A stretch of 56,429 nt of DNA, taken from the IMG/VR virus record IMGVR_UViG_3300032288_000938, positions 1 to 56,429 of that record; one strand, given 5' to 3'. The stretch's first letter is position 1; the number at the start of each line of letters is the position of its first letter. This DNA comes from a virus. Of this stretch, positions 1 to 56,429 are shown piece by piece. The translations under genes and the position numbers were made by a program. The notes below the pieces were generated by a model. The model saw only the letters and a list, made by a program, of their open reading frames with translations. It searched no databases and was not told the DNA's origin.

Positions 1-123
1 CTCCACAGTCTCTGCAACGTCTGCCGGGACAGTCTGGGGAGCCGGATTAACCCGGAAAGAAAGAAGGGGGGCCGAAGCCCCCCTCCGGTAGATTAGGCAG
101 CGCCGGGCGAACCGAAGATGCCA
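1..123. repeat. Terminal duplication, left copy
   Basis: These 123 bases recur exactly at 56307-56429. The copy holds the 3' end of the capsid gene, the terminator behind it and part of the following spacer. An identical overlap at both ends is what assembly of a circular or circularly permuted genome produces, giving a unit of about 56,306 bp. A true physical direct terminal repeat is possible but would normally be longer and would not end inside the capsid gene. Confidence 0.95.
65..84 (-). terminator. Terminator after the major capsid gene
   Basis: Read on the minus strand, an 8-bp perfect stem (AGGGGGGC/GCCCCCCT) closes on a TTCG tetraloop and is followed by TTCTTTCTTT. This is a textbook intrinsic terminator 9 bases behind the capsid stop codon. 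It would uncouple abundant capsid mRNA from the downstream genes that continue at 56283. The same sequence appears again at 56371-56390 in the duplicated end. Confidence 0.9.
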
Positions 124-1007
124 AGCGGGTCAGACACGCCGAAGCTATAACGCTCGCGAGCCTTATAGCGGACGTTGCCTGTGTCGAAGTCACCATCCAT
201 CGAGGTGGTCATCGGTGTACGCTCGAAGTGCTTCATGCCATTCGGAACGTCGGTGATGAGGAACCACGCATCGGTGTCGGTCAGATAGTGGTTGACCGAG
301 TAGCCTTCGGGGATCGTCCCGTTGGTCTTGATGGCGTTGATGTCGTTATCGGCAGTCGCCGTGCGGAGTTCAGTCTCCAGCAGGCGGGTAGCCACGAACA
401 TCAGGCTCGGCGGAACAATCAGCTTGCGGGGCTTAGCCGCAATCAAAAGACCGCGCTGATCCTTGAAGGCAGCGATCTGAATGACCGCAGCTTCGAGGGA
501 GGTTTCGTTCAGATCAGCAGCAGTGGAAGGTGTGTTGCTGTTGTAGCCACCACCAACCAGCGGATGCTGGGTGTTGAACAGGGTAACGCCGTCGCCGGAG
601 GTGAAAGCACCGCCAGAGAAGCCGTTGTTCAGCGGATAAGCCGCCTTGACCTGTTTCGTATAGGCCATACCACGGGCCAGAGCCTTGGTATAACGAGCCG
701 AAAGGCTGTCATACAGGTTGTCTTCCATCGCTTCTTCAGTGATGGAGAAACCCATAGCAATGGTTTCGTGGTTGTAACGAGCCGTCCAAGCTTCCTGCGC
801 ATTGTCATAGGCGATGGCAGAGCCTTCAGCCTTGACAGGAGCGGCAGCAAAGCCGGAAAGCTGGACTTCTTCTTCGAAAGAACGCTCAGAAGATTCCGTT
901 TCGTAAATTGCCTCATGCTCGTTTTCGTACTTCTTGTACTCAAGGCCAAACAGAGCGTTTAGGCCGGGGAGCAGTTCTTTGAGGAGTTGTGCGCGACTAA
1001 TAGCCAT
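93..1007 (-). CDS. Major capsid protein (Mu gpT-like)
   Basis: This 304-residue protein forms the icosahedral head shell. Length and composition fit an HK97-fold capsid subunit, and the N-terminal part (LLPGLNALFGLEY, then an acidic stretch, then MGFSITEEAMEDNLYDSL) resembles the Mu gpT-like major head subunit family. It lies at the end of the portal, GroES-like, scaffold-like, capsid gene series, the expected place for the shell protein, and an intrinsic terminator follows at once. The start ATG is 14 bases after the neighbouring stop. The exact capsid family is inferred from a visual match only. Confidence 0.8.
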   Translation of the reverse strand: MAISRAQLLKELLPGLNALFGLEYKKYENEHEAIYETESSERSFEEEVQLSGFAAAPVKAEGSAIAYDNAQEAWTARYNHETIAMGFSITEEAMEDNLYDSLSARYTKALARGMAYTKQVKAAYPLNNGFSGGAFTSGDGVTLFNTQHPLVGGGYNSNTPSTAADLNETSLEAAVIQIAAFKDQRGLLIAAKPRKLIVPPSLMFVATRLLETELRTATADNDINAIKTNGTIPEGYSVNHYLTDTDAWFLITDVPNGMKHFERTPMTTSMDGDFDTGNVRYKARERYSFGVSDPLGIFGSPGAA

Positions 1008-1021
1008 GTTCTATGACTCCC

Positions 1022-1693
1022 TTAGAATCCGACCGGGTTCAGGTAAGCATGGCCACCAACCAACGCTGTCGTGGTTGTAGTAGTGGCAGTGCCGCTGGAC
1101 GGGGTCGTTGTGGATGTAGACACGGCGTTAGGCATGTTCCACTTAACCAAAAGGTCAGTGTAAGCATCTCCAACCGTGGAGGTTGTGCTATCCACAAAGC
1201 CAACAATGCGAAGCGGAAGCGTCGCGGTCACATCATAGCTGTTATACACAGCCGAAGTTGTGGAGTTGCCGGTCAATGTGTCGCCGCTGGCCGCGTTAAG
1301 GGCAATGTTATTGCCGAGAGCGGTCTGCGGAACGGTGCCATCGGCCTGAACCTGAAATACCACATCAGGATCATCGACGACATAAGCGTAGGCGTCAGAA
1401 GCCACTGTGCCTGTCGGCCAGTATTGCTTGTAGACGGGGATCTTCAGGTTGGGATCCGTGTAGGCGCAGCCGACAAACACGCCCACAACGCCGGAAGTAG
1501 CCGGAGTTGTGACCGAAGTTGTGACCACAGCCTTACGAAGAGTACCGTCCGAATGAATGTAGACGGGGTCTCCGTAGAAGATATTGGCCGCGTACGCCGA
1601 GGCAATCTTAATAGAGCGGGTTGAACCAGCGTAGGGCTGACCGCCAATAAGATTCACGGGACGAAGACCATAGGGGGCTGCTGTAGTAGCCAT
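1022..1693 (-). CDS. Probable head decoration/structural protein
   Basis: This 223-residue protein is rich in Thr, Ser, Val and Ala, has no membrane segment, and ends with a Thr-rich linker (a run of TTTTTT) before VGGHAYLNPVGF. It starts MATTAAPYGLRPVNLIGGQPYAG, a common opening of head-associated structural proteins of phages with this type of capsid cluster. It sits directly upstream of the capsid gene in the same transcript. A beta-rich decoration or minor head protein is the likeliest role, and this is inference from position and composition. Confidence 0.55.
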   Translation of the reverse strand: MATTAAPYGLRPVNLIGGQPYAGSTRSIKIASAYAANIFYGDPVYIHSDGTLRKAVVTTSVTTPATSGVVGVFVGCAYTDPNLKIPVYKQYWPTGTVASDAYAYVVDDPDVVFQVQADGTVPQTALGNNIALNAASGDTLTGNSTTSAVYNSYDVTATLPLRIVGFVDSTTSTVGDAYTDLLVKWNMPNAVSTSTTTPSSGTATTTTTTALVGGHAYLNPVGF

Positions 1694-1734
1694 ATGTTTC
1701 TACCTCGTTGTTGAATTTGGCGGTCAGTTGCCTG

Positions 1735-2193
1735 TTAAGGTTTCTTTCCGCCGCCGAATGTAACCCTCGTAGACTTCTCTGGTTTCATGAGAGGCATACG
1801 CGGATCGTTTTCACGCATGAAGTTGCGGTCAACTGACTCTGATTGGTTCTCCGCCATCTGTTGATAATAAGCATTACGATCATCAACAATCTCTTGCGGG
1901 GCCTTGCAGAGAAGGAGTCCACCAACTTCAATATTGTCTTGGAACTGGGAATTACGGTCGCGAAGAGCCGTAATTTCTGGATGCTCCTCAGAGCGAACTG
2001 GTTCCCATCCCTGACGGAACTTGGAGCTTACGTTGGTGTTGTCCAGATTCCCACGAGAGGAAGTGCGGACCCAACGATAGGCATAACCATCCTTCCTATT
2101 CGGTTCAGGAAGAACCGAGGGAGGAGTCCAAGTCTTCTTGCGCGAACTAGCTTCGCGGTTCTCGCTTTCGCGAGGTGTGCGCTTATCAGCCAT
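1735..2193 (-). CDS. Conserved head-cluster protein, unknown function
   Basis: A 152-residue charged, soluble protein with a basic N-terminus (MADKRTPRESENREASSRKK) and an aromatic patch (GYAYRWVRTSSRGNLDNTNV). It lies between the scaffold-like gene and the decoration-like gene with a 2-base gap to the former, so it is co-expressed with head genes. I do not recognise a domain. Its consistent place before the capsid suggests a head assembly or head completion role, which is inference. Confidence 0.6.
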   Translation of the reverse strand: MADKRTPRESENREASSRKKTWTPPSVLPEPNRKDGYAYRWVRTSSRGNLDNTNVSSKFRQGWEPVRSEEHPEITALRDRNSQFQDNIEVGGLLLCKAPQEIVDDRNAYYQQMAENQSESVDRNFMRENDPRMPLMKPEKSTRVTFGGGKKP

Positions 2194-2195
2194 TT

Positions 2196-3125
2196 TTATT
2201 GACCTTTCATCTTTTCGGCGGCGTATTGCTCAACCGTCAGACCGAGACGCTTAGCGAGGGCGACCTCAGTAGCCGTCAGTTTTACCTGCTTGCGCGGCTT
2301 TGCAGCACTGCTGCGTGACGCCGGGGCCACAACATTGGATGTTTGCTGACGACTCTGCCGCTCTGAACGGCTATCATCGACAGGGTCATCAAACATCTCT
2401 GGGAAACGCTTTCGCATCTCCCCATCGAGTGTCTGCCAGTATTCCTCTGTGCGAGGGTCAATACGGTCAAACACAACAATCCGGTCATGGACATGCTTGG
2501 CATAATCAGTCATCAACTGGTCACGCCCGAACCAAGTGTTTTTCTTGGCCCAGTCCACTGCCTTTGGATCAGTCGGCGGACGAACAACAGGCTCATACTG
2601 AGGCTGCCGAACTTCTTCTTCCTGCCTGTAAACAGGACGGTAGTTAACCGCACTGACCTTCTGGACGGAAAGCTCAGCAATCCGCTCTTGGGCGGCTGCA
2701 ATAGCGTCGGCATCGCCGACATCATAAGCTTCCTTAAACTTCTTGCGAGCAAGCTCAAGATCAGACTCGACCCTGCTCTTCGCGTTCTCAACAAGGATTT
2801 CCTCGCCCTTTCGCAGGGCTTCTTCCATCCTCTTTTTCTCATCCATCAGCCTCTTTGCGAGGGCTGTGGCTTCGTTAAGCTGCCGGGCCGCTTCTTCCTT
2901 AGCGCGGCGTTCCTCATGGAACTCATACCGTAGCTTCTTGATACGCTTCTGGACGCCTTCGCTGTAGTTAGCGATTTCATCGTCGTTCGGGATTTCAGGC
3001 TCTTTCCCCTCCGGGCGGCGGGGTCGGCCTTTGTCCTCTTCAGGCGTATCATCGACAATCTCGATTTCAACTTCGTTGGAATCTTCCTTGTCTAACGCGA
3101 CTTCTTTTCCGTCTTCCAGTTCCAT
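2196..3125 (-). CDS. Probable capsid scaffolding protein
   Basis: This 309-residue protein is highly acidic in its first 60 residues, then predicted almost wholly helical, with a long coiled-coil region (KRIKKLRYEFHEERRAKEEAARQLNEA onward) and a basic C-terminal tail (KPRKQVKLTATEVALAKRLG). That layout, length and position between portal and capsid fit a scaffolding protein, which shapes the procapsid and binds the shell through a basic C-terminal helix. Its ATG overlaps the GroES-like stop codon (TAATG), implying translational coupling. The assignment rests on architecture, not on a recognised domain. Confidence 0.65.
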   Translation of the reverse strand: MELEDGKEVALDKEDSNEVEIEIVDDTPEEDKGRPRRPEGKEPEIPNDDEIANYSEGVQKRIKKLRYEFHEERRAKEEAARQLNEATALAKRLMDEKKRMEEALRKGEEILVENAKSRVESDLELARKKFKEAYDVGDADAIAAAQERIAELSVQKVSAVNYRPVYRQEEEVRQPQYEPVVRPPTDPKAVDWAKKNTWFGRDQLMTDYAKHVHDRIVVFDRIDPRTEEYWQTLDGEMRKRFPEMFDDPVDDSRSERQSRQQTSNVVAPASRSSAAKPRKQVKLTATEVALAKRLGLTVEQYAAEKMKGQ

Positions 3126-3487
3126 TATGCCCTCTCAAAGATGCTGGGATCAGTTACGATTCCCTCAACGGTGTCATCATTGATAAGACGGTACTCGCGG
3201 CCCTTGATCTTGAACCGCGTTCCCGAATAGGAACGGAAAATCACATAGTCTCCGGGCTTGCAATAAACGCCGCTAGGGAACCTAGCTTCGTCGGCATAGC
3301 AATCCGGCCCCATATCCAGAACAAGACCGATAATAGATGCAGTCTCTTCCTTTTTGCGAAGATCGTCCGGGCGAATGATGCCCCCGGCTGTCTTCTCCTG
3401 AACCTCGGGGAGAGCGATCAGGATGCGGTAGCCACTTGGTTGTGGCAGTCCTTGTGCAAGCTGGTCAATCTCAGCCTGTGTATACAT
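3125..3487 (-). CDS. GroES-like co-chaperonin
   Basis: The protein matches the Cpn10/GroES fold in order: a first strand (SGYRILIALPEVQEKTAGGI) that includes the start of the mobile loop, a central IIGLVLDMGP segment, CKPGDYVIFRSYSGTRF, and a closing VEGIV strand. GroES caps host GroEL, and phage versions adapt it for capsid folding. The frame is open further upstream to a TTG at 3580. I chose ATG 3487 because it has GGAAAG about 7 bases before it and gives 120 residues, near the usual 95-110. It lies between portal and scaffold-like genes, so the shell protein is the likely client. Confidence 0.75.
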   Translation of the reverse strand: MYTQAEIDQLAQGLPQPSGYRILIALPEVQEKTAGGIIRPDDLRKKEETASIIGLVLDMGPDCYADEARFPSGVYCKPGDYVIFRSYSGTRFKIKGREYRLINDDTVEGIVTDPSIFERA

Positions 3488-3550
3488 AAAGCGACTTTCC
3501 GGTGTCGTACCGTTGTGTTGGAGATAAGCGCGAACACAATCCCTAGCACA

Positions 3551-3559
3551 ATAATACCA
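3551..3559 (-). promoter_or_regulatory. Possible extended -10 promoter before GroES-like gene
   Basis: The minus strand reads TGGTATTAT, an extended -10 element, in the 96-base gap before the chosen GroES-like start. The same TGGTATNAT pattern occurs before terL and before the gene starting at 50213. No clear -35 is seen. This may be chance, since the frame through it is open. Confidence 0.3.
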
Positions 3560-3583
3560 CTCTGGGTGGCTAACCTCCAATAG

Positions 3584-3775
3584 TTAGAGGTCATCGTCCT
3601 TCAAAAGTCTCTCTTCAAGATCAAGGATATGGCGCTCAGCCTGCGCCAAACCCTCAACTTTGCCCACCATGTGCCTATACATTGCGTAATCGCTGGCACC
3701 GCCAGTGGCCATAGAATCCGCCAAATCATTAAGATCTTCGCGGATTTTCTTGCGAATTAGTTCAAATTCCTTCAC
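3584..3775 (-). CDS. Small helical protein between portal and GroES-like gene
   Basis: A 63-residue protein, nearly all helix-forming and charged (MKEFELIRKKIREDLNDLAD, then ERHILDLEERLLKDDDL). Its ATG overlaps the portal stop codon, so it is translationally coupled to the portal. No domain is recognised. Small coiled proteins in this place can be portal or head accessory factors, but nothing here proves that. Confidence 0.65.
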   Translation of the reverse strand: MKEFELIRKKIREDLNDLADSMATGGASDYAMYRHMVGKVEGLAQAERHILDLEERLLKDDDL

Positions 3776-6180
3776 GAACCACCCATCAACTTGGTGCTGG
3801 CCTTAACGACCTCTGCTAACTGTTTCGCGTCAAGTTCCTTGTCCCGCACATCAACGTCTGCCATGATTTTTGCCCCGGCAATACGCTCTGCGGAATCCAG
3901 CTTTTCCTTGTCCAGCCGGAGCTTTTCAGCCGCGATCTGGGCGTCAACCATGTCCTTAGCAGCCTTGCGCTGCGACTCCTGAGCCTTGATCTGAAGCTCA
4001 GCCTGCTGCATCTGGATAAGCGGATCCTGAGCCTGAGCCTCGGCCTTCTGGGCCGCAGCCTTAGCCATGCCGTCCTGAAGAACCTTCTGGGCGGCAAGGG
4101 CTTCAACCTGAGCGAGAGTTTGCTCAACCTCTGGTGGGACCTCTTCTCCGGGTGCCGGTAGGGTGACGCCCATCTGCTGCTCAATCTTCTGGCGATACGC
4201 AAAGCCAATATGCTCAGCAATGTGGGATTGCATGGCACCCTGAATGGCACTGGCGAACTGGCTCTGCCCAACCATCTCCTGTATCCGTGGATCTTGGGCA
4301 AACGCCATATGGACTGCCAGATGTGCCTCGTGGTCTTGGTTTGCGAAGGCCATAACCTGATCCTGCTTAAGGATAGCCATGTTTTCAGACACGGGATCCA
4401 TAGGCTTGATTTCGTCCGGAAGCTTCACAATCTCATCGGCTCCCTTGATGCCCATGACTTCAAGGGCCTGCCGGTGGAGAAGCGGGGCGTTGTAAATCTG
4501 CGGGGCCTGCTGCGACATCTGGAGTGCAGCTTGGTACTGCATGAGCCGCTGAGACATGGTGGATGCGTTCGGATCAGAAACCGGGATCACATCAACGCGC
4601 TCGTCAAAATCCTCAAGACGGTTAAACTCGCCGCCGACATCATACTCGTATTCAGGACCCATGTAGTCCTTGATGATCTGAGCGATCAGCTTGAACTCTT
4701 GGTTCATGGCTGCGTGGACGCGAGCCTGCACAGCGGACATGACCTTGAGGTTGCGCTCCAGAAGGGCCAACGTCGTGCCAACGGGCGCGTTCGGGTTCAT
4801 ATCGCCAATGCTTACGTCGGCGATAGAGCCAATGCGGCGACCCTCTTCAGTCAGGGTGCCAAGGAGTTGGTAAAGAACCTGAGATGGCTCCTTATACGGT
4901 AGGAAGGTGATGCTGTCCTTAATGGCACCAGAAGCCACATCAACGTCACGGAACTCGCCCGGCATCAGAGGAGATGAATCACCCTTAATGCGCAGACCGC
5001 GAGCCTTCAGACCGGCGGGGAGGTTTGAGAGCGTACCAGCGTCGATAAGCTGCCGAAGAATAGATGTTGAGGATTTTGCAACCCCGCCAATCAAGTGAAT
5101 AAGCCCGGAGCCGTAGAAGCCAAGGCCCGGCAGATACGGGTAGTGGACAAAGTGCATACGCTTCTGGCGCAGTTCATCATCCTCGCGCCAGTTGCGGCGG
5201 ATGGCCAGAACTTTGCCAGACTGCTTTTCAATTGTGATTACATACGGAAGAGCGATGCCATCTTCGGACTCATAGCCCGGCAGATCGTAGTCAACGTGCA
5301 TCTCAAGGATCAGGTGACGGTCGTCCATATCCCAAGAGGGGTTGTCGCCATCAATCCGGTCGTACTTGTCCTGAATGCTGCTGCGCTCCGGGGTCGGCTC
5401 CGGCAAATCAATATCACGGTAAAAGCCAGACGCCATGAGCTTCTTGACTTCATTCGGATACTTACGCATCACATGAGTGTAGCGCGGGGCTGACTCAAGA
5501 TCAGAAGCGCCGTAAGGGACAATGAAGTCTTCTGCCGGTACGAAATCGGCGCGGGGAACCCGACGAACGGAGTCGTAATAAACCTTCTTGAATGCGGACC
5601 CAGCCAGAGGCTGACGGAACAGAAGCTGCTCCATTTCGGCGCGATAGCCGGGGATCTTCTGCATCACGATGTAGTTCATTTCCTCCCCAACGCGCTCAGC
5701 TTGCTTTGCGCGCTCTGGGGTCAGCTTCCCGATTACCTGTGTACGGACTGGACCTGATGCAGGCACCACTTCCATAATCGTTTGGGATTGATAACGGACG
5801 ACAGCTTCAGCGAGGATTGGGTGATAAACGCCAGAAGCGCCGGGCCACGGAATAGTCCGCTCCTCATACTTCATGCCGAGAAGGTCGAGACCTTCAATGT
5901 AGGATTTTTCCCAATCGCGACGAGATTCCTTATCTGAATTGTAGTCCCCGATCAGGTCGGACGCGATGCTGTCAAGCTCCCCTTCGTCCATAAACTCAGC
6001 AAGGTTAGCATTGAAGTCTTCTTCGTCGCCCTCAATTTCGTCGACCATTTCACCAGAAAAATCTACGACAACCCCGCCGTCCTCGGTCTCGGTTGTTTCA
6101 ATATCGGGGGGAAGCACAACTTCCATTGGCTCTTCCATCGGCAACCCGATTGGGTTTGTCAGCACTGGTTCAATAGCCAT
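3772..6180 (-). CDS. Portal protein (P22-like family)
   Basis: This 802-residue protein forms the ring at the head vertex through which DNA enters and leaves. After an acidic N-terminal arm comes a region typical of podoviral portals (WEKSYIEGLDLLGMKYEER, IPWPGASGVYHPILAEAVVRYQSQ), with GLGFYGSGLIHLIG in the stem and crown region. The C-terminal 200 residues are a long Ala/Gln-rich helical barrel (VLQDGMAKAAAQKAEAQAQD). The length is near that of the P22 portal (725). It follows terL by 8 bases. Confidence comes from both position and family-like segments. Confidence 0.88.
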   Translation of the reverse strand: MAIEPVLTNPIGLPMEEPMEVVLPPDIETTETEDGGVVVDFSGEMVDEIEGDEEDFNANLAEFMDEGELDSIASDLIGDYNSDKESRRDWEKSYIEGLDLLGMKYEERTIPWPGASGVYHPILAEAVVRYQSQTIMEVVPASGPVRTQVIGKLTPERAKQAERVGEEMNYIVMQKIPGYRAEMEQLLFRQPLAGSAFKKVYYDSVRRVPRADFVPAEDFIVPYGASDLESAPRYTHVMRKYPNEVKKLMASGFYRDIDLPEPTPERSSIQDKYDRIDGDNPSWDMDDRHLILEMHVDYDLPGYESEDGIALPYVITIEKQSGKVLAIRRNWREDDELRQKRMHFVHYPYLPGLGFYGSGLIHLIGGVAKSSTSILRQLIDAGTLSNLPAGLKARGLRIKGDSSPLMPGEFRDVDVASGAIKDSITFLPYKEPSQVLYQLLGTLTEEGRRIGSIADVSIGDMNPNAPVGTTLALLERNLKVMSAVQARVHAAMNQEFKLIAQIIKDYMGPEYEYDVGGEFNRLEDFDERVDVIPVSDPNASTMSQRLMQYQAALQMSQQAPQIYNAPLLHRQALEVMGIKGADEIVKLPDEIKPMDPVSENMAILKQDQVMAFANQDHEAHLAVHMAFAQDPRIQEMVGQSQFASAIQGAMQSHIAEHIGFAYRQKIEQQMGVTLPAPGEEVPPEVEQTLAQVEALAAQKVLQDGMAKAAAQKAEAQAQDPLIQMQQAELQIKAQESQRKAAKDMVDAQIAAEKLRLDKEKLDSAERIAGAKIMADVDVRDKELDAKQLAEVVKASTKLMGGS

Positions 6181-6188
6181 TTGATACC

Positions 6189-7688
6189 TCAGTAATACGG
6201 TTCATTAGTGGGGAGGCGAGGTGGCACAGGATCGTCCTCCTCATCTGTGTGGATTCTTACAAAGCCGCCTTGGCGGAAGCGCAGGATAGCCTGCGAAACC
6301 GAGTCAACGTAGTCATCATGCGATCCTGCCGGGAACGCGGCGCACTCTTCGATTACTTCTTCGGCCCATCTGGTGTCTGGCACCCATACACAGCCCGATG
6401 CAAAAAGATCCGTGATTGCGTTTACACGAGCAATCTTGTCTTGTCCCCGAGAAGGGGTGAAATCCGTAACCGGAATACCAGCCGCCCGCAGTTCGAAAAT
6501 TAGCGGGGAACCCGAGGCCTTCGCTTCGATTATAACCATATCCGGTGTCCATTGGCGATAATGGTCCATGGCCACCCTCTTCAGTTCCGGAAACTCCATC
6601 TTGTCCTTGAACGCATCCAGAAGGATAATGTTCGGTATCGGGGTCCCCGACTCGTCGTTGTAAAATACGCCCCATGTTGTGCAAGCTGAATAGTCGCTCC
6701 GTTCGGTTTTCTTAAAGGCCGTATCCCACGATACAAGAATTGATTCACAAGGCGGTGGGTGATCTCTGTCCCAGATACGCCACCACTCACGCTTCAGGAG
6801 AGCGCCTTCTTCCGAAGTCGGGTCCTGCTGATACTGAGCAGACCATTTACTAATCGGCAGTTCAGCCTTAAGCTTTTCAAGCTCAGCAAGCGACCAGAAC
6901 TCAGGCCAGAGCGGCTGCCCGGACGGCATGATGGCGGGGAACTCAATAACCTCCCACTCACCAGAGCCATCGCGCTTAATGGACGAATCAATGATCTGCC
7001 CTGTCAGGTCTCGCTTTGACCACCGGGTCATAACGATGATAATGGCCCCGCCCGGCTGGAGACGCTGGCGAGGACCAGAGGTGTACCACTCAAAAACCTT
7101 ATCATACACGCTTGGGTCGAACTGGCCAAGCATGGCTTCCTGTTCCGAGTGCGGGTCGTCGATGATGAGTAGATCAGCACCCTTACCCGTAACAGCGCCA
7201 CCAACACCGATGGCGAAGTATTCGCCCCGCTTGTTGGTAGACCAGCGGCCTGCGGCCTTGCTGTCTGATTGCAGACCTATACCAGAAAACACCTTCTGGT
7301 AGTCTTCAGATCCAACAAGGTTACGAACTTTACGGCCAAATCCAGTGGCCAACTCTGCCGTGTGTGCAGTCTGAATAACCTTCTTTTCGGGGAACTTTCC
7401 CAGAAACCAAGCGGGGAGAAGGTATGAGGCAAACTCTGATTTGGTATGGCGGGGTGCCATATTGATAATCAGGCGTTTGCACTTGCCGTCCGCAACCCGC
7501 TTAAATGCGTCCGCCATAATCTGATGATGCCTGCCGCCAATAAAACCGGGCCACATCATCTTTACGAACTTCATAAAATCATCGCGAGCAGCCTCGCGGT
7601 CTCTCGCCTCGTCAAGGCGGCGCAGTAATTCCAGAATCTCCGGCTTCTCAGAGTCGGGGATTTTTGAGATAATCTCTGCGTAATCCAT
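6189..7688 (-). CDS. terL: Terminase large subunit
   Basis: A 499-residue packaging motor with an N-terminal ATPase and C-terminal RNase H-like nuclease. The Walker A-like segment is NMAPRHTKSEFAS (about residues 75-87), the Walker B is LLIIDDPHSE (about 173-182), and the coupling motif region is IIVMTRW. The nuclease begins with SWDTAFKKTERSDYSA, whose Asp is the first metal ligand. No Shine-Dalgarno precedes the ATG. Instead an extended -10 (TGGTATCAT, 7695-7703) would place transcription start on the ATG itself. A strong terminator lies just upstream at 7725-7754. The small subunit gene is 7 kb away. Confidence 0.95.
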   Translation of the reverse strand: MDYAEIISKIPDSEKPEILELLRRLDEARDREAARDDFMKFVKMMWPGFIGGRHHQIMADAFKRVADGKCKRLIINMAPRHTKSEFASYLLPAWFLGKFPEKKVIQTAHTAELATGFGRKVRNLVGSEDYQKVFSGIGLQSDSKAAGRWSTNKRGEYFAIGVGGAVTGKGADLLIIDDPHSEQEAMLGQFDPSVYDKVFEWYTSGPRQRLQPGGAIIIVMTRWSKRDLTGQIIDSSIKRDGSGEWEVIEFPAIMPSGQPLWPEFWSLAELEKLKAELPISKWSAQYQQDPTSEEGALLKREWWRIWDRDHPPPCESILVSWDTAFKKTERSDYSACTTWGVFYNDESGTPIPNIILLDAFKDKMEFPELKRVAMDHYRQWTPDMVIIEAKASGSPLIFELRAAGIPVTDFTPSRGQDKIARVNAITDLFASGCVWVPDTRWAEEVIEECAAFPAGSHDDYVDSVSQAILRFRQGGFVRIHTDEEDDPVPPRLPTNEPYY

Positions 7689-7694
7689 GCGAAT

Positions 7695-7703
7695 ATGATA
7701 CCA
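7695..7703 (-). promoter_or_regulatory. Extended -10 promoter at the terL start
   Basis: On the minus strand TGGTATCAT matches an extended -10 (TGN plus a 5/6 TATAAT). The expected start site falls at about 7688, the A of the terL ATG, so a leaderless terL mRNA is predicted. The -35 region is poor. It resembles the element at 50235-50243. Confidence 0.45.
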
Positions 7704-7724
7704 CGCGGGGTTTAGATAAAGAAA

Positions 7725-7754
7725 GACCCCCCACGGGGCGAACCATGGGAGGTC
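7725..7754 (-). terminator. Intrinsic terminator upstream of terL
   Basis: On the minus strand a 12-bp stem (GACCTCCCATGG pairing with CCGTGGGGGGTC, two G-U pairs) closes on a short loop and is followed by TTTCTTTAT. The G-U pairs form only in minus-strand RNA, which fixes the orientation. It ends transcripts coming from the tRNA region, so terL must depend on readthrough or on its own promoter. Confidence 0.85.
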
Positions 7755-7842
7755 AACTAAGCAGGGACTTTCGCGTCTTCAGTGCTGGCTATGACCCAGA
7801 ATGGCATCCCTAACCCGGAGAGGACTTACTCTCTAGCCAACG
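7725..7842 (-). ncRNA. Candidate small RNA between tRNA-Thr and terL
   Basis: No reading frame is convincing here. A promoter (TTGACA, 16-base spacer, TAAATT) starts transcription near 7842, and a strong terminator ends it at 7725, defining an RNA of about 115 bases. It contains short complementary segments (TGGCT/AGCCA and AGAG/CTCT) that could fold upstream of the terminator hairpin. A leader or antiterminator role for terL is equally possible. It matches no RNA family I recognise. Confidence 0.35.
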
Positions 7843-7848
7843 GGGCCA

Positions 7849-7876
7849 ATTTAGCATCTATTGTTCAGTCTGTCAA
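7849..7876 (-). promoter_or_regulatory. Sigma-70-like promoter after tRNA-Thr
   Basis: The minus strand has a perfect TTGACA at 7871-7876 and TAAATT (4/6) at 7849-7854 with 16 bases between. It begins directly after the encoded CCA of tRNA-Thr. The next element downstream is the terminator at 7725-7754, so its first product would be short. Confidence 0.5.
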
Positions 7877-7877
7877 G

Positions 7878-7952
7878 TGGTGCCGGGTGAGAGGATTGAA
7901 CTCCCGACCTTCGGTTTACAAAACCGCTGCTCTACCGCTGAGCTAACCCGGC
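7878..7952 (-). tRNA. tRNA-Thr (UGU)
   Basis: A complete 75-base cloverleaf. The acceptor stem is GCCGGGT/ACCCGGC with discriminator A and an encoded CCA. The D arm is GCTC...GAGC, the anticodon loop is TTTGTAA with anticodon TGT, and the T arm is GGGAG/CTCTC around TTCAATC. The first pair of the anticodon stem is a G-A mismatch. It lies with tRNA-Pro in a gene-poor stretch between accessory genes and terL, and probably supplements translation of ACA codons. Confidence 0.95.
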
Positions 7953-8237
7953 GAGGGTTGGGTGCCGATTTAATTTTAAGGGCCGTCCTTAAAAGGCCCA
8001 CCGTTCGCAACCCCGCCACGATAGCGGGCATCTACTAGGCCGAGAAATCCCCTATCGGCTGGGGTAGGTCGTTACCCCTCTTTCTCTTTAACCCAAGAAG
8101 GGACGGGCTATGACCACCGCTACGCAGAAGCCATTGTCTTAAGCCATACCCCCGTCCAGTATGGCAGCATCTCCCTCATCTCTAGGCGGACAAACTTGCC
8201 GCAAGCCAGCCCGCAAGGGGATACAGAACTGGCCGGT
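7953..8237. other. Structured non-coding spacer between two tRNA genes
   Basis: No supported gene lies in these 285 bases. The stretch holds several short hairpins. A palindrome TTTTAAGG/CCTTAAAA (7974-7994) overlaps a competing stem GGGCC/GGCCC (7980-7999), so only one can form at a time. A GGGGTA/TACCCC stem (8061-8078) is followed on the plus strand by a T-rich run. These may be processing signals for the tRNA transcript or part of an unrecognised RNA. Confidence 0.4.
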
Positions 8238-8314
<77 letters not shown>

Positions 8315-8485
8315 TGTAGGTCCGGGTGGTGAGCTTTTCACCTCGCCTGCTGGCCCGGCCCAGCGCCTCCCCTCCTGCGAACTGCTTGGCCTCTTCAGGC
8401 GGTCCCAAGCAGCCAGAGAGCAACGAACCGTTCCCCACGCTCAACCCCTGAAGGGCTTCTAGGCGGTATCGCTGGCACACTCTCG
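8315..8485. other. Spacer upstream of tRNA-Pro, nothing clear
   Basis: These 171 bases separate the DUF1737-like gene from tRNA-Pro. The minus-strand frame through it starts at a GTG inside the previous stop and runs into the tRNA, so I do not call a gene. A small GGTGA/TCACC hairpin is visible near 8327-8344. It is probably tRNA leader. Confidence 0.3.
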
Positions 8486-8665
8486 TCACTCCTTTGAGCG
8501 ATCCCGGTAAATCATGTGCATCATGCCATAATCCTCTCCCAAGTAAAGAGGAGCGGGGCTTCCAATTGGCTTCCAGCCATCCTTCTTCATGGCATCAACC
8601 CCGTACATTAGATCTGGGAAATTACTCCCCCATACGATCCTTGTGTCCAAGACCTTGAATGTCAT
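8486..8665 (-). CDS. Small DUF1737-like protein
   Basis: A 59-residue protein beginning MTFKVLDTRIVWGSNFPDLM. The pattern of an N-terminal strand followed by a helix and then a KKDGWKPIGSP segment is that of DUF1737-type phage proteins, where a GWxPxG motif precedes the last strands. Its ATG overlaps the stop of the preceding gene (ATGA), so the two are coupled. Function is unknown. Confidence 0.65.
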   Translation of the reverse strand: MTFKVLDTRIVWGSNFPDLMYGVDAMKKDGWKPIGSPAPLYLGEDYGMMHMIYRDRSKE

Positions 8666-8931
8666 ATTGCCACCGCGATGTATGCGTAGTCTTCGTCACC
8701 AATACGCTCTTGGAAAAGCAATACAGAGCCAGTCTCATAGAACTCCCAAGCCTTTTGGGCCACCCTAAACTCAGGGTAGATCATATCACCTTTTACCATC
8801 TGTGGCATCTTGGACATTCTGTCCTTCATAAGCCAGCCACGATAGTAGCAGATCCGATGTCCCCGCTTGGCGTTTGTAGCCCAGCGGGTGAAATCTTCTG
8901 CGGTGTTGACATATTTGATACCATTAAGCAT
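8662..8931 (-). CDS. Small soluble protein, unknown function
   Basis: An 89-residue protein (MLNGIKYVNTAEDFTRWATN) with a basic, aromatic middle (GHRICYYRGWLMKDRMSKMP) and no membrane segment. A Shine-Dalgarno AGGAAGG precedes the ATG, and it is coupled to the DUF1737-like gene by an ATGA overlap. No domain is recognised. Confidence 0.65.
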   Translation of the reverse strand: MLNGIKYVNTAEDFTRWATNAKRGHRICYYRGWLMKDRMSKMPQMVKGDMIYPEFRVAQKAWEFYETGSVLLFQERIGDEDYAYIAVAI

Positions 8932-8959
8932 TGCTTTTCCTTCCTGCTTTAGCTATAAG
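8931..8959 (+). promoter_or_regulatory. Promoter for the isolated plus-strand gene
   Basis: TTGCTT (8931-8936) and TATAAG (8954-8959) are spaced by 17 bases on the plus strand, 28 bases before the ATG of the lone plus-strand gene. The -10 is a 5/6 match and the -35 only 3/6. A plus-strand gene inside a long minus-strand block needs its own promoter, which supports the call. Confidence 0.45.
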
Positions 8960-8987
8960 AAGATAGCCAGATCAATTGGAGAAGTCA

Positions 8988-9341
8988 ATGAAAAATCGTA
9001 GCTCTTGGACAGAATATGGCGAAGGCCATTACCCTGACTGCCATTATGAGGGGCGGCAATGGCCCGGAAGTGTAAGAGAACTGGTTCTAAACGGCTTCGC
9101 AGACGGAACGTATTTGCGGCAGCTTTATCCAATCCGCTATATCGAAACCGCGTTGTCCGTAAAAAAAGACTCAGAGATAAGGCGGTCAACAAGCAAGACT
9201 TGCTCAAACTGCGCGAATTGGATTGAAACAGACGCCTCGTCCTATGAAGGACTTTGCGCCTCTGAACATAGTTTAGCCGCCACCGCAGATACGGTGGAGG
9301 CTCAGTTCTCGTGCAAGCACTGGAGGGCGAAGGAGTATTAA
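8988..9341 (+). CDS. Cysteine-rich small protein on the opposite strand
   Basis: A 117-residue protein whose last 50 residues hold four cysteines in the order CSNC, GLC, FSC, followed by HW. This looks like a small zinc site. The ATG at 8988 follows GGAGAAG, and a promoter-like pair lies just before it. It is the only plus-strand gene between the small terminase and the capsid and touches the next minus-strand gene tail to tail, so it looks like an independently expressed moron. No family name can be given. Confidence 0.65.
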   Translation: MKNRSSWTEYGEGHYPDCHYEGRQWPGSVRELVLNGFADGTYLRQLYPIRYIETALSVKKDSEIRRSTSKTCSNCANWIETDASSYEGLCASEHSLAATADTVEAQFSCKHWRAKEY

Positions 9342-9511
9342 TCCTCGTCCTTTGACATGGATGCAATAATTAAAGCGGCTGGCACGGTAATCGGCCACGC
9401 CGCTATATTTACATGAACACGCCAATCTTTCAGATCTGCGTCGTTAGAAATGGCAAACATAAAATCGTTGAGTACCCCAACGACATAAAGGTAGAGAAGA
9501 AACCAGATCAT
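9338..9511 (-). CDS. Small two-helix membrane protein
   Basis: A 57-residue protein starting MIWFLLYLYVVGVLNDFMFA, with a second hydrophobic span (ITVPAALIIASM) and an acidic end. The ATG at 9511 is chosen because GGAG lies 4 bases before it; an upstream start would add 13 unlikely residues. Role unknown. Its size alone would allow a lysis accessory or superinfection protein. Confidence 0.6.
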   Translation of the reverse strand: MIWFLLYLYVVGVLNDFMFAISNDADLKDWRVHVNIAAWPITVPAALIIASMSKDED

Positions 9512-9513
9512 TT

Positions 9514-9717
9514 TCACTCCATGATATATGGGTCTGAGGAAAACACACAAGCATACGAATACAACGGTGGTTCCCCAGTGTTGCTGATTGGACGGAAACC
9601 AGCTTCCTCGGCAGCCTTCACGCAGTCCTCACGTGTCGCATAGATCCCGACCTTTTCACTCCCGGCTGCACCAAAGGAATGCAAAAAGACGAGCATGACG
9701 TAGATGCCAGTCACCAT
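9514..9717 (-). CDS. Small exported or membrane-anchored protein
   Basis: A 67-residue protein with an N-terminal hydrophobic segment (MVTGIYVMLVFLHSFGAAGS) followed by a soluble domain containing two cysteines (REDCVKAAEEAGFRPISN and YACVFSSDP), which could form a disulfide outside the membrane. The layout fits a signal-anchored periplasmic protein. The ATG overlaps the PhoH-like stop codon (TGATG). Confidence 0.6.
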   Translation of the reverse strand: MVTGIYVMLVFLHSFGAAGSEKVGIYATREDCVKAAEEAGFRPISNTGEPPLYSYACVFSSDPYIME

Positions 9718-10403
9718 CACTTCTTCTCCTCTAGGATAAACGCCTCAATCCACATCTTACATATCTCAGAGCGCACCACATCGTCAAGGGTGAACTCAAT
9801 GACGGGTACGGGGATGTTGTATTTCTTCACCATGTGGATGGCCCTACGCAACCCCGAAGTCTCGTGAATGTCGGATTGGGACACATCGCCATTCATAACC
9901 ACAAGACAGTCCTCACCGATGCGGGTGAGAAACATTTTTATCTCATGCGGGGTCGTGTTTTGAGCCTCGTCCAGTATCACGAACGAGTTATCAAATGACC
10001 TACCGCGCATGGTCTCAAAGGGGACGATCTCAATATTGCGGTTCTTGAGCGCAAGCTCCACAACTGCCGGGGTCAAATGCTTGTTCAAAACATCAATGAC
10101 CGGGGCCATCCACGGAGCCATCTTTTCATCAAGCGTCCCCGGAAAATATCCGATAGATTTCCCTGCTCCAATATTGGGCCGGGTCAGGATGATTCTTTCG
10201 ATCCTCTTCTCGTTGAAAAGACTTGCCGCGTATGTGGCGGCTATATAGGTCTTTCCAGTACCGGCAGGCCCTAGAACAATTACCTGTTGGCATTCTTTCA
10301 GAGCCTTTATGTATTCCCCCTGAGTCGGGGTTTTGGGGACGAGAGATATTGACTCTCGCCCCTCATCAAACTTGTTGCGCTTCCGCGTTCCGCTCTTAAC
10401 CAA
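9717..10403 (-). CDS. phoH: PhoH-like P-loop ATPase
   Basis: A 228-residue PhoH-family ATPase. Walker A is VLGPAGTGKT at about residues 43-52, Walker B is FVILDEAQNTTPHEIKMFLTR, and the family segment LTRPNIGAGKSIGYFPGTLDEKMAPW is present in parts. PhoH-like proteins are frequent in marine and freshwater phages; their role is unsettled, with proposals in phosphate stress and RNA metabolism. The first usable start is a TTG at 10403, immediately after the preceding stop, with no clear ribosome site. Confidence 0.88.
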   Translation of the reverse strand: MVKSGTRKRNKFDEGRESISLVPKTPTQGEYIKALKECQQVIVLGPAGTGKTYIAATYAASLFNEKRIERIILTRPNIGAGKSIGYFPGTLDEKMAPWMAPVIDVLNKHLTPAVVELALKNRNIEIVPFETMRGRSFDNSFVILDEAQNTTPHEIKMFLTRIGEDCLVVMNGDVSQSDIHETSGLRRAIHMVKKYNIPVPVIEFTLDDVVRSEICKMWIEAFILEEKK

Positions 10404-10405
10404 TA

Positions 10406-10612
10406 TCAGTACCAGTTTTCGGTCTTGCTAAGGGCATCAACGACTTCCTGAACCGTGTGTTTAACGAACAGGGTATTTGTCTTCTTGCTCATCTTGTTCA
10501 GGGTGTGGGTAATAACCGAAACCCCGGCGTCCTCCGGATGTTGCTCCACAGCCATAATGTTGCTGGGACGAAGGGCGACAGGGACCCCCCGGAGAGAATT
10601 AAAGATAATCAT
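10406..10612 (-). CDS. Small protein, unknown function
   Basis: A 68-residue protein (MIIFNSLRGVPVALRPSNIM) with alternating strands and a C-terminal helix ending KTENWY. ATG 10612 is preceded by CAGGAG. It ends 2 bases before phoH, so the two may be translated together. The pattern LRPSNIMAVEQHPED resembles small phage proteins placed next to regulators, but no domain is certain. Confidence 0.6.
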   Translation of the reverse strand: MIIFNSLRGVPVALRPSNIMAVEQHPEDAGVSVITHTLNKMSKKTNTLFVKHTVQEVVDALSKTENWY

Positions 10613-11022
10613 TTTGACTCCTGCTTTGCCAATTTTGTATGTGTGGGACAATACGAACTCCCAGCTTCTTTGTCGTGGCCACAGAATAACAGATCTTGCG
10701 GCTCACCCGCAACCCACCGGCAGTGGTTTTGCTCCAACTCCCAGATCTTTACACCGACCCCGTTCAAGGGGATTACCTTGATTTTGGGCGGGCGCACGGG
10801 CTTGATGACCTTTGGTGGACGGAAGCGGATTTTAACCGGGAATCCGGATTTCTCCCGGTAAGGCAAACAAAGGCCGAGCCGATTAGCCCTACCAATAACT
10901 GCATTTCTTGTTTTCCCAAACCTTTTAGCCAGTTCCGTGGCTGACGTTTTCCGATAGTGAAGCCTAAGAATGTCGTCCTGCTCAGGCGTCCATTCAATTG
11001 AGACTACGTTTTGCCCGCTCAT
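10609..11022 (-). CDS. gcrA: GcrA-family transcription regulator
   Basis: A 137-residue protein. The N-terminal helix-turn-helix reads IEWTPEQDDILRLHYRK, then ATELAKRFGKTRNAVIGRANRLGL, the GcrA signature. The C-terminal domain has LEQNHCRWVAGEP, LLFCGHDKEAGSSYC and a final H, the cysteine/histidine pattern of GcrA. In alphaproteobacteria GcrA binds sigma-70 RNA polymerase at GANTC sites methylated by CcrM. A phage copy may redirect host transcription. ATG 11022 follows GGAGG. The family is largely limited to alphaproteobacteria and their phages. Confidence 0.88.
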   Translation of the reverse strand: MSGQNVVSIEWTPEQDDILRLHYRKTSATELAKRFGKTRNAVIGRANRLGLCLPYREKSGFPVKIRFRPPKVIKPVRPPKIKVIPLNGVGVKIWELEQNHCRWVAGEPQDLLFCGHDKEAGSSYCPTHTKLAKQESK

Positions 11023-11215
11023 GAAGTTCCTCCAAGATTGACATCTCAAGTGTCGCCACAAATGTCTTCATAAGGAAGGACGCATCAAGATCGCTTTCCA
11101 CATTGTGCAGAATAACGCTAGAGCTTCCCTCCTTAACCCCGAGGATAAGGACCACATCGAGATCCAGTCCCATAGCCTCTTTCAGGAGTTCCTTAGCGTT
11201 GCCTTCATCGGTCAT
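10994..11215 (-). CDS. Small acidic protein, unknown function
   Basis: A 73-residue protein (MTDEGNAKELLKEAMGLDLD) with a strand-helix-helix layout and no cysteines. It overlaps the GcrA-like start by 29 bases and touches the transglycosylase stop, so all three lie in one coupled transcript. No domain is recognised. Confidence 0.6.
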   Translation of the reverse strand: MTDEGNAKELLKEAMGLDLDVVLILGVKEGSSSVILHNVESDLDASFLMKTFVATLEMSILEELHERAKRSLN

Positions 11216-11754
11216 TTTGTCAAGCTCTTTTTTGCGAATACAGCAAGAACGTACTTTTTCCTGCTCGGATCCTTGGTTTTTGCGTAAATGCCAGCGTTGT
11301 ACAAAAACGCGGCCCTCTTGAGATCCCCGCCAGCCTTGTCAATGGCCATTCTGAGGTACTTCATACCCCAGTATATTCCGATTTGGCAGCCGTTCAAACC
11401 CTGCGCGGAGCCTTTATAACCAATATCGCGGGCAGTTGACGGTTTTATCTGCATAACACCACGCTCATTGGCAGCGCCAATAGCGGAACACCTAAGACTT
11501 GATTCGTGAGTGGCAATGGCAACCGCGAAATCTGCCGGGACACCCCGCGCGCGAGCTTCATCTACCACCATTTGCCGCACTCCACGCTGCGGATGACGCG
11601 CATGGACCTTTGGCGGCTTTACTTTGTGGACTTGGACAGTTTTAACCTTCGGGGTTTCGGGTCCAAGGGAGCGAAAATTTGGAACAACCTTTGAAGCTTC
11701 AGCCCCGGTACACAAGAGAGCCATAAAAGAAGCGGCCAAGATCAACTTTTTCAT
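11212..11754 (-). CDS. Exported lytic transglycosylase (SLT fold)
   Basis: A 180-residue protein with a signal peptide (MKKLILAASFMALLCTGAEA, likely cut after residue 20), a Pro/Val/His-rich linker, then an SLT-type lysozyme domain. The catalytic Glu is in AIATHESSLR (about residue 84), followed by ANERGVMQIKPSTARDIG and the AAFLYNAG motif. It would cleave peptidoglycan in the periplasm. It is separate from the virion transglycosylase at 35151-37526, so it may aid late cell lysis. It follows a terminator pair at 11783-11848. Confidence 0.85.
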   Translation of the reverse strand: MKKLILAASFMALLCTGAEASKVVPNFRSLGPETPKVKTVQVHKVKPPKVHARHPQRGVRQMVVDEARARGVPADFAVAIATHESSLRCSAIGAANERGVMQIKPSTARDIGYKGSAQGLNGCQIGIYWGMKYLRMAIDKAGGDLKRAAFLYNAGIYAKTKDPSRKKYVLAVFAKKSLTK

Positions 11755-11782
11755 CGGGATACTCCAGATCCGTTAATGAGAA

Positions 11783-11848
11783 AGACCCCGTCAGGGGTCT
11801 CACCCCTATTATCCCATCCTTTAGGGCTATTTATCAACCCCTAAAGGA
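11783..11848 (-). terminator. Tandem hairpins after the HNH gene
   Basis: Two perfect hairpins lie on the minus strand. The first, TCCTTTAGGG/CCCTAAAGGA (11817-11848), overlaps the HNH stop codon. The second, AGACCCC/GGGGTCT with a TGAC loop (11783-11800), is followed by TTCTC. The GGGGTCTTTC end is shared with the terminator before terL. They would lower transcription entering the transglycosylase gene. Confidence 0.75.
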
Positions 11849-12297
11849 CAAAAATATCCCAGTGCTATTGATTCGTCTAGCTTATTTCCCTTTTTCAGGT
11901 TGTCTTTAGCAGGCAAATACTGCAAATTCTGGAGAATGTGAAGCCCGCAAATGGATTCGTGGCGCAGCGGAACGATGTGATCCACATGAAACCCCGCAGG
12001 ACAATCACGGTAGAACTTGGATATGGCCTTCTTGTCGGCCCAAGACGGCATGGCCTTCATCCTATCGGCAGCCCTGATCCGCCTTTTGTGGATATTGTTC
12101 CTGTCCCAATTGCGCCTCCACAGTTTCCCGGTGGCAGTTTTCAGCCACGCCTTCCTATGCGGAAAGTGACACTCACAGCAACGCCCGCAAGACGACAGCC
12201 TCTGGGCAACATGCCCATGCTTGCATGGCTTGCCGGTGTAATATCTGGTTAAACCGAGGCGCAAAGCCTCAGTGCGGGAGGATGGCAAATCAGTCAA
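11827..12297 (-). CDS. HNH endonuclease
   Basis: A 156-residue protein with an N-terminal zinc knuckle (CKHGHVAQRLSSCGRCCECH), a basic helical middle, and a C-terminal HNH core: GFHVDHIVPLRHESICGLH, then NLQYLPAKDNLKKGNK. It is of the same type as the protein at 46460-47056 ([24 protein letters not shown]). Such free-standing HNH enzymes are commonly mobile homing nucleases. Its position among small unrelated genes, with terminators behind it, fits an insertion. Confidence 0.85.
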   Translation of the reverse strand: MTDLPSSRTEALRLGLTRYYTGKPCKHGHVAQRLSSCGRCCECHFPHRKAWLKTATGKLWRRNWDRNNIHKRRIRAADRMKAMPSWADKKAISKFYRDCPAGFHVDHIVPLRHESICGLHILQNLQYLPAKDNLKKGNKLDESIALGYFCPLGVDK

Positions 12298-12487
12298 CAG
12301 TGGTCCTGCCGAGGGTGATGTTCTTTACGGCGCGAATATGGTCGTTCCGCCAAGTCCAACATTCTCCCGAGTCCTGAAACACAACCCACAACAGGTCGTA
12401 GTCCGGCCCGTAGTCAATCAAGACTTGGGCGTATCCGCTCCCTTTCGGGGTCTCAACGGAAATTGGTGGGTTAAGTTGGAGCATCAC
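12290..12487 (-). CDS. Small conserved phage protein, unknown function
   Basis: A 65-residue beta-rich protein: MMLQLNPPISVETPKGSGYA, then LLWVVFQDSGECWTW and a closing IRAVKNITLGR. The pattern looks like a compact SH3-like barrel, and I recognise similar short proteins in other phages, always unnamed. It overlaps the HNH gene by 8 bases. Confidence 0.65.
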   Translation of the reverse strand: MMLQLNPPISVETPKGSGYAQVLIDYGPDYDLLWVVFQDSGECWTWRNDHIRAVKNITLGRTTVD

Positions 12488-12696
12488 GTTCCCCGGCGCG
12501 CATTGGACATGGCTTCACGCATCCACATGTCGCGCTCAGCCCGCAGTCCCTTGATGTCTTCCTTCAGCATGTCAATCATCTGAAGGTGCTTTTCGCGTTC
12601 CCGGTGCCATTCCAGAAAGTTCTTTTGGCTGAAATCAACCAATCTTTCATCTGGAGTCTTAGGTCCCAATTTAAGCAAGGTCTTAAGGAACTTCAT
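12484..12696 (-). CDS. Small coiled-coil protein
   Basis: A 70-residue helical, charged protein (MKFLKTLLKLGPKTPDERLV, then a coiled coil through EREKHLQMIDMLKEDIKG). ATG 12696 has GGAG about 9 bases upstream. Overlaps both neighbours, typical of this packed series of small genes. No domain is recognised. Confidence 0.55.
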   Translation of the reverse strand: MKFLKTLLKLGPKTPDERLVDFSQKNFLEWHREREKHLQMIDMLKEDIKGLRAERDMWMREAMSNARRGT

Positions 12697-12883
12697 CTTC
12701 GGCTCCATTCCAATAGCGGCAATAGAAATGATCCCCCAGCTTGTCAATCAGCCTTTGAGGATACCCCTGCTCAACCAGCCACTCATTTGTGCGGCCCTGA
12801 TGCTCTGGCGGAATTATTTTCGGAAACCCGTAGGCCCAGCCGGACGGTGGGTCGATAAACAGGTTTTTGGTTTTAAGGCTCAT
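12683..12883 (-). CDS. Small conserved protein, unknown function
   Basis: A 66-residue soluble protein (MSLKTKNLFIDPPSGWAYGF) with several Pro and Trp residues, IPPEHQGRTNEWLVEQGYP in the middle and an FYCRYWNGAEDE end. The GWxYGFPK and GYP elements are conserved-looking, but I cannot name a family. Its start overlaps the next stop by 4 bases. Confidence 0.6.
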   Translation of the reverse strand: MSLKTKNLFIDPPSGWAYGFPKIIPPEHQGRTNEWLVEQGYPQRLIDKLGDHFYCRYWNGAEDEVP

Positions 12884-13080
12884 TTACCCTCCAATGCATC
12901 ACGGGCAACATCAGGACAATCATGGCAAGAACCATCTGGAGAAGCGATAAACTCAAGAGCCTTTCGCAACCGCTCAATCTCATCAGCGGCTGCATTGTAT
13001 AAGGCCCCGTCTTCATGAGCATCTATCTTGTATACCGTTTCCCACTTCCGCAGCCGTTCAACAATGTCAGTCATGCCCAA
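12880..13080 (-). CDS. Small helical protein (AADEIERLR type)
   Basis: A 66-residue protein, MGMTDIVERLRKWETVYKID, then NAAADEIERLRKALEFIAS and a CHDC pair. Short proteins built on the AADEIERLR motif are very common in phage accessory regions and have no assigned role. The protein at 13633-13887 has a related helix (DSAVAEIQRLQAGLEEA). Confidence 0.65.
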   Translation of the reverse strand: MGMTDIVERLRKWETVYKIDAHEDGALYNAAADEIERLRKALEFIASPDGSCHDCPDVARDALEGK

Positions 13081-13253
13081 CCCATCCAGCGATAAAGCTT
13101 AGATTTTTTGGGGTCAAGGAGGCAGGCCCCGACATCCTCAATAATAGGGATCAAAGCCTCCGACACCGCCACAACAAGATGGACTGCCAGCAGTATCGGC
13201 AGCATAGCCAGTATGTAGGCTACCAAGGTCATGTATTTCAGATTGTCAGTCAT
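13071..13253 (-). CDS. Small membrane protein
   Basis: A 60-residue protein with a long hydrophobic stretch (MTLVAYILAMLPILLAVHLV) running into a second (AVSEALIPIIEDVGACLL) and a basic C-terminus (PKKSKLYRWMGWA). It overlaps both neighbours. Role unknown; size and topology would suit a membrane-acting accessory protein. Confidence 0.6.
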   Translation of the reverse strand: MTDNLKYMTLVAYILAMLPILLAVHLVVAVSEALIPIIEDVGACLLDPKKSKLYRWMGWA

Positions 13254-13450
13254 TTCCCCTCCTGCGGCGCTGGTAAAACAATCTCACCCTCAACCATCTC
13301 GACCCAGTCATCAAACTCGATGCGACACGCATTTGGCCAAGCATTGATGGCGGCGGCGATGGCATGTTTCATGTCCACGAAATGACCCCCGCCATACTCT
13401 TCACAAGCGGTATGGATCACCTCATCTGGTATCTGCTCTGGCTTAATCAT
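13250..13450 (-). CDS. Small acidic protein, unknown function
   Basis: A 66-residue protein starting MIKPEQIPDEVIHTACEEYG. ATG 13450 is chosen over upstream starts because GGGAGGG precedes it. It contains helix AIAAAINAWPNACRIEFDDW and ends LPAPQEGK. Similar short proteins occur in other phages next to AADEIERLR genes, without known function. Confidence 0.55.
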   Translation of the reverse strand: MIKPEQIPDEVIHTACEEYGGGHFVDMKHAIAAAINAWPNACRIEFDDWVEMVEGEIVLPAPQEGK

Positions 13451-13649
13451 TGACGACCCTCCCCCTCTTGACCTCCAGCATCCACAGGACATCCTTCCTC
13501 AATGCACTAGAAGAATGGCAAACCCGCCCATCATCCTCAATCCAAAGGATGACAATAGGCCGATCCATACCACACCTGTTCAAGGCATCATGGAGAGCCG
13601 CATGGGCGTTCCATTCACGACCCGGCAGGGACTCAATCTCCGCCGCCAT
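13443..13649 (-). CDS. Small protein, unknown function
   Basis: A 68-residue protein from ATG 13649, which follows TTGGAGG. It reads MAAEIESLPGREWNAHAALH, then DRPIVILWIEDDGRVCHSSS and a basic end (EVKRGRVVND). No domain recognised. It overlaps the downstream gene by 8 bases. Confidence 0.55.
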   Translation of the reverse strand: MAAEIESLPGREWNAHAALHDALNRCGMDRPIVILWIEDDGRVCHSSSALRKDVLWMLEVKRGRVVND

Positions 13650-13887
13650 GCTTGCCCTCCAATATGGCCCGAATCTCCGCTTCAAACCCCGCAGCCAGAT
13701 TAGAATAGTGCATAACGGCCATCCGGCCCGGCGCGGCACACCATGCAATGCGGTTGTGAGCCTCCTCCAACCCCGCCTGAAGGCGCTGAATCTCAGCAAC
13801 GGCGGAGTCGATAATATCGGCGATAGAATCGTCCCCGGCAGCCCTACAGGCCACGGAAGCCGACTTAAGCTTGTTCAGGTCGTACAT
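13633..13887 (-). CDS. Small helical protein, unknown function
   Basis: An 84-residue soluble protein (MYDLNKLKSASVACRAAGDD) with a long amphipathic helix (SIADIIDSAVAEIQRLQAG) and a Gly-rich end. It overlaps the next gene's start by 17 bases, and that gene's ribosome site lies inside it. No domain is recognised. Confidence 0.55.
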   Translation of the reverse strand: MYDLNKLKSASVACRAAGDDSIADIIDSAVAEIQRLQAGLEEAHNRIAWCAAPGRMAVMHYSNLAAGFEAEIRAILEGKHGGGD

Positions 13888-13890
13888 AGG

Positions 13891-13962
13891 TCAATCCCTG
13901 CTGCCGAAGACCATTAGGAAGACGCCCGATATGAGCAGAAGGATAATGATGAAAGAAAGCAT
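13891..13962 (-). CDS. 23-residue membrane peptide
   Basis: A tiny open frame reading MLSFIIILLLISGVFLMVFG and ending SRD. It is one transmembrane helix with a perfect Shine-Dalgarno (AAAGGAGAT) six bases before the ATG, which argues strongly that it is translated. It lies 3 bases from the next gene. A second such peptide gene precedes it and a third is at 19672-19746. Confidence 0.55.
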   Translation of the reverse strand: MLSFIIILLLISGVFLMVFGSRD

Positions 13963-13978
13963 GGCTCATCTCCTTTGG

Positions 13979-14071
13979 TTATATCTCAAGGTCATCGCTG
14001 AACACAGCCACGACTGCACCCAAAGCGTAGACTATTCCAAGTACGAAGCCATAGATCAGCGCGCTCGTCAT
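13979..14071 (-). CDS. 30-residue membrane peptide
   Basis: A short open frame reading MTSALIYGFVLGIVYALGAV, then VAVFSDDLEI. One transmembrane helix with an acidic tail. The ribosome site is weak (GGGG 9 bases before ATG). It lies behind a long inverted repeat at 14075-14130 and 16 bases upstream of the 23-residue peptide gene. Confidence 0.45.
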   Translation of the reverse strand: MTSALIYGFVLGIVYALGAVVAVFSDDLEI

Positions 14072-14074
14072 AAC

Positions 14075-14130
14075 AAAACCCCGCCAATGTGCCTGCGGCA
14101 ATACGCCTTCGGCTTCTTTGACGGGGTTTT
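14075..14130 (-). promoter_or_regulatory. Long inverted repeat built from the AACCCCG word
   Basis: AAAACCCCG at 14075-14083 and CGGGGTTTT at 14122-14130 are perfect complements around 38 bases, with a small GCCGAAGGC hairpin between. On the minus strand the stem ends in a TTTT run just before the ATG at 14071, so it could act as a weak terminator or a leader structure. The stem is exactly the heptamer that is over-represented genome-wide. Confidence 0.45.
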
Positions 14131-14157
14131 AACACGCGAGGACATTGCTGTCCAGAT

Positions 14158-14424
14158 TTATTTGCGGGATTTGCCCGAACCGGGTTCTGTCATGTATTTG
14201 GACACGATCTTGTCGGTGAGCATTTCCTCAAGGTCATCAATCCTGCATTTGAGGTCAAAGTTGCGCTCAACGAGGGTGTTGATGTTGTCGCTCAAATCCC
14301 GGATCCAGCGTTCAAGCTTCTCAATATCATTGCCGTGGCCAATCAAGGTGGATCCAGAGAAGCAAATAAGAAGCACGATTGAGATTGCACCAATTACCGC
14401 GAGTACAATTAAAGCGATTTCCAT
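14158..14424 (-). CDS. Membrane-anchored coiled-coil protein
   Basis: An 88-residue protein with an N-terminal transmembrane helix (MEIALIVLAVIGAISIVLLI) and a long coiled coil (NDIEKLERWIRDLSDNINTL, then RNFDLKCRIDDLEEML). ATG 14424 is chosen because GGAG precedes it by 8 bases. The topology is that of an inner-membrane spanin or a scaffold of the cell envelope, but no outer-membrane partner is evident nearby. It is the first gene after the promoter at 14449-14477. Confidence 0.6.
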   Translation of the reverse strand: MEIALIVLAVIGAISIVLLICFSGSTLIGHGNDIEKLERWIRDLSDNINTLVERNFDLKCRIDDLEEMLTDKIVSKYMTEPGSGKSRK

Positions 14425-14448
14425 AGGGTTCTCCATTTTTGAAACCCC

Positions 14449-14477
14449 GTTATACGTGAGCCGTCTCCGGCAGTCAA
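14449..14477 (-). promoter_or_regulatory. Strong sigma-70 promoter for the accessory gene block
   Basis: On the minus strand TTGACT (14472-14477) and TATAAC (14449-14454) are separated by exactly 17 bases; each is a 5/6 match. It sits about 25 bases upstream of the gene starting at 14424 and would drive the row of small genes down to the tRNA region. Confidence 0.75.
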
Positions 14478-14541
14478 TAACATATACCCCCGTGGGTGTG
14501 GGACTCCAGAAAAAAAAGAAGGGGGTGGGTTTCCCTAGAAT

Positions 14542-14570
14542 GGGTTTTGTGGGGGTTGGGGAAAAGTGGG
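14542..14570 (+). other. G-quadruplex-type run in a non-coding gap
   Basis: The 319 bases between 14425 and 14743 carry no supported gene. Within them the plus strand has four G-tracts (GGG, GGGGG, GGGG, GGG) with loops of 6, 2 and 6 bases, meeting the usual quadruplex rule, and more G-runs flank it. It lies between the small terminase gene and the next promoter, on the template strand of minus-strand transcription. Confidence 0.5.
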
Positions 14571-14707
14571 TCATCGGATGTGGGGAATAATATGTATACA
14601 CGACCCGGCTCGACCACGCCGATTTGCCCCTCCCCCCTCCGGGTGGGGTGCTGCCAGAACAAATCGTGAACCGCTCATTCCGGGCCGCATTGCACCCCGC
14701 ATTGACG

Positions 14708-14730
14708 TTCGGTAATTGGCGATTACCGAA
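14708..14730. promoter_or_regulatory. Perfect palindrome behind the small terminase gene
   Basis: TTCGGTAAT and ATTACCGAA are perfect 9-base inverted copies around a 5-base centre. There is no T-run after it on the minus strand, so it looks more like a protein-binding site or an mRNA 3' hairpin than a standard terminator. It lies 14 bases past the small terminase stop codon. Confidence 0.5.
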
Positions 14731-14743
14731 GAAACCTTGCGGA

Positions 14744-15262
14744 TCAATGGTTTGCGTAACGCTTGAGCCGCTCGACTAGCTCGCGCTCGATATCAGCGGC
14801 ACTGCCTGCCTGCACTTCCACCTTATCGGTCACCATCCCGGCAAGCTTGGCGGCTAGTGCTGCCGCGCTGACCTTAACGGCGGCAGGTGTTTTCTCGCCT
14901 TCCAGCACATCCCAGACCTGTTTCCAGATCCGATCCTCCGCCCGAGCAGCTACAAGCTGTTTCTGGGCCTGTTTGGCCCTTAATAGCTCCTCCACCCTCA
15001 TTGCCACCTTAGGGTGCTGTGCAAGCTTGCAGGCCTCAGTGTGAACCACTGCCGCCGCCATCCCATCCGCATTGTATGCTGATCGGTATGCCTCTGAATT
15101 AGTTGCGCCATTGGCGAGCGCCTCGGCGAATGCTTCCTGTTTCAGCGTCAGCCCTGATGCCGCCTTTCCCACCGGCCCCGGCTCCACTTTTGCCTTTGGC
15201 TTGTCTTTCCCGCCGTCGATCACCCGCAGCAGGCCTTCTATCGCCTTGTCATCGTCTGTCAT
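14744..15262 (-). CDS. Probable terminase small subunit
   Basis: A 172-residue protein. After a charged, flexible N-terminal 35 residues comes GLTLKQEAFAEALANGATNS, then EAYRSAYNADGM, the helix-turn-helix signature of phage small terminases that recognise DNA for packaging. A helical oligomerisation region (VAMRVEELLRAKQAQKQLVA) follows, and the C-terminus is basic. It lies 7 kb from the large subunit, with about 16 small genes and two tRNAs between, which is unusual. It is expressed from the divergent promoter region at 15398-15480. Confidence 0.78.
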   Translation of the reverse strand: MTDDDKAIEGLLRVIDGGKDKPKAKVEPGPVGKAASGLTLKQEAFAEALANGATNSEAYRSAYNADGMAAAVVHTEACKLAQHPKVAMRVEELLRAKQAQKQLVAARAEDRIWKQVWDVLEGEKTPAAVKVSAAALAAKLAGMVTDKVEVQAGSAADIERELVERLKRYANH

Positions 15263-15397
15263 GTGCCTTGCCTTAATTCCAGGAGCTGCGCCCTGATGTA
15301 TATCCGCCCCTATGTGTGGGGCTGCCTGTTGTGTGTTTCAGTATAGCATGGGCGGCTTCTATCCCCTCAAACGCCGGGTGGCTTTCGGGGTTTTGAA

Positions 15398-15429
15398 ATT
15401 GCGGGGCTTTTAAGATAATTCCCCGCAAT
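15398..15429. promoter_or_regulatory. Inverted repeat around the minus-strand -10
   Basis: ATTGCGGGG and CCCCGCAAT are perfect 9-base inverted copies separated by 14 bases. The spacer holds AAGATA, the complement of a TATCTT -10 for minus-strand transcription. A dimeric repressor bound here would cover that promoter. Confidence 0.55.
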
Positions 15430-15439
15430 GGGCGGTCAA
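15412..15439 (-). promoter_or_regulatory. Promoter toward the small terminase gene
   Basis: On the minus strand TTGACC (15434-15439, 5/6) and TATCTT (15412-15417, 4/6) are 16 bases apart. A second possible -10, TATACT, lies nearer the gene at 15340-15345. The -35 is part of a palindrome shared with the promoter pointing the other way. Confidence 0.5.
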
Positions 15440-15459
15440 TCTCTTTTTGTTATTGACCG
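15433..15459. promoter_or_regulatory. Palindrome carrying both divergent -35 boxes
   Basis: CGGTCAAT and ATTGACCG are perfect 8-base inverted copies separated by 11 bases. Each arm contains TTGACC on one strand, the -35 of the plus-strand and minus-strand promoters respectively. One protein bound here could control both directions, so it is a strong operator candidate for the phage's main switch. Confidence 0.6.
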
Positions 15460-15480
15460 TACCAACCCAACCCATATAAA
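15453..15480 (+). promoter_or_regulatory. Promoter of the plus-strand antirestriction block
   Basis: TTGACC (15453-15458) and TATAAA (15475-15480) are both 5/6 matches with 16 bases between, predicting a start near 15487. It drives a 340-base leader and then the genes from 15826 onward. Confidence 0.75.
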
Positions 15481-15486
15481 ACCGGA

Positions 15487-15808
15487 TTGTTACCGCTCTT
15501 TGAAATTGCAAATATGAGCCTTTGGCCCGCGCGATTTACGCCCGCGCGCTGCCAAAACGCCGGGGGTGCTGGCCCCTTAGCAAATCAAGCCAGCCGACGA
15601 AACGCAATGCGGGCAGATGGAACCCGTATCACTGGCCCGGCAAATCGGGGCGGGTGTGCAAAACCACACCAGTGCAAGCGAAAGCTTGACAGCGGGAAAT
15701 AAACCGCTGAAACGCCGCTGATTTAGGGTGCATTGCGTGGAGGGAAAGCGCTGGAACGGGCCGCAAGGCCCGTTCCCCTGCGAAAGCCCGGCAATCAGGC
15801 CGGGCTTT
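15487..15808 (+). other. Long GC-rich untranslated leader with stacked hairpins
   Basis: About 340 bases separate the promoter from the first credible gene. The frame through it starts at a TTG and has no ribosome site, so I do not call a gene. Hairpins are strong: CAGCGG/CCGCTG (15690-15709), a perfect 10-bp stem with a GCAA tetraloop (15753-15776), and a perfect 10-bp AAAGCCCGGC/GCCGGGCTTT stem followed by TT (15783-15808). The last looks like an attenuator just before the first gene. Confidence 0.5.
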
Positions 15809-15825
15809 TTCAAGGGAACCAAACC

Positions 15826-15948
15826 ATGCAGCACGACGCCCATGTGAAAGCTTTTTACGCCTATTCAATATTGGCCGCACGACGCGACGCGGGCGCGCGA
15901 TTGCCGTGGGAAGGATGGGGCGACAATGGCCAATGGTGGTTAAAGTAA
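15826..15948 (+). CDS. 40-residue leader-proximal protein
   Basis: A short protein, MQHDAHVKAFYAYSILAARR, then DAGARLPWEGWGDNGQWWLK. GGGAACC lies before ATG 15826. It is the first gene after the long structured leader of the antirestriction block. Aromatic and basic residues dominate; no domain is recognised. Confidence 0.45.
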   Translation: MQHDAHVKAFYAYSILAARRDAGARLPWEGWGDNGQWWLK

Positions 15949-15986
15949 GTAAAACAATTAATTCCAACCAAGAAAGGGAATGAAAC

Positions 15987-16244
15987 ATGCTAACCGAGGA
16001 ACAAATCGCCAATCAGGCCGAAATTTACAATGGCCGCGCCAATATTGCCGAAATTAACCGGCTTTATCGGGCGCAGGATGAAAGCCACCTATTCCCGATT
16101 TGCGGGAAATTTAACGCCACCGAGCGGGCTATTCGCAAGGCTCGCAAATTTCAATCCGAGGCCGGGGCGGTTTACGGGTTGGAATATTGTTATCTGCTCT
16201 CCGAACTAATCTCCGAGGCCGTGAACGGCCCGGACGCATACTAA
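15987..16244 (+). CDS. Small protein upstream of ardC, unknown function
   Basis: An 85-residue mostly helical protein (MLTEEQIANQAEIYNGRANI) with a basic middle (NATERAIRKARKFQSEAG) and two cysteines. AAGAAAGGGA precedes the ATG. It sits 24 bases upstream of the ArdC-type gene, with the same AACCAAGAAAGG ribosome-site sequence repeated before both genes. An accessory antirestriction role is a guess from context only. Confidence 0.6.
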   Translation: MLTEEQIANQAEIYNGRANIAEINRLYRAQDESHLFPICGKFNATERAIRKARKFQSEAGAVYGLEYCYLLSELISEAVNGPDAY

Positions 16245-16268
16245 TCGCAACCAAGAAAGGAAAAAACC

Positions 16269-17147
16269 ATGAGTAAGTTCAACGCATACGCAGAAGTCAC
16301 CGCAACGGTTCTGGAAGCTATGAAAACAGGCTCGACGCCATGGGTGAAACCATGGCGCGATTTACCAGCGGATCAATCTGGAACGCCCCACAATGCCTTG
16401 ACGGGCCGGGCGTATCGAGGGATCAATAGCTTGTTAGGCTGGATCGCCGCTGAAAAGCATGGCTTTAGCTCGCAAGGTTGGCTCACCTATAAACAGGCGC
16501 TCGAATTGGGCGGCAATGTCAGGAAGGGCGAAAAGGCCCGGCTTCAGGTTGTTTTCTTTAAGCAATTGCAGATTAAAGAAAAGGACAAGGCCGGAAATGA
16601 CGCGCTAAAGAAAATTCCGCTCATCAAGCTTGCCAGTGTGTTCAATGTAGATCAATGCGAAGGCTTGACCTTGCCCAAGCGCAGGACGCCCGCGACACGC
16701 CCGACAAATGCGGATGATCTAGTCAAGGCCATGGCCGAACGGCTCAAAATGAGGCTAAGCATTGCGGGGAACCGGGCTTGTTATATGCCCACGCTCGACC
16801 TTGTACAAATGCCACCCGCCGGGGCGTTCAATGAAGATGCAAGCGCGCTGGCAACATTTTTCCATGAGGCCGGGCATTGGACCGGACATAAAACCCGGCT
16901 CAATCGGGATTTATCCGGGCGGTTCGGAAATGCGGCCTACGCTTTCGAGGAACTAGTCGCGGAATTGACTAGTGCTTTCCTTTGTGCGGCAAACAAGGTC
17001 AACGGGCAATTGCAGCACCCCGAATACTTGCGCCATTGGATCACGGTCATGGAGGGTGACGACAAAGCCTTCATGAAGGCCGCTTCCCTTGCGCAGGCTG
17101 CCGCTGACTATATCAACAAGAGCGAGGAAGTAGAGGAGAGCGAATAA
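16269..17147 (+). CDS. ardC: ArdC-type antirestriction protein
   Basis: A 292-residue protein of the ArdC family, which protects incoming DNA from restriction. The N-terminal half has the single-strand-DNA-binding domain (WVKPWRDLPADQSGTPHNAL, YRGINSLLGW, GGNVRKGEKA). The C-terminal half is a zincin-like metalloprotease domain with HEAGH at residues 199-203 and a third-ligand region (FEELVAELTSAF) about 25 residues on. Length matches full ArdC. AAGAAAGG precedes the ATG. Families like this are typical of plasmids, and its local GGCC/CCGG-rich composition hints at transfer. Confidence 0.9.
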   Translation: MSKFNAYAEVTATVLEAMKTGSTPWVKPWRDLPADQSGTPHNALTGRAYRGINSLLGWIAAEKHGFSSQGWLTYKQALELGGNVRKGEKARLQVVFFKQLQIKEKDKAGNDALKKIPLIKLASVFNVDQCEGLTLPKRRTPATRPTNADDLVKAMAERLKMRLSIAGNRACYMPTLDLVQMPPAGAFNEDASALATFFHEAGHWTGHKTRLNRDLSGRFGNAAYAFEELVAELTSAFLCAANKVNGQLQHPEYLRHWITVMEGDDKAFMKAASLAQAAADYINKSEEVEESE

Positions 17148-17148
17148 T

Positions 17149-17211
17149 CCCCTGCGGGGGCTGTCGGGGTTCTAAAAAAACCTTGACGGCCCCGCAAATC
17201 TTCGCTAATAA
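17149..17211 (+). promoter_or_regulatory. Repeated regulatory cassette, copy 1
   Basis: Right after the ardC stop comes a 23-base block (CCCCTGCGGGGG, then CTGTCGGGGTT) that can fold as a short CCCC/GGGG hairpin. It is followed by TTGACG, 17 bases, and TAATAA (17206-17211) in a conserved TTCGCTAATAA context. The whole arrangement recurs at 17958-18009. It looks like terminator plus promoter, giving the following gene its own start. Confidence 0.55.
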
Positions 17212-17241
17212 ACAATCACCGAACAACAGGAGAGCAGGATC

Positions 17242-17955
17242 ATGACCGCATTTATCTTCACTAGAATTTCCCGCAATGCAAAGACCGGCCCTATCCCGGT
17301 CACAACTACCAGCAAAGATAGCTGCCCGAACGATTGCCCATTTCAAGGCTCGGGATGCTATGCAGAAGCAGGCCCGCTTGGGGCTATCTGGCGGGGCCTC
17401 ACTAAAGCCGGGCCGGATGCAGAATTTCCCAACGGGCGCAACAAAATGGCAAGCCTTGGGTTGGATGCTCTTTTGAAGCACATCCGCAAGCTCCCTGCCG
17501 GGCAATTGTGGAGACACAACCAAGCCGGGGATCTCGTACCCATGCCCGGCACTGGAACAATCGACCGCGACATTTTGAGCAAGCTTGTAGCCTCAAACAA
17601 AGGCAAGCGAGGTTTCACCTACACCCACCACAATGTGCTTCAAAACGAGCAGAACAGGCAGGCCGTGGCGGACGCTGTCAAGGAAGGTTTCGTTATAAAC
17701 CTTTCCGCCAATAACTTGCGCCATGCGGATGCTTTGGCCGATTTAGGAATTGCGCCGGTTTGCACGGTCCTACCCGCCAACGTGATGCAAAACACGACAA
17801 CACCCGCCGGGCGCAAGGTTGTAATCTGCCCGGCTGTTACACGTGATGATGTTTCATGTGAAACATGCGGGCTTTGCGCTAGGTTGCGGGAGGCCATTAT
17901 TGGTTTCCCGGCTCATGGTCCTTCTAAGGCTAGGGCTGGGGCTATTGCGGCATAA
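17242..17955 (+). CDS. Cysteine-cluster phage protein, unknown function
   Basis: A 237-residue protein with two cysteine groups: SCPNDCPFQGSGCYAEAG near residue 30, and ICPAVTRDDVSCETCGLC near residue 210. Such an arrangement suggests a metal or iron-sulfur site. It resembles a family of phage and plasmid proteins of unknown function with a CPxxCPF...GCYAE start (DUF7227 or gp88-like, from memory). AGGAG precedes the ATG. It is placed after ardC behind the repeated regulatory cassette, so may be an accessory defence or counter-defence gene. Confidence 0.7.
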   Translation: MTAFIFTRISRNAKTGPIPVTTTSKDSCPNDCPFQGSGCYAEAGPLGAIWRGLTKAGPDAEFPNGRNKMASLGLDALLKHIRKLPAGQLWRHNQAGDLVPMPGTGTIDRDILSKLVASNKGKRGFTYTHHNVLQNEQNRQAVADAVKEGFVINLSANNLRHADALADLGIAPVCTVLPANVMQNTTTPAGRKVVICPAVTRDDVSCETCGLCARLREAIIGFPAHGPSKARAGAIAA

Positions 17956-17957
17956 AT

Positions 17958-18009
17958 CCCCTGCGGGGGCTGTCGGGGTTTTGACTTTGTCTTGCGTGTT
18001 CGCTAATAA
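17958..18009 (+). promoter_or_regulatory. Repeated regulatory cassette, copy 2
   Basis: The same 23-base block as at 17149 is followed here by TTGACT, 17 bases, and TAATAA (18004-18009), again preceded by TTCGC. The spacer sequences differ while the hairpin, the two promoter boxes and their distance are kept, which implies selection for function. Confidence 0.55.
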
Positions 18010-18037
18010 TTCAACACCGATCAAATGGAGGTTTGAA

Positions 18038-18214
18038 ATGGACGTTGTTTCACAAATCATGGCTTACGAAGATGGCTCGCTCGATGAAGCTGGCTCGTTG
18101 GAGCTTTTCCAGCACCTAGTGGATACCGGGCTGGCTTGGCAACTACAAGGACACTATGGACGCACGGCACAACATCTAATTGATGCCGGTATCATCAACG
18201 CGAAGGAGGACTAA
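18038..18214 (+). CDS. Small conserved phage protein (DUF7417-like)
   Basis: A 58-residue protein, MDVVSQIMAYEDGSLDEAGS, then LELFQHLVDTGLAWQLQGHY and GRTAQHLIDAGII. I recognise this as a very common short phage protein; the family label is from memory. It is all helical, with a conserved LQGHYGRTA core. GGAGG lies before the ATG. Function is unknown. It is the first gene after the second regulatory cassette. Confidence 0.8.
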   Translation: MDVVSQIMAYEDGSLDEAGSLELFQHLVDTGLAWQLQGHYGRTAQHLIDAGIINAKED

Positions 18215-18217
18215 ACC

Positions 18218-18622
18218 ATGGGACTTGATATGTATCTGTCGGGCCGGAAGGTTCCGCGCTTTGACTTCGAGAACAATGTGGCCACCCGCACCGAGGATGG
18301 CTTCGATCTGGGCCATGTGGAGCTGAAGCTGGCCTACTGGCGCAAGCACGCCGACCTTCACGGCTACATTGTGGAGACGTTCGCGGACGGGGTGGACGAG
18401 TGCCAAGAAATCAATCTTTCCGCCGCAGACTTGCGCCAGATGATTGAGGCTATCAAGGCCGGTAAGCTGCCCGAGACTGAGGGTTTCTTCTTCCGGTATG
18501 ATGGTTATTCCCCTGCTGAGTTTGCTGCCGAGGATGTTCAGAAGCTGGAGAAGGCCCTTGAATGGCTCAACACCAAGCTCGATAATGAGTGGCGGTGTCT
18601 GGTGTATCAGGCAAGCTGGTAA
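18218..18622 (+). CDS. Conserved MGLDMYL-type phage protein
   Basis: A 134-residue protein beginning MGLDMYLSGRKVP, with KLAYWRKHADLHGYIVETF, a cysteine in DGVDECQEINLS, and GFFFRYDGYSPAEF. The order MGLDMYL, YWRKxxxxH, FFF is shared by a widespread phage and plasmid family with no known function. It begins 3 bases after its neighbour, with AAGGAGG just before the ATG. Confidence 0.8.
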   Translation: MGLDMYLSGRKVPRFDFENNVATRTEDGFDLGHVELKLAYWRKHADLHGYIVETFADGVDECQEINLSAADLRQMIEAIKAGKLPETEGFFFRYDGYSPAEFAAEDVQKLEKALEWLNTKLDNEWRCLVYQASW

Positions 18623-18673
18623 CACGCTGCGCTGGCGTCGGGGTTTCAAAATCAATCAACAATGGAGGGTTGA

Positions 18674-18880
18674 ATGTTCTATGTTTACAACTGCACGGAC
18701 GGCAAGCTAGAAGCCGCATGGCGCACAGTCAACGAGGCCGTGGATAGCTGCCAATATCTGACAAAGACACACGCAAAGCAATATTGGGTTCTGGCACGTG
18801 TCTATGACAGCGAGACATACCACAATCAACGGCACGAGGCTCGGATGCAGGCCGAGTTTGACAAATACGGGACCGATTAA
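18674..18880 (+). CDS. Small protein, unknown function
   Basis: A 68-residue protein (MFYVYNCTDGKLEAAWRTVN) with a strand-rich start and a charged helical end (NQRHEARMQAEFDKYGTD). GGAGGG precedes the ATG. The short gap before it holds another GTCGGGGTT word. No domain recognised. Confidence 0.6.
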   Translation: MFYVYNCTDGKLEAAWRTVNEAVDSCQYLTKTHAKQYWVLARVYDSETYHNQRHEARMQAEFDKYGTD

Positions 18881-18890
18881 GGAGAGATCA

Positions 18891-19076
18891 ATGGCTTACC
18901 ATGTAGCAAGAACGAAAGCTAAACCCGGCGAGATCTGGGGCCACCGTTTCACCAATCTGCGCGATGCAATGGTGGCAGCGGAGGAACTCACCCACGACAG
19001 GGGAGAGGCTCACACCGTGTGGGAATTAAAGCAACTCTGGACAGCGGAGGCGGATCATGGAGAGGCGTTGGCTTAA
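18891..19076 (+). CDS. Small protein, unknown function
   Basis: A 61-residue protein (MAYHVARTKAKPGEIWGHRF) with a helix in DAMVAAEELTHDRGEAHTVW. AAGGAGAG lies before ATG 18891. It overlaps the next gene by 20 bases. Unknown role. Confidence 0.55.
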   Translation: MAYHVARTKAKPGEIWGHRFTNLRDAMVAAEELTHDRGEAHTVWELKQLWTAEADHGEALA

Positions 19077-19275
19077 TGAGATCGAGCGCGCCCTGAACCC
19101 TCACGGGATCAGGATTGTTAGTCACAAGGATGGCAAGAAACACGCAAAGATCATGGTGACGGATGGCAAATCAACTCGGTTTATTGTCGTTTCTGTATCA
19201 CCAAGCGACCACCGGGCGACCATGAACATTGTCCAGAACGCGAAAAGGATGCTAAACGCGAGCATCGCAAGATGA
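19057..19275 (+). CDS. Small basic protein with HicA-like layout
   Basis: A 72-residue basic protein. MERRWLNEIERALNPHGIRI, then KDGKKHAKIMVTDGKSTRFI and SPSDHRATMNIVQNAKRMLN. A helix, a GxKHxK strand, a further strand and a last helix is the order of HicA-like double-stranded-RNA-binding proteins, several of which occur in phages. The catalytic His would be in KKHAK. No HicB-type antitoxin is adjacent, so toxin activity is not claimed. Confidence 0.55.
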   Translation: MERRWLNEIERALNPHGIRIVSHKDGKKHAKIMVTDGKSTRFIVVSVSPSDHRATMNIVQNAKRMLNASIAR

Positions 19276-19472
19276 CGACCTACACCAACAGCATCGCTGG
19301 GTACATCATGCAGGCGTATGATGAACTACCTCAAAGGCTGCGAGAACTGGTGCGGGAAAATGTGGAATTAAAACTGGACCCCGCCCTCTTTATTATTGCT
19401 TTAGAGGACGGGATGAGCGAAGATGAGATCATTAATCTGACAAAAAATGGGAGGGGATGGTGGATGACATGA
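19272..19472 (+). CDS. Small acidic protein, unknown function
   Basis: A 66-residue protein (MTTYTNSIAGYIMQAYDELP) with helix RLRELVRENVELK and an EDGMSEDEIINLTKNG segment. It overlaps the preceding gene by 4 bases (ATGA) and is overlapped by the next. No domain is recognised. Confidence 0.55.
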   Translation: MTTYTNSIAGYIMQAYDELPQRLRELVRENVELKLDPALFIIALEDGMSEDEIINLTKNGRGWWMT

Positions 19473-19675
19473 TAGGTTTTGGCAGGCCCGTTCTTGTGCG
19501 GACAAGGCATGAGCTTTTCGGGGGCGTGATCGCCGGGGGTTGGCATGACAAGCACAGCGGTTTGGCTGGGCCGGTTGTGAGAACGCCAGACGGTGCTTTT
19601 GTAAACACCGACTGGAAGCGCATTGTGCGCTACACGGACACGGACGAAATCCCGTGGCAGATTTGGAGGAAATGA
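19457..19675 (+). CDS. Small beta-rich protein, unknown function
   Basis: A 72-residue protein (MVDDMIGFGRPVLVRTRHEL, then FGGVIAGGWHDKHSGLAGPV) with short strands and turns like an SH3-type barrel. Two starts are possible: ATG 19457, directly after GGAGGGG, and ATG 19469, which overlaps the previous stop as ATGA and has better spacing. The true product is therefore 68 or 72 residues. Confidence 0.55.
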   Translation: MVDDMIGFGRPVLVRTRHELFGGVIAGGWHDKHSGLAGPVVRTPDGAFVNTDWKRIVRYTDTDEIPWQIWRK

Positions 19676-19746
19676 TGCTTGGAATTGTCTTGGTAATGCT
19701 GTTTGGATTTCTTGCCTTCATCAACTACATCTTCGAGGAGGAATAA
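19672..19746 (+). CDS. 24-residue membrane peptide
   Basis: A tiny frame reading MMLGIVLVMLFGFLAFINYI and ending FEEE, one transmembrane helix with an acidic tail. Its ATG overlaps the preceding stop (ATGA), GGAGG lies at the right distance, and the gene after it begins on the very next base. This packing argues it is real. Comparable peptide genes are at 13891 and 13979. Confidence 0.55.
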   Translation: MMLGIVLVMLFGFLAFINYIFEEE

Positions 19747-19983
19747 ATGGACGATGATGGCTTGTTGGAACGTATCTATATTCTTGGCGAACAACTCACC
19801 GCCGAGATAATCGACCGCACGAACGGCAAAGGTCATTTGATTCTCGGAAGTCTTGCGGTGATCCTTGCCAACCTCGAGGCTCAGCATGAGGGGACAATCA
19901 AAGATGTCCTTGAAGGAACAAAGCTCATTCTGGCTATAAGTAGGGCAGAGGGCGCGGTTCCGGGTAATGATACCATGAACTAA
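19747..19983 (+). CDS. Small helical protein, last of the plus block
   Basis: A 78-residue helical protein (MDDDGLLERIYILGEQLTAE) with TNGKGHLILGSLAVILANLE in the middle. GAGGAGG lies inside the end of the preceding peptide gene. It is the last gene before the two-way terminator. No domain is recognised. Confidence 0.6.
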   Translation: MDDDGLLERIYILGEQLTAEIIDRTNGKGHLILGSLAVILANLEAQHEGTIKDVLEGTKLILAISRAEGAVPGNDTMN

Positions 19984-19985
19984 AG

Positions 19986-20015
19986 AAAAAGGGCGGGGAA
20001 ATCCCCGCCCTTTTT
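19986..20015. terminator. Two-way terminator between convergent blocks
   Basis: AAAAAGGGCGGGG pairs perfectly with CCCCGCCCTTTTT around a 4-base loop, giving a GC-rich stem with a T-run on both strands. It stops plus-strand transcripts from the antirestriction block and minus-strand transcripts from the replication block. The stop codon of the minus-strand gene is inside the last base pairs. Confidence 0.95.
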
Positions 20016-20310
20016 ACGCCTTGAGCCTTGTTACGTTGTCCTGCTCTGGTTCCGTGGCAATCTCTCCAGCCAGAGCTATATAAGCTGCCGCATCCACATA
20101 ACTATCAATATGCGTATCTGTCTTTGACAGGCGGCTAATCTTGAGCCACGCCATTGCGCGGGCAACCTGATGGGCGTTGACCGGAACCCCAAAAATCACA
20201 GACCACCCAACGGCAATGTCCTCATGGTTTTTCTTCGCTGGGCCGTAGTCCTTCGCCCGGTCCCCGTTTATCAATTCGCTTGCCGTCTTTAAGATTTCGT
20301 CCCGCGTCAT
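20014..20310 (-). CDS. Conserved phage protein (DUF6378-like)
   Basis: A 98-residue protein: MTRDEILKTASELINGDRAK, then DYGPAKKNHEDIAVGWSVIF and ARAMAWLKISRLSKTDTHID, ending SYVDAAAYIALAGEI. This is the layout of DUF6378, a frequent phage protein whose GDRxxDYG and DSYVDxAxYxAL motifs recall the metal-binding helices of MazG-like nucleotide pyrophosphohydrolases. A nucleotide-clearing role is possible but unproved. It closes the primase-helicase operon. Confidence 0.75.
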   Translation of the reverse strand: MTRDEILKTASELINGDRAKDYGPAKKNHEDIAVGWSVIFGVPVNAHQVARAMAWLKISRLSKTDTHIDSYVDAAAYIALAGEIATEPEQDNVTRLKA

Positions 20311-20623
20311 TCTTTTTCTCCAACTCTGTCATTTCAACAATCATCCCCTTCGGGATTGCGATTCTGCCACCAGTAACGGAATCGCCTTCATCTTGGTAAA
20401 GATCCCGGATCACTAAGATGTGATCCTTTTTCTTCGCATACAAGATTCCAACGGTCATAACCTGAACGGGTTCAATTGTGGGATCCCCATGCTTCCATTC
20501 ATTAGTATCCTCAAGAACATCCTTCCAGATGACGAGAACCCAAGGCTTAGAAACCGAAGTCTTTGCTTTCTTTTTGCGGGGCTTGGTCCCCGAAGTCGTT
20601 GTATCGCGTTGTTCCGACATCAT
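20222..20623 (-). CDS. Basic protein overlapping primase-helicase end
   Basis: A 133-residue protein from ATG 20623 (MMSEQRDTTTSGTKPRKKKA), with a basic N-terminus, a central beta-rich part (WVLVIWKDVLEDTNEWKHGD, ILYAKKKDHILVIRDLYQDE) and a basic end. It overlaps the primase-helicase end by 77 bases in another frame and also overlaps the next gene by 89 bases. No domain is recognised; charge suggests nucleic acid contact. Confidence 0.6.
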   Translation of the reverse strand: MMSEQRDTTTSGTKPRKKKAKTSVSKPWVLVIWKDVLEDTNEWKHGDPTIEPVQVMTVGILYAKKKDHILVIRDLYQDEGDSVTGGRIAIPKGMIVEMTELEKKNDAGRNLKDGKRIDKRGPGEGLRPSEEKP

Positions 20624-22319
20624 AGTAAAGCCTCGTTTCGCCTTGCTTCCCAACCCATGAGAACCTCACCTTCCAAATGTGGATTTGGGCTTCCAGAGGG
20701 TTTTCGTCTGGGATGCGGTGGACAGTCATGCCGCAGTCAGCCTTGGCAAACCAAGCAGCAGAACCACTAATATCATAACCCTTTGGCACAGGCAACTTGC
20801 CATCTGCCCCGCGCTGGAGCTTGGTGGGATGCGCCACAAACCAGATATGGATGCCGTGAGCCATGCAGAATGACTTGATCCGGGTGAGCATCGTGCTGAT
20901 CCACTCGGTCTCAGACACATCACGGGGCCGTTCAATGAAATTGTAGGGGTCAATAACTGCCCCGCGAATACCCATCCGCAGCACTGCCGCCCGGAGCCGT
21001 TCGAGGATGCTGTCCAGATCAGACAATCCACCATCTTCTTGATGAAGAAAAACAAAACGGTCATTCACCCAATCAAACGCTGCTTGGAGTTCATGATCTG
21101 CCATGCGCTTCGTTGGGCCATCAAAGAATGGCTTGCGGACCCTCTTTGAGAGGAGCTTGGCAATATGCAGGCGGGGTTCATTCTCAAATGAGCAGATCGC
21201 AAAGGACCACTTCTCGCTCTCAGCGAGATTAACCATGATCTGATCTACAAACTCAGATTTGCCGGAAGATGGGATGCCGGTCACAACGGTCATCTGCCCC
21301 GGTACAATCGTGTAGAGTTCATCTACGTTATCATATCCGGTTGATGAACCCCGACCGATACCCTTCTCATAAAGTTCACGGATTTGGGCTTCAAACTTGC
21401 CAGCCTCATACAGACCATTGATCGGCCACGGGCTTGGCTTGCTTACAAAGTCTGCAAGGGCTTCCTTGCCATGCGACCTGAGATAATCATTCGCATCCTT
21501 GATGCCTTCCGGCCATTCAATACGCCAACAGCGGTCACGACCAACACGGCGCGCAATCTCTTCGGCAAGGGCCTCACCCTGACTGTCCTTATCAACGGCA
21601 ATCACAATGCGCTTGGCCTTGTCAATAAATGACTTTGCTGCCCACAAGAACCGGAACTTGCTGTCCTCTTCCGGGGTGATCTTGCCATCCACGACCTTCA
21701 TGGGCGCACCATTCGGGACGCTAACGGCAGTAACCCCGGCCTCCATCATGGCTGCCGCGTCAAGCTCGCCTTCAACAATGAAAAAATCCTCACCTTCCAC
21801 GGCATTGCCGATGTTGAAGAATGAGGGAGGCGATTGCCAGCATGTGAACGCCTTGCTTTCAATTGAACGGATTTTTGCACTAACAACCATGCCGTCCTTG
21901 TCAAAGTACGGGAACCCGATGGCGTCTTGCTCTTGACCTACTGCCGGGAAGAACTTGCGGGATTTGAATAAACGAAGCTTATCAGCCGTTTCTTTGGAGA
22001 TGCCCCGCTCTTTGAGCAACCAATCATAATGCTTCTGTTCAAGGGCAGGACATTCTGCGGGGTCCGTCTTTGCGACTGGTTTCTTTTCCATAGGCACGAC
22101 GTTATTCACCCAGCGATCCTCCTTGATTGATCCAGAAACTCCGCAGTGCTTGCAGTCGTAAACAATTCCCATCTCATCTCTCTTTACAGAGAGGCAACGA
22201 TCCTTGCGATTGTACTTGCGTTGATGAGAACAAAATGGACAAGTGGTTCTGGTCTGTCCATAGTTAAGAGCCATCATCTTGATGGCTTGTTCTTCATGCG
22301 AGATGTGCTTTGCGTACAT
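20547..22319 (-). CDS. Primase-helicase (T7 gp4 type)
   Basis: A 590-residue fused primase and replicative helicase. The zinc-binding domain has CPFCSHQRKYNRKDRC and YDCKHCG near residues 27-60. The TOPRIM core has FFIVEGELDAAAMM (about 180) and IVIAVDKDSQGEALA. The RecA-like helicase has Walker A TGIPSSGKSEF (about 350) and a Walker B-like AVIDPYNFIE, then HIWFVAHPTKLQR. It unwinds DNA and primes lagging strands at the fork. The frame extends to 22367, but ATG 22319 follows a G-rich site and removes a poor leader. No phage DNA polymerase was found to partner it. Confidence 0.92.
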   Translation of the reverse strand: MYAKHISHEEQAIKMMALNYGQTRTTCPFCSHQRKYNRKDRCLSVKRDEMGIVYDCKHCGVSGSIKEDRWVNNVVPMEKKPVAKTDPAECPALEQKHYDWLLKERGISKETADKLRLFKSRKFFPAVGQEQDAIGFPYFDKDGMVVSAKIRSIESKAFTCWQSPPSFFNIGNAVEGEDFFIVEGELDAAAMMEAGVTAVSVPNGAPMKVVDGKITPEEDSKFRFLWAAKSFIDKAKRIVIAVDKDSQGEALAEEIARRVGRDRCWRIEWPEGIKDANDYLRSHGKEALADFVSKPSPWPINGLYEAGKFEAQIRELYEKGIGRGSSTGYDNVDELYTIVPGQMTVVTGIPSSGKSEFVDQIMVNLAESEKWSFAICSFENEPRLHIAKLLSKRVRKPFFDGPTKRMADHELQAAFDWVNDRFVFLHQEDGGLSDLDSILERLRAAVLRMGIRGAVIDPYNFIERPRDVSETEWISTMLTRIKSFCMAHGIHIWFVAHPTKLQRGADGKLPVPKGYDISGSAAWFAKADCGMTVHRIPDENPLEAQIHIWKVRFSWVGKQGETRLYYDVGTTRYNDFGDQAPQKESKDFGF

Positions 22320-22707
22320 AACCCCCCCAGAGCCAAGCACAATACACGACCAACATTCCCCAGTCAATAAATATTTAGGTATTGCTCATGAGTTCAGACC
22401 GTTGAATGACAAGCTGATGACGACATAGGAGAACAACCCCCTTGCATTTAAGCAAGAGGGTTGGTCCGCCATGTGCTTGGTCTTGCTCATCGAGACGAGC
22501 CGCCGAACGACAAGGGCGATCTGCTAAACACCGCGATCACCGCCGCATCATCTTATCGGGAGATGGTGTTCTCCCGCTGGCCCCCACAATGCGATTGCAG
22601 ACTCGGGTTGTCGCTTTGGCCAGTACCCACGGTAACGACATATCCCACCGACCCCGCCGTTTGTCCGACAGCCAGTGGGCAACATTCTTAAGGTAACACG
22701 GCAGATG
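22320..22707. other. Structured non-coding gap inside the replication operon
   Basis: About 390 bases without a credible gene interrupt an otherwise tightly packed minus-strand operon. Features seen: a 12-bp stem CAACCCTCTTGC/GCAAGGGGGTTG on the minus strand (22434-22463, with one G-U pair that fixes that strand), a perfect CGGGAGA/TCTCCCG hairpin (22557-22576), and short GCTC/GAGC and GCGATC repeats near 22490-22540. It may be a non-coding RNA, the replication origin or the integration site. No tRNA or known riboswitch is recognised. Confidence 0.45.
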
Positions 22708-23070
22708 TCATTCCATCAAGATGTCAGAATCCGTGTTCTTTTCCTTATCTACATCTCCAAGGTTGTCATCTATATAAGAACGAATCAAGAACCTGAATGC
22801 CATCGCGCGCTTAAACGCAATTGCTTGTGTTTCTGCCGAGAGGATTGCATTCACGGTATGCCTGACCCGCGTCTGGGACATACCGGCCATGTCGCAAACG
22901 ATCCCAAAATCGTCGCTTCTCATCCATTCAATGACTTCTTTTTTGACTTTGGGGTTGGTTGACGCAGCGTCAATCGCACATTGCATGACTACCGAAATCC
23001 ACAACCTTTGCTCTGGGGTGAATACAGTGTCATCGCCCTTGGCAAGCGGCTCATAGATGCTGCCTTCCAT
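22708..23070 (-). CDS. Small protein with a possible helix-turn-helix
   Basis: A 120-residue soluble protein (MEGSIYEPLAKGDDTVFTPE). The middle reads DDFGIVCDMAGMSQTRVRHT, then VNAILSAETQ, which has the spacing of a helix-turn-helix. The end is acidic. ATG 23070 overlaps the RusA stop (TGATG) with GAGGTG just before. It could be a regulator of this block, but the motif is weak. Confidence 0.6.
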   Translation of the reverse strand: MEGSIYEPLAKGDDTVFTPEQRLWISVVMQCAIDAASTNPKVKKEVIEWMRSDDFGIVCDMAGMSQTRVRHTVNAILSAETQAIAFKRAMAFRFLIRSYIDDNLGDVDKEKNTDSDILME

Positions 23071-23423
23071 CACAGCACCTCTACCAGAATATCAGAGCGG
23101 GGGTTTTCTTTGTCCAAGTGCCAGTAAACGTGGCGTTCTTTGATTTGCCTGTCGTTTTTATAAATGCAATCCTGCATCAAATCCAAGATCAGTGACTCGT
23201 CCAGATCGGGGCGACGCGAGGCATACCAGATGTGGATGGTGACGCGCAAATCTCCCTCAAGGAGGGGGTCCAAGACAGGACATTGCGCCTTGAACATCTT
23301 CCCGTAGTTCAGGGCTTTTTCCGATTTTATGAAAAATTTACCAGTCCATCGCCGGGAATTTGCCTTTGAGGCCGGTTCACCTAAGATTGTGAACTGGATA
23401 ATGCTTGACTCATGGTTTTTCAT
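23070..23423 (-). CDS. rusA: RusA-type Holliday junction resolvase
   Basis: A 117-residue protein of the RusA family, which cuts four-way junctions during recombination-linked replication. Visible motifs are FTILGEPASKANSRR at the N-terminus, and RRPDLDESLILDLMQDCIY with NDRQIKERHVYWH, containing the acidic residues that bind metal in RusA. ATG 23423 is chosen; a start at 23447 would overlap the divergent exonuclease start. There is almost no gap between these two divergent genes, so their promoters must lie inside coding sequence. Confidence 0.88.
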   Translation of the reverse strand: MKNHESSIIQFTILGEPASKANSRRWTGKFFIKSEKALNYGKMFKAQCPVLDPLLEGDLRVTIHIWYASRRPDLDESLILDLMQDCIYKNDRQIKERHVYWHLDKENPRSDILVEVL

Positions 23424-23433
23424 AGGGTATTTC
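23405..23433 (+). promoter_or_regulatory. Possible promoter inside rusA for the recombination block
   Basis: TTGACT (23405-23410, 5/6) and TATTTC (23428-23433, 3/6) are 17 bases apart on the plus strand. The predicted start is about 23441, one base before the exonuclease ATG, so the message would be leaderless. This agrees with the absence of a ribosome site there, but the -10 is weak. Confidence 0.35.
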
Positions 23434-23441
23434 AATGTTCC

Positions 23442-24374
23442 ATGCAAATCACCAATCGCTACAATCTTCCCGCTGCAATCGTTAACAACGTATTGAATGA
23501 CGAGTATTCTCGCGGCGATGCCGTGATTTCCGTCACTCAGTTGTTGAACTCGCCACGCATAGTATTACTACAGCGTGTAAACGAAAGCAAGATGGTGGTT
23601 GACGTTGTGGATCGGCTGCCGTCCATGATTGGCACCGCCATGCACAAGGTCTTGGAAAAAGGAGCAAATCCAGAGGACATTGTTGAGGAGCGGTTCTTTC
23701 TGGACATCCTTGGGTGGCGCGTTAGCGGGGCTGTGGATCTTCAAACCCCGAAACCAGACGGCACTTGGGAAATCAATGACTACAAGATGACCTCCGTCTA
23801 TTCGGTGATGGCCGAGAAGTGGGAATGGGAGGCACAACTTAACATGTATGCCTACCTTATGCGACAATCTAAGGGTAGGCGGGTGTCTTCCATGAAGATC
23901 GTGGCCATCCTTAAGGACTGGAACCGCAAGCAGGGGGCGTTTAAGACCGATTACCCAGAAGCCCCGATTGTTGTGGTGGACATCCCGGTTTGGGATGACG
24001 CCCGGCAGGAAGCCTATATTGAGAGCCGTGTTTTTGAACATCAGAAGAATGCGAACGCGCTTGACAGTGGCGAGCCAATAGACTACTGTACAGACCAAGA
24101 ACGATGGCTCAGGGGCGAGAAGTGGGCTGTCATGAAAAAGGGCCGCAAGTCTGCGGTAAAGCTTTTTGATTCGGAGGAAGAAGCGAATGGATGGATTGGC
24201 AGCCAAGAGGACAGCAACATCCTCTCCGCAGAACACCGCCCCGGAGAACCCATCCGTTGCTCTGGCAACTATTGCGGGGTCGCACAATGGTGCAAACAGT
24301 GGCTTGAGCAATCTGGTCAAGGCGCTGGTGAAGGCTCAGTCGGAATTGAAGAACGCGAGCCTGAACAAGACTAA
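23442..24374 (+). CDS. PD-(D/E)XK exonuclease (RecB/Cas4-like)
   Basis: A 310-residue nuclease. After an N-terminal domain (SVTQLLNSPRIVLLQ, GTAMHKVLEKG) comes the core GAVDLQTPKPDGTWEINDYK, where D and the DYK match the PD-(D/E)XK active site, then WEWEAQLNMYAYLMR (a QxxxY motif). Cysteines at the C-terminus (RCSGNYCGVAQWC) with a nearby YCTD could hold an iron-sulfur cluster as in Cas4/AddB. Paired with the Erf-type annealing protein it would make single strands for recombination. Its last 188 bases also encode the Erf N-terminus in another frame. Confidence 0.8.
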   Translation: MQITNRYNLPAAIVNNVLNDEYSRGDAVISVTQLLNSPRIVLLQRVNESKMVVDVVDRLPSMIGTAMHKVLEKGANPEDIVEERFFLDILGWRVSGAVDLQTPKPDGTWEINDYKMTSVYSVMAEKWEWEAQLNMYAYLMRQSKGRRVSSMKIVAILKDWNRKQGAFKTDYPEAPIVVVDIPVWDDARQEAYIESRVFEHQKNANALDSGEPIDYCTDQERWLRGEKWAVMKKGRKSAVKLFDSEEEANGWIGSQEDSNILSAEHRPGEPIRCSGNYCGVAQWCKQWLEQSGQGAGEGSVGIEEREPEQD

Positions 24375-24756
24375 CCCGCATTTCAAATCCCGTTATGCGG
24401 ACCTTGCGGAAATCCGCGATACGGTTATGCCCGTGCTGTGTAAGCATGGGATTGCGCTTGTGCAGTACACACAGATCGGGGCTGGGGGGTTCTATCTGGT
24501 GACGCGCTTGCTACATGAGAGCGGCGAAATGATCGAGAGCCGTTTCCCTCTTCCTGAGAACACAGACAAGCCGCAGCAGATGGGTAGCGCGATTACCTAC
24601 GCCCGTCGCTATATGATGGCTTCGATTTGCGGGATCACTGCGGAGGAGGATGACGATGGCAATGCGGCGCAGGCTACCAATGAAAGGGGATCGTCCAAGT
24701 CAGGAGGATCCAAAGCCAAACCCGCCACCGCCGCAGCGGACGGAGTCGTATTCTGA
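24187..24756 (+). CDS. erf: Erf-type single-strand annealing protein
   Basis: A 189-residue protein of the ERF superfamily, which pairs complementary single strands and circularises phage DNA. Motifs: SGLSNLVKALVKAQSELKNA, then NPHFKSRYADLAEIRDTVMP, GIALVQYTQIG, and AITYARRYMMASICGI at the end of the core, followed by an acidic EEDDDGNA and a Lys-rich tail. ATG 24187 has GGAGG nine bases upstream. The start lies 188 bases inside the exonuclease gene, an unusually long overlap that would couple translation of the two. Confidence 0.9.
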   Translation: MDGLAAKRTATSSPQNTAPENPSVALATIAGSHNGANSGLSNLVKALVKAQSELKNASLNKTNPHFKSRYADLAEIRDTVMPVLCKHGIALVQYTQIGAGGFYLVTRLLHESGEMIESRFPLPENTDKPQQMGSAITYARRYMMASICGITAEEDDDGNAAQATNERGSSKSGGSKAKPATAAADGVVF

Positions 24757-24961
24757 GGAACCGGGGCAAGACTTCAACTGGGACCTTTACGAGAAAATGA
24801 TGGTAGCCTGTCTCGTAGTTCATAAAACAGTTGATGGCCTAGTCAATATGTGGAAGTCAAACGCCAACATGCTTGACTGGGCAAAGAAGAAGGCACCAAA
24901 CCACTGGCAGCGCATGAGGGATGCGTTCGCCGCCCGTAAATCGGCAATCTTAGGAGAATAA
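24656..24961 (+). CDS. Small protein behind erf, unknown function
   Basis: A 101-residue protein from ATG 24656, which has AGGAGG six bases before it inside erf. The first 35 residues are basic and Pro-rich, then NWDLYEKMMVACLVVHKTVD and HWQRMRDAFAARKSAILGE form helices. A later ATG at 24680 is possible. It overlaps erf by 101 bases. No domain is recognised. Confidence 0.5.
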   Translation: MAMRRRLPMKGDRPSQEDPKPNPPPPQRTESYSEEPGQDFNWDLYEKMMVACLVVHKTVDGLVNMWKSNANMLDWAKKKAPNHWQRMRDAFAARKSAILGE

Positions 24962-24962
24962 A

Positions 24963-25217
24963 ATGGCCGAGTATGACAACACTAATCGCGGCGTTCTTTT
25001 TAAGAATGATCGCAAAGAGAAGGATACCCACCCCGACTTCACCGGCAGCGGTAATGTTGAGGGCGTAGAGGTTTACATTAACGGGTGGAAGAAAGAGAAG
25101 AACGGCAAGAGCTTTATCTCTTTTAGCTTTAAGCCCAAGGAAGGTGCTGCCCGCCCTGTGGCGAAGCCTGCTCCGCGTCGCGTTGAGCCATCTTTGGATG
25201 ACGAAATCCCGTTCTAA
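24963..25217 (+). CDS. SSB-like small protein with acidic tail
   Basis: An 84-residue protein: MAEYDNTNRGVLFKNDRKEK, GSGNVEGVEVYINGWKKEKN, FISFSFKPKEGA, and a final SLDDEIPF. The strand pattern plus a terminal DDEIPF tip is what single-strand DNA-binding proteins use to call partner enzymes. It follows the exonuclease and Erf genes, so it likely protects single strands made by them. The fold is not proven; a small zinc-free OB-like protein is the best reading. Confidence 0.6.
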   Translation: MAEYDNTNRGVLFKNDRKEKDTHPDFTGSGNVEGVEVYINGWKKEKNGKSFISFSFKPKEGAARPVAKPAPRRVEPSLDDEIPF

Positions 25218-25262
25218 TCGGGAAAGGTTAGGCTGTCGCCCGAATGTACTGATGGCGATAGA

Positions 25263-25302
25263 GCCAGTGGGGTTTTCCTCCTCCCGCGACTGGCACTTTT
25301 TT
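25263..25302 (+). terminator. Hairpin with T-run abutting a start codon
   Basis: GCCAGT and ACTGGC pair, with an inner GGG/CCC pairing possible, and are followed by ACTTTTTT that runs straight into ATG 25303. This is a terminator-like element inside an operon. It could reduce transcription of the nuclease gene or occlude its start. Confidence 0.5.
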
Positions 25303-25797
25303 ATGGAACCCCGCATGTTTACCGTAGAACTCACAGACGCAGAGGTTATGGTTGCCAAGATGCTTGGTGGCCTCCGTTCTATTGTGGGGCGTACTGCCGG
25401 GGTGACAGACAGAAAGGTTGCAAATCTGTCCGGCCTCGCGATTGATGAAGATGGGATGATCGCCGAGTATGCCTTCTGCAAGCACTTCAACATCTTCCCA
25501 GACATCGTGCCGGGGCCTCGTTCGGGGTCCTATGATTGCATCTACAACGGCAAACGCATTGATGTTAAATCAACCCGATACCATTCAGGTAGGCTGCTTG
25601 CCACACTAAAAGACAACCCGGATGTGGACATCTATGTCCTCGGGATCGTAGATGGCAACAAGGTTTACTTCCCCGGCTATGCCACCAAGGCAACCCTATG
25701 CGATGATGAAAATAAAGTTGACCTTGGCCGAGGCGTTGGATATGCCCTTGAGCAAGATAGACTGACCGCCTTTGCCCCCCCACCCAAAGCCGCCTAA
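25303..25797 (+). CDS. PD-(D/E)XK-like nuclease
   Basis: A 164-residue protein. The core PGPRSGSYDCIYNGKRIDVK has D and DVK in the positions of a PD-(D/E)XK active site, followed by strands (DVDIYVLGIVDGNKVYFPGY). Enzymes of this type in phages trim or cut DNA, sometimes at junctions or in host DNA. The frame is open well upstream, and ATG 25303 lies directly behind a hairpin with a T-run, while ATG 25315 (MFTVELTDAEV) is also possible. No clear ribosome site decides between them. Confidence 0.65.
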   Translation: MEPRMFTVELTDAEVMVAKMLGGLRSIVGRTAGVTDRKVANLSGLAIDEDGMIAEYAFCKHFNIFPDIVPGPRSGSYDCIYNGKRIDVKSTRYHSGRLLATLKDNPDVDIYVLGIVDGNKVYFPGYATKATLCDDENKVDLGRGVGYALEQDRLTAFAPPPKAA

Positions 25798-26062
25798 GCG
25801 CAAGCGCAGCGAGAAGAGAATGCAAGCCGCCAGAGATGGCGGCTGTTCTATCTGTGGGAACCCCGCAGCGGACGCCCACCATCTTCGGATTGTCGGCCAT
25901 GGGCGGGGTCTTGGTGTTAAGAATGGCGACGACTACACGATCCCATTATGTCGGCAGCACCATAATGAGCTTCATTCCTTCGGTGACGAGAAATTATTTC
26001 TGGACATGCACGGACTTGATGTGTTAAGCATACTGGACAAGCTTAATGGAGGGGCTAAATGA
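25772..26062 (+). CDS. HNH-type nuclease (DUF968/Ref-like)
   Basis: A 96-residue protein with a basic start (PPKRKRSEKR) and the zinc and catalytic set CSICGNPAADAHHLRIVGHG, then DYTIPLCRQHHNELHSFGDE and FLDMHGLDVL. This order, with a GDExxF ending, is typical of short HNH proteins in phage recombination regions. The first start is a TTG at 25772, overlapping the previous gene by 26 bases. ATG 25820 would drop the basic arm. The recombination neighbourhood suggests a structure-specific nicking role. Confidence 0.75.
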   Translation: MPPHPKPPKRKRSEKRMQAARDGGCSICGNPAADAHHLRIVGHGRGLGVKNGDDYTIPLCRQHHNELHSFGDEKLFLDMHGLDVLSILDKLNGGAK

Positions 26063-26253
26063 AATCTATGGACATGGTAATGGTTCACGCCAATATCGAA
26101 AATCGCATCCTTTCTTTTGTGAAGGATGCCCCAGATAGCGAATACCAGTTGGGGTATCTCGCTGGCCTTGTGGATCTTTTGGTTGACCTTGGCGGTGTTA
26201 ACTATGAAGACTTCCTTCACATGTGCGTCCACAATTTGAAGAGCAAGGCATGA
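26059..26253 (+). CDS. Small protein, unknown function
   Basis: A 64-residue helical protein (MKSMDMVMVHANIENRILSF, then GYLAGLVDLLVDLGGVNYED). It begins 4 bases inside the HNH stop (ATGA) and is in turn overlapped by the next gene. No domain is recognised. Confidence 0.6.
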   Translation: MKSMDMVMVHANIENRILSFVKDAPDSEYQLGYLAGLVDLLVDLGGVNYEDFLHMCVHNLKSKA

Positions 26254-26393
26254 GCATTTGGTTTCTGTGGGCAATGATGGCCCTGAACGTATTTGCCGCT
26301 GGCTCTCTGCTTATTGACAGGCAATACGCCCTTGCGGTCATGTACGTTTGTTATGCGGTTGCAACAGCAGCAATGACATGGATGGTAAAATGA
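26250..26393 (+). CDS. 47-residue two-helix membrane protein
   Basis: A short frame reading MSIWFLWAMMALNVFAAGSL, LIDRQYALAVMYVCYAVATA, AMTWMVK: two transmembrane helices joined by a charged turn. It is linked by ATGA overlaps on both sides (26250-26253 and 26390-26393), strong evidence that it is a real gene of the operon. Role unknown. Confidence 0.6.
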   Translation: MSIWFLWAMMALNVFAAGSLLIDRQYALAVMYVCYAVATAAMTWMVK

Positions 26394-26950
26394 GCAAGCT
26401 TATCAAGTTCGCAAAGGATTTTGCCCTGAAGCACCACGGCAAACAAGAACACGGGTGCCTGAAGATTGACGCCCATCTTGCTGATGTTGCAAAACACGCC
26501 TCGTTGCACATCAAGGACAGTTTCCTTTGGGGTAACTATCACGATGAGGTCGTTGCCGCAGCATGGCTGCATGATGTGATCGAAGACACGAAGGTCACAA
26601 TCCCGCAGCTTTCTGCGGAACTAGATGGGGCCGGGTTTCGTGGGGACGAAGCAGAAATCACCGTTGCCATTGTGAGTGCCGTGACGGATGGGGAAGGTAA
26701 GGGCCGCAAGGAGCGGCACCTGAACACCTACTGGAAGATACGGGACTATCCTCTTGCCCTACTGGTGAAGCTCTGTGACCGCCGCCACAACCACGAACGC
26801 TCCATCAAGTATGGGGAAATCTACGCAGCCATGTATGCGCGTGAATATGATTACTTCAAGTTCGCGCTATGGAAACCTCGCCAGTTTTCAGAGCTTTGGG
26901 CCGAATTAGATAAGCAAAACAAGAAGTTACAGGAGATTGTTGGATGGTAA
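26390..26950 (+). CDS. HD hydrolase, SpoT/MESH1-like
   Basis: A 186-residue HD-domain enzyme. The metal ligands appear in order: H29 (KIDAHLADVA), H61-D62 (AAAWLHDVIEDT) and D130 (LVKLCDRRHN). The HDVIEDT and SAVTDGEG segments are those of the (p)ppGpp hydrolase half of SpoT/RelA and of MESH1. It would remove ppGpp or a related nucleotide and so blunt the host stringent response. ATG 26390 starts in the previous stop. Substrate is inferred from motifs only. Confidence 0.8.
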   Translation: MSKLIKFAKDFALKHHGKQEHGCLKIDAHLADVAKHASLHIKDSFLWGNYHDEVVAAAWLHDVIEDTKVTIPQLSAELDGAGFRGDEAEITVAIVSAVTDGEGKGRKERHLNTYWKIRDYPLALLVKLCDRRHNHERSIKYGEIYAAMYAREYDYFKFALWKPRQFSELWAELDKQNKKLQEIVGW

Positions 26951-27198
26951 GGAAGGACCGCGACTATGAACAAGAAGCTGAATACCACGCGAAGCCGGAG
27001 CAAAAAAAGCGCCGCGCGCAACGTAACAAAGCCCGTCGTAAGGCAATCAAGGAAGGCCGTGCCAAGAAAGGCGACGGAACCGAGGTGGATCACATCGGCG
27101 CGAAACGCACTGGCTCACTGGATGCCCTGCCTACGCGCGTTGTTGCCAAAAGTGTGAACCGGAAGAAGCAACCCAAGACCAAGGTGCAAGATGTCTGA
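26944..27198 (+). CDS. Small basic HNH-like phage protein
   Basis: An 84-residue basic protein: DYEQEAEYHAKPEQKKRRAQ, RNKARRKAIKEGRAKKGDGT, EVDHIGAKRTGSLDALPTRV, then SVNRKKQP. The KKGDGxEVDHI and SxNR pieces belong to a common short phage protein that looks like a minimal HNH. Nuclease activity is unproven because the second His is not obvious. It overlaps neighbours on both sides. Confidence 0.75.
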   Translation: MVRKDRDYEQEAEYHAKPEQKKRRAQRNKARRKAIKEGRAKKGDGTEVDHIGAKRTGSLDALPTRVVAKSVNRKKQPKTKVQDV

Positions 27199-27322
27199 CA
27201 TTGTGCAGTGGGTAAATGATCTCCCCAAGTGGGGCGGAACCATTTTGTTCCTCGTTTGGTGCTTTGTTTTCACTGGGGTCTTTGCACTTCTTACCTCTGG
27301 GGGTGGCGACGGTCATGACTGA
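27191..27322 (+). CDS. 43-residue single-span membrane protein
   Basis: A short frame, MSDIVQWVNDLPKWGGTILF, LVWCFVFTGVFALLTSGGGD, GHD. One transmembrane helix after a soluble start. It overlaps the gene before by 8 bases and the gene after by 8 bases, as in the rest of this operon. No family is recognised. Confidence 0.5.
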   Translation: MSDIVQWVNDLPKWGGTILFLVWCFVFTGVFALLTSGGGDGHD

Positions 27323-27761
27323 GATCCGCGATATTGCGATTAACTTCGAGGCCGTGAAGGTCTCAATGAACCAAGACAAGAATGGCCTGATGCTCAAGCT
27401 CGCCATTCATCCCTCTGACGCGCCGCAAGATCTTGTTGTTGCACCCGTCGGCACCCGCTATATGATTGCTGCCGTAATGCTGAACGACCAAGACGAACCA
27501 ACGATGGGCGTCAAGAAACGTGAAGCGGACACGGTTATATCAATTGCAGGGGCCTTATGTCGTAACAATCGCTTTCAGGATTGGCTGGAGGCAACGGGCC
27601 TTGCGCTTGAGAGTTCCGAGAAGGCTGCCGTTGATGCTGTTCGTGATTTCTGTGGCATCAAATCGCGCAGCGAGTTCTCGACAAACGAAAGCGCGCGCAC
27701 TAAGTTCATGGCGCTGCGTGAACAGTTTGAAGCTGATTATAAAAAGGGGAAGGTAAGATGA
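27315..27761 (+). CDS. Conserved phage protein, unknown function
   Basis: A 148-residue protein from ATG 27315 (MTEIRDIAINFEAVKVSMNQ). The first half is strand-rich (NGLMLKLAIHPSDAPQDLVV, PVGTRYMIAAVMLND) and the second helical (AAVDAVRDFCGIKSRSEF). Proteins of this look occur beside recombination genes of other phages but have no named role. It overlaps the integrase start by 4 bases. Confidence 0.65.
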   Translation: MTEIRDIAINFEAVKVSMNQDKNGLMLKLAIHPSDAPQDLVVAPVGTRYMIAAVMLNDQDEPTMGVKKREADTVISIAGALCRNNRFQDWLEATGLALESSEKAAVDAVRDFCGIKSRSEFSTNESARTKFMALREQFEADYKKGKVR

Positions 27762-28570
27762 AAGTAGTTGAAGTCGTCCGCGAATACGCCCGGTCCCGTC
27801 GGTTCACAAACCTTTCCGATAGCACAAAGCGCCAGTATATCTCATCAATGAATGAGATCGAGAAGGCGGTTGGCCAAATGGATATTCAGAGCGTCAAGAG
27901 GCGGGATCTTGTCCGGGCATTTGAGGCATTGGGCGATACGCCAGCCATGGCTAATCGCTTCTGCCGGGTGTGCAGCGTTGTATTCAACTATGCAGTGGAG
28001 ATGGAGTATTGCGGTGGGAACCCCGCCCATCGGCTGACCCCGTTTAAGCTCGGCACGTGGAAGCAATGGACGAAGGAAGAAGTGGACAAGGTGATCGCCC
28101 TTAACCACCCTATCGTAAGTGTGGCTGTTGCTCTGGCCTATTACACGGCGCAGAGAGAGGCAGACATTCTTAAGATGAAATGGTCAGACATCAAGGACGG
28201 GGTTTTGTATGTTAAGCAAAACAAAACCGGGGCTGTCCTTGAGATTATGGTTGCGCCGCAGTTGCAGGCCATTCTGGATAAGCTGCCTAAGACAGGGGAA
28301 CACATCATCCGTTCCAAGGCAGGGGGCCTCGTAACCGGGCCATCGTTCCGGAATATGCTCAAGCGCGTCACGCGGTCTGTCGGGGTTGACGCCCCGTTCC
28401 ACGGATTGCGTAAGACTGTTGGATCGCGCTTGGCAGAGAAGGGCAAAAGCGCAAGTCAAATCGCCGCCATCCTCGGGCATCGTACCCTAAAAATGGCGGC
28501 GCTTTATACGCAACAGGCTGACAGCAAGAAGCTTATCGCCTCTGCTGTCACCTCCCTAGCTGCTGATTGA
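27758..28570 (+). CDS. int: Tyrosine integrase
   Basis: A 270-residue site-specific recombinase. An N-terminal core-binding domain (residues 1-90) is followed by the catalytic domain with R133 (YYTAQREAD), K156 (KQNKTGA), H215 and R218 (FHGLRKT), H241 (ILGHRTLKMA) and nucleophile Y250. It lacks an arm-binding zinc finger and is shorter than lambda Int. It would insert the phage into the host or resolve circular forms. No excisionase or repressor is recognised, and no attP is evident next to it because the gene overlaps its convergent neighbour by 23 bases. Confidence 0.93.
   Translation: MKVVEVVREYARSRRFTNLSDSTKRQYISSMNEIEKAVGQMDIQSVKRRDLVRAFEALGDTPAMANRFCRVCSVVFNYAVEMEYCGGNPAHRLTPFKLGTWKQWTKEEVDKVIALNHPIVSVAVALAYYTAQREADILKMKWSDIKDGVLYVKQNKTGAVLEIMVAPQLQAILDKLPKTGEHIIRSKAGGLVTGPSFRNMLKRVTRSVGVDAPFHGLRKTVGSRLAEKGKSASQIAAILGHRTLKMAALYTQQADSKKLIASAVTSLAAD
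28519..28550. repeat. Inverted repeat at the convergent overlap
   Basis: TGACAGCA and TGCTGTCA are perfect inverted copies around 16 bases, inside the end of int and touching the stop codon of the opposite polyvalent-protein gene. It may serve as a weak two-way terminator where two operons collide, or be a recombinase site. Confidence 0.4.
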
Positions 28571-31500
28571 TTTCATCAATGCGTTGGGTTACGCGGGCTT
28601 CGCGGGAGCGGAGTTCGCGTAGCTTTTCCAGTTTCTGAGACATGGGCGTAACCTTGTCTGCCTCAAGGCGGCGAATCTGGGCGCGGATGTTGTTGAGATT
28701 ATCGGCCATCTTGCGGACCTGTTTGCCCACCCGCAGGACGTTAATGTTTTCCTCGCGGTATTCTCTCAGGGCCTCAGTGTCGCCCATTTTTTTCAGGCGC
28801 GAGATGGTGCGGTTAACCTTATCAACAAGCTGATAAAGCTCATACGCCTCGGTAGCCGCCTGTGGCTGCTTGTCGCGGGCATCCACAAAGAAGCGGCGGA
28901 TGACCGGCAATTGAGACCCCGCAACCGGAAGGCCCTGATTATCAGATCCAAACATATAGGCAGCGCCGCCAATACCCATGCCAATGTAGCTCATGATTGG
29001 GCCACCATAACCGGATATTAGATTGTCAAGCTTGATCGGGCTGATCGGCACAAAACGACCTTCTTCAAAGTCATAGTTGAACGGAAGGAAGCCTGAAAGC
29101 TGACTAAGACCCCGCGCCACATAAGATGTGGAGGCGTTGTATTGCAGGGATGGATCAAGCTGCTCCATGCCGGGCGAGACAAGGGGCTGCCCGGTGTAGA
29201 AATCACGGTTAATCATATTCTCGACAATGGGCAGTGCAGCCTGCGGGATTGGGTTAAACCCAAAAGTGCTGGAGAACTGATTGAACATCAGCTTTGTGGC
29301 AGACCTCATGCTGCGGTTGCCCATGGCCACATCGTAGAAAGTCTGTGGCACGGTCATGAACAAGAAGCCTGCTTCGAACGGCTTCGGGATTTGGAAATAC
29401 TGCCCCTTCTGTCCGGGTATCGGGATCAGAATGTTTGCGTCCTTGATGTATTGAGGAAGCTGTTGATAATCCTCGTCATCTTCAAGGAGCAGTGAGAGGG
29501 CCATCGCTGCGGCTGTTAGTGCCATACCACGGACAAGAACGTGTGTGCCGCGCTGGCGCTCAAATGAAAGCTGCTCACGCCCGGTGACTACGCCTGCGGC
29601 AGCCTTCATGCCCGTGTAGAGAACATCAAAGCCTTGGATGCGCGCGTTCAAGAAGGGAACCATGCGTGTCCACATCCTCAACCCGGCACTGTGACCAGAG
29701 CGAGAGAAGTTCATAATGCTCAACGCGCGGTAGGCTGCGGTAAAGTCGCTGGCCCCATCGCGCTTTGCTGCATCGTAAACCGCAATGCGTGTGGCTGCGT
29801 CTGAAGCTTCGGACCAAGATCCGAGCTTGTCCCACGCTCCCGTCAGGGCTGATGTCATGTTTGGCAGGCCCTGAACTCTTGTCAGCTTTTTGCGCATACC
29901 GGCGACAATCTTCGCCATCGGCTTTTGCGCCTCGTCAAAGGAGCCGACAATGCCATAACTGCGGAGGGCTTCGAAGGATGCGGACGAATTGAGCGCGCTA
30001 ACAAACCCCTTGAATGTTTGGAACGGATTAGCCCCAGAGCCAGCGAGGACCCAAGTGGACACCGAGTCGCGCATCAGGTTGGCGACCATGAAGCCGGGGT
30101 CGCGAGTAACCATTTCGCGGAGGAAGTTTGCGGGCATACCGGCCAACTCCAAGAACAGGCTTGGGGAGGCGAAGTCATTGCCGGAAAGACCAATGGTGAA
30201 CAGTGGGTCCCTTGAAGCGAACGGAACCTCAACGCCATTGATATATGTATAAAACGTCTTATCGTCAAACCCGTCTGCGCGGCTTGGCGTTTCGATGGTC
30301 ACGTTACCATCTTCATCTTCAAAAGCCCGCAACCGCTTAACCACACCTGTGGCTTCGCCAACACGAAACGCCTTTTGAGTAGCCAATGTGCGAAGGATTA
30401 CGTTGTTCCAGAAGGCAACATTGTGCATCATGGCAACGATTGGGTCTGCCATCAGATTGCCGGTTGTGCTGCCTTCATATGGCTTAAAGCGGATGCGCGA
30501 GGCAAGGCCTCCAGAGGTTTCCTGTACAACATCGCCTTCTTCAAGCTGGCGGTACATGCTGTAATAATTCTGCTGGTCGGTGAACTCTTCAAAAAGTTCC
30601 TGAGAAAGGTAGCCACTATCGCGGACCGCCTCAAGCAGCTTCGTATTGAAACGCTGGTATGACTCAAATGCTTCCTTGATGATTGGGTATTGCTCCGCAA
30701 GGGCATCTGCCGCATCAATGTATTCTTGCGTGATGTCTTCTGGAATTTCCTTGCCCTCGGACAAGCGCCTCTTTGACACTTGGGCTACTGCATAGCTGCG
30801 GAATTGTTCGGTAAGATCCCCGCCTCCGGGGCCACCAGTGATGATTCTTTCAAGAACCTTCAGTGGGGAGTCAGCCTGATCCCTTTCAATGTACATATAG
30901 GCCGAGTTTGGGTCAGCCCCCTTACTGATTGAAACCGCCTCGCGCTTCTCATTCAAACCCCGAATTACGGGAGCGCCATGGTACGCAGCTTCCACCGTGT
31001 AGTGGCTTGAGCGTTGCATCATGTCGGCAGCTTGGGTCGCCGAGTATTCTGCAAATTGAGCTTCGTCGGGATTCAGTGCGCCTGTAAGAAACGCCTCACG
31101 CTCTTTCTTCGTGATCTGCCCCGTTTTTTGGACATAATAAACGCGGAACATATCGGCGAGCCTGCCAATGCCTTCACGGCTGCTGATGCCACCGAGAACA
31201 CCCATGAGTTTTTCACCGGGCGTAGAGGCAACATGTGTGGCGGCAAAGATGCGCTTGTTCGCATCTTCCATCTCCGGTGGCATGGGTATAACTTGCGGGA
31301 TCGTAGACAGCTTGCGGACTGCATCCCTGACGGACTGATTGGCCAAGTCAACGTCTGCTTGTGTTGCTTCTCCGGATTTTGTTACATTTTCCGCGATGTC
31401 AACCGCAGTTTTTATTTCAGTCGTGATGCTGGGAATTACTGATAGCTTAATGTTTTCTTCTTCTGGACTAAATGTTCCACGGTTGCTCGTAGATTTAATT

Positions 31501-34500
31501 TGCGTGGCCTTAAATGCAATGTAACTATCGCTACCTTTGTCCTCGTATTGGTTGCGGTATACGATCCCATCATAACCTTCGGACTTTGCCTGAGCTATAG
31601 CTTGATCCCATTCTCCATTTGCCCCACCAAGGTCTGCCATCCGTTTTGGGTTTTGCATTGACAAGTACGCAGATGTTACCGTCCCCAACTCAAGAGGGTC
31701 AGTATCGTCGTTGGCAATCATCTCTAATACATTTGAGCGGCCATGCGCGAGGGCTGTTTCTTGATCCTGAAATCCAACAAACCCAAGCTCTTCGGATGTG
31801 ACTCCGTCTGTATCAAAGTGCCAAAGCCCATCATCATTTTGATATGTTTCAACACCCATTGCGGCGTCATCGGCGCGCTTTCCAGTGGCGCGGTCAATCG
31901 CAGCTTGCCTTGTTCCAAAGTGCATTCCGCTCCTTGGAATATCTTCGTCCTCATTGAATGACCCAAAGTGATGAACAACGAGCGGCTTGCCCTGCTCATC
32001 AAGAACCTTGCTGCGTTTGAACCAGTTTTTGAACTCTTTTGTTTCCACAGCAGGAGCAATGGAGAACTTGCGGGCGGCGGCTTGTGGGGCGGTCACCACT
32101 ACAGATGTCTTGCCTACACCCGGCCCCTTTTCCACCGTGTAGCCATCCGGCACCAAAGATTTTACATAGTTGACAAGCTCTTGACCGTCATATCCTTTTT
32201 GATAGACGTATTTTTTCTCTTTCCGTTCAAAAACCCAATAAGCTTTCGGCTCTTTTGCTTTCTTAAAGTTCTTTGTGCGGTCAATGTCATCCTTGAATGC
32301 GCGAGAACCAATAATTGCGATCCCGCCCGGCGCAACCTTTTTAACGATGTCACGAACAACTTGATCGCGCAGTTCTGGCTCCAAAACATTTACAACATTC
32401 AAGCTAACGACGGCATCATACCTGTCCTTGATTTGGCTTGATTTTGTAAAGCTGGGTGGGATTTTACTCTCCCACTTCTTTGTATTGATTTCATAGGTGT
32501 CTACTGGGGCGGAGTTTTCTTCACGCATAGCGTCAGCGCCAAGTCCCAGACCGGCACCATAATCCAAAACATTCCTCGCCAGCGGAAGGTTTTCCTTGAT
32601 GTAATTTGCAGCTTTCCTGTACGACCCAATAGTTATCGCACGTTGCGTTGAATCAGAACCTTCTTGTCCCGGAATGTCACCTTCATCTTCCGGCAGCGCA
32701 GACAGTTTGCGAACCCCGCCCTCAACAGCGCGAGCTTCGCGAGCGCCAATCTTGCCAGCCTCAATATCCTTGAAGATCTGGCCAATCTTGGCGTCACGAT
32801 AGCCATTGAACAGGCGCTTGAAGAACTCGACAACGCGACCGAACACACCCTTCGGTGTACCTTCCAGCTTGAGCTTGCCAGCGCGGGCGTCACGGAACAT
32901 TTCCGCAACTGCCTCTTCGTGGATCATCTCCTCATTGAGAGAGCCGTCGGGGTTCTTGTAGCCTTCAACGGTGGCGTACATCCGAACCGCGCGGTCGTAA
33001 TAGGTAAATTGGTTGCCTTGGTATTTGGTCCGTTCGGCAGCCTTGAAGAGCGTGGACAGTTCCCCACCCTTGAACAAGCCAAGGTTGGACAGCGAGTGAA
33101 TGACCTCATGGTTCATCACATCAAACAGCTTGTCCACCATCTGGTCGGTGGTGAGGTTTGGATCATAGAGATTGTACGAAAGATATATTACATCTCCCGC
33201 TGGTGACGCCGCGCCCTCGGCGATACCCTTCCCCTGACGAACAACATCATCAAGTTGAATGCGAACATTCTTGCCCACGATGGGTGCAAGCCGGGCATTG
33301 AGGGCCTTTGATACGGCATCCTTCTTCGCCTCGAACTCTTGCAGTTTTTGGACGCCCTCTGGCGCAGTCACGACGGGCTTAAATAAAGCCTGTAGGGACG
33401 GCTTATATTCTTTGGGTGGCTTGGCTGCTGGTTGTTCTTGAACAGCCGCTGGCGGTGCCTCTGTGGGGCTTACAGGGGCTACTGCGGGGGTTGCCTGCGG
33501 CGCTGTCGGGGTTTCAACGGTGGCTGCCGGGGAGGGGAAAATGGACGCCATCGGCGGGCGCACCGGAATACCACCGGGGATGGCGGGCTGTTCGGCTTGG
33601 CTGATTGCAGGCTGTGTCTGGGGAGGAGGGATCTCGGCTGCCGTGGTGGATACCGGTGGAGGTGCCACGCCCTCGGGGGGCGGGGCCTCGACTGGCGCAA
33701 TGCGCTTCTTCTTCCCCTTCTTGGGGACAGCGGGTGTCGCAATCTCGGCGGCCTGTATCGGCGTCGCACCGACTTGCTGGATAGTTTCAGCAATGGCTGC
33801 CCCTGTGGTAGCTTGGCCAACCGGGGTTGTTGGCAATTGAGCCGGAGCGGGAGCCAAGGCACCAGCAGCCTTAAGCTCCTTGGCGATCTTCTTACCCTGC
33901 GCCTTTTCTTGTTTAGTTGTCTTGCCTTTGGTTGTGCGCGCAGCTTCTGCAATCGTCGGACGAACAAACGTCACAGTGCCGGGGCTGTCTTTTTCATACT
34001 GCTCGGCGGCTAAGAATGCGGCATCTTTTGTGCTGAATGTAGCGGCGGGCTTGCCGGTAGAGTCAACAATTTTGTAATTGAACCCCTTCTCGGTATTGTC
34101 TGCCAGCTTGATGCTAATTTCACCACTAGGCGCATTCTTAAGAAGTTCGTCACGACCAGCGATAGCTTCTGCCCGGATGCGTTCTGGTGTCTTTTCGGCA
34201 GCCTGCCGAGCGTTTTCCTTCTCAAGCTGAGTAAATGCAGTGCGCATTTTGCCAGCCTTGCGGCCAGCCATAAGCTGAAGGATAACGTCAAGCGTACCAC
34301 CAGCCGCACCGCCGACGCCTGCGTTTGAGAGGATGCCCTCTGTAATGTCAAGGTCGGGGTTATAGTAACCCTGCTCAACAAGATTCTGAGCGCCTTGCGC
34401 GATGGCTTCCTGCGCGCCTTCTTCTGTGGCAGAAACAAGCGCACGCTTGACGGCATTTTCCACAGTTTTTGCAACCCCGCCTGCTTTTGACACGGGGACG

Positions 34501-35132
34501 CGAGCAAGGATCTCCTCAAGGGGTCCCATGAACCTACCGAGAGGAATAATATCCGTGAGGCCGATAGCCCCGCCAAGACGCTGTGATGCGAGGCGGTCTT
34601 CTGGGGAGACTTCAGCCCCCGTCTGAGCCTCTTCAGCCATGCGACTTTGGATTTGTTGAGTTGTCCCAAGGGGGACCGACTGCGCACCGGCTGCGGCATA
34701 TCCAAGTCCGCGAGCCAGCTTAGCACCCGTTCCAAGAACCTTTGCCCCTTTTGCAATAGCAGTGCCGGGGACAAGAAATGAAGCAAGGCTACCAAGGCCA
34801 CCAGCGACAGCTTCAGCCGTCGTGGCTTCCTTGGTTGGGTCAATCCCGAGAATGTCTTGAGTTATTTTTTTAGCGCCGGTACTAAATTTCCCTGCTGCCG
34901 TTTCTTCTGGCTTGGCAGAGAAAAGACCAGCAACGCCAAGGGGTACGTCAGTAAACCCGGTAACAAACCCCTCTGCCAAAGACGGCAATACTCCTCCGCG
35001 CCCGGTGGGTGCAGAACCCTGTCCAATTTTGGGGAGGATGTCGGTTTCAATTGCAGATGCGATCTGCGTGTCCGACATTGAGTCCGGAAACTCGACATTC
35101 CCGAGTCCGGGGACCTCAACGATCTTTGGCAT
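28548..35132 (-). CDS. Giant polyvalent ejection protein
   Basis: A 2194-residue protein with several domains, probably packaged in the head and injected with DNA. The start GLGNVEFPDSMSDTQIASAI is typical of internal virion proteins. A Pro/Ala-rich linker spans about 400-580. A zincin-like site HEVIH is at 675-679. A methyltransferase motif VLDYGAGLGLGA is near 856, with DAVVSLNVVNVL after it. An ADP-ribosyltransferase-like region (LVVHHFGSF, GMHFGT) starts near 1057 and ends YIAFKATQIKS. The last 900 residues include RMVPFLNARIQGFD near 1817, as in the large polyvalent protein-associated domain LPD38, a hydrophobic stretch near 1880, and a terminal coiled coil. Activities are predicted only. 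Confidence 0.8.
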   Translation of the reverse strand: MPKIVEVPGLGNVEFPDSMSDTQIASAIETDILPKIGQGSAPTGRGGVLPSLAEGFVTGFTDVPLGVAGLFSAKPEETAAGKFSTGAKKITQDILGIDPTKEATTAEAVAGGLGSLASFLVPGTAIAKGAKVLGTGAKLARGLGYAAAGAQSVPLGTTQQIQSRMAEEAQTGAEVSPEDRLASQRLGGAIGLTDIIPLGRFMGPLEEILARVPVSKAGGVAKTVENAVKRALVSATEEGAQEAIAQGAQNLVEQGYYNPDLDITEGILSNAGVGGAAGGTLDVILQLMAGRKAGKMRTAFTQLEKENARQAAEKTPERIRAEAIAGRDELLKNAPSGEISIKLADNTEKGFNYKIVDSTGKPAATFSTKDAAFLAAEQYEKDSPGTVTFVRPTIAEAARTTKGKTTKQEKAQGKKIAKELKAAGALAPAPAQLPTTPVGQATTGAAIAETIQQVGATPIQAAEIATPAVPKKGKKKRIAPVEAPPPEGVAPPPVSTTAAEIPPPQTQPAISQAEQPAIPGGIPVRPPMASIFPSPAATVETPTAPQATPAVAPVSPTEAPPAAVQEQPAAKPPKEYKPSLQALFKPVVTAPEGVQKLQEFEAKKDAVSKALNARLAPIVGKNVRIQLDDVVRQGKGIAEGAASPAGDVIYLSYNLYDPNLTTDQMVDKLFDVMNHEVIHSLSNLGLFKGGELSTLFKAAERTKYQGNQFTYYDRAVRMYATVEGYKNPDGSLNEEMIHEEAVAEMFRDARAGKLKLEGTPKGVFGRVVEFFKRLFNGYRDAKIGQIFKDIEAGKIGAREARAVEGGVRKLSALPEDEGDIPGQEGSDSTQRAITIGSYRKAANYIKENLPLARNVLDYGAGLGLGADAMREENSAPVDTYEINTKKWESKIPPSFTKSSQIKDRYDAVVSLNVVNVLEPELRDQVVRDIVKKVAPGGIAIIGSRAFKDDIDRTKNFKKAKEPKAYWVFERKEKKYVYQKGYDGQELVNYVKSLVPDGYTVEKGPGVGKTSVVVTAPQAAARKFSIAPAVETKEFKNWFKRSKVLDEQGKPLVVHHFGSFNEDEDIPRSGMHFGTRQAAIDRATGKRADDAAMGVETYQNDDGLWHFDTDGVTSEELGFVGFQDQETALAHGRSNVLEMIANDDTDPLELGTVTSAYLSMQNPKRMADLGGANGEWDQAIAQAKSEGYDGIVYRNQYEDKGSDSYIAFKATQIKSTSNRGTFSPEEENIKLSVIPSITTEIKTAVDIAENVTKSGEATQADVDLANQSVRDAVRKLSTIPQVIPMPPEMEDANKRIFAATHVASTPGEKLMGVLGGISSREGIGRLADMFRVYYVQKTGQITKKEREAFLTGALNPDEAQFAEYSATQAADMMQRSSHYTVEAAYHGAPVIRGLNEKREAVSISKGADPNSAYMYIERDQADSPLKVLERIITGGPGGGDLTEQFRSYAVAQVSKRRLSEGKEIPEDITQEYIDAADALAEQYPIIKEAFESYQRFNTKLLEAVRDSGYLSQELFEEFTDQQNYYSMYRQLEEGDVVQETSGGLASRIRFKPYEGSTTGNLMADPIVAMMHNVAFWNNVILRTLATQKAFRVGEATGVVKRLRAFEDEDGNVTIETPSRADGFDDKTFYTYINGVEVPFASRDPLFTIGLSGNDFASPSLFLELAGMPANFLREMVTRDPGFMVANLMRDSVSTWVLAGSGANPFQTFKGFVSALNSSASFEALRSYGIVGSFDEAQKPMAKIVAGMRKKLTRVQGLPNMTSALTGAWDKLGSWSEASDAATRIAVYDAAKRDGASDFTAAYRALSIMNFSRSGHSAGLRMWTRMVPFLNARIQGFDVLYTGMKAAAGVVTGREQLSFERQRGTHVLVRGMALTAAAMALSLLLEDDEDYQQLPQYIKDANILIPIPGQKGQYFQIPKPFEAGFLFMTVPQTFYDVAMGNRSMRSATKLMFNQFSSTFGFNPIPQAALPIVENMINRDFYTGQPLVSPGMEQLDPSLQYNASTSYVARGLSQLSGFLPFNYDFEEGRFVPISPIKLDNLISGYGGPIMSYIGMGIGGAAYMFGSDNQGLPVAGSQLPVIRRFFVDARDKQPQAATEAYELYQLVDKVNRTISRLKKMGDTEALREYREENINVLRVGKQVRKMADNLNNIRAQIRRLEADKVTPMSQKLEKLRELRSREARVTQRIDEINQQLGR

Positions 35133-35150
35133 ATTCAGAGCCTGTCTTTA

Positions 35151-37526
35151 TTATTGGCCTGCTGGAACTAGCGAACGGGTTGCGGGGTCGTATCTGGTTC
35201 CGGCTGAGCTAATTGTACCACCGAGACCAGCAAGGCTCCTATACATGGCGGCAAGCTGACGCATCTCAGCCAAGGACTCCGGTGTGGCACCTTCCGCCAT
35301 GGCCTTAACAATCTCCGCATCAAGCTTGTTTGCCTCTTCGAAATATTTCTCCTTGCTGATTGCACCAGCCATCGCTGCCTTCTGAGCATCAATCGCAGCC
35401 TGATAACGGAGTTTGGCAATATCGCCTGCCCCTTCAAACGGGGCCATGCGCTGCCTCATTTGAAGTTCGCGAATCTTGTCACGAGCGGCTTGGTCCTGCT
35501 CCTCACGGGCAGAAAACGCCTGCTGTAAGCCACCCCGGAATCCTTCGCCAAGCGGGCCACCCGTGGCAATCATCCCAATCCCAAGCTGGCGAAGAAGGAA
35601 AGGAAGGCCACCAGCCTCTTGCTGACGGGCAAGCATTTCATCCTCTTGCTGTTTGTACTCAGCAGCAAGATCCGTGTCGCGCTTTGTTAAGTACGCAATG
35701 TACTCATCCATAGCGGAAGGTCGCGCGGCCAAGCGAGCAGCCTCTTCTCTCTGGCTGATTTCGCGAGCGCGCCTCATGCGCTCACCGACATCCAGATCAT
35801 ATGGGCGGCTAGGCAATTCGCCATCTTCTGCGTAGTAACCCATCGGACCACGGGGGCCAGTCCTAGAGCCTGCGGGGGCCAGTATCACTCCCGCTTGTCC
35901 ATTGGTTCCCTCAGTGGGGCGAAGTTGCTCAAGTTGCCGCCTGCGCTCTTCAACTACAGAAGGGGGCAGACCCAAAGAGCGGAAGCCTTCCGCCTCGCTC
36001 TCAAGACGACGAAGCTCCTCTTCGCGGCGGATCTGTTCCATCTGCTCGGGCGTCGGGCCACGGCCAACCGCAGGGAATGCACGAACAGGCCCATCAGATC
36101 CGCCAGCCATGCGAACGGCACCGCCTTCTGCCATGTACTGCTGGCGAAGCGTCCTATACCGAGCAAGAATATCATCAACGGACTGACCACCAATATTCTG
36201 GACAAGCCTCGGGTCGCCGCGCTGCATCGGGGGAGGTTGAAGTGGTTCTTGCTTCTCTTGCCCCCTAGCAAACAGAGAAGAGCCAAGCTCACGCATTCCC
36301 TTCTTTGCGTCTGGGCTTCCTAGTGCGCCTGCGAGCAAAGATCCAATACCGCGCTCTTGAGGCTCGGGCATGACCCCGCCAGAGAGGATACCAAATTCGC
36401 GATCTGCGGGGTTCATAATATTCATAGCAACACTCGGTTCTGATTGAGGAATGTCGGGTTTATATGAGTTTAGGGGTGACGCGGGGACGTTTGGTTCAGT
36501 TTGGGGACCATCCATGTCCTGAGCGGTAACGGCAGCAGGAGTAATGACGGGTTCAGGCTGGGCAACACCCATCTTCCGGTTGCTCCAGTTTACCACATCA
36601 GCCGCTGTCATTTTTTTAAGAAATGGATTGGCCTTTATAACTTCTTCGCTAAGGACGCGTGCGGCGGGGGCATTAGGGTCTGCACCAAGAATTTTCTTGG
36701 CACCCCGCCCACCGAGGAAATGAGCAAGATAAAGATTGCCTTCTGATGGCTCATAACCGGCAGAACTCAAAACAGCTGCATTGTCTCTCTTGTACCAGTC
36801 GATTGCGTCTTTTGACATTTCAGGATCGAACTTCAGCCGAAGAGCTTCCCTCTCCCCAACGCGGTCTACGAGACCGGGGTGCCTTTCTTTTAGATACCGA
36901 AGCCATGTGGAGTCAATGAACTGGCCAAGACCAGCGGCGCTGGACCGTGGATTCTTGGCCATCGGGTCAAAGCCGCTCTCGACCCCGACCAACTTATTTA
37001 CGAAAGATCCATCCGCAAGACCGATTATGCCGCCATCGGCATACCCATTTGGCTGCTCATAATAAGATGGGGCGTTTGGCCCATCCTGCTGCCCACCATC
37101 AAACTGAGGCTGCGGCATGGGGATAGACGGGTTCTGGATGCTGATATTGTTGTTTGTTACTGGGGGAGATGCCTGCGGGGTTGTGTTCGGAGTGAACATA
37201 TTAGGCGCTCTGTTATCCATTCCGAACTGCATAGGCGGCTTAGGCGGCTGTGGGGTAAAACCACGTACACCAGCGTTAGCCATGGATTGAGCGGGGGAGA
37301 TGAAGCCGCCGTTAGCAAATGCCTGCGGCGCTGTCGGGGTTCCAATAATATCCTGAACAACCGTCGTTTGCGGAGCGGCAGCAGCCGACTCGCGTATCTT
37401 GTCACGGCGAACAACCTCAGACAGGACAAGGTATTGCGGCACAGTACCCGTTGGCTGAGAAAGCTCCTGCTTCAACCTGTCGTCGGGCAGGCCACGGAGC
37501 ATGTCTTGAAGCTGTACTACGTTCAT
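35151..37526 (-). CDS. Virion protein with transglycosylase domain
   Basis: A 791-residue protein. Residues about 175-320 form an SLT-type lysozyme: KLVGVESGFDPMAKNP with the catalytic Glu near 185, then SSAAGLGQFIDSTW and LYLAHFLGG. The rest is Pro/Gly/Gln-rich and, after residue 500, strongly helical (EQMEQIRREEELRRLESEAE). Tail-associated lysins of this kind open the cell wall during entry. It lies between the giant ejection protein and another Gln/Ala-rich internal protein, so all three probably act in DNA delivery. Confidence 0.8.
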   Translation of the reverse strand: MNVVQLQDMLRGLPDDRLKQELSQPTGTVPQYLVLSEVVRRDKIRESAAAAPQTTVVQDIIGTPTAPQAFANGGFISPAQSMANAGVRGFTPQPPKPPMQFGMDNRAPNMFTPNTTPQASPPVTNNNISIQNPSIPMPQPQFDGGQQDGPNAPSYYEQPNGYADGGIIGLADGSFVNKLVGVESGFDPMAKNPRSSAAGLGQFIDSTWLRYLKERHPGLVDRVGEREALRLKFDPEMSKDAIDWYKRDNAAVLSSAGYEPSEGNLYLAHFLGGRGAKKILGADPNAPAARVLSEEVIKANPFLKKMTAADVVNWSNRKMGVAQPEPVITPAAVTAQDMDGPQTEPNVPASPLNSYKPDIPQSEPSVAMNIMNPADREFGILSGGVMPEPQERGIGSLLAGALGSPDAKKGMRELGSSLFARGQEKQEPLQPPPMQRGDPRLVQNIGGQSVDDILARYRTLRQQYMAEGGAVRMAGGSDGPVRAFPAVGRGPTPEQMEQIRREEELRRLESEAEGFRSLGLPPSVVEERRRQLEQLRPTEGTNGQAGVILAPAGSRTGPRGPMGYYAEDGELPSRPYDLDVGERMRRAREISQREEAARLAARPSAMDEYIAYLTKRDTDLAAEYKQQEDEMLARQQEAGGLPFLLRQLGIGMIATGGPLGEGFRGGLQQAFSAREEQDQAARDKIRELQMRQRMAPFEGAGDIAKLRYQAAIDAQKAAMAGAISKEKYFEEANKLDAEIVKAMAEGATPESLAEMRQLAAMYRSLAGLGGTISSAGTRYDPATRSLVPAGQ

Positions 37527-37528
37527 CT

Positions 37529-38554
37529 TCAGTCGCGCTCCCTCATGATGCGGTCAAGATCCATGACCCCGCCATCCTTGAACCCAAGCATACTGCCAAA
37601 CCAAGGAGACCCAAGGGCATACATACCAAGGCCAGCAATCGTGGAGCCGAAACTGGATGGCTGCTTTTGCGTTGTTTGAGACCCCGCAGGCGCGCCATAA
37701 GCAATGGCTGCATAGTCTGCAAGTTCTTTCTTTGCGATGTCTCTTTGCTCAATAAACTTGCGCAACTCTTCGTCAAGGAGAGCCTGCTGATAAGCCTGTT
37801 GCTGAGATCCGATACCACGGAGTCCCTCAAGTCGCTGAAGCTCCATGGCGCGTTCTTTTTCGCCAAGCTGGCCAAGCTGCTCTGCCGCAGTAAGGCCAAA
37901 CTGGCCACGCTCAAGCGCGGCTTGTTCAGCAAACTGCCGTGATTGCTCTGTGTCAAGCGCCGCTTTACGGGCTGCTTCCTGCTGGCCAATTGCAAGCGCA
38001 CTAGCGCGGTCAAATCCTTCGGCCAGCATCTTGGCCTCAGTGTCTGCGGCAAGCTGGCGATATTCGCGGTTCTGAAGCTCGGACTCAATTGCGCCACGGC
38101 TGCCACCCAAGGCACCGGCTGCGGCCTGACGGGTGCGCAGAGCGGCGGCTTCTTCGCCTTGGCGACGCTGTATACCACCGAGCGCGGCGTCAATAGCCTG
38201 TTGCTGATATGGGTTCAGATATTCGCGGATCTGTTCGCCGGTCAAGCGGTTGGGGTCAAACTGTTGACCTTCAAACCCCGGACGGCCAGATACGGAACCG
38301 GCAGCAGCCCCGGCCATTTCGCCAGCCTCTCCAAGCCTGCCAACACCGGCAGTCAGGTCGCGAATGCCACCAAAGTAACGCTGTGTGTCTGGCGTGAAGC
38401 CAGCAACAGTTTCGCCCTCGTACTGTGGGACCCCTTCCTTGCGCTGCAAATATTGCTGCTTGCCTTGCTGAAGCGCAAACTGAACGTAAGGCTTGAGCAT
38501 TGGATCAAGCTGCTGCGTCGTTGTGGAAGACCCACCGCCCTTGCCGCCACCCAT
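37529..38554 (-). CDS. Probable internal/ejection virion protein
   Basis: A 341-residue protein starting with a Gly/Ser-rich leader (MGGGKGGGSSTTTQQ) and containing a long Ala/Gln/Glu-rich helical region (RRQGEEAAALRTRQAAAGAL, then AEKMLAEGFDRAS-like repeats). Its end holds DGGVMDLDRIMRERD. The composition resembles P22-type ejection proteins (gp7, gp20). It is 2 bases from the transglycosylase gene. Evidence is composition and position. Confidence 0.6.
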   Translation of the reverse strand: MGGGKGGGSSTTTQQLDPMLKPYVQFALQQGKQQYLQRKEGVPQYEGETVAGFTPDTQRYFGGIRDLTAGVGRLGEAGEMAGAAAGSVSGRPGFEGQQFDPNRLTGEQIREYLNPYQQQAIDAALGGIQRRQGEEAAALRTRQAAAGALGGSRGAIESELQNREYRQLAADTEAKMLAEGFDRASALAIGQQEAARKAALDTEQSRQFAEQAALERGQFGLTAAEQLGQLGEKERAMELQRLEGLRGIGSQQQAYQQALLDEELRKFIEQRDIAKKELADYAAIAYGAPAGSQTTQKQPSSFGSTIAGLGMYALGSPWFGSMLGFKDGGVMDLDRIMRERD

Positions 38555-38555
38555 A

Positions 38556-38975
38556 TTATATTTCCTTCTCGAAGATCACGAGGTTTGATTTCCAGCCCCT
38601 TGACTTTAGGATCTTTTCCCAACCCCGCCTGCCAATAAGCTCTAAATTGTTAATTTTGAGATCGCGAGCATAGCTCTCCATAATCTCAAATAGTTCATCC
38701 GCCCATTCATCTAGACGTTCACCGCCAAGATGCTCTCCAGTCAGAGCTGCCCCGGCAGGATATAGCTTTATGCGGATCGTAAAGGCACCAACCAGATTGA
38801 TGGCGGAGCCTTCGTAGGCAACCCAGAGACTCTGGTTCCCTCTCATAAGGTCTTCGTAAACATCTTCCGGTTCAATCTTGTGACTGGAATACTCGAAGGC
38901 TTTAGAGAGGAGGGGAAGTGCCAAGCCCCAATAGTCATCCACCATATCTGGTGGAACGGCGCTAATCTTAATCAA
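38556..38975 (-). CDS. GNAT-like virion protein
   Basis: A 139-residue protein (MIKISAVPPDMVDDYWGLAL) with SLWVAYEGSAINLVGAFTIR in the middle and LELIGRRGWEKILKSRGW at the end. The GRRGWxxxLxxxGW piece is that of the acetyltransferase-like protein found beside internal virion proteins in T7-like phages (gp13). An acetyl-CoA binding loop is not clear, so a structural rather than enzymatic role is likely. Confidence 0.7.
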   Translation of the reverse strand: MIKISAVPPDMVDDYWGLALPLLSKAFEYSSHKIEPEDVYEDLMRGNQSLWVAYEGSAINLVGAFTIRIKLYPAGAALTGEHLGGERLDEWADELFEIMESYARDLKINNLELIGRRGWEKILKSRGWKSNLVIFEKEI

Positions 38976-39481
38976 GCAGGCATAACCTTGTCGTGGTTTA
39001 TTTCGCCATTATCGCGAATGCGCTTTGTGGCTTCACCTTTGACGCGAGAAACCATACCATCAAGGACCTTCGCGCCTGCTTCGCTAGATCCATCGCCCAG
39101 CGCAGATACCACACGCGCAGGGACAACATACTCGCCGTCGGATAGCAAAACCTTGCCTCGGTTGTCAATTGTGCCTGCGATCAGGTCATCAACACCGCCA
39201 CCGGGGCCACGAATCATTCCGCCCTTATCCATTGCATACGCCATCTGCGGGGTTTCGCCCGGAGGGATTGGGGGTAAGTTCATAATGCCTCCCCCATCTG
39301 CAAAATTATATGTCGGATAATTTGCCAAGCCCGGCAGGACTGGCGCGCGTCCAATGGGCATACCCGTAACAGATGTTGGCATAGCCATTCCGCCGCCACC
39401 GGACTGCTGTCCGCCGCCCAAAAGGCTACGGATCCCGCCCATGACGAGAGATGAAAGCATACCTGTGACAAGTGGGATCAT
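38972..39481 (-). CDS. Small structural protein with LSDGEYVVPA motif
   Basis: A 169-residue protein with a hydrophobic, Gly-rich N-terminus (MIPLVTGMLSSLVMGGIRSL) and a C-terminal region VDDLIAGTIDNRGKVLLSDG, EYVVPARVVSALGDGSSEAG. The LSDGEYVVPA and GDGSxxAG pieces recur in tail-region proteins of many environmental phages. It overlaps the GNAT-like gene by 4 bases. Function is unknown; a virion role is inferred. Confidence 0.65.
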   Translation of the reverse strand: MIPLVTGMLSSLVMGGIRSLLGGGQQSGGGGMAMPTSVTGMPIGRAPVLPGLANYPTYNFADGGGIMNLPPIPPGETPQMAYAMDKGGMIRGPGGGVDDLIAGTIDNRGKVLLSDGEYVVPARVVSALGDGSSEAGAKVLDGMVSRVKGEATKRIRDNGEINHDKVMPA

Positions 39482-39744
39482 GTTACAATCTTAAGTGTAC
39501 CGCCGTCAGACCACACATCTCCTGATTTCAGGCCGGTGGCGGACGTTGGGATGTTGACGATATTTAGGCCAGATTTGGCTTTGCTGTTTACACCGGCTAC
39601 GGGACCGCATGTAATTGGTCCGACGCTCTGGAACTGATTAAAGATCGTTTCAAGCTGCCGGATAAGCAGATTCATATGCTGCTGAGAATACTCTGGGGGC
39701 GGAAGCGGTAATGCGCCTCTCGCAACGCCGGGTGTAGTTGTCAT
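39478..39744 (-). CDS. Small tail-region protein, unknown function
   Basis: An 88-residue protein (MTTTPGVARGALPLPPPEYS) with a helix in HMNLLIRQLETIFNQFQSVG and a short C-terminal strand region (SGDVWSDGGTLKIVT). It is coupled by 4-base overlaps to both neighbours. The end resembles short phage proteins that carry a conserved GDVWxDGGxLKI motif. Likely a minor virion component. Confidence 0.6.
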   Translation of the reverse strand: MTTTPGVARGALPLPPPEYSQQHMNLLIRQLETIFNQFQSVGPITCGPVAGVNSKAKSGLNIVNIPTSATGLKSGDVWSDGGTLKIVT

Positions 39745-41906
39745 CTGCGGCCATCCAATCTGATGTCAAAACGGGGTGTTCCGAGACGCCAAGCCACACC
39801 CACTTCGTCGCTAGACACCCTTAGTATAACAGATCTACCCCTGATTCTGGTAAACAACTGTTCGGTAAAGCTATTTACCGAATAGTTGTAGCTGACCGGG
39901 TTGCTGTCTGCCGCACCCTTTACGGACCCCGGATACATCTGCGGTTTAATAGCAAAGTCCACAGACCTATTCGGGCTGTAGTCGCCAGTATTACGGAAAG
40001 AAATATCCGGGATAATACGGGATACGAACGCGATCTTGTCGCCATCTTCTATCTCAACGGGGCTGGATTCAATGTAGGCCACAATTGGACTGGGCGGGTT
40101 TGTAGAGCCGTCGTCTGTCCCGACCTCATGATAATAAGTGTAGTTATCAGAGCTTGTCGCGAGAGGGTTCGCACCAAATCCGCGATCTGCCCAAGTCGTT
40201 CGTGACATAGTCCCATAATACCACGCCTTCTCTGCGTAGTTATAGGTGACGTAGCTATCGTTCTCGTCCGAGTTGGCTGATGGGTAGAACCATGTCACCT
40301 CATTGTTTGAACTATTTATGCCAGCGTAAATCTTGTACCGCTGTTCAAAGTTCAAATTCAAAAACACCTTTTCGCGGACCGTGCATGGCATTCGGTTCAC
40401 GGAGCCGTCGTAATAATAAAAGTTGTCGCTGCCCATCCAAAAGGATGTGTTTACGGCAGTCGCTACCGTATTGGGGCCAATAATATCAATGCCACTGGAA
40501 ACCAGTGTTGCAGTGAATACATATGTCCCACCTTGATACTGAAGCGAATACAAAGCAGAATCCGTCCACACGAGAACTTCCTGACGGGTCTGCTCAGCGG
40601 TCATGATGAATGAGCCATTAGACAAGCGCAAGGACCCCGCGTTCTCTGCGGTATCTGCCTCGTCCCAATTAAGATAACTTCGATCCGTTGACCAGCGAAT
40701 GAGCATTTTGTCTTGTGCGCCGCCGCCAAATGGGTCTGCCCCAAAAGCAATCGTATGCTCGCCAATGTCAGACACAAGAACCTTAGAGGCTATGGTTGGG
40801 CAGTCGGTAGCGCCAACTATGTCCACAATATTCTTTGCACGCTGAGTCGGGGTATTCTCCACCCATACATAAATACCGCCATCGCGCGGGTTCATAATCA
40901 GGTCTTCGCCAAAATTGTCAAGTGACCAAAGACGAAGCTGAAGCTGTAAGCTTGATTCGGTCGCGGCTTGTCCCCAGCCGGTAGCAGTGCCGCCATTTGC
41001 AGTGGAAATGTAAGTCAGCATCGTTGCAGCTTCGCTGCTTGTGCCGTTTCCGCTTGCAGTCTTTTGGGTGGTAACGGTTATGGTATTCGTACCAACGGAC
41101 ACAATTGTAAATGCGCGGTTAATGAATTTCACATCAATACCGCCAATGGCCGTTGTCAGGCCCGAAATTACAACAGAATCACCGGCAAGAAGCCCATGAG
41201 AATTGTATGTTATGACAATATCGGCGCTGCCGCTGGTGGCGGCGATGTCGCCTGATGTAACGGTCAAAGAAGAGGTAGGTGCGTTTGCGCCGCCAAATGG
41301 GCCTGCGCCCCAGCCTGTGCCGACAACCAGAGAGTCAAGACCAATGTTAATTTGGTACGCAGCGACTACACTGGCACCGCCACCAGATGCAGAAGAGGTC
41401 GCCGTTGTCGCGACAATGATTTCGTAATTATTGGCATCAATAACATGAGTGACCTCATGCTCCTTATTAAGGTCTGCCGCTGGGACCCCGCCTACAGTTG
41501 TAGCCCCAGAAAAGGTTACATAATCGCCCTCAATACATCCATGTGCGGTGTCCGTGACCTTTACAGTCTTGGATCCGTTTGTTGTCGTAAATGGATTGTT
41601 GTTGATTGTAGAGGATGCTCGGAGTGGAGTAACATCTTGATACTCAGAAAGTGAACCACCATTGATGTACACCTTCTTGCTGGTCGCAACAGATGTATAA
41701 ATTGTCCCGTTCAACGACGCCCAGCGCAAAATATCGCGAGCTGTTCCAAGGAACGGGGTGTTCAAAAACCTTTGCCATCCGCCAATCTTTTCCGGCAGAC
41801 CGTTACGGAAACGCACCTTGTCAGAGTCATACCAACCTCCAGTGTTGGTGTACTCTGTCAAGTCACGGTTGATGCCGGGATTGAACTTTAGCTTGGATAG
41901 AGGCAT
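39741..41906 (-). CDS. Large beta-rich tail protein (gp10-like)
   Basis: A 721-residue protein, with KFNPGINRDLTEYTNTGGWY, DSDKVRFRNGLPEKIGGWQR at the start, the standard opening of podoviral gp10-like tail or DNA-stabilisation proteins. The rest is repeated beta structure (many GTNTITVTTQ-like strands), with EVLVWTDSALYSLQYQGG, suggesting a beta-propeller or hub. It would close the portal channel or connect tail fibres. It is near the tail-fibre genes, which fits. Confidence 0.7.
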   Translation of the reverse strand: MPLSKLKFNPGINRDLTEYTNTGGWYDSDKVRFRNGLPEKIGGWQRFLNTPFLGTARDILRWASLNGTIYTSVATSKKVYINGGSLSEYQDVTPLRASSTINNNPFTTTNGSKTVKVTDTAHGCIEGDYVTFSGATTVGGVPAADLNKEHEVTHVIDANNYEIIVATTATSSASGGGASVVAAYQINIGLDSLVVGTGWGAGPFGGANAPTSSLTVTSGDIAATSGSADIVITYNSHGLLAGDSVVISGLTTAIGGIDVKFINRAFTIVSVGTNTITVTTQKTASGNGTSSEAATMLTYISTANGGTATGWGQAATESSLQLQLRLWSLDNFGEDLIMNPRDGGIYVWVENTPTQRAKNIVDIVGATDCPTIASKVLVSDIGEHTIAFGADPFGGGAQDKMLIRWSTDRSYLNWDEADTAENAGSLRLSNGSFIMTAEQTRQEVLVWTDSALYSLQYQGGTYVFTATLVSSGIDIIGPNTVATAVNTSFWMGSDNFYYYDGSVNRMPCTVREKVFLNLNFEQRYKIYAGINSSNNEVTWFYPSANSDENDSYVTYNYAEKAWYYGTMSRTTWADRGFGANPLATSSDNYTYYHEVGTDDGSTNPPSPIVAYIESSPVEIEDGDKIAFVSRIIPDISFRNTGDYSPNRSVDFAIKPQMYPGSVKGAADSNPVSYNYSVNSFTEQLFTRIRGRSVILRVSSDEVGVAWRLGTPRFDIRLDGRR

Positions 41907-41915
41907 TGCATAGCC

Positions 41916-42275
41916 TTACGAAAGCTGCTTGAGCTTGTAGATGGTCTTTAGGTAAATTGCCGTAATTTCGTCAACGATATTTTCCAAAGCCGGTATTTCG
42001 CTTGCAATATGCTCGCGATGTTCATTAATCCAGTTTGCTTCGTCAGACAGGTGAGAGAGAATATCCTTCACTGGTTTGACTGCCGGAATCTCAAGTGGAT
42101 CAACTACTTTACCAGCGGCACCCATATACGCTTCAACAAGCTTGTCAATGCCGTCGATGATGTCATCATAAAATGCACCAAGGGCTTCATGCTCCGCGAA
42201 ACTTTTTGTACGCCAATGGGCAAGATGAGCGCAGTTGCGGGTGCAGAAAACCTTCTGGATAAGCTCGTTCAGCAT
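41916..42275 (-). CDS. Dps/ferritin-like small protein (DUF5856-like)
   Basis: A 119-residue helical protein, KVFCTRNCAHLAHWRTKSFA, EHEALGAFYDDIIDGIDKLV, EAYMGAAGKV, and a C-terminal helix pair. The HLAHWRTxSxxxHxALGxFYD pattern is the first helix pair of ferritin-like proteins such as Dps and of the phage DUF5856 family. It has many His and acidic ligands but no clear complete ferroxidase set. It is inserted between tail protein genes. Its role in infection is unknown. Confidence 0.65.
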   Translation of the reverse strand: MLNELIQKVFCTRNCAHLAHWRTKSFAEHEALGAFYDDIIDGIDKLVEAYMGAAGKVVDPLEIPAVKPVKDILSHLSDEANWINEHREHIASEIPALENIVDEITAIYLKTIYKLKQLS

Positions 42276-42284
42276 TTTTCCAAC

Positions 42285-43712
42285 TTATGTCTTGATGATG
42301 TAGTTAAGGATAATTGTTGGCTGCACGTTGTTGTGTGCGCCACCGCCGCCAACTGTCTGCGTAAAAGGTTGCGAAGAGGCTGAGCTAGTCCCAAACCCGG
42401 CATCTGCGGCTTGGGAAGCCAAGCCCGGCACATCTGTTGTTGTTATGCCATACACACCGAGATCAATGTTGCTTTTCGTAAGACCGCCAGACCCGTGTTT
42501 GTGGGCTGGCATTTGTGCTTCTGTAAGGGTATGTGTCTCAAGACCGCCGGTCCCACCAAGGATGTCGCCATCTACGCCGCCAGAGGTGCCAGTAAGACGA
42601 TTTGCGGAAGATCCGCCCATGTCATCTTTACCAGCGGCAGTGCGACCGCGAAGGTCAGGAAGATTGAATGTAGTTGAATTATCGCCGACGCCGTATGTTG
42701 TGCCAATGATAGCAAACAGGTCTGCGTATGTTGAGCGCGATACGGCCTGACCAAAGCTGAGAAGCCAGCCAGATGGCGCGGTCGTTCCCGCAAACGGCAT
42801 CACGGAACCTGTCGGGATCAGAAACCCTCCGGCACCGTTAATAAGAACGGAACCTGTACCTTTTGGGGTCAGGTTAATATCAATGTTTGTGTCTGGGCCG
42901 GTGGCTGCGATAATCGCCGCATTGCCGGTTGTTGCCGATACGTTGGCAGGAGAGGCAATAGTTTTATTTGAGAGCGATTGAGTTCCTGTGAGGGTTGCGA
43001 CCTCAACCCCGCCAGCCTTAACAACGCCAGTCCCCTTGGGTGCAAGCAGAATGTCAATGTTGGTGTCCGACCCACTGCTGGAGATGGAGGGTCCTGACCC
43101 TGTCGCGGCATTTGCCACGGTAATTTCGTTTACGGCTGAAGCAACCGTGTCCATGACAATAAGCTCATTGCCATTTGCATCGGCAACAAACCCACCGTCT
43201 GCAAACTTAGGGGCCGTGAGCGTCTTATTGGTGAGAGTCTGTGTCCCCGTGTTTGTAGTTATTTCGGAACCGCCCACGGTCGCACCGGCGGCGAGATCTT
43301 CAACTGCGTTGTAGAATGTACCGTTGCCACCGCCAGCATCCTTGTCACAAAACACGATGGCGGAAGAGTTTGCCGGTACTGAAACCCCGCTGCCGGAGGT
43401 CGTCTTGATTGTGTGCGAGTCAGCGGTTTCGTTGCGGACGATATAAACCTTATCCACATCGGGAGCAATAATATTGCGGGATGCCCCCGGCGTCCCCTTG
43501 AGGATCAGCGTCATATTGCGAGATTCGTCGGAAGCGCCGTTGGCAAACTCAAGCGTGTAATCGCTGCCAGCCAGCGTGATTTCCTGAACCCCGCAGATTG
43601 CCTGTTCAATCAAGGTCCCAAGGTTTGTGTTGGTCGTGTTGTTCCACGCGCCGGACTGTTCACCGGCACCGATAAGTTCAATACGAAGATTTGGGGAAAA
43701 TGTAGAAGCCAT
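42285..43712 (-). CDS. Tail fibre protein with collar domain
   Basis: A 475-residue beta-rich protein. Residues about 1-290 are fibre-like strands with repeats (TLTNKTLTAPKFADGGFVAD, SLSNKTIASPANVSATTGNA). The C-terminal part matches the phage tail collar domain: PTGSVMPFAGTTAPSGWLLS, TFNLPDLRGRTAAGKDDMGG, THTLTEAQMPAHKHG and a final TIILNYIIKT. It probably binds the host surface. A short gap separates it from the repeat protein gene at 43721. Confidence 0.85.
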   Translation of the reverse strand: MASTFSPNLRIELIGAGEQSGAWNNTTNTNLGTLIEQAICGVQEITLAGSDYTLEFANGASDESRNMTLILKGTPGASRNIIAPDVDKVYIVRNETADSHTIKTTSGSGVSVPANSSAIVFCDKDAGGGNGTFYNAVEDLAAGATVGGSEITTNTGTQTLTNKTLTAPKFADGGFVADANGNELIVMDTVASAVNEITVANAATGSGPSISSSGSDTNIDILLAPKGTGVVKAGGVEVATLTGTQSLSNKTIASPANVSATTGNAAIIAATGPDTNIDINLTPKGTGSVLINGAGGFLIPTGSVMPFAGTTAPSGWLLSFGQAVSRSTYADLFAIIGTTYGVGDNSTTFNLPDLRGRTAAGKDDMGGSSANRLTGTSGGVDGDILGGTGGLETHTLTEAQMPAHKHGSGGLTKSNIDLGVYGITTTDVPGLASQAADAGFGTSSASSQPFTQTVGGGGAHNNVQPTIILNYIIKT

Positions 43713-43720
43713 TTGCGTTC

Positions 43721-44683
43721 CTACGCTGCTATTTCAGTCCAGTTGGGGGACTGTGTGTCTGATACTGGTGTCCAGCCCGGAGACTGGGTGTCTACCACGG
43801 GCGTCCAATTCGGGTTCTGGGAGTCGTTAACTGCCGTCCAATTCGGGGTTTGAGCGTCTGAAACATTTACCCAATTGGCGTTCTGATCTGTGTTAATTAT
43901 ACTCCAGACCAGTACATTTCCGATAAACCCAGTGGCAGAAAGCCCTATTACATAAACAGTTGCCGTATTAACGACCACCGCATTGCCGACATCGCCGGTA
44001 GCGGAAACGCCGGTAACAAAGACCGTTCTTGGCAGTCTGACGGTTACATCGCCAACTGCGCCCGTGCCTTCTACCCCAGTGGGGTAGACATTGGCATCCC
44101 CGGTCGCAACTACGGTCCCGAGCGACGCCGTGAGCGGGGTTCCTACAGGATAGACATTACCCTTGGCAGTGACCGTTACATCGCCAACAGCGCCAGTTGC
44201 GGACACACCTGTAGGCTGTACTGTTGACTTTGCCACAACCGTAACAGACCCCGCCACGCCGGAGGCGGATACCCCAGTCGGATACACATTGGCAGCAGCC
44301 GATACGGCTAAATCGCCGACTTCGCCTGTGGCAAACACCCCGGTTGGGAATATTGTGGCAGACTGCTCGACGGTGACATCGCCAATCTGGCCGGTCGCCT
44401 CTAGACCGAGAACGGCAATATTACCGTCTGTGGATACGGCAACAACGCCAGTCTCGCCAGTTGCCTCTACCCCAGTTACAGGGGCGTTGGCCGCTGCGCT
44501 GGCTGTCGGGGTTCCAAGCTGGCCTGTGGCAAAGACGCCAACGGCGTAGACAAGGGCGTCGGCCTCAACAGCAAGCGTGCCTACGGCCCCGGTGGCCGAC
44601 ACCCCGGTTACATTGACAGACACATTCGCAGAGGACTGGAATGCGGTTGTCTGAAATGCACTAGATTGAAAGGCTGCGGCCAT
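43721..44683 (-). CDS. Tandem-repeat fibre-like virion protein
   Basis: A 320-residue protein built almost only of repeats. After AFQSSAFQTTAFQSSA come about ten copies of a roughly 22-residue unit close to VYPTGVSATGAVGDVTVTAK. The last 60 residues hold five copies of an 11-residue unit (QNPNWTPVVDT, QSPGWTPVSDT). Such arrays tend to form beta-solenoids or fibres. It lies between two fibre genes, so a host-contact or virion surface role is likely. The FQxxAFQ start is common in phage structural proteins. Confidence 0.7.
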   Translation of the reverse strand: MAAAFQSSAFQTTAFQSSANVSVNVTGVSATGAVGTLAVEADALVYAVGVFATGQLGTPTASAAANAPVTGVEATGETGVVAVSTDGNIAVLGLEATGQIGDVTVEQSATIFPTGVFATGEVGDLAVSAAANVYPTGVSASGVAGSVTVVAKSTVQPTGVSATGAVGDVTVTAKGNVYPVGTPLTASLGTVVATGDANVYPTGVEGTGAVGDVTVRLPRTVFVTGVSATGDVGNAVVVNTATVYVIGLSATGFIGNVLVWSIINTDQNANWVNVSDAQTPNWTAVNDSQNPNWTPVVDTQSPGWTPVSDTQSPNWTEIAA

Positions 44684-44695
44684 AGCCTACCTTAA

Positions 44696-44834
44696 TTAGG
44701 TGGGCTTCACGGGCCACACCGGGTTAAATGGGTCTGAGGTGTTCTCAGGGAGATCACGCAGGGCTTAACGATATGAAGCCCATTCAGCCTGCTTCTCGGG
44801 GCCATAATAGGCCCAGCGGTATAGTAATTGGCAC
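44696..44834 (-). pseudogene. Broken tail-fibre assembly protein remnant
   Basis: Directly after the fibre gene stop, GGAG then GTG starts MPITIP. One base later the frame must shift to continue as WAYYGPEKQAEWASYR, then an in-frame TAA (44765-44767), then ALRDLPENTSDPFNPVWPVK. The piece WASYRQALRDLPENTxxPxNPVWP is the well-known end of phage tail-fibre assembly (chaperone) proteins, where the TAA position is normally Gln (CAA/CAG). Two lesions, +1 and stop, mark it as inactivated, unless both are sequence errors. Confidence 0.7.
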
Positions 44835-44846
44835 TAGATAAGCTCC

Positions 44847-46460
44847 TCAAATTAAGCTTGCAAAGTATGTTGTTATAATAGCGCGTCCGTTTGCGCCAGC
44901 ACCAGAGTTTCCGGTTTCCGAGCCGCCGCCTCCACCACCCGGAGCGGTTCCAGCCGTTGCATTGTTGGCATCAAAAGCTCCAGCACCACCAGCACCGCCA
45001 TAAAAAGAAACACCGCCAGCACCGGGGCCGGGTGAGCTATCAACCGCACCAGCGCCACCGCCTCCGCCTCCATAAACTGAAGAACCACCAGCGCCGTTAG
45101 TATCGCTTGAATTATTTGTTGAACCTCCACCACCACCACCACCAAAGGAGCCATCAGTACCATTTTCGCCGTTCACGCCACTAATGCTGGTTCCGTCACC
45201 TCCATTACCCGCAAGTCCAGCACCATTTCCGGCAGTTCTGCTAGTAGAACTAACACCAGCAGAAAATGGTCCTCCGCCACCACCGCCACCACCAGCCACT
45301 CCATCTACTCCTCCGCCACCACCGCCATATGCATAAACCAATGTTCCAAAGGATGTCGTACCACCTGCGTTTCCATCTGCGTTGGCAGTTACAGACGCCC
45401 CACCCGATCCGATTGTAACTGCGGTATCTGAAAGAGAGGAGTAATTAAGGATTACCTCATTGTATCCACCACCACCACCACCTCCTCCCGGCACTGAATT
45501 AGCCCCTTTGGCACCACTGCCTCCGCCACCCCAAAGCTGGACCTTGACATATTGGAAATTACCAGAAGGTTTTGTCCAAGTTCCACTGGAGTTGAATGTT
45601 TGCACATCAATAGTTGTTGACCAAGATGGAGCAGCACTTGCACCAGAAGACAAAATCACAGAACCAGAAGAACCATAATTAGCGCCGCCGATACCCCACT
45701 GACCAGCATTGCCAATACGGAATCTTTCGGTAACGGTAGATGCGCCGTCTGCCGTTGTGTAAAACGCAATTCTACCCGGCATGTCATTTGTGCCGGGGGT
45801 TCCATCAATCGCCACCTGAATGCGGGCGGTCGGTATAAGAGCCGAATTGTCGGAGCCATAGAAGCGGAAGTCGCCTACGGTATCTCCAGACTGGACAACA
45901 GAATAGGTTCCGTAAGATCCGCCACGGGATTTGCCAAACCAGTTTACCTGACCTGTGGCCGTGTTGCCCCAGTCAACCCCGCCATACCCACCTTCAGCAA
46001 GAACGTCCGTGTGAGACTGGAACTGTGTTTGCACAGTTTCAAGAGTAAGCGTCTGCCCATAACCAGCGATAGCGTGACCAGCGGCAGTAATAACAAATGG
46101 AGTCGAGTCAGGGCTTGTTTCGTCTTCGACACGAAGGGCGTCTGCCGTGCCAAGCTGCGTAATGCGAAGAGCGGGGTTTGAATTATCGGTTGTTTCGATA
46201 ACCTGAGCCGCCGTGAAGGTATTGATTGAGTTAACCTGCGGTGTCGTACTGCTTACAGCAAGCGACCCCGATGATAGGTTTAACCCCGTCCCAACAGAGA
46301 TTTCCTCGGCAGAACCAGTTCCAGACGATGTCCGCCCGATCAAGCGGGCGGTGGCAAGCGTGAGATCGTGTTCAGCGTTCCAGTTGGAAGGCCGAACAAG
46401 ACTGGTATCCCCTCCATCGGCGACTGCCGACTGGAAGTTATGTTTAAGGGAAATCGCCAT
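44847..46460 (-). CDS. Tail fibre/spike protein with Gly-rich tip
   Basis: A 537-residue protein. The first 40 residues (SLKHNFQSAVADGGDTSLVR, PSNWNAEHDL) are a common adaptor opening of phage fibres. A fibre shaft follows. The last 190 residues are extremely Gly-rich (VQLWGGGGSGAKGANSVPGG, GGGGGYNEVILNYSSL), as in receptor-binding fibre tips made of polyglycine sheets. Ends ITTYFASLI. A broken fibre-assembly gene follows, as expected after a fibre gene. Confidence 0.82.
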   Translation of the reverse strand: MAISLKHNFQSAVADGGDTSLVRPSNWNAEHDLTLATARLIGRTSSGTGSAEEISVGTGLNLSSGSLAVSSTTPQVNSINTFTAAQVIETTDNSNPALRITQLGTADALRVEDETSPDSTPFVITAAGHAIAGYGQTLTLETVQTQFQSHTDVLAEGGYGGVDWGNTATGQVNWFGKSRGGSYGTYSVVQSGDTVGDFRFYGSDNSALIPTARIQVAIDGTPGTNDMPGRIAFYTTADGASTVTERFRIGNAGQWGIGGANYGSSGSVILSSGASAAPSWSTTIDVQTFNSSGTWTKPSGNFQYVKVQLWGGGGSGAKGANSVPGGGGGGGGYNEVILNYSSLSDTAVTIGSGGASVTANADGNAGGTTSFGTLVYAYGGGGGGVDGVAGGGGGGGGPFSAGVSSTSRTAGNGAGLAGNGGDGTSISGVNGENGTDGSFGGGGGGGSTNNSSDTNGAGGSSVYGGGGGGAGAVDSSPGPGAGGVSFYGGAGGAGAFDANNATAGTAPGGGGGGSETGNSGAGANGRAIITTYFASLI

Positions 46461-47056
46461 TACTGCGCCACTCTGTTGCTCTTACGAATGTTCTCTTCTG
46501 CCGTCAGTATTTGCAAGTTTGACGGTACATGGAGGCCGGATACGGTTTTCCCGCGAAGGGGAATAATGTGGTCAACGTGATGCGGGATCCCAGTGGAGTC
46601 TGTAAGCTCCTGTGCGCGACGATAGATGTTCTCTATCTTAACACGGGAGCCAAAACAGACGGGAACCCAAGGCGGAACTGCGCGCGTTTTGGCCAGCTTG
46701 TAACGCTTCTTGGCCGCATTGGATTTGCCACGATTTTTACGGGCGTATTCCTTGGCAGCTTCGAGGCGCTTTTCGCGGTGTTTAGCGTAAGCCTCGCGGT
46801 TCTGTTGGCGGCTTTTTTCCGGGTCAGCCCAGTATGCTTCTTTTTGAAAGTTTGGGTTTTTGGAGACCCGTCGATTGTAGTACTTTTTTTGTCTCTGCCT
46901 TGACTTTCCCACGTCTTGAAAATATCTTTTCGATGACGCTGCCTTATGGCAGTCCTTGCAGTTACTTCGCAATCCATCAGAAGCAGTCTTGTGTCCATAG
47001 AACTGGTCACAAGTTTTCTCAGCGTTGCATGTAATGCAGATTTTCGTCTGCATCAC
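46460..47056 (-). CDS. HNH endonuclease inserted among tail genes
   Basis: A 198-residue protein with an N-terminal zinc site ([34 protein letters not shown]), a long basic helical middle ([20 protein letters not shown]) and an HNH core ([37 protein letters not shown]). It is of the same family as 11827-12297. Its ends overlap both structural neighbours by 1 and 4 bases, so it slipped in without disturbing them. Such genes are usually mobile. Confidence 0.85.
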
Positions 47057-47484
47057 GCTATGCGGATTATCGCGTCTGTTGCGTTTGCGGTGGGGAAGAC
47101 CACAACAAAGTCTCCGGAGGTCGATGTCTTATCACCACCAAAAGCCAACACCGCAACAGCTTTATCAGACTTGCTGCTGTTGTAAATCAATGCACCGTTG
47201 GCGGTGATCGTGGCGTTAGACCAAGTCGTATCCGCAAAGTCCGTGAACGCTGTAGTTCCCGATGTAGTCGGGGTCACGTTAGACAGAGTGTTACCACCAG
47301 TTGTGTAGCCGTTACCGTTCGCCACTTCGTTAGATGTGGTGTATGCGGTTGTGGACGCACCGAGTGTGGCAGACGATGTATACAGGGCGATCTTGAATGT
47401 ATCACCTGTAGACGCCGTGAAGTTGTGGGTAGCCGTCAGAAGCTCCTGCTTGAAGCTAGTCGGCATTGCTTGGCTAATGGCCAT
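47053..47484 (-). CDS. Small structural protein near the fibres
   Basis: A 143-residue beta-rich protein: [60 protein letters not shown], then [20 protein letters not shown]. This pattern is shared by small virion proteins found beside adaptors in environmental phages. It has no signal or membrane segment. A tail or head-surface role is inferred from its location. Confidence 0.6.
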
Positions 47485-47768
47485 TATAGTCTCCTAATCA
47501 GGTCAGCCACATCATTGTGGCCTGCTTCTTTCAGTTTTGCGGCCAGAGTTGTCCGGTCGCTGTTGATGGCCTGCTTCATGTAGTGAACAATCGCGGGCCG
47601 CATCGCCTCGCGGAATGCAATCGCCTGATCCTTGATGGCAGGTGGTGCAGTATCCGCGATGTGAATAATTTTATTAAGCAGACGCTCCGTCCACTCTTCT
47701 GCCGTAAAACCACGGTTCTGCGTGGTTTCAACGTACACGGGGCCAAGCCCCATCATGGTTTCAAACAT
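47484..47768 (-). CDS. Small helical protein, unknown function
   Basis: A 94-residue protein (MFETMMGLGPVYVETTQNRG, then WTERLLNKIIHIADTAPPAI) that is mainly helical after residue 25. It overlaps its upstream neighbour by 1 base and touches the next. Similar short proteins with this FTAEEWTERLLNKI helix occur next to adaptors; role unknown. Confidence 0.6.
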   Translation of the reverse strand: MFETMMGLGPVYVETTQNRGFTAEEWTERLLNKIIHIADTAPPAIKDQAIAFREAMRPAIVHYMKQAINSDRTTLAAKLKEAGHNDVADLIRRL

Positions 47769-48400
47769 CAGTTAGGCTTTACTCTGGTCTCGCCGTTGCG
47801 GTAAGTGTCAGACCGATCCCTGCCTTCGCCCAATGTCTTAAGCTGAGTGAGCGCATCAATGTAGCGGTTGGCATACACTTCCATGAGTTCTGGATCACCC
47901 TTGAGAACCGTATAACCCTCAACCAAGCAACCGTACAGAAGCGCATTCTCAGCATTATCGCCTAGCCAGCTTGTACCCGTGTCTACGATGGATGCTGGCT
48001 CATAGTAGTAGTGAAGCTCAAAGTCGTAACCCGATGTCGGGGTTGGACCCAAAAGAAACGTATTGTCGTCGAACAGGGCGTAGTATTTTGGAACCCCGGT
48101 CGTGGCCGCTGTTGGATATGCCTCACGAATAAAAGCAACATCCTTCGGCAGAAGATAAGACTGCTCTCCGCTGACAATCACAGCGAGAGAGTAAGCAGAG
48201 AGGAAATCAGACGGGGTTGCAAGATACTTGACCCCGCCCGTCGCGTTCCCTGTTACGTTCTTGCGAAAGTTAGGAAGCTGCACCGAGCGGACAATACGCT
48301 CTTCGGCCTGCCGGATGATTGTGTCCGTCATGCCTCCGAGGCCATCGTCGTCTGTCTGGAGATAGGCCCAGATCTGGTTTTTAAGCTCGGTGTAGTTCAT
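47768..48400 (-). CDS. Probable head-tail adaptor protein
   Basis: A 210-residue protein: MNYTELKNQIWAYLQTDDDG, MTDTIIRQAEERIVRSVQLP, then beta segments (YYALFDDNTFLLGPTPTSGY, DFELHYYYEPASIVDTGTSW) and a final helix. This helix, strand, helix order and the FELxYYxxP motif are those of P22 gp4-like and T7 gp11-like adaptor (tubular) proteins. They join the portal to the tail. The protein at 49512-50213 has the same layout, and two adaptors in a row are usual in podoviruses. Confidence 0.68.
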   Translation of the reverse strand: MNYTELKNQIWAYLQTDDDGLGGMTDTIIRQAEERIVRSVQLPNFRKNVTGNATGGVKYLATPSDFLSAYSLAVIVSGEQSYLLPKDVAFIREAYPTAATTGVPKYYALFDDNTFLLGPTPTSGYDFELHYYYEPASIVDTGTSWLGDNAENALLYGCLVEGYTVLKGDPELMEVYANRYIDALTQLKTLGEGRDRSDTYRNGETRVKPN

Positions 48401-48403
48401 TTA

Positions 48404-48580
48404 TCAGCCGTTCTTGGAGAAGGTCTTACCCTTTGTCGCGGCACCAAAACCACGCATGGTCTTGTCTTTCGCGATCTTGGGCATCAAGCCAGTATACACA
48501 CCCATGGACATGCCGCCTTGGATTGTGGCAACATTCTCTTCTTTCTGAGAACGGGTCTTCTTCTTCACATCGTTTGCCAT
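48404..48580 (-). CDS. Small basic protein, unknown function
   Basis: A 58-residue basic protein from ATG 48580 (MANDVKKKTRSQKEENVATI, QGGMSMGVYTGLMPKIAKDK). Its ATG is 1 base from the stop of the next gene and a ribosome site (GGTAAG) lies before it. A Gly-rich end (GFGAATKGKTFSKNG) follows. Unknown role; it is in a cluster of very basic small virion-region proteins. Confidence 0.6.
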   Translation of the reverse strand: MANDVKKKTRSQKEENVATIQGGMSMGVYTGLMPKIAKDKTMRGFGAATKGKTFSKNG

Positions 48581-48581
48581 G

Positions 48582-49121
48582 TTACTTACCCTTAACCTTG
48601 CCGCCAGACTTGAGGTTGGCAGCGGGGATGCGCTTGGCCGACTTGTGGGCAGCAACCTTCTCAAGGCGACCAGACCCAGACCCAGCACCAGCGGTCATCT
48701 TGACAGCACCGCCCTTGGCATACTTAGATACCTTGCCGCCATTTTTGCGGTACAAAGCAGGCATCCCGCCGATAGCTTCCATGGCCCCGCGAACACCTTG
48801 CGGAACTGTCTGGCTGCCGCCTTGTCCGCCCTTGCCGCTGCCGATAGACGGCTTAATTGGCATACCCGGACGGGTTGGGAACCCCGGAAGGGTCTTCACC
48901 ATGTCACGGCCATCACGGCGCATATCGCGGCGCATATCGCGGCGCATCCCGCGATCCATTTCAGCGGGGCCGCCCATAGCCATCTTTGGAACTTTGCCGC
49001 CGGGTGTGGCGTTAGAGCCAGTCCCCTTGCGAGCAATACCGCCGCCCTTGAGGGCCATACCAACGCCCTTGCGGGCCAAACCACCGCCACGCATGGCGGA
49101 CTTACCTGTCTTACCCTTCAT
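48582..49121 (-). CDS. Very basic Gly/Lys-rich protein
   Basis: A 179-residue low-complexity basic protein. The first 50 residues are Lys/Gly/Met-rich (MKGKTGKSAMRGGGLARKGV), then the tandem RRDMRRDMRRDGRD, and a Lys/Gly end (NLKSGGKVKGK). A MKSGGK-like piece near the end recalls the shared tag of the genes at 50516-52528, though the KTKGR part is missing. DNA binding or packaging with DNA is plausible but not shown. Confidence 0.6.
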   Translation of the reverse strand: MKGKTGKSAMRGGGLARKGVGMALKGGGIARKGTGSNATPGGKVPKMAMGGPAEMDRGMRRDMRRDMRRDGRDMVKTLPGFPTRPGMPIKPSIGSGKGGQGGSQTVPQGVRGAMEAIGGMPALYRKNGGKVSKYAKGGAVKMTAGAGSGSGRLEKVAAHKSAKRIPAANLKSGGKVKGK

Positions 49122-49131
49122 GGGGGACTCC

Positions 49132-49512
49132 TTAGATGTTCGGGTCGTACTGCCCGTTGTTGAGAACGATTACTGTACCGATCTGTCCCTGACAGAATAC
49201 AGCGTTATTTCCTACAATACCACCAACCGAGTTATTCTGCATAAGCGCGACAACATCTTGCCACCCAAACAAAGCCTCGCTGACAACCTTAGCGGTGTCT
49301 GGGCGGGGATCCCGCAAAGCCTGCGGATCGTTGACTGGGAACATGCCCAAGAACAACTGCGGATGGTCTTTATCAAGGCATTCATTGCAAACCTTTAGGT
49401 TTGTATTCCTGCCCTTGATTGGCTGGAAGTAAAGCTTAGCCAAGTCGGCCCTGAACCCGCAACGGTCGCAGAACCCGAATGCCCGCCTACCCTTGGCATA
49501 TGGGACACTCAT
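49132..49512 (-). CDS. Zinc-ribbon structural-cluster protein
   Basis: A 126-residue protein with a zinc ribbon near the start: FCDRCGFRADLAKLYFQP, then LKVCNECLDKDHPQLFLG. The rest is acidic and hydrophobic (VGGIVGNNAVFCQGQIGTVI). It overlaps the adaptor gene by 1 base, so it is expressed with head-tail genes. Similar zinc-ribbon proteins accompany adaptors in environmental podoviruses. Its exact place in the virion is unknown. Confidence 0.65.
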   Translation of the reverse strand: MSVPYAKGRRAFGFCDRCGFRADLAKLYFQPIKGRNTNLKVCNECLDKDHPQLFLGMFPVNDPQALRDPRPDTAKVVSEALFGWQDVVALMQNNSVGGIVGNNAVFCQGQIGTVIVLNNGQYDPNI

Positions 49513-50213
49513 TAGTAGCCCCCGAAGCCTACATACGGGAGGAAGCGATCTGGCGCGCGGTCTCGGTCTTCAGACGCTGCAAGCGTGAACTGCTCTTCGT
49601 ACAGGCCCTTTAGCAACTGAATGCGATCAGCCGCTTCGGGGTTTTTAAGCGCAATGTAATAAGCCAGACCGGAGACAAGGGCTGGCAGGAAGCGGACAGG
49701 GATGTCAGCGTTATTCGCTGCGCTGGCTCCGGTGTCCTCAATACGTCTCAGATACCAGTATACCAGCGTGTAGGTTGTGCTGCTATCTGGGACCGGCCAA
49801 ACCGTCACCGTCGGTGAGATCTGCCGATTGACGTAAATTTGGAGGGGCCTGCCCTGCGTGGACTTGGTCGGGATTGCGGCATAGTCGGAAACCGAAATGC
49901 GCTGCATCGTAATGTCGGTGTTTACACCAGAGTTGTTGGTGCGGATTACATGCTCGATCATGTCAATCATGTCCGCAGGAACCCCGTTGGCGACGGTATA
50001 TGTTGCTTGTCCGGGGACAAGGGTTATAGTGCCGGTTGCAATAGTCCAAAGGTTCAACCCCATGTTGGACCATTCGGCACACAGCAGATTGAGACTGCGG
50101 CGGGCAGTCTTCATGTCGTAGCCTGAGCGCAACTCAAGACCGGCGCGCTCAAAGGCTTCTTCGACAATCTCTGCGATGTCAAGGTTGAATGTAGCTGTGC
50201 CGCTGGTTGTCAT
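49512..50213 (-). CDS. Probable head-tail adaptor protein
   Basis: A 233-residue protein: FNLDIAEIVEEAFERAGLEL, RSGYDMKTARRSLNLLCAEW, SNMGLNLWTIATGTITLVPG, then YTLVYWYLRRIEDTG and a helical end. The N-terminal helices with EEAxERxGxE and RRSLNLLxxEWSNxGxNLW are the signature of P22 gp4-like adaptor proteins that join portal and tail. It is preceded by an extended -10 promoter at 50235-50243. Confidence 0.75.
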   Translation of the reverse strand: MTTSGTATFNLDIAEIVEEAFERAGLELRSGYDMKTARRSLNLLCAEWSNMGLNLWTIATGTITLVPGQATYTVANGVPADMIDMIEHVIRTNNSGVNTDITMQRISVSDYAAIPTKSTQGRPLQIYVNRQISPTVTVWPVPDSSTTYTLVYWYLRRIEDTGASAANNADIPVRFLPALVSGLAYYIALKNPEAADRIQLLKGLYEEQFTLAASEDRDRAPDRFLPYVGFGGY

Positions 50214-50216
50214 GTA

Positions 50217-50372
50217 TCTACCTATTTATAACCGATTATACCATGAATGCCGTATACAGGGCTATACATAGGTATATAAGGGTAAACCCGTTATAAGTGT
50301 GCATCCCCGGCTGATGACCACACTGGGTTCATATACAGCCCGCCTACCCAAACGATGCACTTCCCGACTCTA
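50217..50372. other. AT-rich spacer with late promoter
   Basis: These 156 bases hold no gene and are richer in TATA-like words than anything around them (TATAC, TATATAAG, TTATAA several times). One extended -10 promoter is clear at 50235-50243. The rest may bind a phage regulator or serve as a DNA-unwinding site. Confidence 0.5.
50235..50243 (-). promoter_or_regulatory. Extended -10 promoter for the adaptor gene
   Basis: The minus strand reads TGGTATAAT, a perfect -10 with its TGN extension, 22 bases before the adaptor ATG. No -35 match is seen, which is normal for extended -10 promoters. It would restart transcription in the middle of the late block. Confidence 0.65.
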
Positions 50373-50516
50373 CTAGTACTTACCGCGATCACCCTTCATA
50401 GGGCTTTTGGGACCTAGGGACTTGCTATGGCGTCTTGCCTTTGGCAGGCTGCGACGCTTGCTGCGGGATTTTGATAGTTTAAGAGATGCCCCAATATTGA
50501 TCTTACTGGCAGCCAT
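50373..50516 (-). CDS. 47-residue very basic protein
   Basis: A short frame, MAASKINIGASLKLSKSRSK, RRSLPKARRHSKSLGPKSPM, KGDRGKY. It is dominated by Lys, Arg and Ser and has no hydrophobic core. Its ATG overlaps the stop of the preceding low-complexity gene. Such a peptide could bind DNA inside the head. No family is recognised. Confidence 0.5.
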   Translation of the reverse strand: MAASKINIGASLKLSKSRSKRRSLPKARRHSKSLGPKSPMKGDRGKY

Positions 50517-52006
50517 TAGACACACCGCCCCCTAGTCTTGCCGCGAGATGCAATGCCGTCTGCCTTGGCAACGCGGCCACCACTCTTCATTGTTTTGGGT
50601 TTAGCACCACGGCGTAGGTGCTTTTTCCCGCGCCTACGGATTGGCTCCTTATCTTCTCCACCGCCCGGCCTGTCCCTAAATGGCCCACCGGAAGAAGAAA
50701 AATTGGATTGTGAAGCACGATCACCGGCAGCAACAACACTTGGAGAAGTGGTTGGCTTCTGAGGCCCCGCAGGGCCACTATACACAGGACCTTCGGTCGG
50801 GCCAGACATGCCCGGCAGTCGGCTTTGATCCTTGTCTAAGAATTGACTTCCGAACTCAGGACCAACGGTTTCACCAGACATTCCCGGCAACCGGCTTTGG
50901 TCCTTGATAGAGCCAAAGGATCGGCTTGAATACGGGGAGGCAGGGTTAAATGAGCCAACCTTCGGGCCGAGGCTTGTCACCCCTGCCCCCTTGGGGACGC
51001 TTACGTTAAAATTGTACCCAGCAATTTTGGCTGGATAAGAGTTGTACGCAGACTCGTCAAAGCCGCTTGGGGTTGGGTATCTCAAGCCAGCGAGTCCACT
51101 CCCAATCAACACGCTGCCTTCAGGGAGTTGCTTGGCAAATTTAGCGGCTTGTTGAGCGGTCATTGGCTTCTGCGAACGCGCGAGCAGGCTTTGACCAATA
51201 TCGGTCTCCGCAAATGGGGTGAACTGCTTGCTCTGAGTGAAGGTAACGCTGCCCGGAACAACCGACTGTTGGTCAAGATAGCTAGGGCGGAATGAAGGAG
51301 CGGCAGGGCTTGCCTGCGTCGGAGTTGGAGAAAATGGCCTTGACGGCATAACCGCAGGCCGCTGCGGGGTTGGAGTCACAGGACGAGCAGGCATTGACCT
51401 ACGCGGCACCGGCTCGCCAGCCGGGGCCATGTAGGGATTTTCCCAATCAGGCGTCATTTCAAGCCGGTCTGCAATCTTGCCCTTCGGGGTAAGTGACTGG
51501 ATAGAAGTCCCCCTAATAGAAGGATCTCTCAAGTCTTGCTGCGCCAAGTCATTATAAACACCAGCCAGCATCTGAGCGCGGCCACTATTGATCCCAGCCC
51601 CCGTCATTGCGCGAGCGGGGTCAGAACCGAGCCGTGCCAATTGCCCAGCGGCAGATCCTCCGCTTGGACCAGACGGCCTCGTTCCACCAAACCCGCCTTC
51701 GCGAGTACTTCCTGCGAGGCCACGCGGTCCCTCACCGCCACCGCCCATCTGGCCTGAGCCACCGGGCCTCATGCCCCCGTCCCGCGTTGAACCGGCAAGA
51801 CCACCACCACCGGAGGAACCACCGGGCCTTGACCCCGCCCCTGCAAACCCACCTTCACGGGTAGAACCGCCTAGCCCGCTAGACGAACGCGCGCTCTCTG
51901 GCTGACCACCCATGAACCCGCCAAGGGACATCCTCTTGACGCCATCGGAGCGGGGGGTTGTTGCTCTCGTAAAACCCTTGCGGGCCTTTCCATCACCACG
52001 GGCCAT
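50516..52006 (-). CDS. Low-complexity Gly-rich protein with C-terminal tag
   Basis: A 496-residue protein without a clear globular domain in its first half, which repeats a unit like GLAGSTREGGFGG several times. The middle holds IGQSLLARSQKPMTAQQAAK and LPEGSVLIGSGLAGLRYPTP. A second repeat (DQSRLPGMSGETVGPEF) follows. The end is basic, then MKSGGRVAKADGIASRGKTR and GRCV, a tag shared with the next two genes. It may be a fibrous or internal virion part. No family name is given. Confidence 0.6.
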   Translation of the reverse strand: MARGDGKARKGFTRATTPRSDGVKRMSLGGFMGGQPESARSSSGLGGSTREGGFAGAGSRPGGSSGGGGLAGSTRDGGMRPGGSGQMGGGGEGPRGLAGSTREGGFGGTRPSGPSGGSAAGQLARLGSDPARAMTGAGINSGRAQMLAGVYNDLAQQDLRDPSIRGTSIQSLTPKGKIADRLEMTPDWENPYMAPAGEPVPRRSMPARPVTPTPQRPAVMPSRPFSPTPTQASPAAPSFRPSYLDQQSVVPGSVTFTQSKQFTPFAETDIGQSLLARSQKPMTAQQAAKFAKQLPEGSVLIGSGLAGLRYPTPSGFDESAYNSYPAKIAGYNFNVSVPKGAGVTSLGPKVGSFNPASPYSSRSFGSIKDQSRLPGMSGETVGPEFGSQFLDKDQSRLPGMSGPTEGPVYSGPAGPQKPTTSPSVVAAGDRASQSNFSSSGGPFRDRPGGGEDKEPIRRRGKKHLRRGAKPKTMKSGGRVAKADGIASRGKTRGRCV

Positions 52007-52016
52007 TGTGGCCTCC

Positions 52017-52247
52017 TTAACAGATTCTGCCTTTGGTTTTTACGCGAGAAAGACCATCGCCGCGCACTGCGCCGCCGCTCTTCATACGGGGCTGAAATTT
52101 TTGCATGATTGCGGGTGGGATATTCATACCAGCCTTCTCAAACTTACCAATCATCTTCCCAGCCCATTTACGTGCGCCGCCGTTACCGCTTGGCATACCT
52201 TTTGATTTTGCTAGGCCGCTTAAGTAACTAAATGGATTACCAGCCAT
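52017..52247 (-). CDS. Small basic protein with shared C-terminal tag
   Basis: A 76-residue basic protein (MAGNPFSYLSGLAKSKGMPS) with a helix in KWAGKMIGKFEKAGMNIPPA and the end RMKSGGAVRGDGLSRVKTKG, RIC. The last 20 or so residues match the ends of the proteins before and after it. The rest does not match, so the tag is a separate module. Function is unknown. Confidence 0.65.
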   Translation of the reverse strand: MAGNPFSYLSGLAKSKGMPSGNGGARKWAGKMIGKFEKAGMNIPPAIMQKFQPRMKSGGAVRGDGLSRVKTKGRIC

Positions 52248-52528
52248 TAGCAGATCCTTCCTTTAGTCTTACCGCGAACTGCGGCACCATCAACCTTACC
52301 GCCATGCTTAAAATCAGAAGGCTTAAAGCCTTCCAGCATAATTTCGTCGTTGGCATCGCCCTGACTGACTACACCGCTTTTTACGTCTTCCACCGTGATC
52401 TTGCGGCGCTTCGGCGCAGGCATCTTGGGGCGGGGCCTCGGGAGAGGCTGCTCCTTCTTCTTGGCATTCTCTTCCATAGCAGCAATCAAGGACTGCATAC
52501 CAAGCTTATCTTGTTCTGAAATGCCCAT
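52247..52528 (-). CDS. Small charged protein with shared C-terminal tag
   Basis: A 93-residue protein with a helical acidic start (MGISEQDKLGMQSLIAAMEE), a proline-basic hinge (PLPRPRPKMPAPKRRKITVE), then SDFKHGGKVDGAAVRGKTKG, RIC. The final segment is the tag of its neighbours. Its ATG and stop share bases with those of the adjoining genes, so the three are translated together. Role unknown. Confidence 0.65.
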   Translation of the reverse strand: MGISEQDKLGMQSLIAAMEENAKKKEQPLPRPRPKMPAPKRRKITVEDVKSGVVSQGDANDEIMLEGFKPSDFKHGGKVDGAAVRGKTKGRIC

Positions 52529-52713
52529 TACTTTTTCTTTCCTTTGCGCGCTTCGCTAAGAGCGATAGCGATTGCCTGTTTCGGGTTCTTCACAACCGGG
52601 CCTTTCTTGGACCCCGAGTGGAGCTTGCCCGACTTGAACTCCTTCATAACCTTTTTAACCTTACCGGGGGCCTTCAGAACTTGTTTAGTCATGCTGGGCC
52701 GAGAGATAGCCAT
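52528..52713 (-). CDS. Small conserved basic protein (DUF6496-like)
   Basis: A 61-residue protein: VMKEFKSGKLHSGSKKGPVV, KNPKQAIAIALSEARKGKKK. The VMxEFKxGxLxSGSxxGPxVxxxxQAIAIALSEA pattern is that of DUF6496, a common short phage protein (family label from memory). It is strongly basic. It overlaps the tagged gene by 1 base. Function is unknown. Confidence 0.75.
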   Translation of the reverse strand: MAISRPSMTKQVLKAPGKVKKVMKEFKSGKLHSGSKKGPVVKNPKQAIAIALSEARKGKKK

Positions 52714-52714
52714 T

Positions 52715-53200
52715 TTAAGCCTCGTTCCTTGAGAGAGATGTTTGTGCGGTTAATATGACCCGCCCCGTTTTGGAGAGCGGGAATGTTTCAGGCCAGCGGG
52801 TTTCAACGTGACGGTCTTTTGCGACGCGAGCCACATTGACCATATCAGACTGATTGCCGCCAAGAATGTGATAAGCATCTTTGTCTTCCCCAACGTAGAA
52901 TCCAACGTGTCCACCACCAGAGCGTTTGAACACCATGATAGCCCCGACAGTAGGTTCGCAAGCGCGGCCATAGTCAGACCATCCAAGGGCAGAAAGTGCA
53001 TCCTGCTGAACTGGGAACCCAGCAGCCCTAACACAGTGTGCCACAAAAAGGCCGCACCACGGGATAGAGTCATCTTTGTAAAAAGATGAAATCCAGCCGC
53101 CAATATTCTTGGCCCACTGGATAATGACGGGGTTGTTAGATTTCCCGGCAAACTCTTTTGTGCCATTCAGGGAATAGGCTATTTTCATCCACGGTGGCAT
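52715..53200 (-). CDS. Endolysin-like peptidase (TIGR02594 type)
   Basis: A 161-residue NlpC/P60-CHAP-like enzyme of the TIGR02594 family. The catalytic Cys is in IPWCGLFVAHCVRAAGFP, the His in GGGHVGFYVGED, and GGNQSDMVNVAR follows. It would cut peptide bonds of the cell wall at lysis. The next genes upstream are a coiled-coil membrane protein and a holin, forming a compact lysis cassette. A signal peptide is not seen, so export depends on the holin. Confidence 0.85.
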   Translation of the reverse strand: MPPWMKIAYSLNGTKEFAGKSNNPVIIQWAKNIGGWISSFYKDDSIPWCGLFVAHCVRAAGFPVQQDALSALGWSDYGRACEPTVGAIMVFKRSGGGHVGFYVGEDKDAYHILGGNQSDMVNVARVAKDRHVETRWPETFPLSKTGRVILTAQTSLSRNEA

Positions 53201-53421
53201 TATCGGCCTGCCATGAAGTCAAACGCCTTGAATATAAGGCCACCAAGGGCTGCGCCAGCGGTTCCCACCATGAGAAACACGCGCCAGCCGCCAGCGGCTT
53301 GATCGAGCTTCTGACGGATGAACTTGATGTCACCCTTAAGCTCGGCCATATCGTCTTCAAGCTTCTGCACTTGGATTTCTAGTTTACCGACAGCCACGCT
53401 AAGATCCGTAAAATCACTCAT
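53200..53421 (-). CDS. Coiled-coil membrane protein of the lysis cassette
   Basis: A 73-residue protein with an N-terminal coiled coil (VAVGKLEIQVQKLEDDMAEL, KGDIKFIRQKLDQ) and a C-terminal transmembrane helix (WRVFLMVGTAGAALGGLIFK). This is the topology of haemolysin XhlA-like lysis proteins. It is directly linked to the endolysin stop and may help the holin. Confidence 0.65.
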   Translation of the reverse strand: MSDFTDLSVAVGKLEIQVQKLEDDMAELKGDIKFIRQKLDQAAGGWRVFLMVGTAGAALGGLIFKAFDFMAGR

Positions 53422-53422
53422 A

Positions 53423-53614
53423 TTAAAGCTCCGCAGAATCTTGCTTAAACGGAGCGCATGTTCCTGCCCATTTTATAATCTCGCCAGACTCCATCCTCTT
53501 GTTCATGAACTCTTGCACTTGAGGCTTTTCTGGACATTCCGGAAGAACGCTGTGCTTAATTTCCATCATACCATTTGGGAGTACGACTGCGAGAATGAAT
53601 ATATACAGGGTCAT
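53423..53614 (-). CDS. Small secreted/membrane lysis-cassette protein
   Basis: A 63-residue protein from ATG 53614 (MTLYIFILAVVLPNGMMEIK) with an N-terminal hydrophobic segment and a soluble part with two cysteines (ECPEKPQVQEFMNKRME, GTCAPFKQD). It could be a spanin-like or exported protein. It overlaps the holin gene by 4 bases. No family is certain. Confidence 0.55.
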   Translation of the reverse strand: MTLYIFILAVVLPNGMMEIKHSVLPECPEKPQVQEFMNKRMESGEIIKWAGTCAPFKQDSAEL

Positions 53615-54015
53615 TTGGACGTTCCCTTCCACTTGTCAAAGCTGCGGGCCGCTGTCACACCAAGCATTGCCGTAACAAGAGCCATCATGGCATCTGTATT
53701 TGGCTCGGGAAGCGGGGTTGTAACGCCAACAATGGCGAGAAACCAAGAAAGGATAGGCTGTAGGAGAAAGGCATACCCGAGTGAAACCCCGCCCATCCAT
53801 CCAATAAAAGGACGCCATCCTGCCACGAAGATGCTCGAATGAGCAGCCTCAACCTTGTTGACTTCCATCTGCGCTTCAGACTGTGCGGCAGCATACTTTA
53901 GGAGGTCAGACTGCATCTCAAGGGATGCGCGCTCACGGGCTGCCGGGTCTGGGATCCGGTCAACCAGCTTGCCAATCATTTCGAGTCCGGGGCCGAGGAG
54001 AGCTTGGAACATCAC
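53611..54015 (-). CDS. Holin (GTA 3-TM type)
   Basis: A 134-residue protein, with an N-terminal amphipathic region (MMFQALLGPGLEMIGKLVDR, ASLEMQSDLLKYAAAQSEAQ) and EVNKVEAAHSSIFVAGWRPF, IGWMGGVSLGYAFLLQPILS, then WFLAIVGVTTPLPEP and a third hydrophobic helix. The VEAAHxSxFxAGWRPFIGW core is typical of the holin family described in gene transfer agents. It permeabilises the inner membrane for the endolysin. Confidence 0.85.
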   Translation of the reverse strand: MMFQALLGPGLEMIGKLVDRIPDPAARERASLEMQSDLLKYAAAQSEAQMEVNKVEAAHSSIFVAGWRPFIGWMGGVSLGYAFLLQPILSWFLAIVGVTTPLPEPNTDAMMALVTAMLGVTAARSFDKWKGTSK

Positions 54016-54263
54016 CGATACCCTTTTGCGATTTTTGCAGCCGACTTTGGCTGCTTAGAGAATTGTTTGCCGGATTTAAGCGCCTTGCGCTTCTCACGGG
54101 TGGAAGCTGCATAAACGCCCGGAGGCATGGCCTTAATTGCCTTTTCAGGCAGATAACGCTCGCCTGTGGCCTTTGGCCCCTGCGTGGACGGCTTGCCGGA
54201 TTTTGTCCGCCATTTCTGGGCTGTCCAAGCCTTCAGAGACTGCTGTGGCTTCTTTAGCGGCAT
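54012..54263 (-). CDS. Small conserved basic phage protein
   Basis: An 83-residue protein: MPLKKPQQSLKAWTAQKWRT, KSGKPSTQGPKATGERYLPE, KAIKAMPPGVYAASTREKRK, then ALKSGKQFSKQP. I recognise the LKxWTxQxWRTKSGKPS, TGERYLPE and YAASTREKR pieces from many environmental phages, where the role is unknown. It overlaps the holin gene by 4 bases. Confidence 0.72.
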   Translation of the reverse strand: MPLKKPQQSLKAWTAQKWRTKSGKPSTQGPKATGERYLPEKAIKAMPPGVYAASTREKRKALKSGKQFSKQPKSAAKIAKGYR

Positions 54264-54451
54264 CAGTCTTTATAACCTCCGCCAGCCTTTTTATACTGCG
54301 CAGCGAGCATCTGAGCCTTGCGGGCCGACCACTGGCCGGGTTTACCACCCTTGCCTCCAGCCTTCACACGCTCAAAGATAGCCTTGCGCATACCGGGCTT
54401 TGTGTAGTTACCGGCAGCATTTACTTTGCTCTTGGTTGGTTTCTTTGCCAT
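54263..54451 (-). CDS. Small basic protein (DUF5872-like)
   Basis: A 62-residue basic protein: MAKKPTKSKVNAAGNYTKPG, MRKAIFERVKAGGKGGKPGQ, WSARKAQMLAAQYKKAGGGY. The GKxGQWSARKAQ and KKAGGGY pieces fit DUF5872-type proteins (family label from memory). Its ATG overlaps the upstream stop codon by one base (TAATG). Unknown function, but the Lys/Gly composition hints at nucleic acid binding. Confidence 0.72.
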   Translation of the reverse strand: MAKKPTKSKVNAAGNYTKPGMRKAIFERVKAGGKGGKPGQWSARKAQMLAAQYKKAGGGYKD

Positions 54452-54711
54452 TAGCAGTTCCACGCCCTGAGAGACTTGTTGATGCGGCTGTTTGGATCGT
54501 TCGCCGTCTTGGAAGATGTGAGTTTCTTCTTCATTCCTGACATCCGCGCGCAGAACGACTTACGGCGTCCAGCGTCAGCCTTTGTCTTTGGCTTAGGTGC
54601 CGGGGGCTTCAGGTTCATGCCCTGAGCCTTCGCAGAGGCGCGTCCCTTAGCGTTTAAACCGCCTTTGGGGTTTTTGCCTTCCTTACGAGTCCATGCTGGG
54701 GAGCTTGCCAT
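54451..54711 (-). CDS. Small conserved protein (DUF6321-like)
   Basis: An 86-residue protein: AWTRKEGKNPKGGLNAKGRA, SAKAQGMNLKPPAPKPKTKA, DAGRRKSFCARMSGMKKKLT, then PNSRINKSLRAWNC. The AWxRKEGKxPxGGLNxKGRAS start, RRKSFCARMxGM core and RINKSLRxWNC end identify the DUF6321 family (label from memory), common in phage head-tail regions. Its two cysteines are conserved-looking. It overlaps the structural protein gene by one base. Confidence 0.8.
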   Translation of the reverse strand: MASSPAWTRKEGKNPKGGLNAKGRASAKAQGMNLKPPAPKPKTKADAGRRKSFCARMSGMKKKLTSSKTANDPNSRINKSLRAWNC

Positions 54712-55490
54712 TATGCACCATCGTTCTTTACTAATACCAAAATGAACATCGAGGAGCAGGCGTTATTTTCCGAACTTCCAAAACCCTGCGCCTCAACCGT
54801 CGTTTTTTCGGGGATAGCAACCGGATATTCAAATGCGTAATCGGCAGTGCCGTTGTTGAGAGTAGTTACAGCAGCCGTCAGCCTGATGTCATTTGTCCCG
54901 CGAGTCATAAGCCGACCAGTGACCGCGTTTGATCCTCCAGCCTGACCCGTAGAAAAAAGACCCTGCGCAAGGTAGCCAGTATATCCTGCCGGGATTGTAA
55001 AGCTGCCCGTAATTCGGTTGTTGTAATCGTAGGCCACGATGTCATATATCGTAGCCGGGACGCCAGCGGTTACGGTTCCTGTCCCAATGTATATGTTTCC
55101 GGCAGCCCCATTTAAGCTCCCGGCTGTGGCAACATATGCAGAGTTGATGTGTAGGTATGAGTTGACCGTCGTTACGGCTGTCTGACCGTTCATTGTTACA
55201 GTCTCGGAAATCTCATTGTGGTTTCCGTCAAGACCGCCGATAAATACGGTTCTAGCTCCCGTTCCGTTTGCCGTATCGTTGGCGTTTGCGGAACTAACCT
55301 TCATCTGAATGGCAGCAGCCGGGAACGGCAAAAGACCGCCGCCCGGCCATATGGTTTCTGGAGTTGAGTCAACGTCGGGGTTGTAACCAAAAACCACGAC
55401 AGAACGATGCCAAGCAATCTGGCCACGGGCGACCTGAAGCTCGAACGGCTCAAACTTGCCGCGTTGTGTAACTGAAGCAATCTCAGCCAT
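54711..55490 (-). CDS. Structural protein, beta-rich
   Basis: A 259-residue protein beginning MAEIASVTQRGKFEPFELQV and ARGQIAWHRSVVVFGYNPDV, then repeated beta strands (TVTAGVPATIYDIVAYDYNN, RITGSFTIPAGYTGYLAQG). Its end (SSENNACSSMFILVLVKNDG) is also strand-like. Composition and the position after the capsid, two small genes on, suggest a head surface or vertex protein, but I cannot name a family. Confidence 0.6.
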   Translation of the reverse strand: MAEIASVTQRGKFEPFELQVARGQIAWHRSVVVFGYNPDVDSTPETIWPGGGLLPFPAAAIQMKVSSANANDTANGTGARTVFIGGLDGNHNEISETVTMNGQTAVTTVNSYLHINSAYVATAGSLNGAAGNIYIGTGTVTAGVPATIYDIVAYDYNNRITGSFTIPAGYTGYLAQGLFSTGQAGGSNAVTGRLMTRGTNDIRLTAAVTTLNNGTADYAFEYPVAIPEKTTVEAQGFGSSENNACSSMFILVLVKNDGA

Positions 55491-55502
55491 TCGAGCCTCC
55501 GG

Positions 55503-55784
55503 TTAAGCCTGATAGAACACCGTCACCGAAGTGGCGTTGGTGAGGTCGAGATACACGCTTGACTCAAAAAGGATTCCGTCATTTGGAATAATGATGTTGC
55601 CGGAGTAGTTGGCTCCGATAGCAACAGACAAGCGTGTCGTGCCGCTGGAACCACCATCCTTAAGGACAACAGATCCGGCAGTAGTTGTTGTAACGTGGAC
55701 ACCTTTCACACGGGCGCGGGAGGCATAAATGTCCCCGTCGTCCGTGCGAGTGGTGGCCTGAATATTGGATGTGTTAATAGCCAT
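55503..55784 (-). CDS. Small beta-rich structural protein
   Basis: A 93-residue protein: MAINTSNIQATTRTDDGDIY, ASRARVKGVHVTTTTAGSVV, LKDGGSSGTTRLSVAIGANY. It is almost all short strands with Gly/Thr-rich turns and ends TNATSVTVFYQA. This is the usual look of small head decoration or surface proteins. It stands alone between two similar beta-rich genes. Confidence 0.6.
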   Translation of the reverse strand: MAINTSNIQATTRTDDGDIYASRARVKGVHVTTTTAGSVVLKDGGSSGTTRLSVAIGANYSGNIIIPNDGILFESSVYLDLTNATSVTVFYQA

Positions 55785-55806
55785 ATTGGCCTCCTACGAG
55801 GCCGAA

Positions 55807-56283
55807 TTACGACACAGCGGCGCTGAACGGCGTAGCGACGGTTCCAGAGCCAACCAGAACTGCACTCACGATCCAAAGATTCGTGGCGGCGTCCTTAAGC
55901 TCAACATAAGACCCAGCCAGACCGCCAGTTGTGCTGCCGTTCATGGTGATGGTGTCGGATGTAGCTGTGGTATAGAAAGCACCCGGAGTCGAGGCAGTCA
56001 CGACCGCAGCACCCTGCATGACATCGGTGGCGTCGGCCACAGAGATCGTTGTGGAGTTGCTGGTCACAGTTGTGCCGAGAAGGATGCGATAGACGGCCTG
56101 AGTGCCGGTCGCGGCTGGGAGCGTAATGGCCGTGCCAGCGGCGCGATTGATGTTGGCTGTGATGCCGTTGTAGCTGTCATCGAGCGTGAGCGTGGAAGCT
56201 GTGATCGAAGACGAAACGGAGTCTGTGCCAGAAATGAAACCGGCCTGAGATACGACTGGGCCGGAGAATGTAGTGCGAGCCAT
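55807..56283 (-). CDS. Beta-rich structural protein after the capsid
   Basis: A 158-residue protein: MARTTFSGPVVSQAGFISGT, then LDDSYNGITANINRAAGTAI and TLPAATGTQAVYRILLGTTV. The opening and the AGTAITLPAATGTQAVYRI segment are typical of phage surface proteins with a repeating beta fold. It is the first gene behind the capsid and its terminator, across the circle junction, and could decorate the shell. A TCTCCTGC ribosome-like stretch precedes it. Confidence 0.6.
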   Translation of the reverse strand: MARTTFSGPVVSQAGFISGTDSVSSSITASTLTLDDSYNGITANINRAAGTAITLPAATGTQAVYRILLGTTVTSNSTTISVADATDVMQGAAVVTASTPGAFYTTATSDTITMNGSTTGGLAGSYVELKDAATNLWIVSAVLVGSGTVATPFSAAVS

Positions 56284-56306
56284 GATTGCCTCTTGCAGGA
56301 GATAGG

Positions 56307-56429
56307 CTCCACAGTCTCTGCAACGTCTGCCGGGACAGTCTGGGGAGCCGGATTAACCCGGAAAGAAAGAAGGGGGGCCGAAGCCCCCCTCCGGTAGATT
56401 AGGCAGCGCCGGGCGAACCGAAGATGCCA
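56307..56429. repeat. Terminal duplication, right copy
   Basis: Identical to positions 1-123. It includes the capsid 3' end and the terminator (56371-56390). Removing it closes the circle, so the 56284-56306 and 1-92 stretch becomes one 115-base spacer between the capsid gene and the gene at 55807-56283. Confidence 0.95.

What the first reader, a model, noticed from the sequence alone, without database searches (positions are those of the whole stretch)
1..56429. Heptamer CGGGGTT/AACCCCG is many-fold over-represented on both strands
Reading by eye I find roughly 30 copies of CGGGGTT and 30 of AACCCCG on the plus strand (examples 5087, 8011, 13691, 13769, 17166, 17976, 25859, 28019, 33508, 37335, 44508, 48094, 53787), against about 7 expected in total for any heptamer in random sequence of this length. 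The word appears in different codon frames (Thr-Pro, Gly-Val, Asn-Pro) and in non-coding gaps, so codon use does not explain it. A longer form, GTCGGGGTT, occurs about 12 times on the plus strand and about once on the minus strand. It could be a host Chi-type site, a packaging or replication word, or a modification site.
Basis: partly seen in the sequence, partly recalled or inferred. Interest (0 to 1): 0.75.

Follow-up and report, generated by a model that had tools for sequence, protein, structure and literature searches.

The report
Selected CGGGGT word in phage genomes
One lineage of phages keeps a six-letter DNA word about four times more often than chance on both strands; the likeliest reason is that it is the start signal for the phage's own primer-making replication enzyme, although that is not proven.

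Summary
In detail: CGGGGTT occurs 30 times on the plus strand and 32 on the minus strand, against 8-9 expected in all. The true unit is the hexamer CGGGGT (114 against 29.5; top 6-mer) followed by T or C. Codon use does not explain it: 47 copies in genes against 7.5 after synonymous shuffling. Two related phage groups share it (primases 56-100% identical to the window's); most other relatives do not. It is about equally enriched in both coding orientations and kept more often than words of the same letters. Best reading: CGGGGT-Y is the recognition site of the phage's T7 gp4-like primase-helicase (T7: GGGTC, primer pppACCC). For: the GGGT-pyrimidine form, about one site per kb per strand, and GGGT words in some relatives. 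Against: co-inheritance with other genes, spacing not reproducibly even, only a weak and inconsistent signature in T7. Confidence 0.4. A second word (CTGCCG, or GTGCCG in the sister group) is enriched and unexplained.

The parts
1..56429. Genome-wide word CGGGGT (55 plus, 59 minus), of which CGGGGTT 30 plus and 32 minus; the heptamer positions are listed
20547..22367 (-). T7 gp4-like primase-helicase (zinc finger, Toprim, DnaB-type helicase); candidate reader of the word
24166..24756 (+). Erf-like single-strand annealing protein, same replication and recombination module
23412..24374 (+). PD-(D/E)XK exonuclease, same module
23070..23447 (-). RusA-like resolvase
27758..28570 (+). Tyrosine integrase (probably temperate phage)
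10609..11061 (-). GcrA-family protein, pointer to an alphaproteobacterial host
17139..17171 (+). First copy of the repeated element that ends in CTGTCGGGGTT
17948..17980 (+). Second copy of the repeated element that ends in CTGTCGGGGTT

Best explanation
CGGGGT followed by T or C is the template site at which the phage's own T7 gp4-like primase starts RNA primers. On this reading the base after the core is the cryptic base that is read but not copied, the T templates the first A, and the primer begins pppACCC(CG), as T7 primase makes pppACCC at GGGTC. Such a site would occur by chance about once per 4 kb per strand, and selection has raised it to about one per kb on each strand. Shown: the enrichment, its independence of codon use, its conservation, its restriction to one lineage, and the enzyme family of the protein. 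Inferred: that this protein reads the word, the primer, and the selective reason.
For: Hexamer excess on both strands with a pyrimidine after the core (97 of 114) and G/T before it; the same base after the core and an AT-richer 3' flank in two further sets of 278 and 218 sites. T7 primase reads (G/T)2GTC with a 3'-flank contribution (PMC12839067) and prefers GGGTC, primer pppACCC (PMC11109968 abstract); in this family the zinc finger sets the site, and related enzymes differ (PMC10557236 passages). The protein is T7 gp4-like by sequence and predicted fold. The word clade is one clade of the primase tree, and zinc-finger residue 63 is R/K in the 13 clade rows and V/I in all 86 outside rows that have a residue there. 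Enrichment is about equal in both orientations. Other GGGT words in some relatives: CCGGGT 30 against 6.1 and 28 against 8.9, ACGGGTC 19 against 2.5. Plus-strand spacing in the window is more even than in 99.5% of 421 control words.
Against: Word, primase and terminase are co-inherited and cannot be separated. Of 16 primase groups outside the word clade and its sister L236, only two have an NNGGGT word among their five top words. T7 itself shows a weak signature that does not follow its lagging strand: GGGTC 25 against 24.6 on that strand and 48 against 30.2 on the other; TGGTC 65 against 41.7 and 48 against 30.8; GTGTC 34 against 17.2 and 29 against 31.4. Spacing over eight contigs is not more even than chance (Fisher P 0.34; 0.72 without the window). 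The zinc finger has no excess of clade-specific residues (8 of 44 columns against 80 of 493, P 0.68), and L236, left out of that count, also has R at residue 63 with only a weak word (30 against 16.3). A second word is as strong in group B.
Confidence: 0.4

Rival explanations
1. CGGGGT(T) is a Chi-type word of the unidentified host: its recombination nuclease (AddAB or RecBCD) stops at it, and the phage carries many copies to protect or recombine its DNA.
For: G-rich asymmetric word on both strands; lambdoid phages over-represent Chi (median O/E 3.12 without recombinase, 2.50 with recombinase and no inhibitor; PMC3784561 passages); word-bearing contigs carry an integrase.
Against: No genome among 744 distinct ones has a comparable excess. 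The window phage has its own Erf and exonuclease; by PMC3784561 such phages over-represent Chi less. Sites are flat along the window (KS P 0.90 and 0.46), whereas lambdoid Chi is concentrated between origin and cos; in G779 the minus strand departs mildly (P 0.04). Among 80 viral loci with two close copies none reached the window's fourfold hexamer excess.
Confidence: 0.15
2. Another protein of the phage that binds double-stranded DNA (nucleoid-like, partition, regulatory or recombination protein) uses the word as a dispersed site.
For: Near-equal enrichment in both orientations; at most a slight intergenic excess (78 against 63 in eight contigs); word-bearing contigs share Erf, integrase, an HD hydrolase and a small protein (22708-23073) that were not found in G785 and G786.
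Against: No such protein identified; L236 (G784) has integrase, Erf and the hydrolase but only a weak word.
Confidence: 0.2
3. A context-dependent mutation or codon-context bias of these phages creates the word without any reader.
For: Strand symmetry; other words are enriched too, and CCCCC (45 against 113.3) and CAGCTC (3 against 26.0) are depleted. In conservation the word ranks only 10th of 165 and 5th of 188 words with five G/C, so other words are kept as well or better.
Against: The bias is specific to the whole hexamer: AGGGGT 18, GGGGGT 19, TGGGGT 26 against CGGGGT 114, and CGGGGA 45, CGGGGG 28, CGGGGC 61. It survives synonymous shuffling in all frames. Sites are kept about twice as often as same-letter words in group A and 1.5 times in group B.
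Confidence: 0.2

Closest known systems
T7 gp4 primase recognition site (GGGTC, (G/T)2GTC)
   Same: Core GGGT plus a pyrimidine at its 3' side; many dispersed copies; phage encodes a T7 gp4-like enzyme; AT-rich 3' flank
   Different: Longer core (CGGGGT), T preferred over C after it, about fourfold genome enrichment on both strands, whereas T7 shows only a weak and inconsistent one; activity untested here
Plant organellar Twinkle primase site set by its zinc finger
   Same: A T7 gp4 homologue with a shifted recognition sequence (PMC10557236, passages)
   Different: Site shown biochemically there; here inferred from word counts
Chi sites (RecBCD/AddAB), including Chi-rich lambdoid phages
   Same: Short G-rich word over-represented in a phage at a similar ratio (PMC3784561)
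   Different: No host genome with the word found; flat along the window; phage has its own annealing protein and exonuclease

Membership tests
T7 gp4-type primase-helicase (the candidate reader) | N-terminal zinc finger CxxC...CxxC | tested here: met
   CPFC and CKHC in the window; first pair and second pair cysteines invariant in 25 aligned relatives
T7 gp4-type primase-helicase (the candidate reader) | Toprim primase core with acidic motifs | tested here: met
   Pfam Toprim families over their cut-offs; VEGELD, VDKD and KDAND motifs, aligned to T7 gp4
T7 gp4-type primase-helicase (the candidate reader) | DnaB-type helicase domain | tested here: met
   DnaB_C; PHROG 239
T7 gp4-type primase-helicase (the candidate reader) | Overall fold | tested here: met
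   Foldseek ranks 1-7 are T7 gp4 chains; VIA-align aligns 461 residues to 1q57_A at Z 27.9, rmsd 6.6, without the zinc finger
T7 gp4-type primase-helicase (the candidate reader) | Makes primers at a specific ssDNA site | not testable with these tools
   needs purified protein
Primase recognition site of the T7 type | Site form GGGT plus restricted 3' base | tested here: met
   T 62, C 35, G 15, A 2 after CGGGGT; the same in two further sets
Primase recognition site of the T7 type | Word changes with the primase among relatives | tested here: inconclusive
   Word clade is one clade on the primase tree but also on the terminase tree
Primase recognition site of the T7 type | Layout on the lagging-strand template | tested here: inconclusive
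   Both strands equal; replication direction unknown; spacing signal not reproducible
Chi site | Over-represented in the host genome | tested here: inconclusive
   Not found in 744 distinct genomes, but the host is unidentified
Chi site | Stops the host nuclease in one orientation | not testable with these tools
   needs a nuclease or DNA survival assay

The most novel reading that the evidence does not exclude
The lineage has an unusually stringent T7-type primase whose start site CGGGGT-Y is held at about one copy per kb per strand by selection, so that primase specificity, and its drift to CCGGGT or ACGGGT in relatives, can be read from phage genomes by word counting. The second word (CTGCCG or GTGCCG) would then be a second start site or another replication word.
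Probability: 0.3. Interest if true: 0.7.

Novelty: new variant of a known kind. Interest (0 to 1): 0.5.

Why it matters
If the word is a primase site, the start-site specificity of uncharacterised phage primases could be predicted from genome sequence and checked with one simple assay, and selection on priming sites would become measurable. Four searches of the held paper library for primase sites in phage genomes (0, 2, 0 and 7 papers, seen as listings, one of them read in passages) showed no report of such an over-represented site; subscription journals are mostly not held. If it is Chi instead, it would be a Chi word for a group of bacteria for which one search returned a single paper, seen only as a listing.

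Tried and rejected
Codon use: rejected by synonymous shuffling. Promoter, terminator or operator role for the word as a whole: at most a slight intergenic excess (78 against 63 in eight contigs, each contig a little above expectation); two copies (17163, 17972) lie in a repeated element behind genes, which the terminator scan did not list. A strand-specific 9-mer GTCGGGGTT: real in the window, not in relatives. Even spacing as proof of priming: holds on the window's plus strand, weaker on the minus strand (2.1% of controls inside, 19% with ends), not over eight contigs. Excess of clade-specific residues in the zinc finger: not found. T7 as positive control: weak and inconsistent. Host identification: a genome-contig scan by terminase gave four short contigs in three metagenome-assembled genomes with unrelated labels, not taken as hosts; a primase profile found four matches in 385 genomes, judged distant by their partial coverage; tRNA and T-loop searches gave no candidate integration site; phage and plasmid searches gave only matches below 60% identity, or none. 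A paper search for the bare heptamer matched 1,848 papers, 30 listed, none seen to concern such a word.

Rows dropped before counts: duplicate primase or terminase rows, clusters under 15 kb or under 12 kb of coding sequence, and L236, L144 and overlapping loci. The trees hold 35 of 100 and 23 of 83 rows whose word status was undetermined, mostly short or AT-rich contigs; word labels used thresholds of my own.
Full report
What was checked. The window is a virus record of 56,429 bases, GC 0.53. CGGGGTT occurs 30 times and AACCCCG 32 times on the plus strand. Expected totals rise from 8.2 (order 0) to 9.1 (order 2), 13.9 (order 3), 32.2 (order 4) and 53.5 (order 5). The rise shows where the signal sits: the hexamer CGGGGT, 114 copies against 29.5 under order 2, the top 6-mer for orders 0 to 3 and fourth for order 4.

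Not codon use. Shuffling synonymous codons among 47 genes keeps the proteins and the codon usage and gives 7.5 heptamers (sd 2.6, maximum 13 in 200) against 47; for the hexamer 25.6 against 92. In a full ranking with this control CGGGGT is first of the 6-mers (z 12.8) and CTGCCG second (z 7.5). Copies occur in all frames, sense and antisense, and 15 of 62 are not inside one of those genes. With automatic genes in eight contigs there is at most a slight intergenic excess (78 against 63 expected in all; window 13 against 12.2).

What the word looks like. In the window the core CGGGGT is followed by T 62, C 35, G 15, A 2, and preceded mostly by G or T. Two further sets from other contigs (278 and 218 sites) show the same base after the core (T 0.51-0.57, C 0.30-0.31, A 0.02-0.04) and an AT-richer 3' flank (0.52 and 0.56 against backgrounds of 0.47 and 0.48). 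The G/T preference before the core recurs, but in the second set C is commonest directly before it. The second set is group B below; the first mixes group A with terminase relatives that resemble group B in their second word.

Who else has it. Relatives were found by terminase (best 80 loci) and primase (58 and best 80 loci, some shared). Clustered by primase, group A (the window and four contigs at 72% or more; L097/L230 at 66-67% behaves alike) has CGGGGT 207 against 51.8, and group B (eight contigs, 56-60% identical to the window's primase) 219 against 57.9. The largest other cluster (30 contigs, 52-56%) does not have it among its top words. On a primase tree of 100 rows the word-bearing rows form one clade of 14, with two marginal rows outside (L111 9 against 3.4, L175 7 against 1.2); on a terminase tree of 83 rows one clade of 8, with L175 outside. 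Word and trees agree, but primase and terminase cannot be told apart as carriers. In aligned relatives the sites are kept more often than words of the same letters: group A 92 of 245 (0.376) against 434 of 2439 (0.178); group B 550 of 1048 (0.525) against 3438 of 9676 (0.355); among words with five G/C it ranks 10 of 165 and 5 of 188, so some other words are kept as well (the pairs are not independent). The enrichment factor is nearly the same in both coding orientations (group A 118/34.2 and 100/30.5; group B 174/62.1 and 110/42.7).

Host side. A GcrA-family protein (PF07750, E 8e-21) points to an alphaproteobacterial host (inference; of 14 control genomes Caulobacter but also Sulfolobus rang with this model). 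The heptamer was counted in 398 genomes of one phylum and 385 of the class of G178, a GcrA carrier; 39 are in both. The highest density is about 0.38 per kb (G004, control word equally common), the highest ratio to the reversed word 3.9 (G505); the window has 1.1 per kb and 62 against 6. In samples of 200, 100, 60 and 40 kb from G178, G342, G389 and G241 the hexamer ranks 152, 344, 1046 and 352 under order 2.

Candidate reader. The gene at 20547-22367 (minus) encodes a T7 gp4-like primase-helicase: PHROG 239, only T7 gp4 among solved structures by sequence, over residues 118-578, Toprim and DnaB_C domains, a model of mean pLDDT 84.7 and pTM 0.52 whose seven best Foldseek matches are T7 gp4 chains. 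T7 primase starts at 5'-(G/T)2GTC-3' with a 3'-flank contribution (PMC12839067, abstract, outline and passages) and prefers GGGTC, primer pppACCC (PMC11109968, abstract). In this family the zinc finger sets the recognised sequence, as swaps between T7 and plant enzymes show, and related phage enzymes differ (T7 GTC, SP6 GCA) (PMC10557236, passages). Residue 63 of the zinc finger is R or K in the 13 word-clade primases compared and V or I in all 86 of 87 rows outside that have a residue there. L236, left out of that count, has R and a weak word. The finger has no overall excess of clade-specific columns (8 of 44 against 80 of 493; P 0.68).

Why primase ranks first, and what speaks against it. 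The site has the GGGT-pyrimidine form; an expected density of about one per 4 kb per strand has been raised to about one per kb (55 and 59 sites); relatives show other GGGT words (CCGGGT 30 against 6.1 in 15 contigs and 28 against 8.9 in L148; ACGGGTC 19 against 2.5 in G412). Against this: of 16 primase groups outside the word clade and L236 only those two groups have such a word among their five top words; T7 itself has only a weak signature that does not follow its lagging strand; spacing is even on the window's plus strand (0.5% of 421 control words as even) and less so on the minus strand (2.1% inside, 19% with ends), but not over eight contigs. A second word, CTGCCG in group A (244 against 94.8) and GTGCCG in group B (397 against 129.8), is unexplained. 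L236 (G784), on the sister branch, has integrase, Erf and GcrA but only a weak word, so temperate lifestyle alone does not carry it.

Chi as rival. Lambdoid phages do over-represent Chi (median O/E 3.12 without recombinase, 2.50 with recombinase and no inhibitor; PMC3784561, abstract and passages), so a Chi-like role is possible in principle, the more so as the word-bearing phages are probably temperate. The flat distribution in the window (in G779 the minus strand departs mildly, P 0.04), the own Erf and exonuclease, and the lack of a bacterial genome with the word in the samples speak against it. It remains open until the host is known.

Verdict. A real, lineage-specific and probably selected phage word.

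Noticed in passing
window, genome-wide: Second word CTGCCG (often CTGCCGG): 87 against 39.7 in genes after synonymous shuffling; group A 244 against 94.8, while sister group B has GTGCCG 397 against 129.8.
   Followed up: partly
group B contigs (L231-L238, L297-L305): Third word GTTTACA/TGTAAAC, 91 against 12.6 in genes, not prominent in the window.
   Followed up: no
L118, L120, L115, L175 and other AT-rich relatives (primase 49-52%): GGCGGTA 38 against 3.7 and, with codon control, CCGGGT 33 against 4.0 and CCCGGG 14 against 0.4.
   Followed up: partly
L114, L138, L149: Words around CCGG (TCCGG, CCGGT, CCGGAT) strongly over-represented in AT-rich phages.
   Followed up: no
Pelagibacter phage HTVC023P (L152): GGTGG very strongly over-represented (195 against 41.9, z 23.5); not controlled for codon use.
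   Followed up: no
10609-11061, minus strand: A phage-borne GcrA-family cell-cycle regulator (PF07750, E 8e-21); no match in the phage collection by tblastn.
   Followed up: partly
16269-17147, plus strand: ArdC-like antirestriction protein, with plasmid relatives up to about 44% identical, many from alphaproteobacteria.
   Followed up: no
28548-35132, minus strand: Open reading frame of 2194 residues, not analysed by family searches.
   Followed up: no
7878-7952 and 8238-8314, minus strand: tRNA-Thr and tRNA-Pro genes upstream of the terminase; L009 has four tRNA genes there.
   Followed up: no
window, coding regions: Depleted words after codon control: CCCCC 45 against 113.3, CAGCTC 3 against 26.0, CAGCTG 1 against 19.7.
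   Followed up: no

Follow-up and report, generated by a model that had tools for sequence, protein, structure and literature searches.

The tagged proteins of the window

How do three neighboring phage proteins that are otherwise unlike come to end in the same peptide, and what might that peptide do for them? The question was raised by an earlier note on the window, that is, the whole stretch of 56,429 nucleotides analyzed here (IMG/VR virus record IMGVR_UViG_3300032288_000938). The three tails quoted in that note agree exactly with the translations, and the shared C-terminal tag on the three adjacent proteins is real. All three genes lie on the minus strand. The first (50516..52006) encodes a protein of 496 aa with a Gly/Pro-rich body and no known domain, and its tag occupies 50519..50590 (MKSGGRVAKADGIASRGKTRGRCV). 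The second (52017..52247) encodes a 76-aa protein with the C-terminal end RMKSGGAVRGDGLSRVKTKGRIC and a short variant of the tag at 52020..52085 (MKSGGAVRGDGLSRVKTKGRIC), while the third (52247..52528) encodes a 93-aa protein with its tag at 52250..52312 (FKHGGKVDGAAVRGKTKGRIC). The last two genes overlap by one base (TAATG).

A profile HMM of the tag found precisely three significant matches in the window, one in each of these proteins, with E-values from 6e-8 (the iE of the 496-aa protein) to 2e-5. Likewise, the C-terminal core is present in 3 of 1577 stop-to-stop ORFs of the window, and 200 shuffles of each ORF end yielded 0 matches. A stretch resembling the core is also seen at the N-terminus of the 496-aa protein (51971-52006, minus strand; MARGDGKARKGF), where the match is non-significant (iE 6.4). 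In the closest four relatives (L304-L307), the 496-aa and 93-aa genes both recur with their tags kept, and homologues of the former carry the tag on bodies of 367-659 aa (as stop-to-stop ORFs). The 76-aa gene recurs in two of the four (L304 and L305), and the form of its tag, shorter by one residue (DGLSRVKTKGRIC), is common to those relatives.

A fourth protein, the Gly-rich 179-aa product of 48582..49121 (minus strand), had been read in the earlier note as carrying a partial tag. That reading has to be dropped, as its LKSGGKVKGK is the end of the protein's own C-terminus, which is conserved in the same four relatives as KMTAGAGSGSGRLEKVAAHK...SGGKVKGK and is distinct from the tag. In another phage (L312), a 51-aa protein homologous to the N-terminal portion of the 179-aa protein does end in a full tag core, ACGVAKRGKTKGKMV. 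The note had overlooked a small single-copy protein encoded at 48404..48580 (minus strand), whose end, TMRGFGAATKGKTFSKNG, is a member of the sister motif described below. Its relatives end in KTSGIKIRGTGAATKGxMARGPMA, and in the family alignment (A2) the N-terminus varies whereas the end, RGxGAATKG, is invariant, the last ~24 residues being far better conserved than the N-terminus. The gene is flanked by a zinc-ribbon-like protein on one side and a second adaptor-like protein on the other, and AlphaFold2 gave no confident fold for the 58-aa product (pLDDT 53).

Anatomy and placement of the tag

The peptide, here called tag 1, is a two-part sequence of ~21-29 residues, roughly 24 being typical, with the pattern ΦxxGGxV–linker–RADG[IC]AxRGKT[KR]GRΦΦ followed at once by the stop codon, and the consensus K(M)KKGGKV(SSASK)RADG[IC]AQRGKTKGRMV-stop. 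Its first part is a GG box of the form Met/Tyr/Phe (aromatic or Met)-xx-GG-x-V, which is joined by a variable linker of ~2-7 residues to a C-terminal core, (R)(A/G)DG(I/C)AxRGKT(K/R)GR plus two hydrophobic residues. The core positions G, K, T and G are near-invariant. The tag has a net charge of about +7, and the bodies to which it is attached are mostly basic in composition as well (median pI 9.4). By itself the peptide is probably disordered, and comparison with PHROGs, Pfam and solved PDB chains matched no family or chain.

A terminal cysteine had been considered part of the tag, which the larger sample contradicts. The 496-aa protein of the window itself ends in C-V rather than Cys, and in 221 C-terminal tags the final residue is V in 108, I in 41, C in 38 and L in 16. 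Cysteine is thus an incidental hydrophobic option (17%) that falls outside the definition of the tag, and a function for it was rejected.

When DGxxxRGKTxGR was searched as a degenerate DNA pattern, at least 120 IMG/VR stretches were recovered, a figure that is a lower bound on the prevalence of tag 1, as compared with 4 for a one-base-short, frame-broken control pattern. Individual phages have 1-5 tagged genes. Among the matches listed, 177 were in frame, and nearly all of these stop exactly two residues past GR/GK. The tag HMM gave 355 matches in real ORFs versus 0 in shuffled ones, 228 of them finishing 0-1 residue before the stop. The core can nevertheless occur elsewhere, since a related core is found close to the N-terminus in a family of 65-70 aa, and in tagged DUF6496-type proteins 12-25 residues ahead of the C-terminal end; a free C-terminus is therefore not always required. 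In bacterial and archaeal genomes (257 billion bases) the pattern matched 59 times, with true tags on five contigs alone, all of them MAG-type records, and the remaining matches, whose distance to the stop is random, are chance. Because true tags in these genomes are limited to five metagenome-type contigs, tag 1 can be considered phage-specific. One 656-aa O-acetyltransferase ORF fused to the tag at the end of a MAG contig (L160:162-2132) was discarded as a probable chimeric assembly.

Genomic setting and phage lineage

The phage of the window is short-tailed and a relative of the SU10/Pam1/HTVC023P group, with which it shares homologous portal, TerL, capsid, adaptor and needle genes. Its major capsid protein (MCP; 93..1007, minus strand; phrog_371, E 2e-23) is 74% identical to that of Pag-Yong1 and 65-68% identical to those of HTVC023P and HTVC027P. 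The genes for TerL (6189-7688), the portal (3772-6180) and a scaffold-like protein (2196..3125, minus strand), whose N-terminus is strongly acidic and carries a conserved motif of the VDDTPE type, occur at the same end as MCP. The record is circularly permuted, so that the tagged block, bordered by MCP on one side and by a head-tail adaptor (Pfam SU10_adaptor; 49512..50213, minus strand) identified with the help of synteny on the other, spans the record ends. Past MCP the order is small proteins, holin, endolysin, DUF6496, the three tagged genes, adaptor, tail genes and ejection proteins. The DUF6496 protein (52528..52713, minus strand; Pfam E 3.5e-11) has no tag in the window. A DUF6321-type module (54451..54711, minus strand) ends ...SRINKSLRAWNC, and tag 1 follows it immediately in the relatives L021, L054, L058 and L091. 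In PHROGs, this type of module occurs at the ends of 336-928-aa proteins and is a second C-terminal module common to unlike proteins. In the tail gene region, a 119-aa protein (41916-42275, minus strand) matches phrog_858, annotated as a starvation-inducible transcriptional regulator.

When 67 MCP-adaptor intervals were retrieved from MCP or the adaptor without using the tag, 52 of them held 1-4 tagged ORFs, and wherever the genes were present, 11 larger contigs kept to a single order, TerL-portal-scaffold-...-MCP-[tagged genes]-adaptor. Moreover, among the matches listed, 117 of 120 tag-1 loci were accompanied by homologues of genes that are conserved in the window and belong mostly to the virion cluster. 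The suggestion that these are virion-region genes is borne out, in that the tagged genes sit in the head gene cluster and are confined to one phage lineage. The other 15 of the 67 intervals are tagless, and the lineage can therefore do without the tag. Tagged genes have also been gained or lost over short evolutionary distances. For example, two phages with an MCP ~90% identical to that of the window (L224 and L226) have an untagged 786- or 1117-aa protein where the 496-aa tagged gene stands, with the same kind of ~47-aa basic protein after it.

Cultured phages carry the tag as well. In the Planktothrix phage Pag-Yong1, a 308-aa protein (UMO75986.1) encoded between MCP and the adaptor ends YASGGMIGRDGCAKRGRTKGRFI (tag 1), and the protein is identical in MinM2 and Pra-JY27. 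A short-peptide tblastn of the tag against INPHARED returned no match, though both Pag-Yong1 and HTVC023P carry tags on direct reading; the miss was therefore probably due to the short query and low-complexity masking. The three cultured relatives scanned first (DSL-LC04, HTVC027P and CRP-901) yielded no tag. In the open-access papers searched, we found no mention of the tag peptides or of Pag-Yong1, no paper pairing HTVC023P with virion mass spectrometry, and no virion proteome of a tagged phage.

Modularity and selection

The bodies of the tagged proteins have little in common. The 323 tagged ORFs fall into 147 body clusters (205 clusters from 554 ORFs in a wider set), and when 108 tagged proteins are aligned, a consensus emerges over the tag only, which upholds the claim that the proteins are otherwise unlike. 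PADLOC detected no defense homologues among the 108 bodies. The tag behaves differently from the bodies, since identity of its core between orthologues stays at ~0.7-0.9 whether the body identity is 30% or >90%. Within one phage, tag codons for the same residue differ synonymously at 54% of sites, a value near the 63% expected for independent codons, and 0 of 119 within-phage tag pairs are near-identical. Because synonymous codons have drifted while the residues were kept, selection must act on the peptide. The earlier note had named recent duplication of a single gene as the result that would overturn its proposal; this was looked for, and the unrelated bodies together with the diverged synonymous sites of the tags led to its rejection.

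A sister tag and the exchange of bodies

Tagless phages, together with related ones, revealed a sister peptide, tag 2, which marks a related lineage and has the sequence GGxxRGxGAA[IT][KR]GTKFKGVF-stop, with at least 120 matches in IMG/VR. Of the tag-2 motifs among the matches listed, 97/126 end exactly four residues past F, and 117 of 120 loci, again among the matches listed, have homologues of the same set of conserved window genes as the tag-1 loci. Tag 2 is attached to 136 bodies in 38 clusters, and among cultured phages it terminates a 127-aa protein (32480-32863) of the Pelagibacter phage HTVC023P (SRGGGAAVRGMGFKGVF). One 393-aa protein with a sister-type C-terminal tag (L266:13715-14893) possesses a LysM domain and repeated MKKKGxxxGG units.

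Certain bodies occur with either peptide. A DUF6496 body bears whichever tag its phage uses, tag 1 or tag 2, or else none, as in the window, and an EF-hand/dockerin-like body is also found with both types. The EF-hand/dockerin-like motif itself (PDLTGDGKVTQKDILRGRGV) was seen in tagged proteins of L095, L437, L491 and L222 (2690-2956), and in untagged form in gp44 of HTVC027P. On the MCP tree the tag type changes 4 times, as compared with a shuffled mean of 21 and minimum of 17, and on the portal tree it changes 2 times versus a mean of 27 and minimum of 21. Tag type follows the capsid/portal lineage and not the body. Given the swaps on DUF6496 and the few changes on both trees, the tag is a property of the phage lineage, and bodies can be exchanged. 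Such concordance is as would be expected if a phage-encoded partner read the tag, and a co-inherited partner or shared ancestry alone would also produce it.

Possible functions of the tag

The analysis establishes that the tag exists and where it sits, that it is modular, conserved at the protein level, restricted to a lineage and exchanged on a common body, and that its genes lie in the head cluster. The earlier note's reading of a docking or sorting tag is supported in part. With the precedents of T4 internal proteins and encapsulin cargo loading in mind, we infer from the sequences that a portable C-terminal docking tag may load fast-evolving proteins into the head as internal cargo, a proposal to which we assign an even chance of being correct. 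The target of the tag would be a single conserved site on some phage-encoded part of the head under assembly, with the scaffold or the capsid's inner face as the most plausible choices. In this way the small, basic and fast-evolving products of several genes between MCP and adaptor would enter the virion, perhaps to be ejected into the host, and the sister tag would do the same job in the related lineage. As a lead only, the scaffold-like protein (2196-3125) is a candidate for the docking partner. Proteins of this kind have an acidic N-terminus (median charge -14 over 60 residues), and the VDDTPE motif, part of the conserved acidic linear motif EIEIVDDTPExDRGR, occurs in 56 of 70 tag-1 phages and 3 of 38 tag-2 phages; as 6 of 11 tagless phages have it too, the motif may reflect lineage only.

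The charge of the tag and the basic bodies would also suit a nucleic-acid-binding peptide, by which the small proteins would cover or compact DNA or RNA, either in the head or inside the infected cell, and have no need of a protein partner. We consider this unlikely, because generic charge leaves the near-invariant D, G, A and T positions unexplained, as well as the C-terminal placement and the lineage-wise exchange of whole tags on the same body.

Somewhat less probable is docking on the particle exterior or at the portal/adaptor vertex, where the proteins would serve for display or decoration rather than as cargo. The location of the genes between MCP and adaptor would be in keeping with this, as would the LysM domain of the sister-tagged protein, which is suited to peptidoglycan contact, but judged by composition the bodies look basic and poor in hydrophobic residues, unlike typical folded decoration-protein domains. 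Equally doubtful is a partner outside the virion, of phage or host origin, in lysis, takeover or an enzyme complex, with the head location due to co-transcription. The block of the window does include holin and endolysin genes; still, tagged genes stay in the MCP-adaptor interval even when the lysis genes are elsewhere, and tag type tracks the head-gene lineage.

A degradation signal, of the type of a ClpX C-motif, is very improbable. Tag 1 does have basic residues ahead of a hydrophobic C-terminus, loosely like the end of MuA, but its ~14 conserved positions, including the upstream GG box, go far beyond what a C-motif needs, and its internal Thr and Gly are near-invariant. Least credible of all are conserved DNA recombination sites or recent duplication, which might fit the fast turnover of bodies at a fixed locus but not the unconserved tag DNA described above, so that ancient gene-conversion tracts would be required.

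A broader picture could be drawn, one that is tentative and that we would sooner bet against than for: a large group of short-tailed phages, most of them uncultured, would have a general cargo-loading system, in which a conserved head component would recognize two lineage-specific C-terminal tags, and a fast-changing set of small proteins, possibly factors for anti-defense or takeover, would thereby be loaded and delivered along with the DNA. Unknown payload proteins could then be found from the tag sequence alone, where alignment of the bodies fails, and if the tag targets the virion, hundreds of unannotated and unrelated proteins of a widespread aquatic phage lineage would become one predictable class, head cargo. 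The cultured isolates available for each tag (Pag-Yong1 and HTVC023P) make the hypothesis testable.

Comparison with known systems

The families nearest at hand are Pfam DUF6496 and DUF6321 (phrog_4689, 727 and 3477), small-protein families of the same gene block with tagged relatives. They are bodies or modules, however, and not the tag itself, DUF6321 being a C-terminal module of unlike proteins.

Among targeting sequences, a C-terminal propeptide of the SPN3US prohead protease has been proposed to target that protein into the prohead (PMC7411985). It resembles the tag in being a C-terminal region proposed for prohead targeting, but it is 64 residues long, belongs to one protein and is autocleaved, whereas the tag is common to many proteins.

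Encapsulin cargo-loading peptides are C-terminal and bind the luminal face of an HK97-fold shell (PMC7355545). Like the tag they are short and usually C-terminal, and the cargo gene adjoins the gene of the HK97-fold shell much as the tagged genes adjoin that of MCP, for which the AlphaFold2 model reached a pLDDT of 34 and a PDB search, like that for the adaptor, showed no relative. They differ in being ~10 residues in length and in serving enzyme cargo in cellular compartments rather than a phage, and no sequence similarity was noted.

The internal proteins of T4 are a highly diverse basic set, conserved only in their targeting sequence (PMC3012670, PMC9026906). The likeness to the tagged proteins is considerable, in that one short conserved peptide, the CTS, is found on several small, basic and divergent proteins (IPI, IPII, IPIII and Alt) whose bodies vary among relatives, and the tag too is a short peptide common to unlike proteins of one phage. 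The CTS, however, is N-terminal, 10-19 residues long, of other sequence and removed by the gp21 protease, whereas the tag is C-terminal, is ~21-29 residues long, is not known to be cleaved and belongs to short-tailed phages. Because the N-terminal position is not shared, membership of the T4 CTS class is not claimed, and since the window genes yielded no prohead protease encoded separately from the capsid, removal of the tag in T4 style is not supported. The tag is homologous to neither the T4 CTS nor the encapsulin peptides. If it does load the head, it would be a C-terminal, non-T4 answer to the problem that the T4 internal proteins solve.
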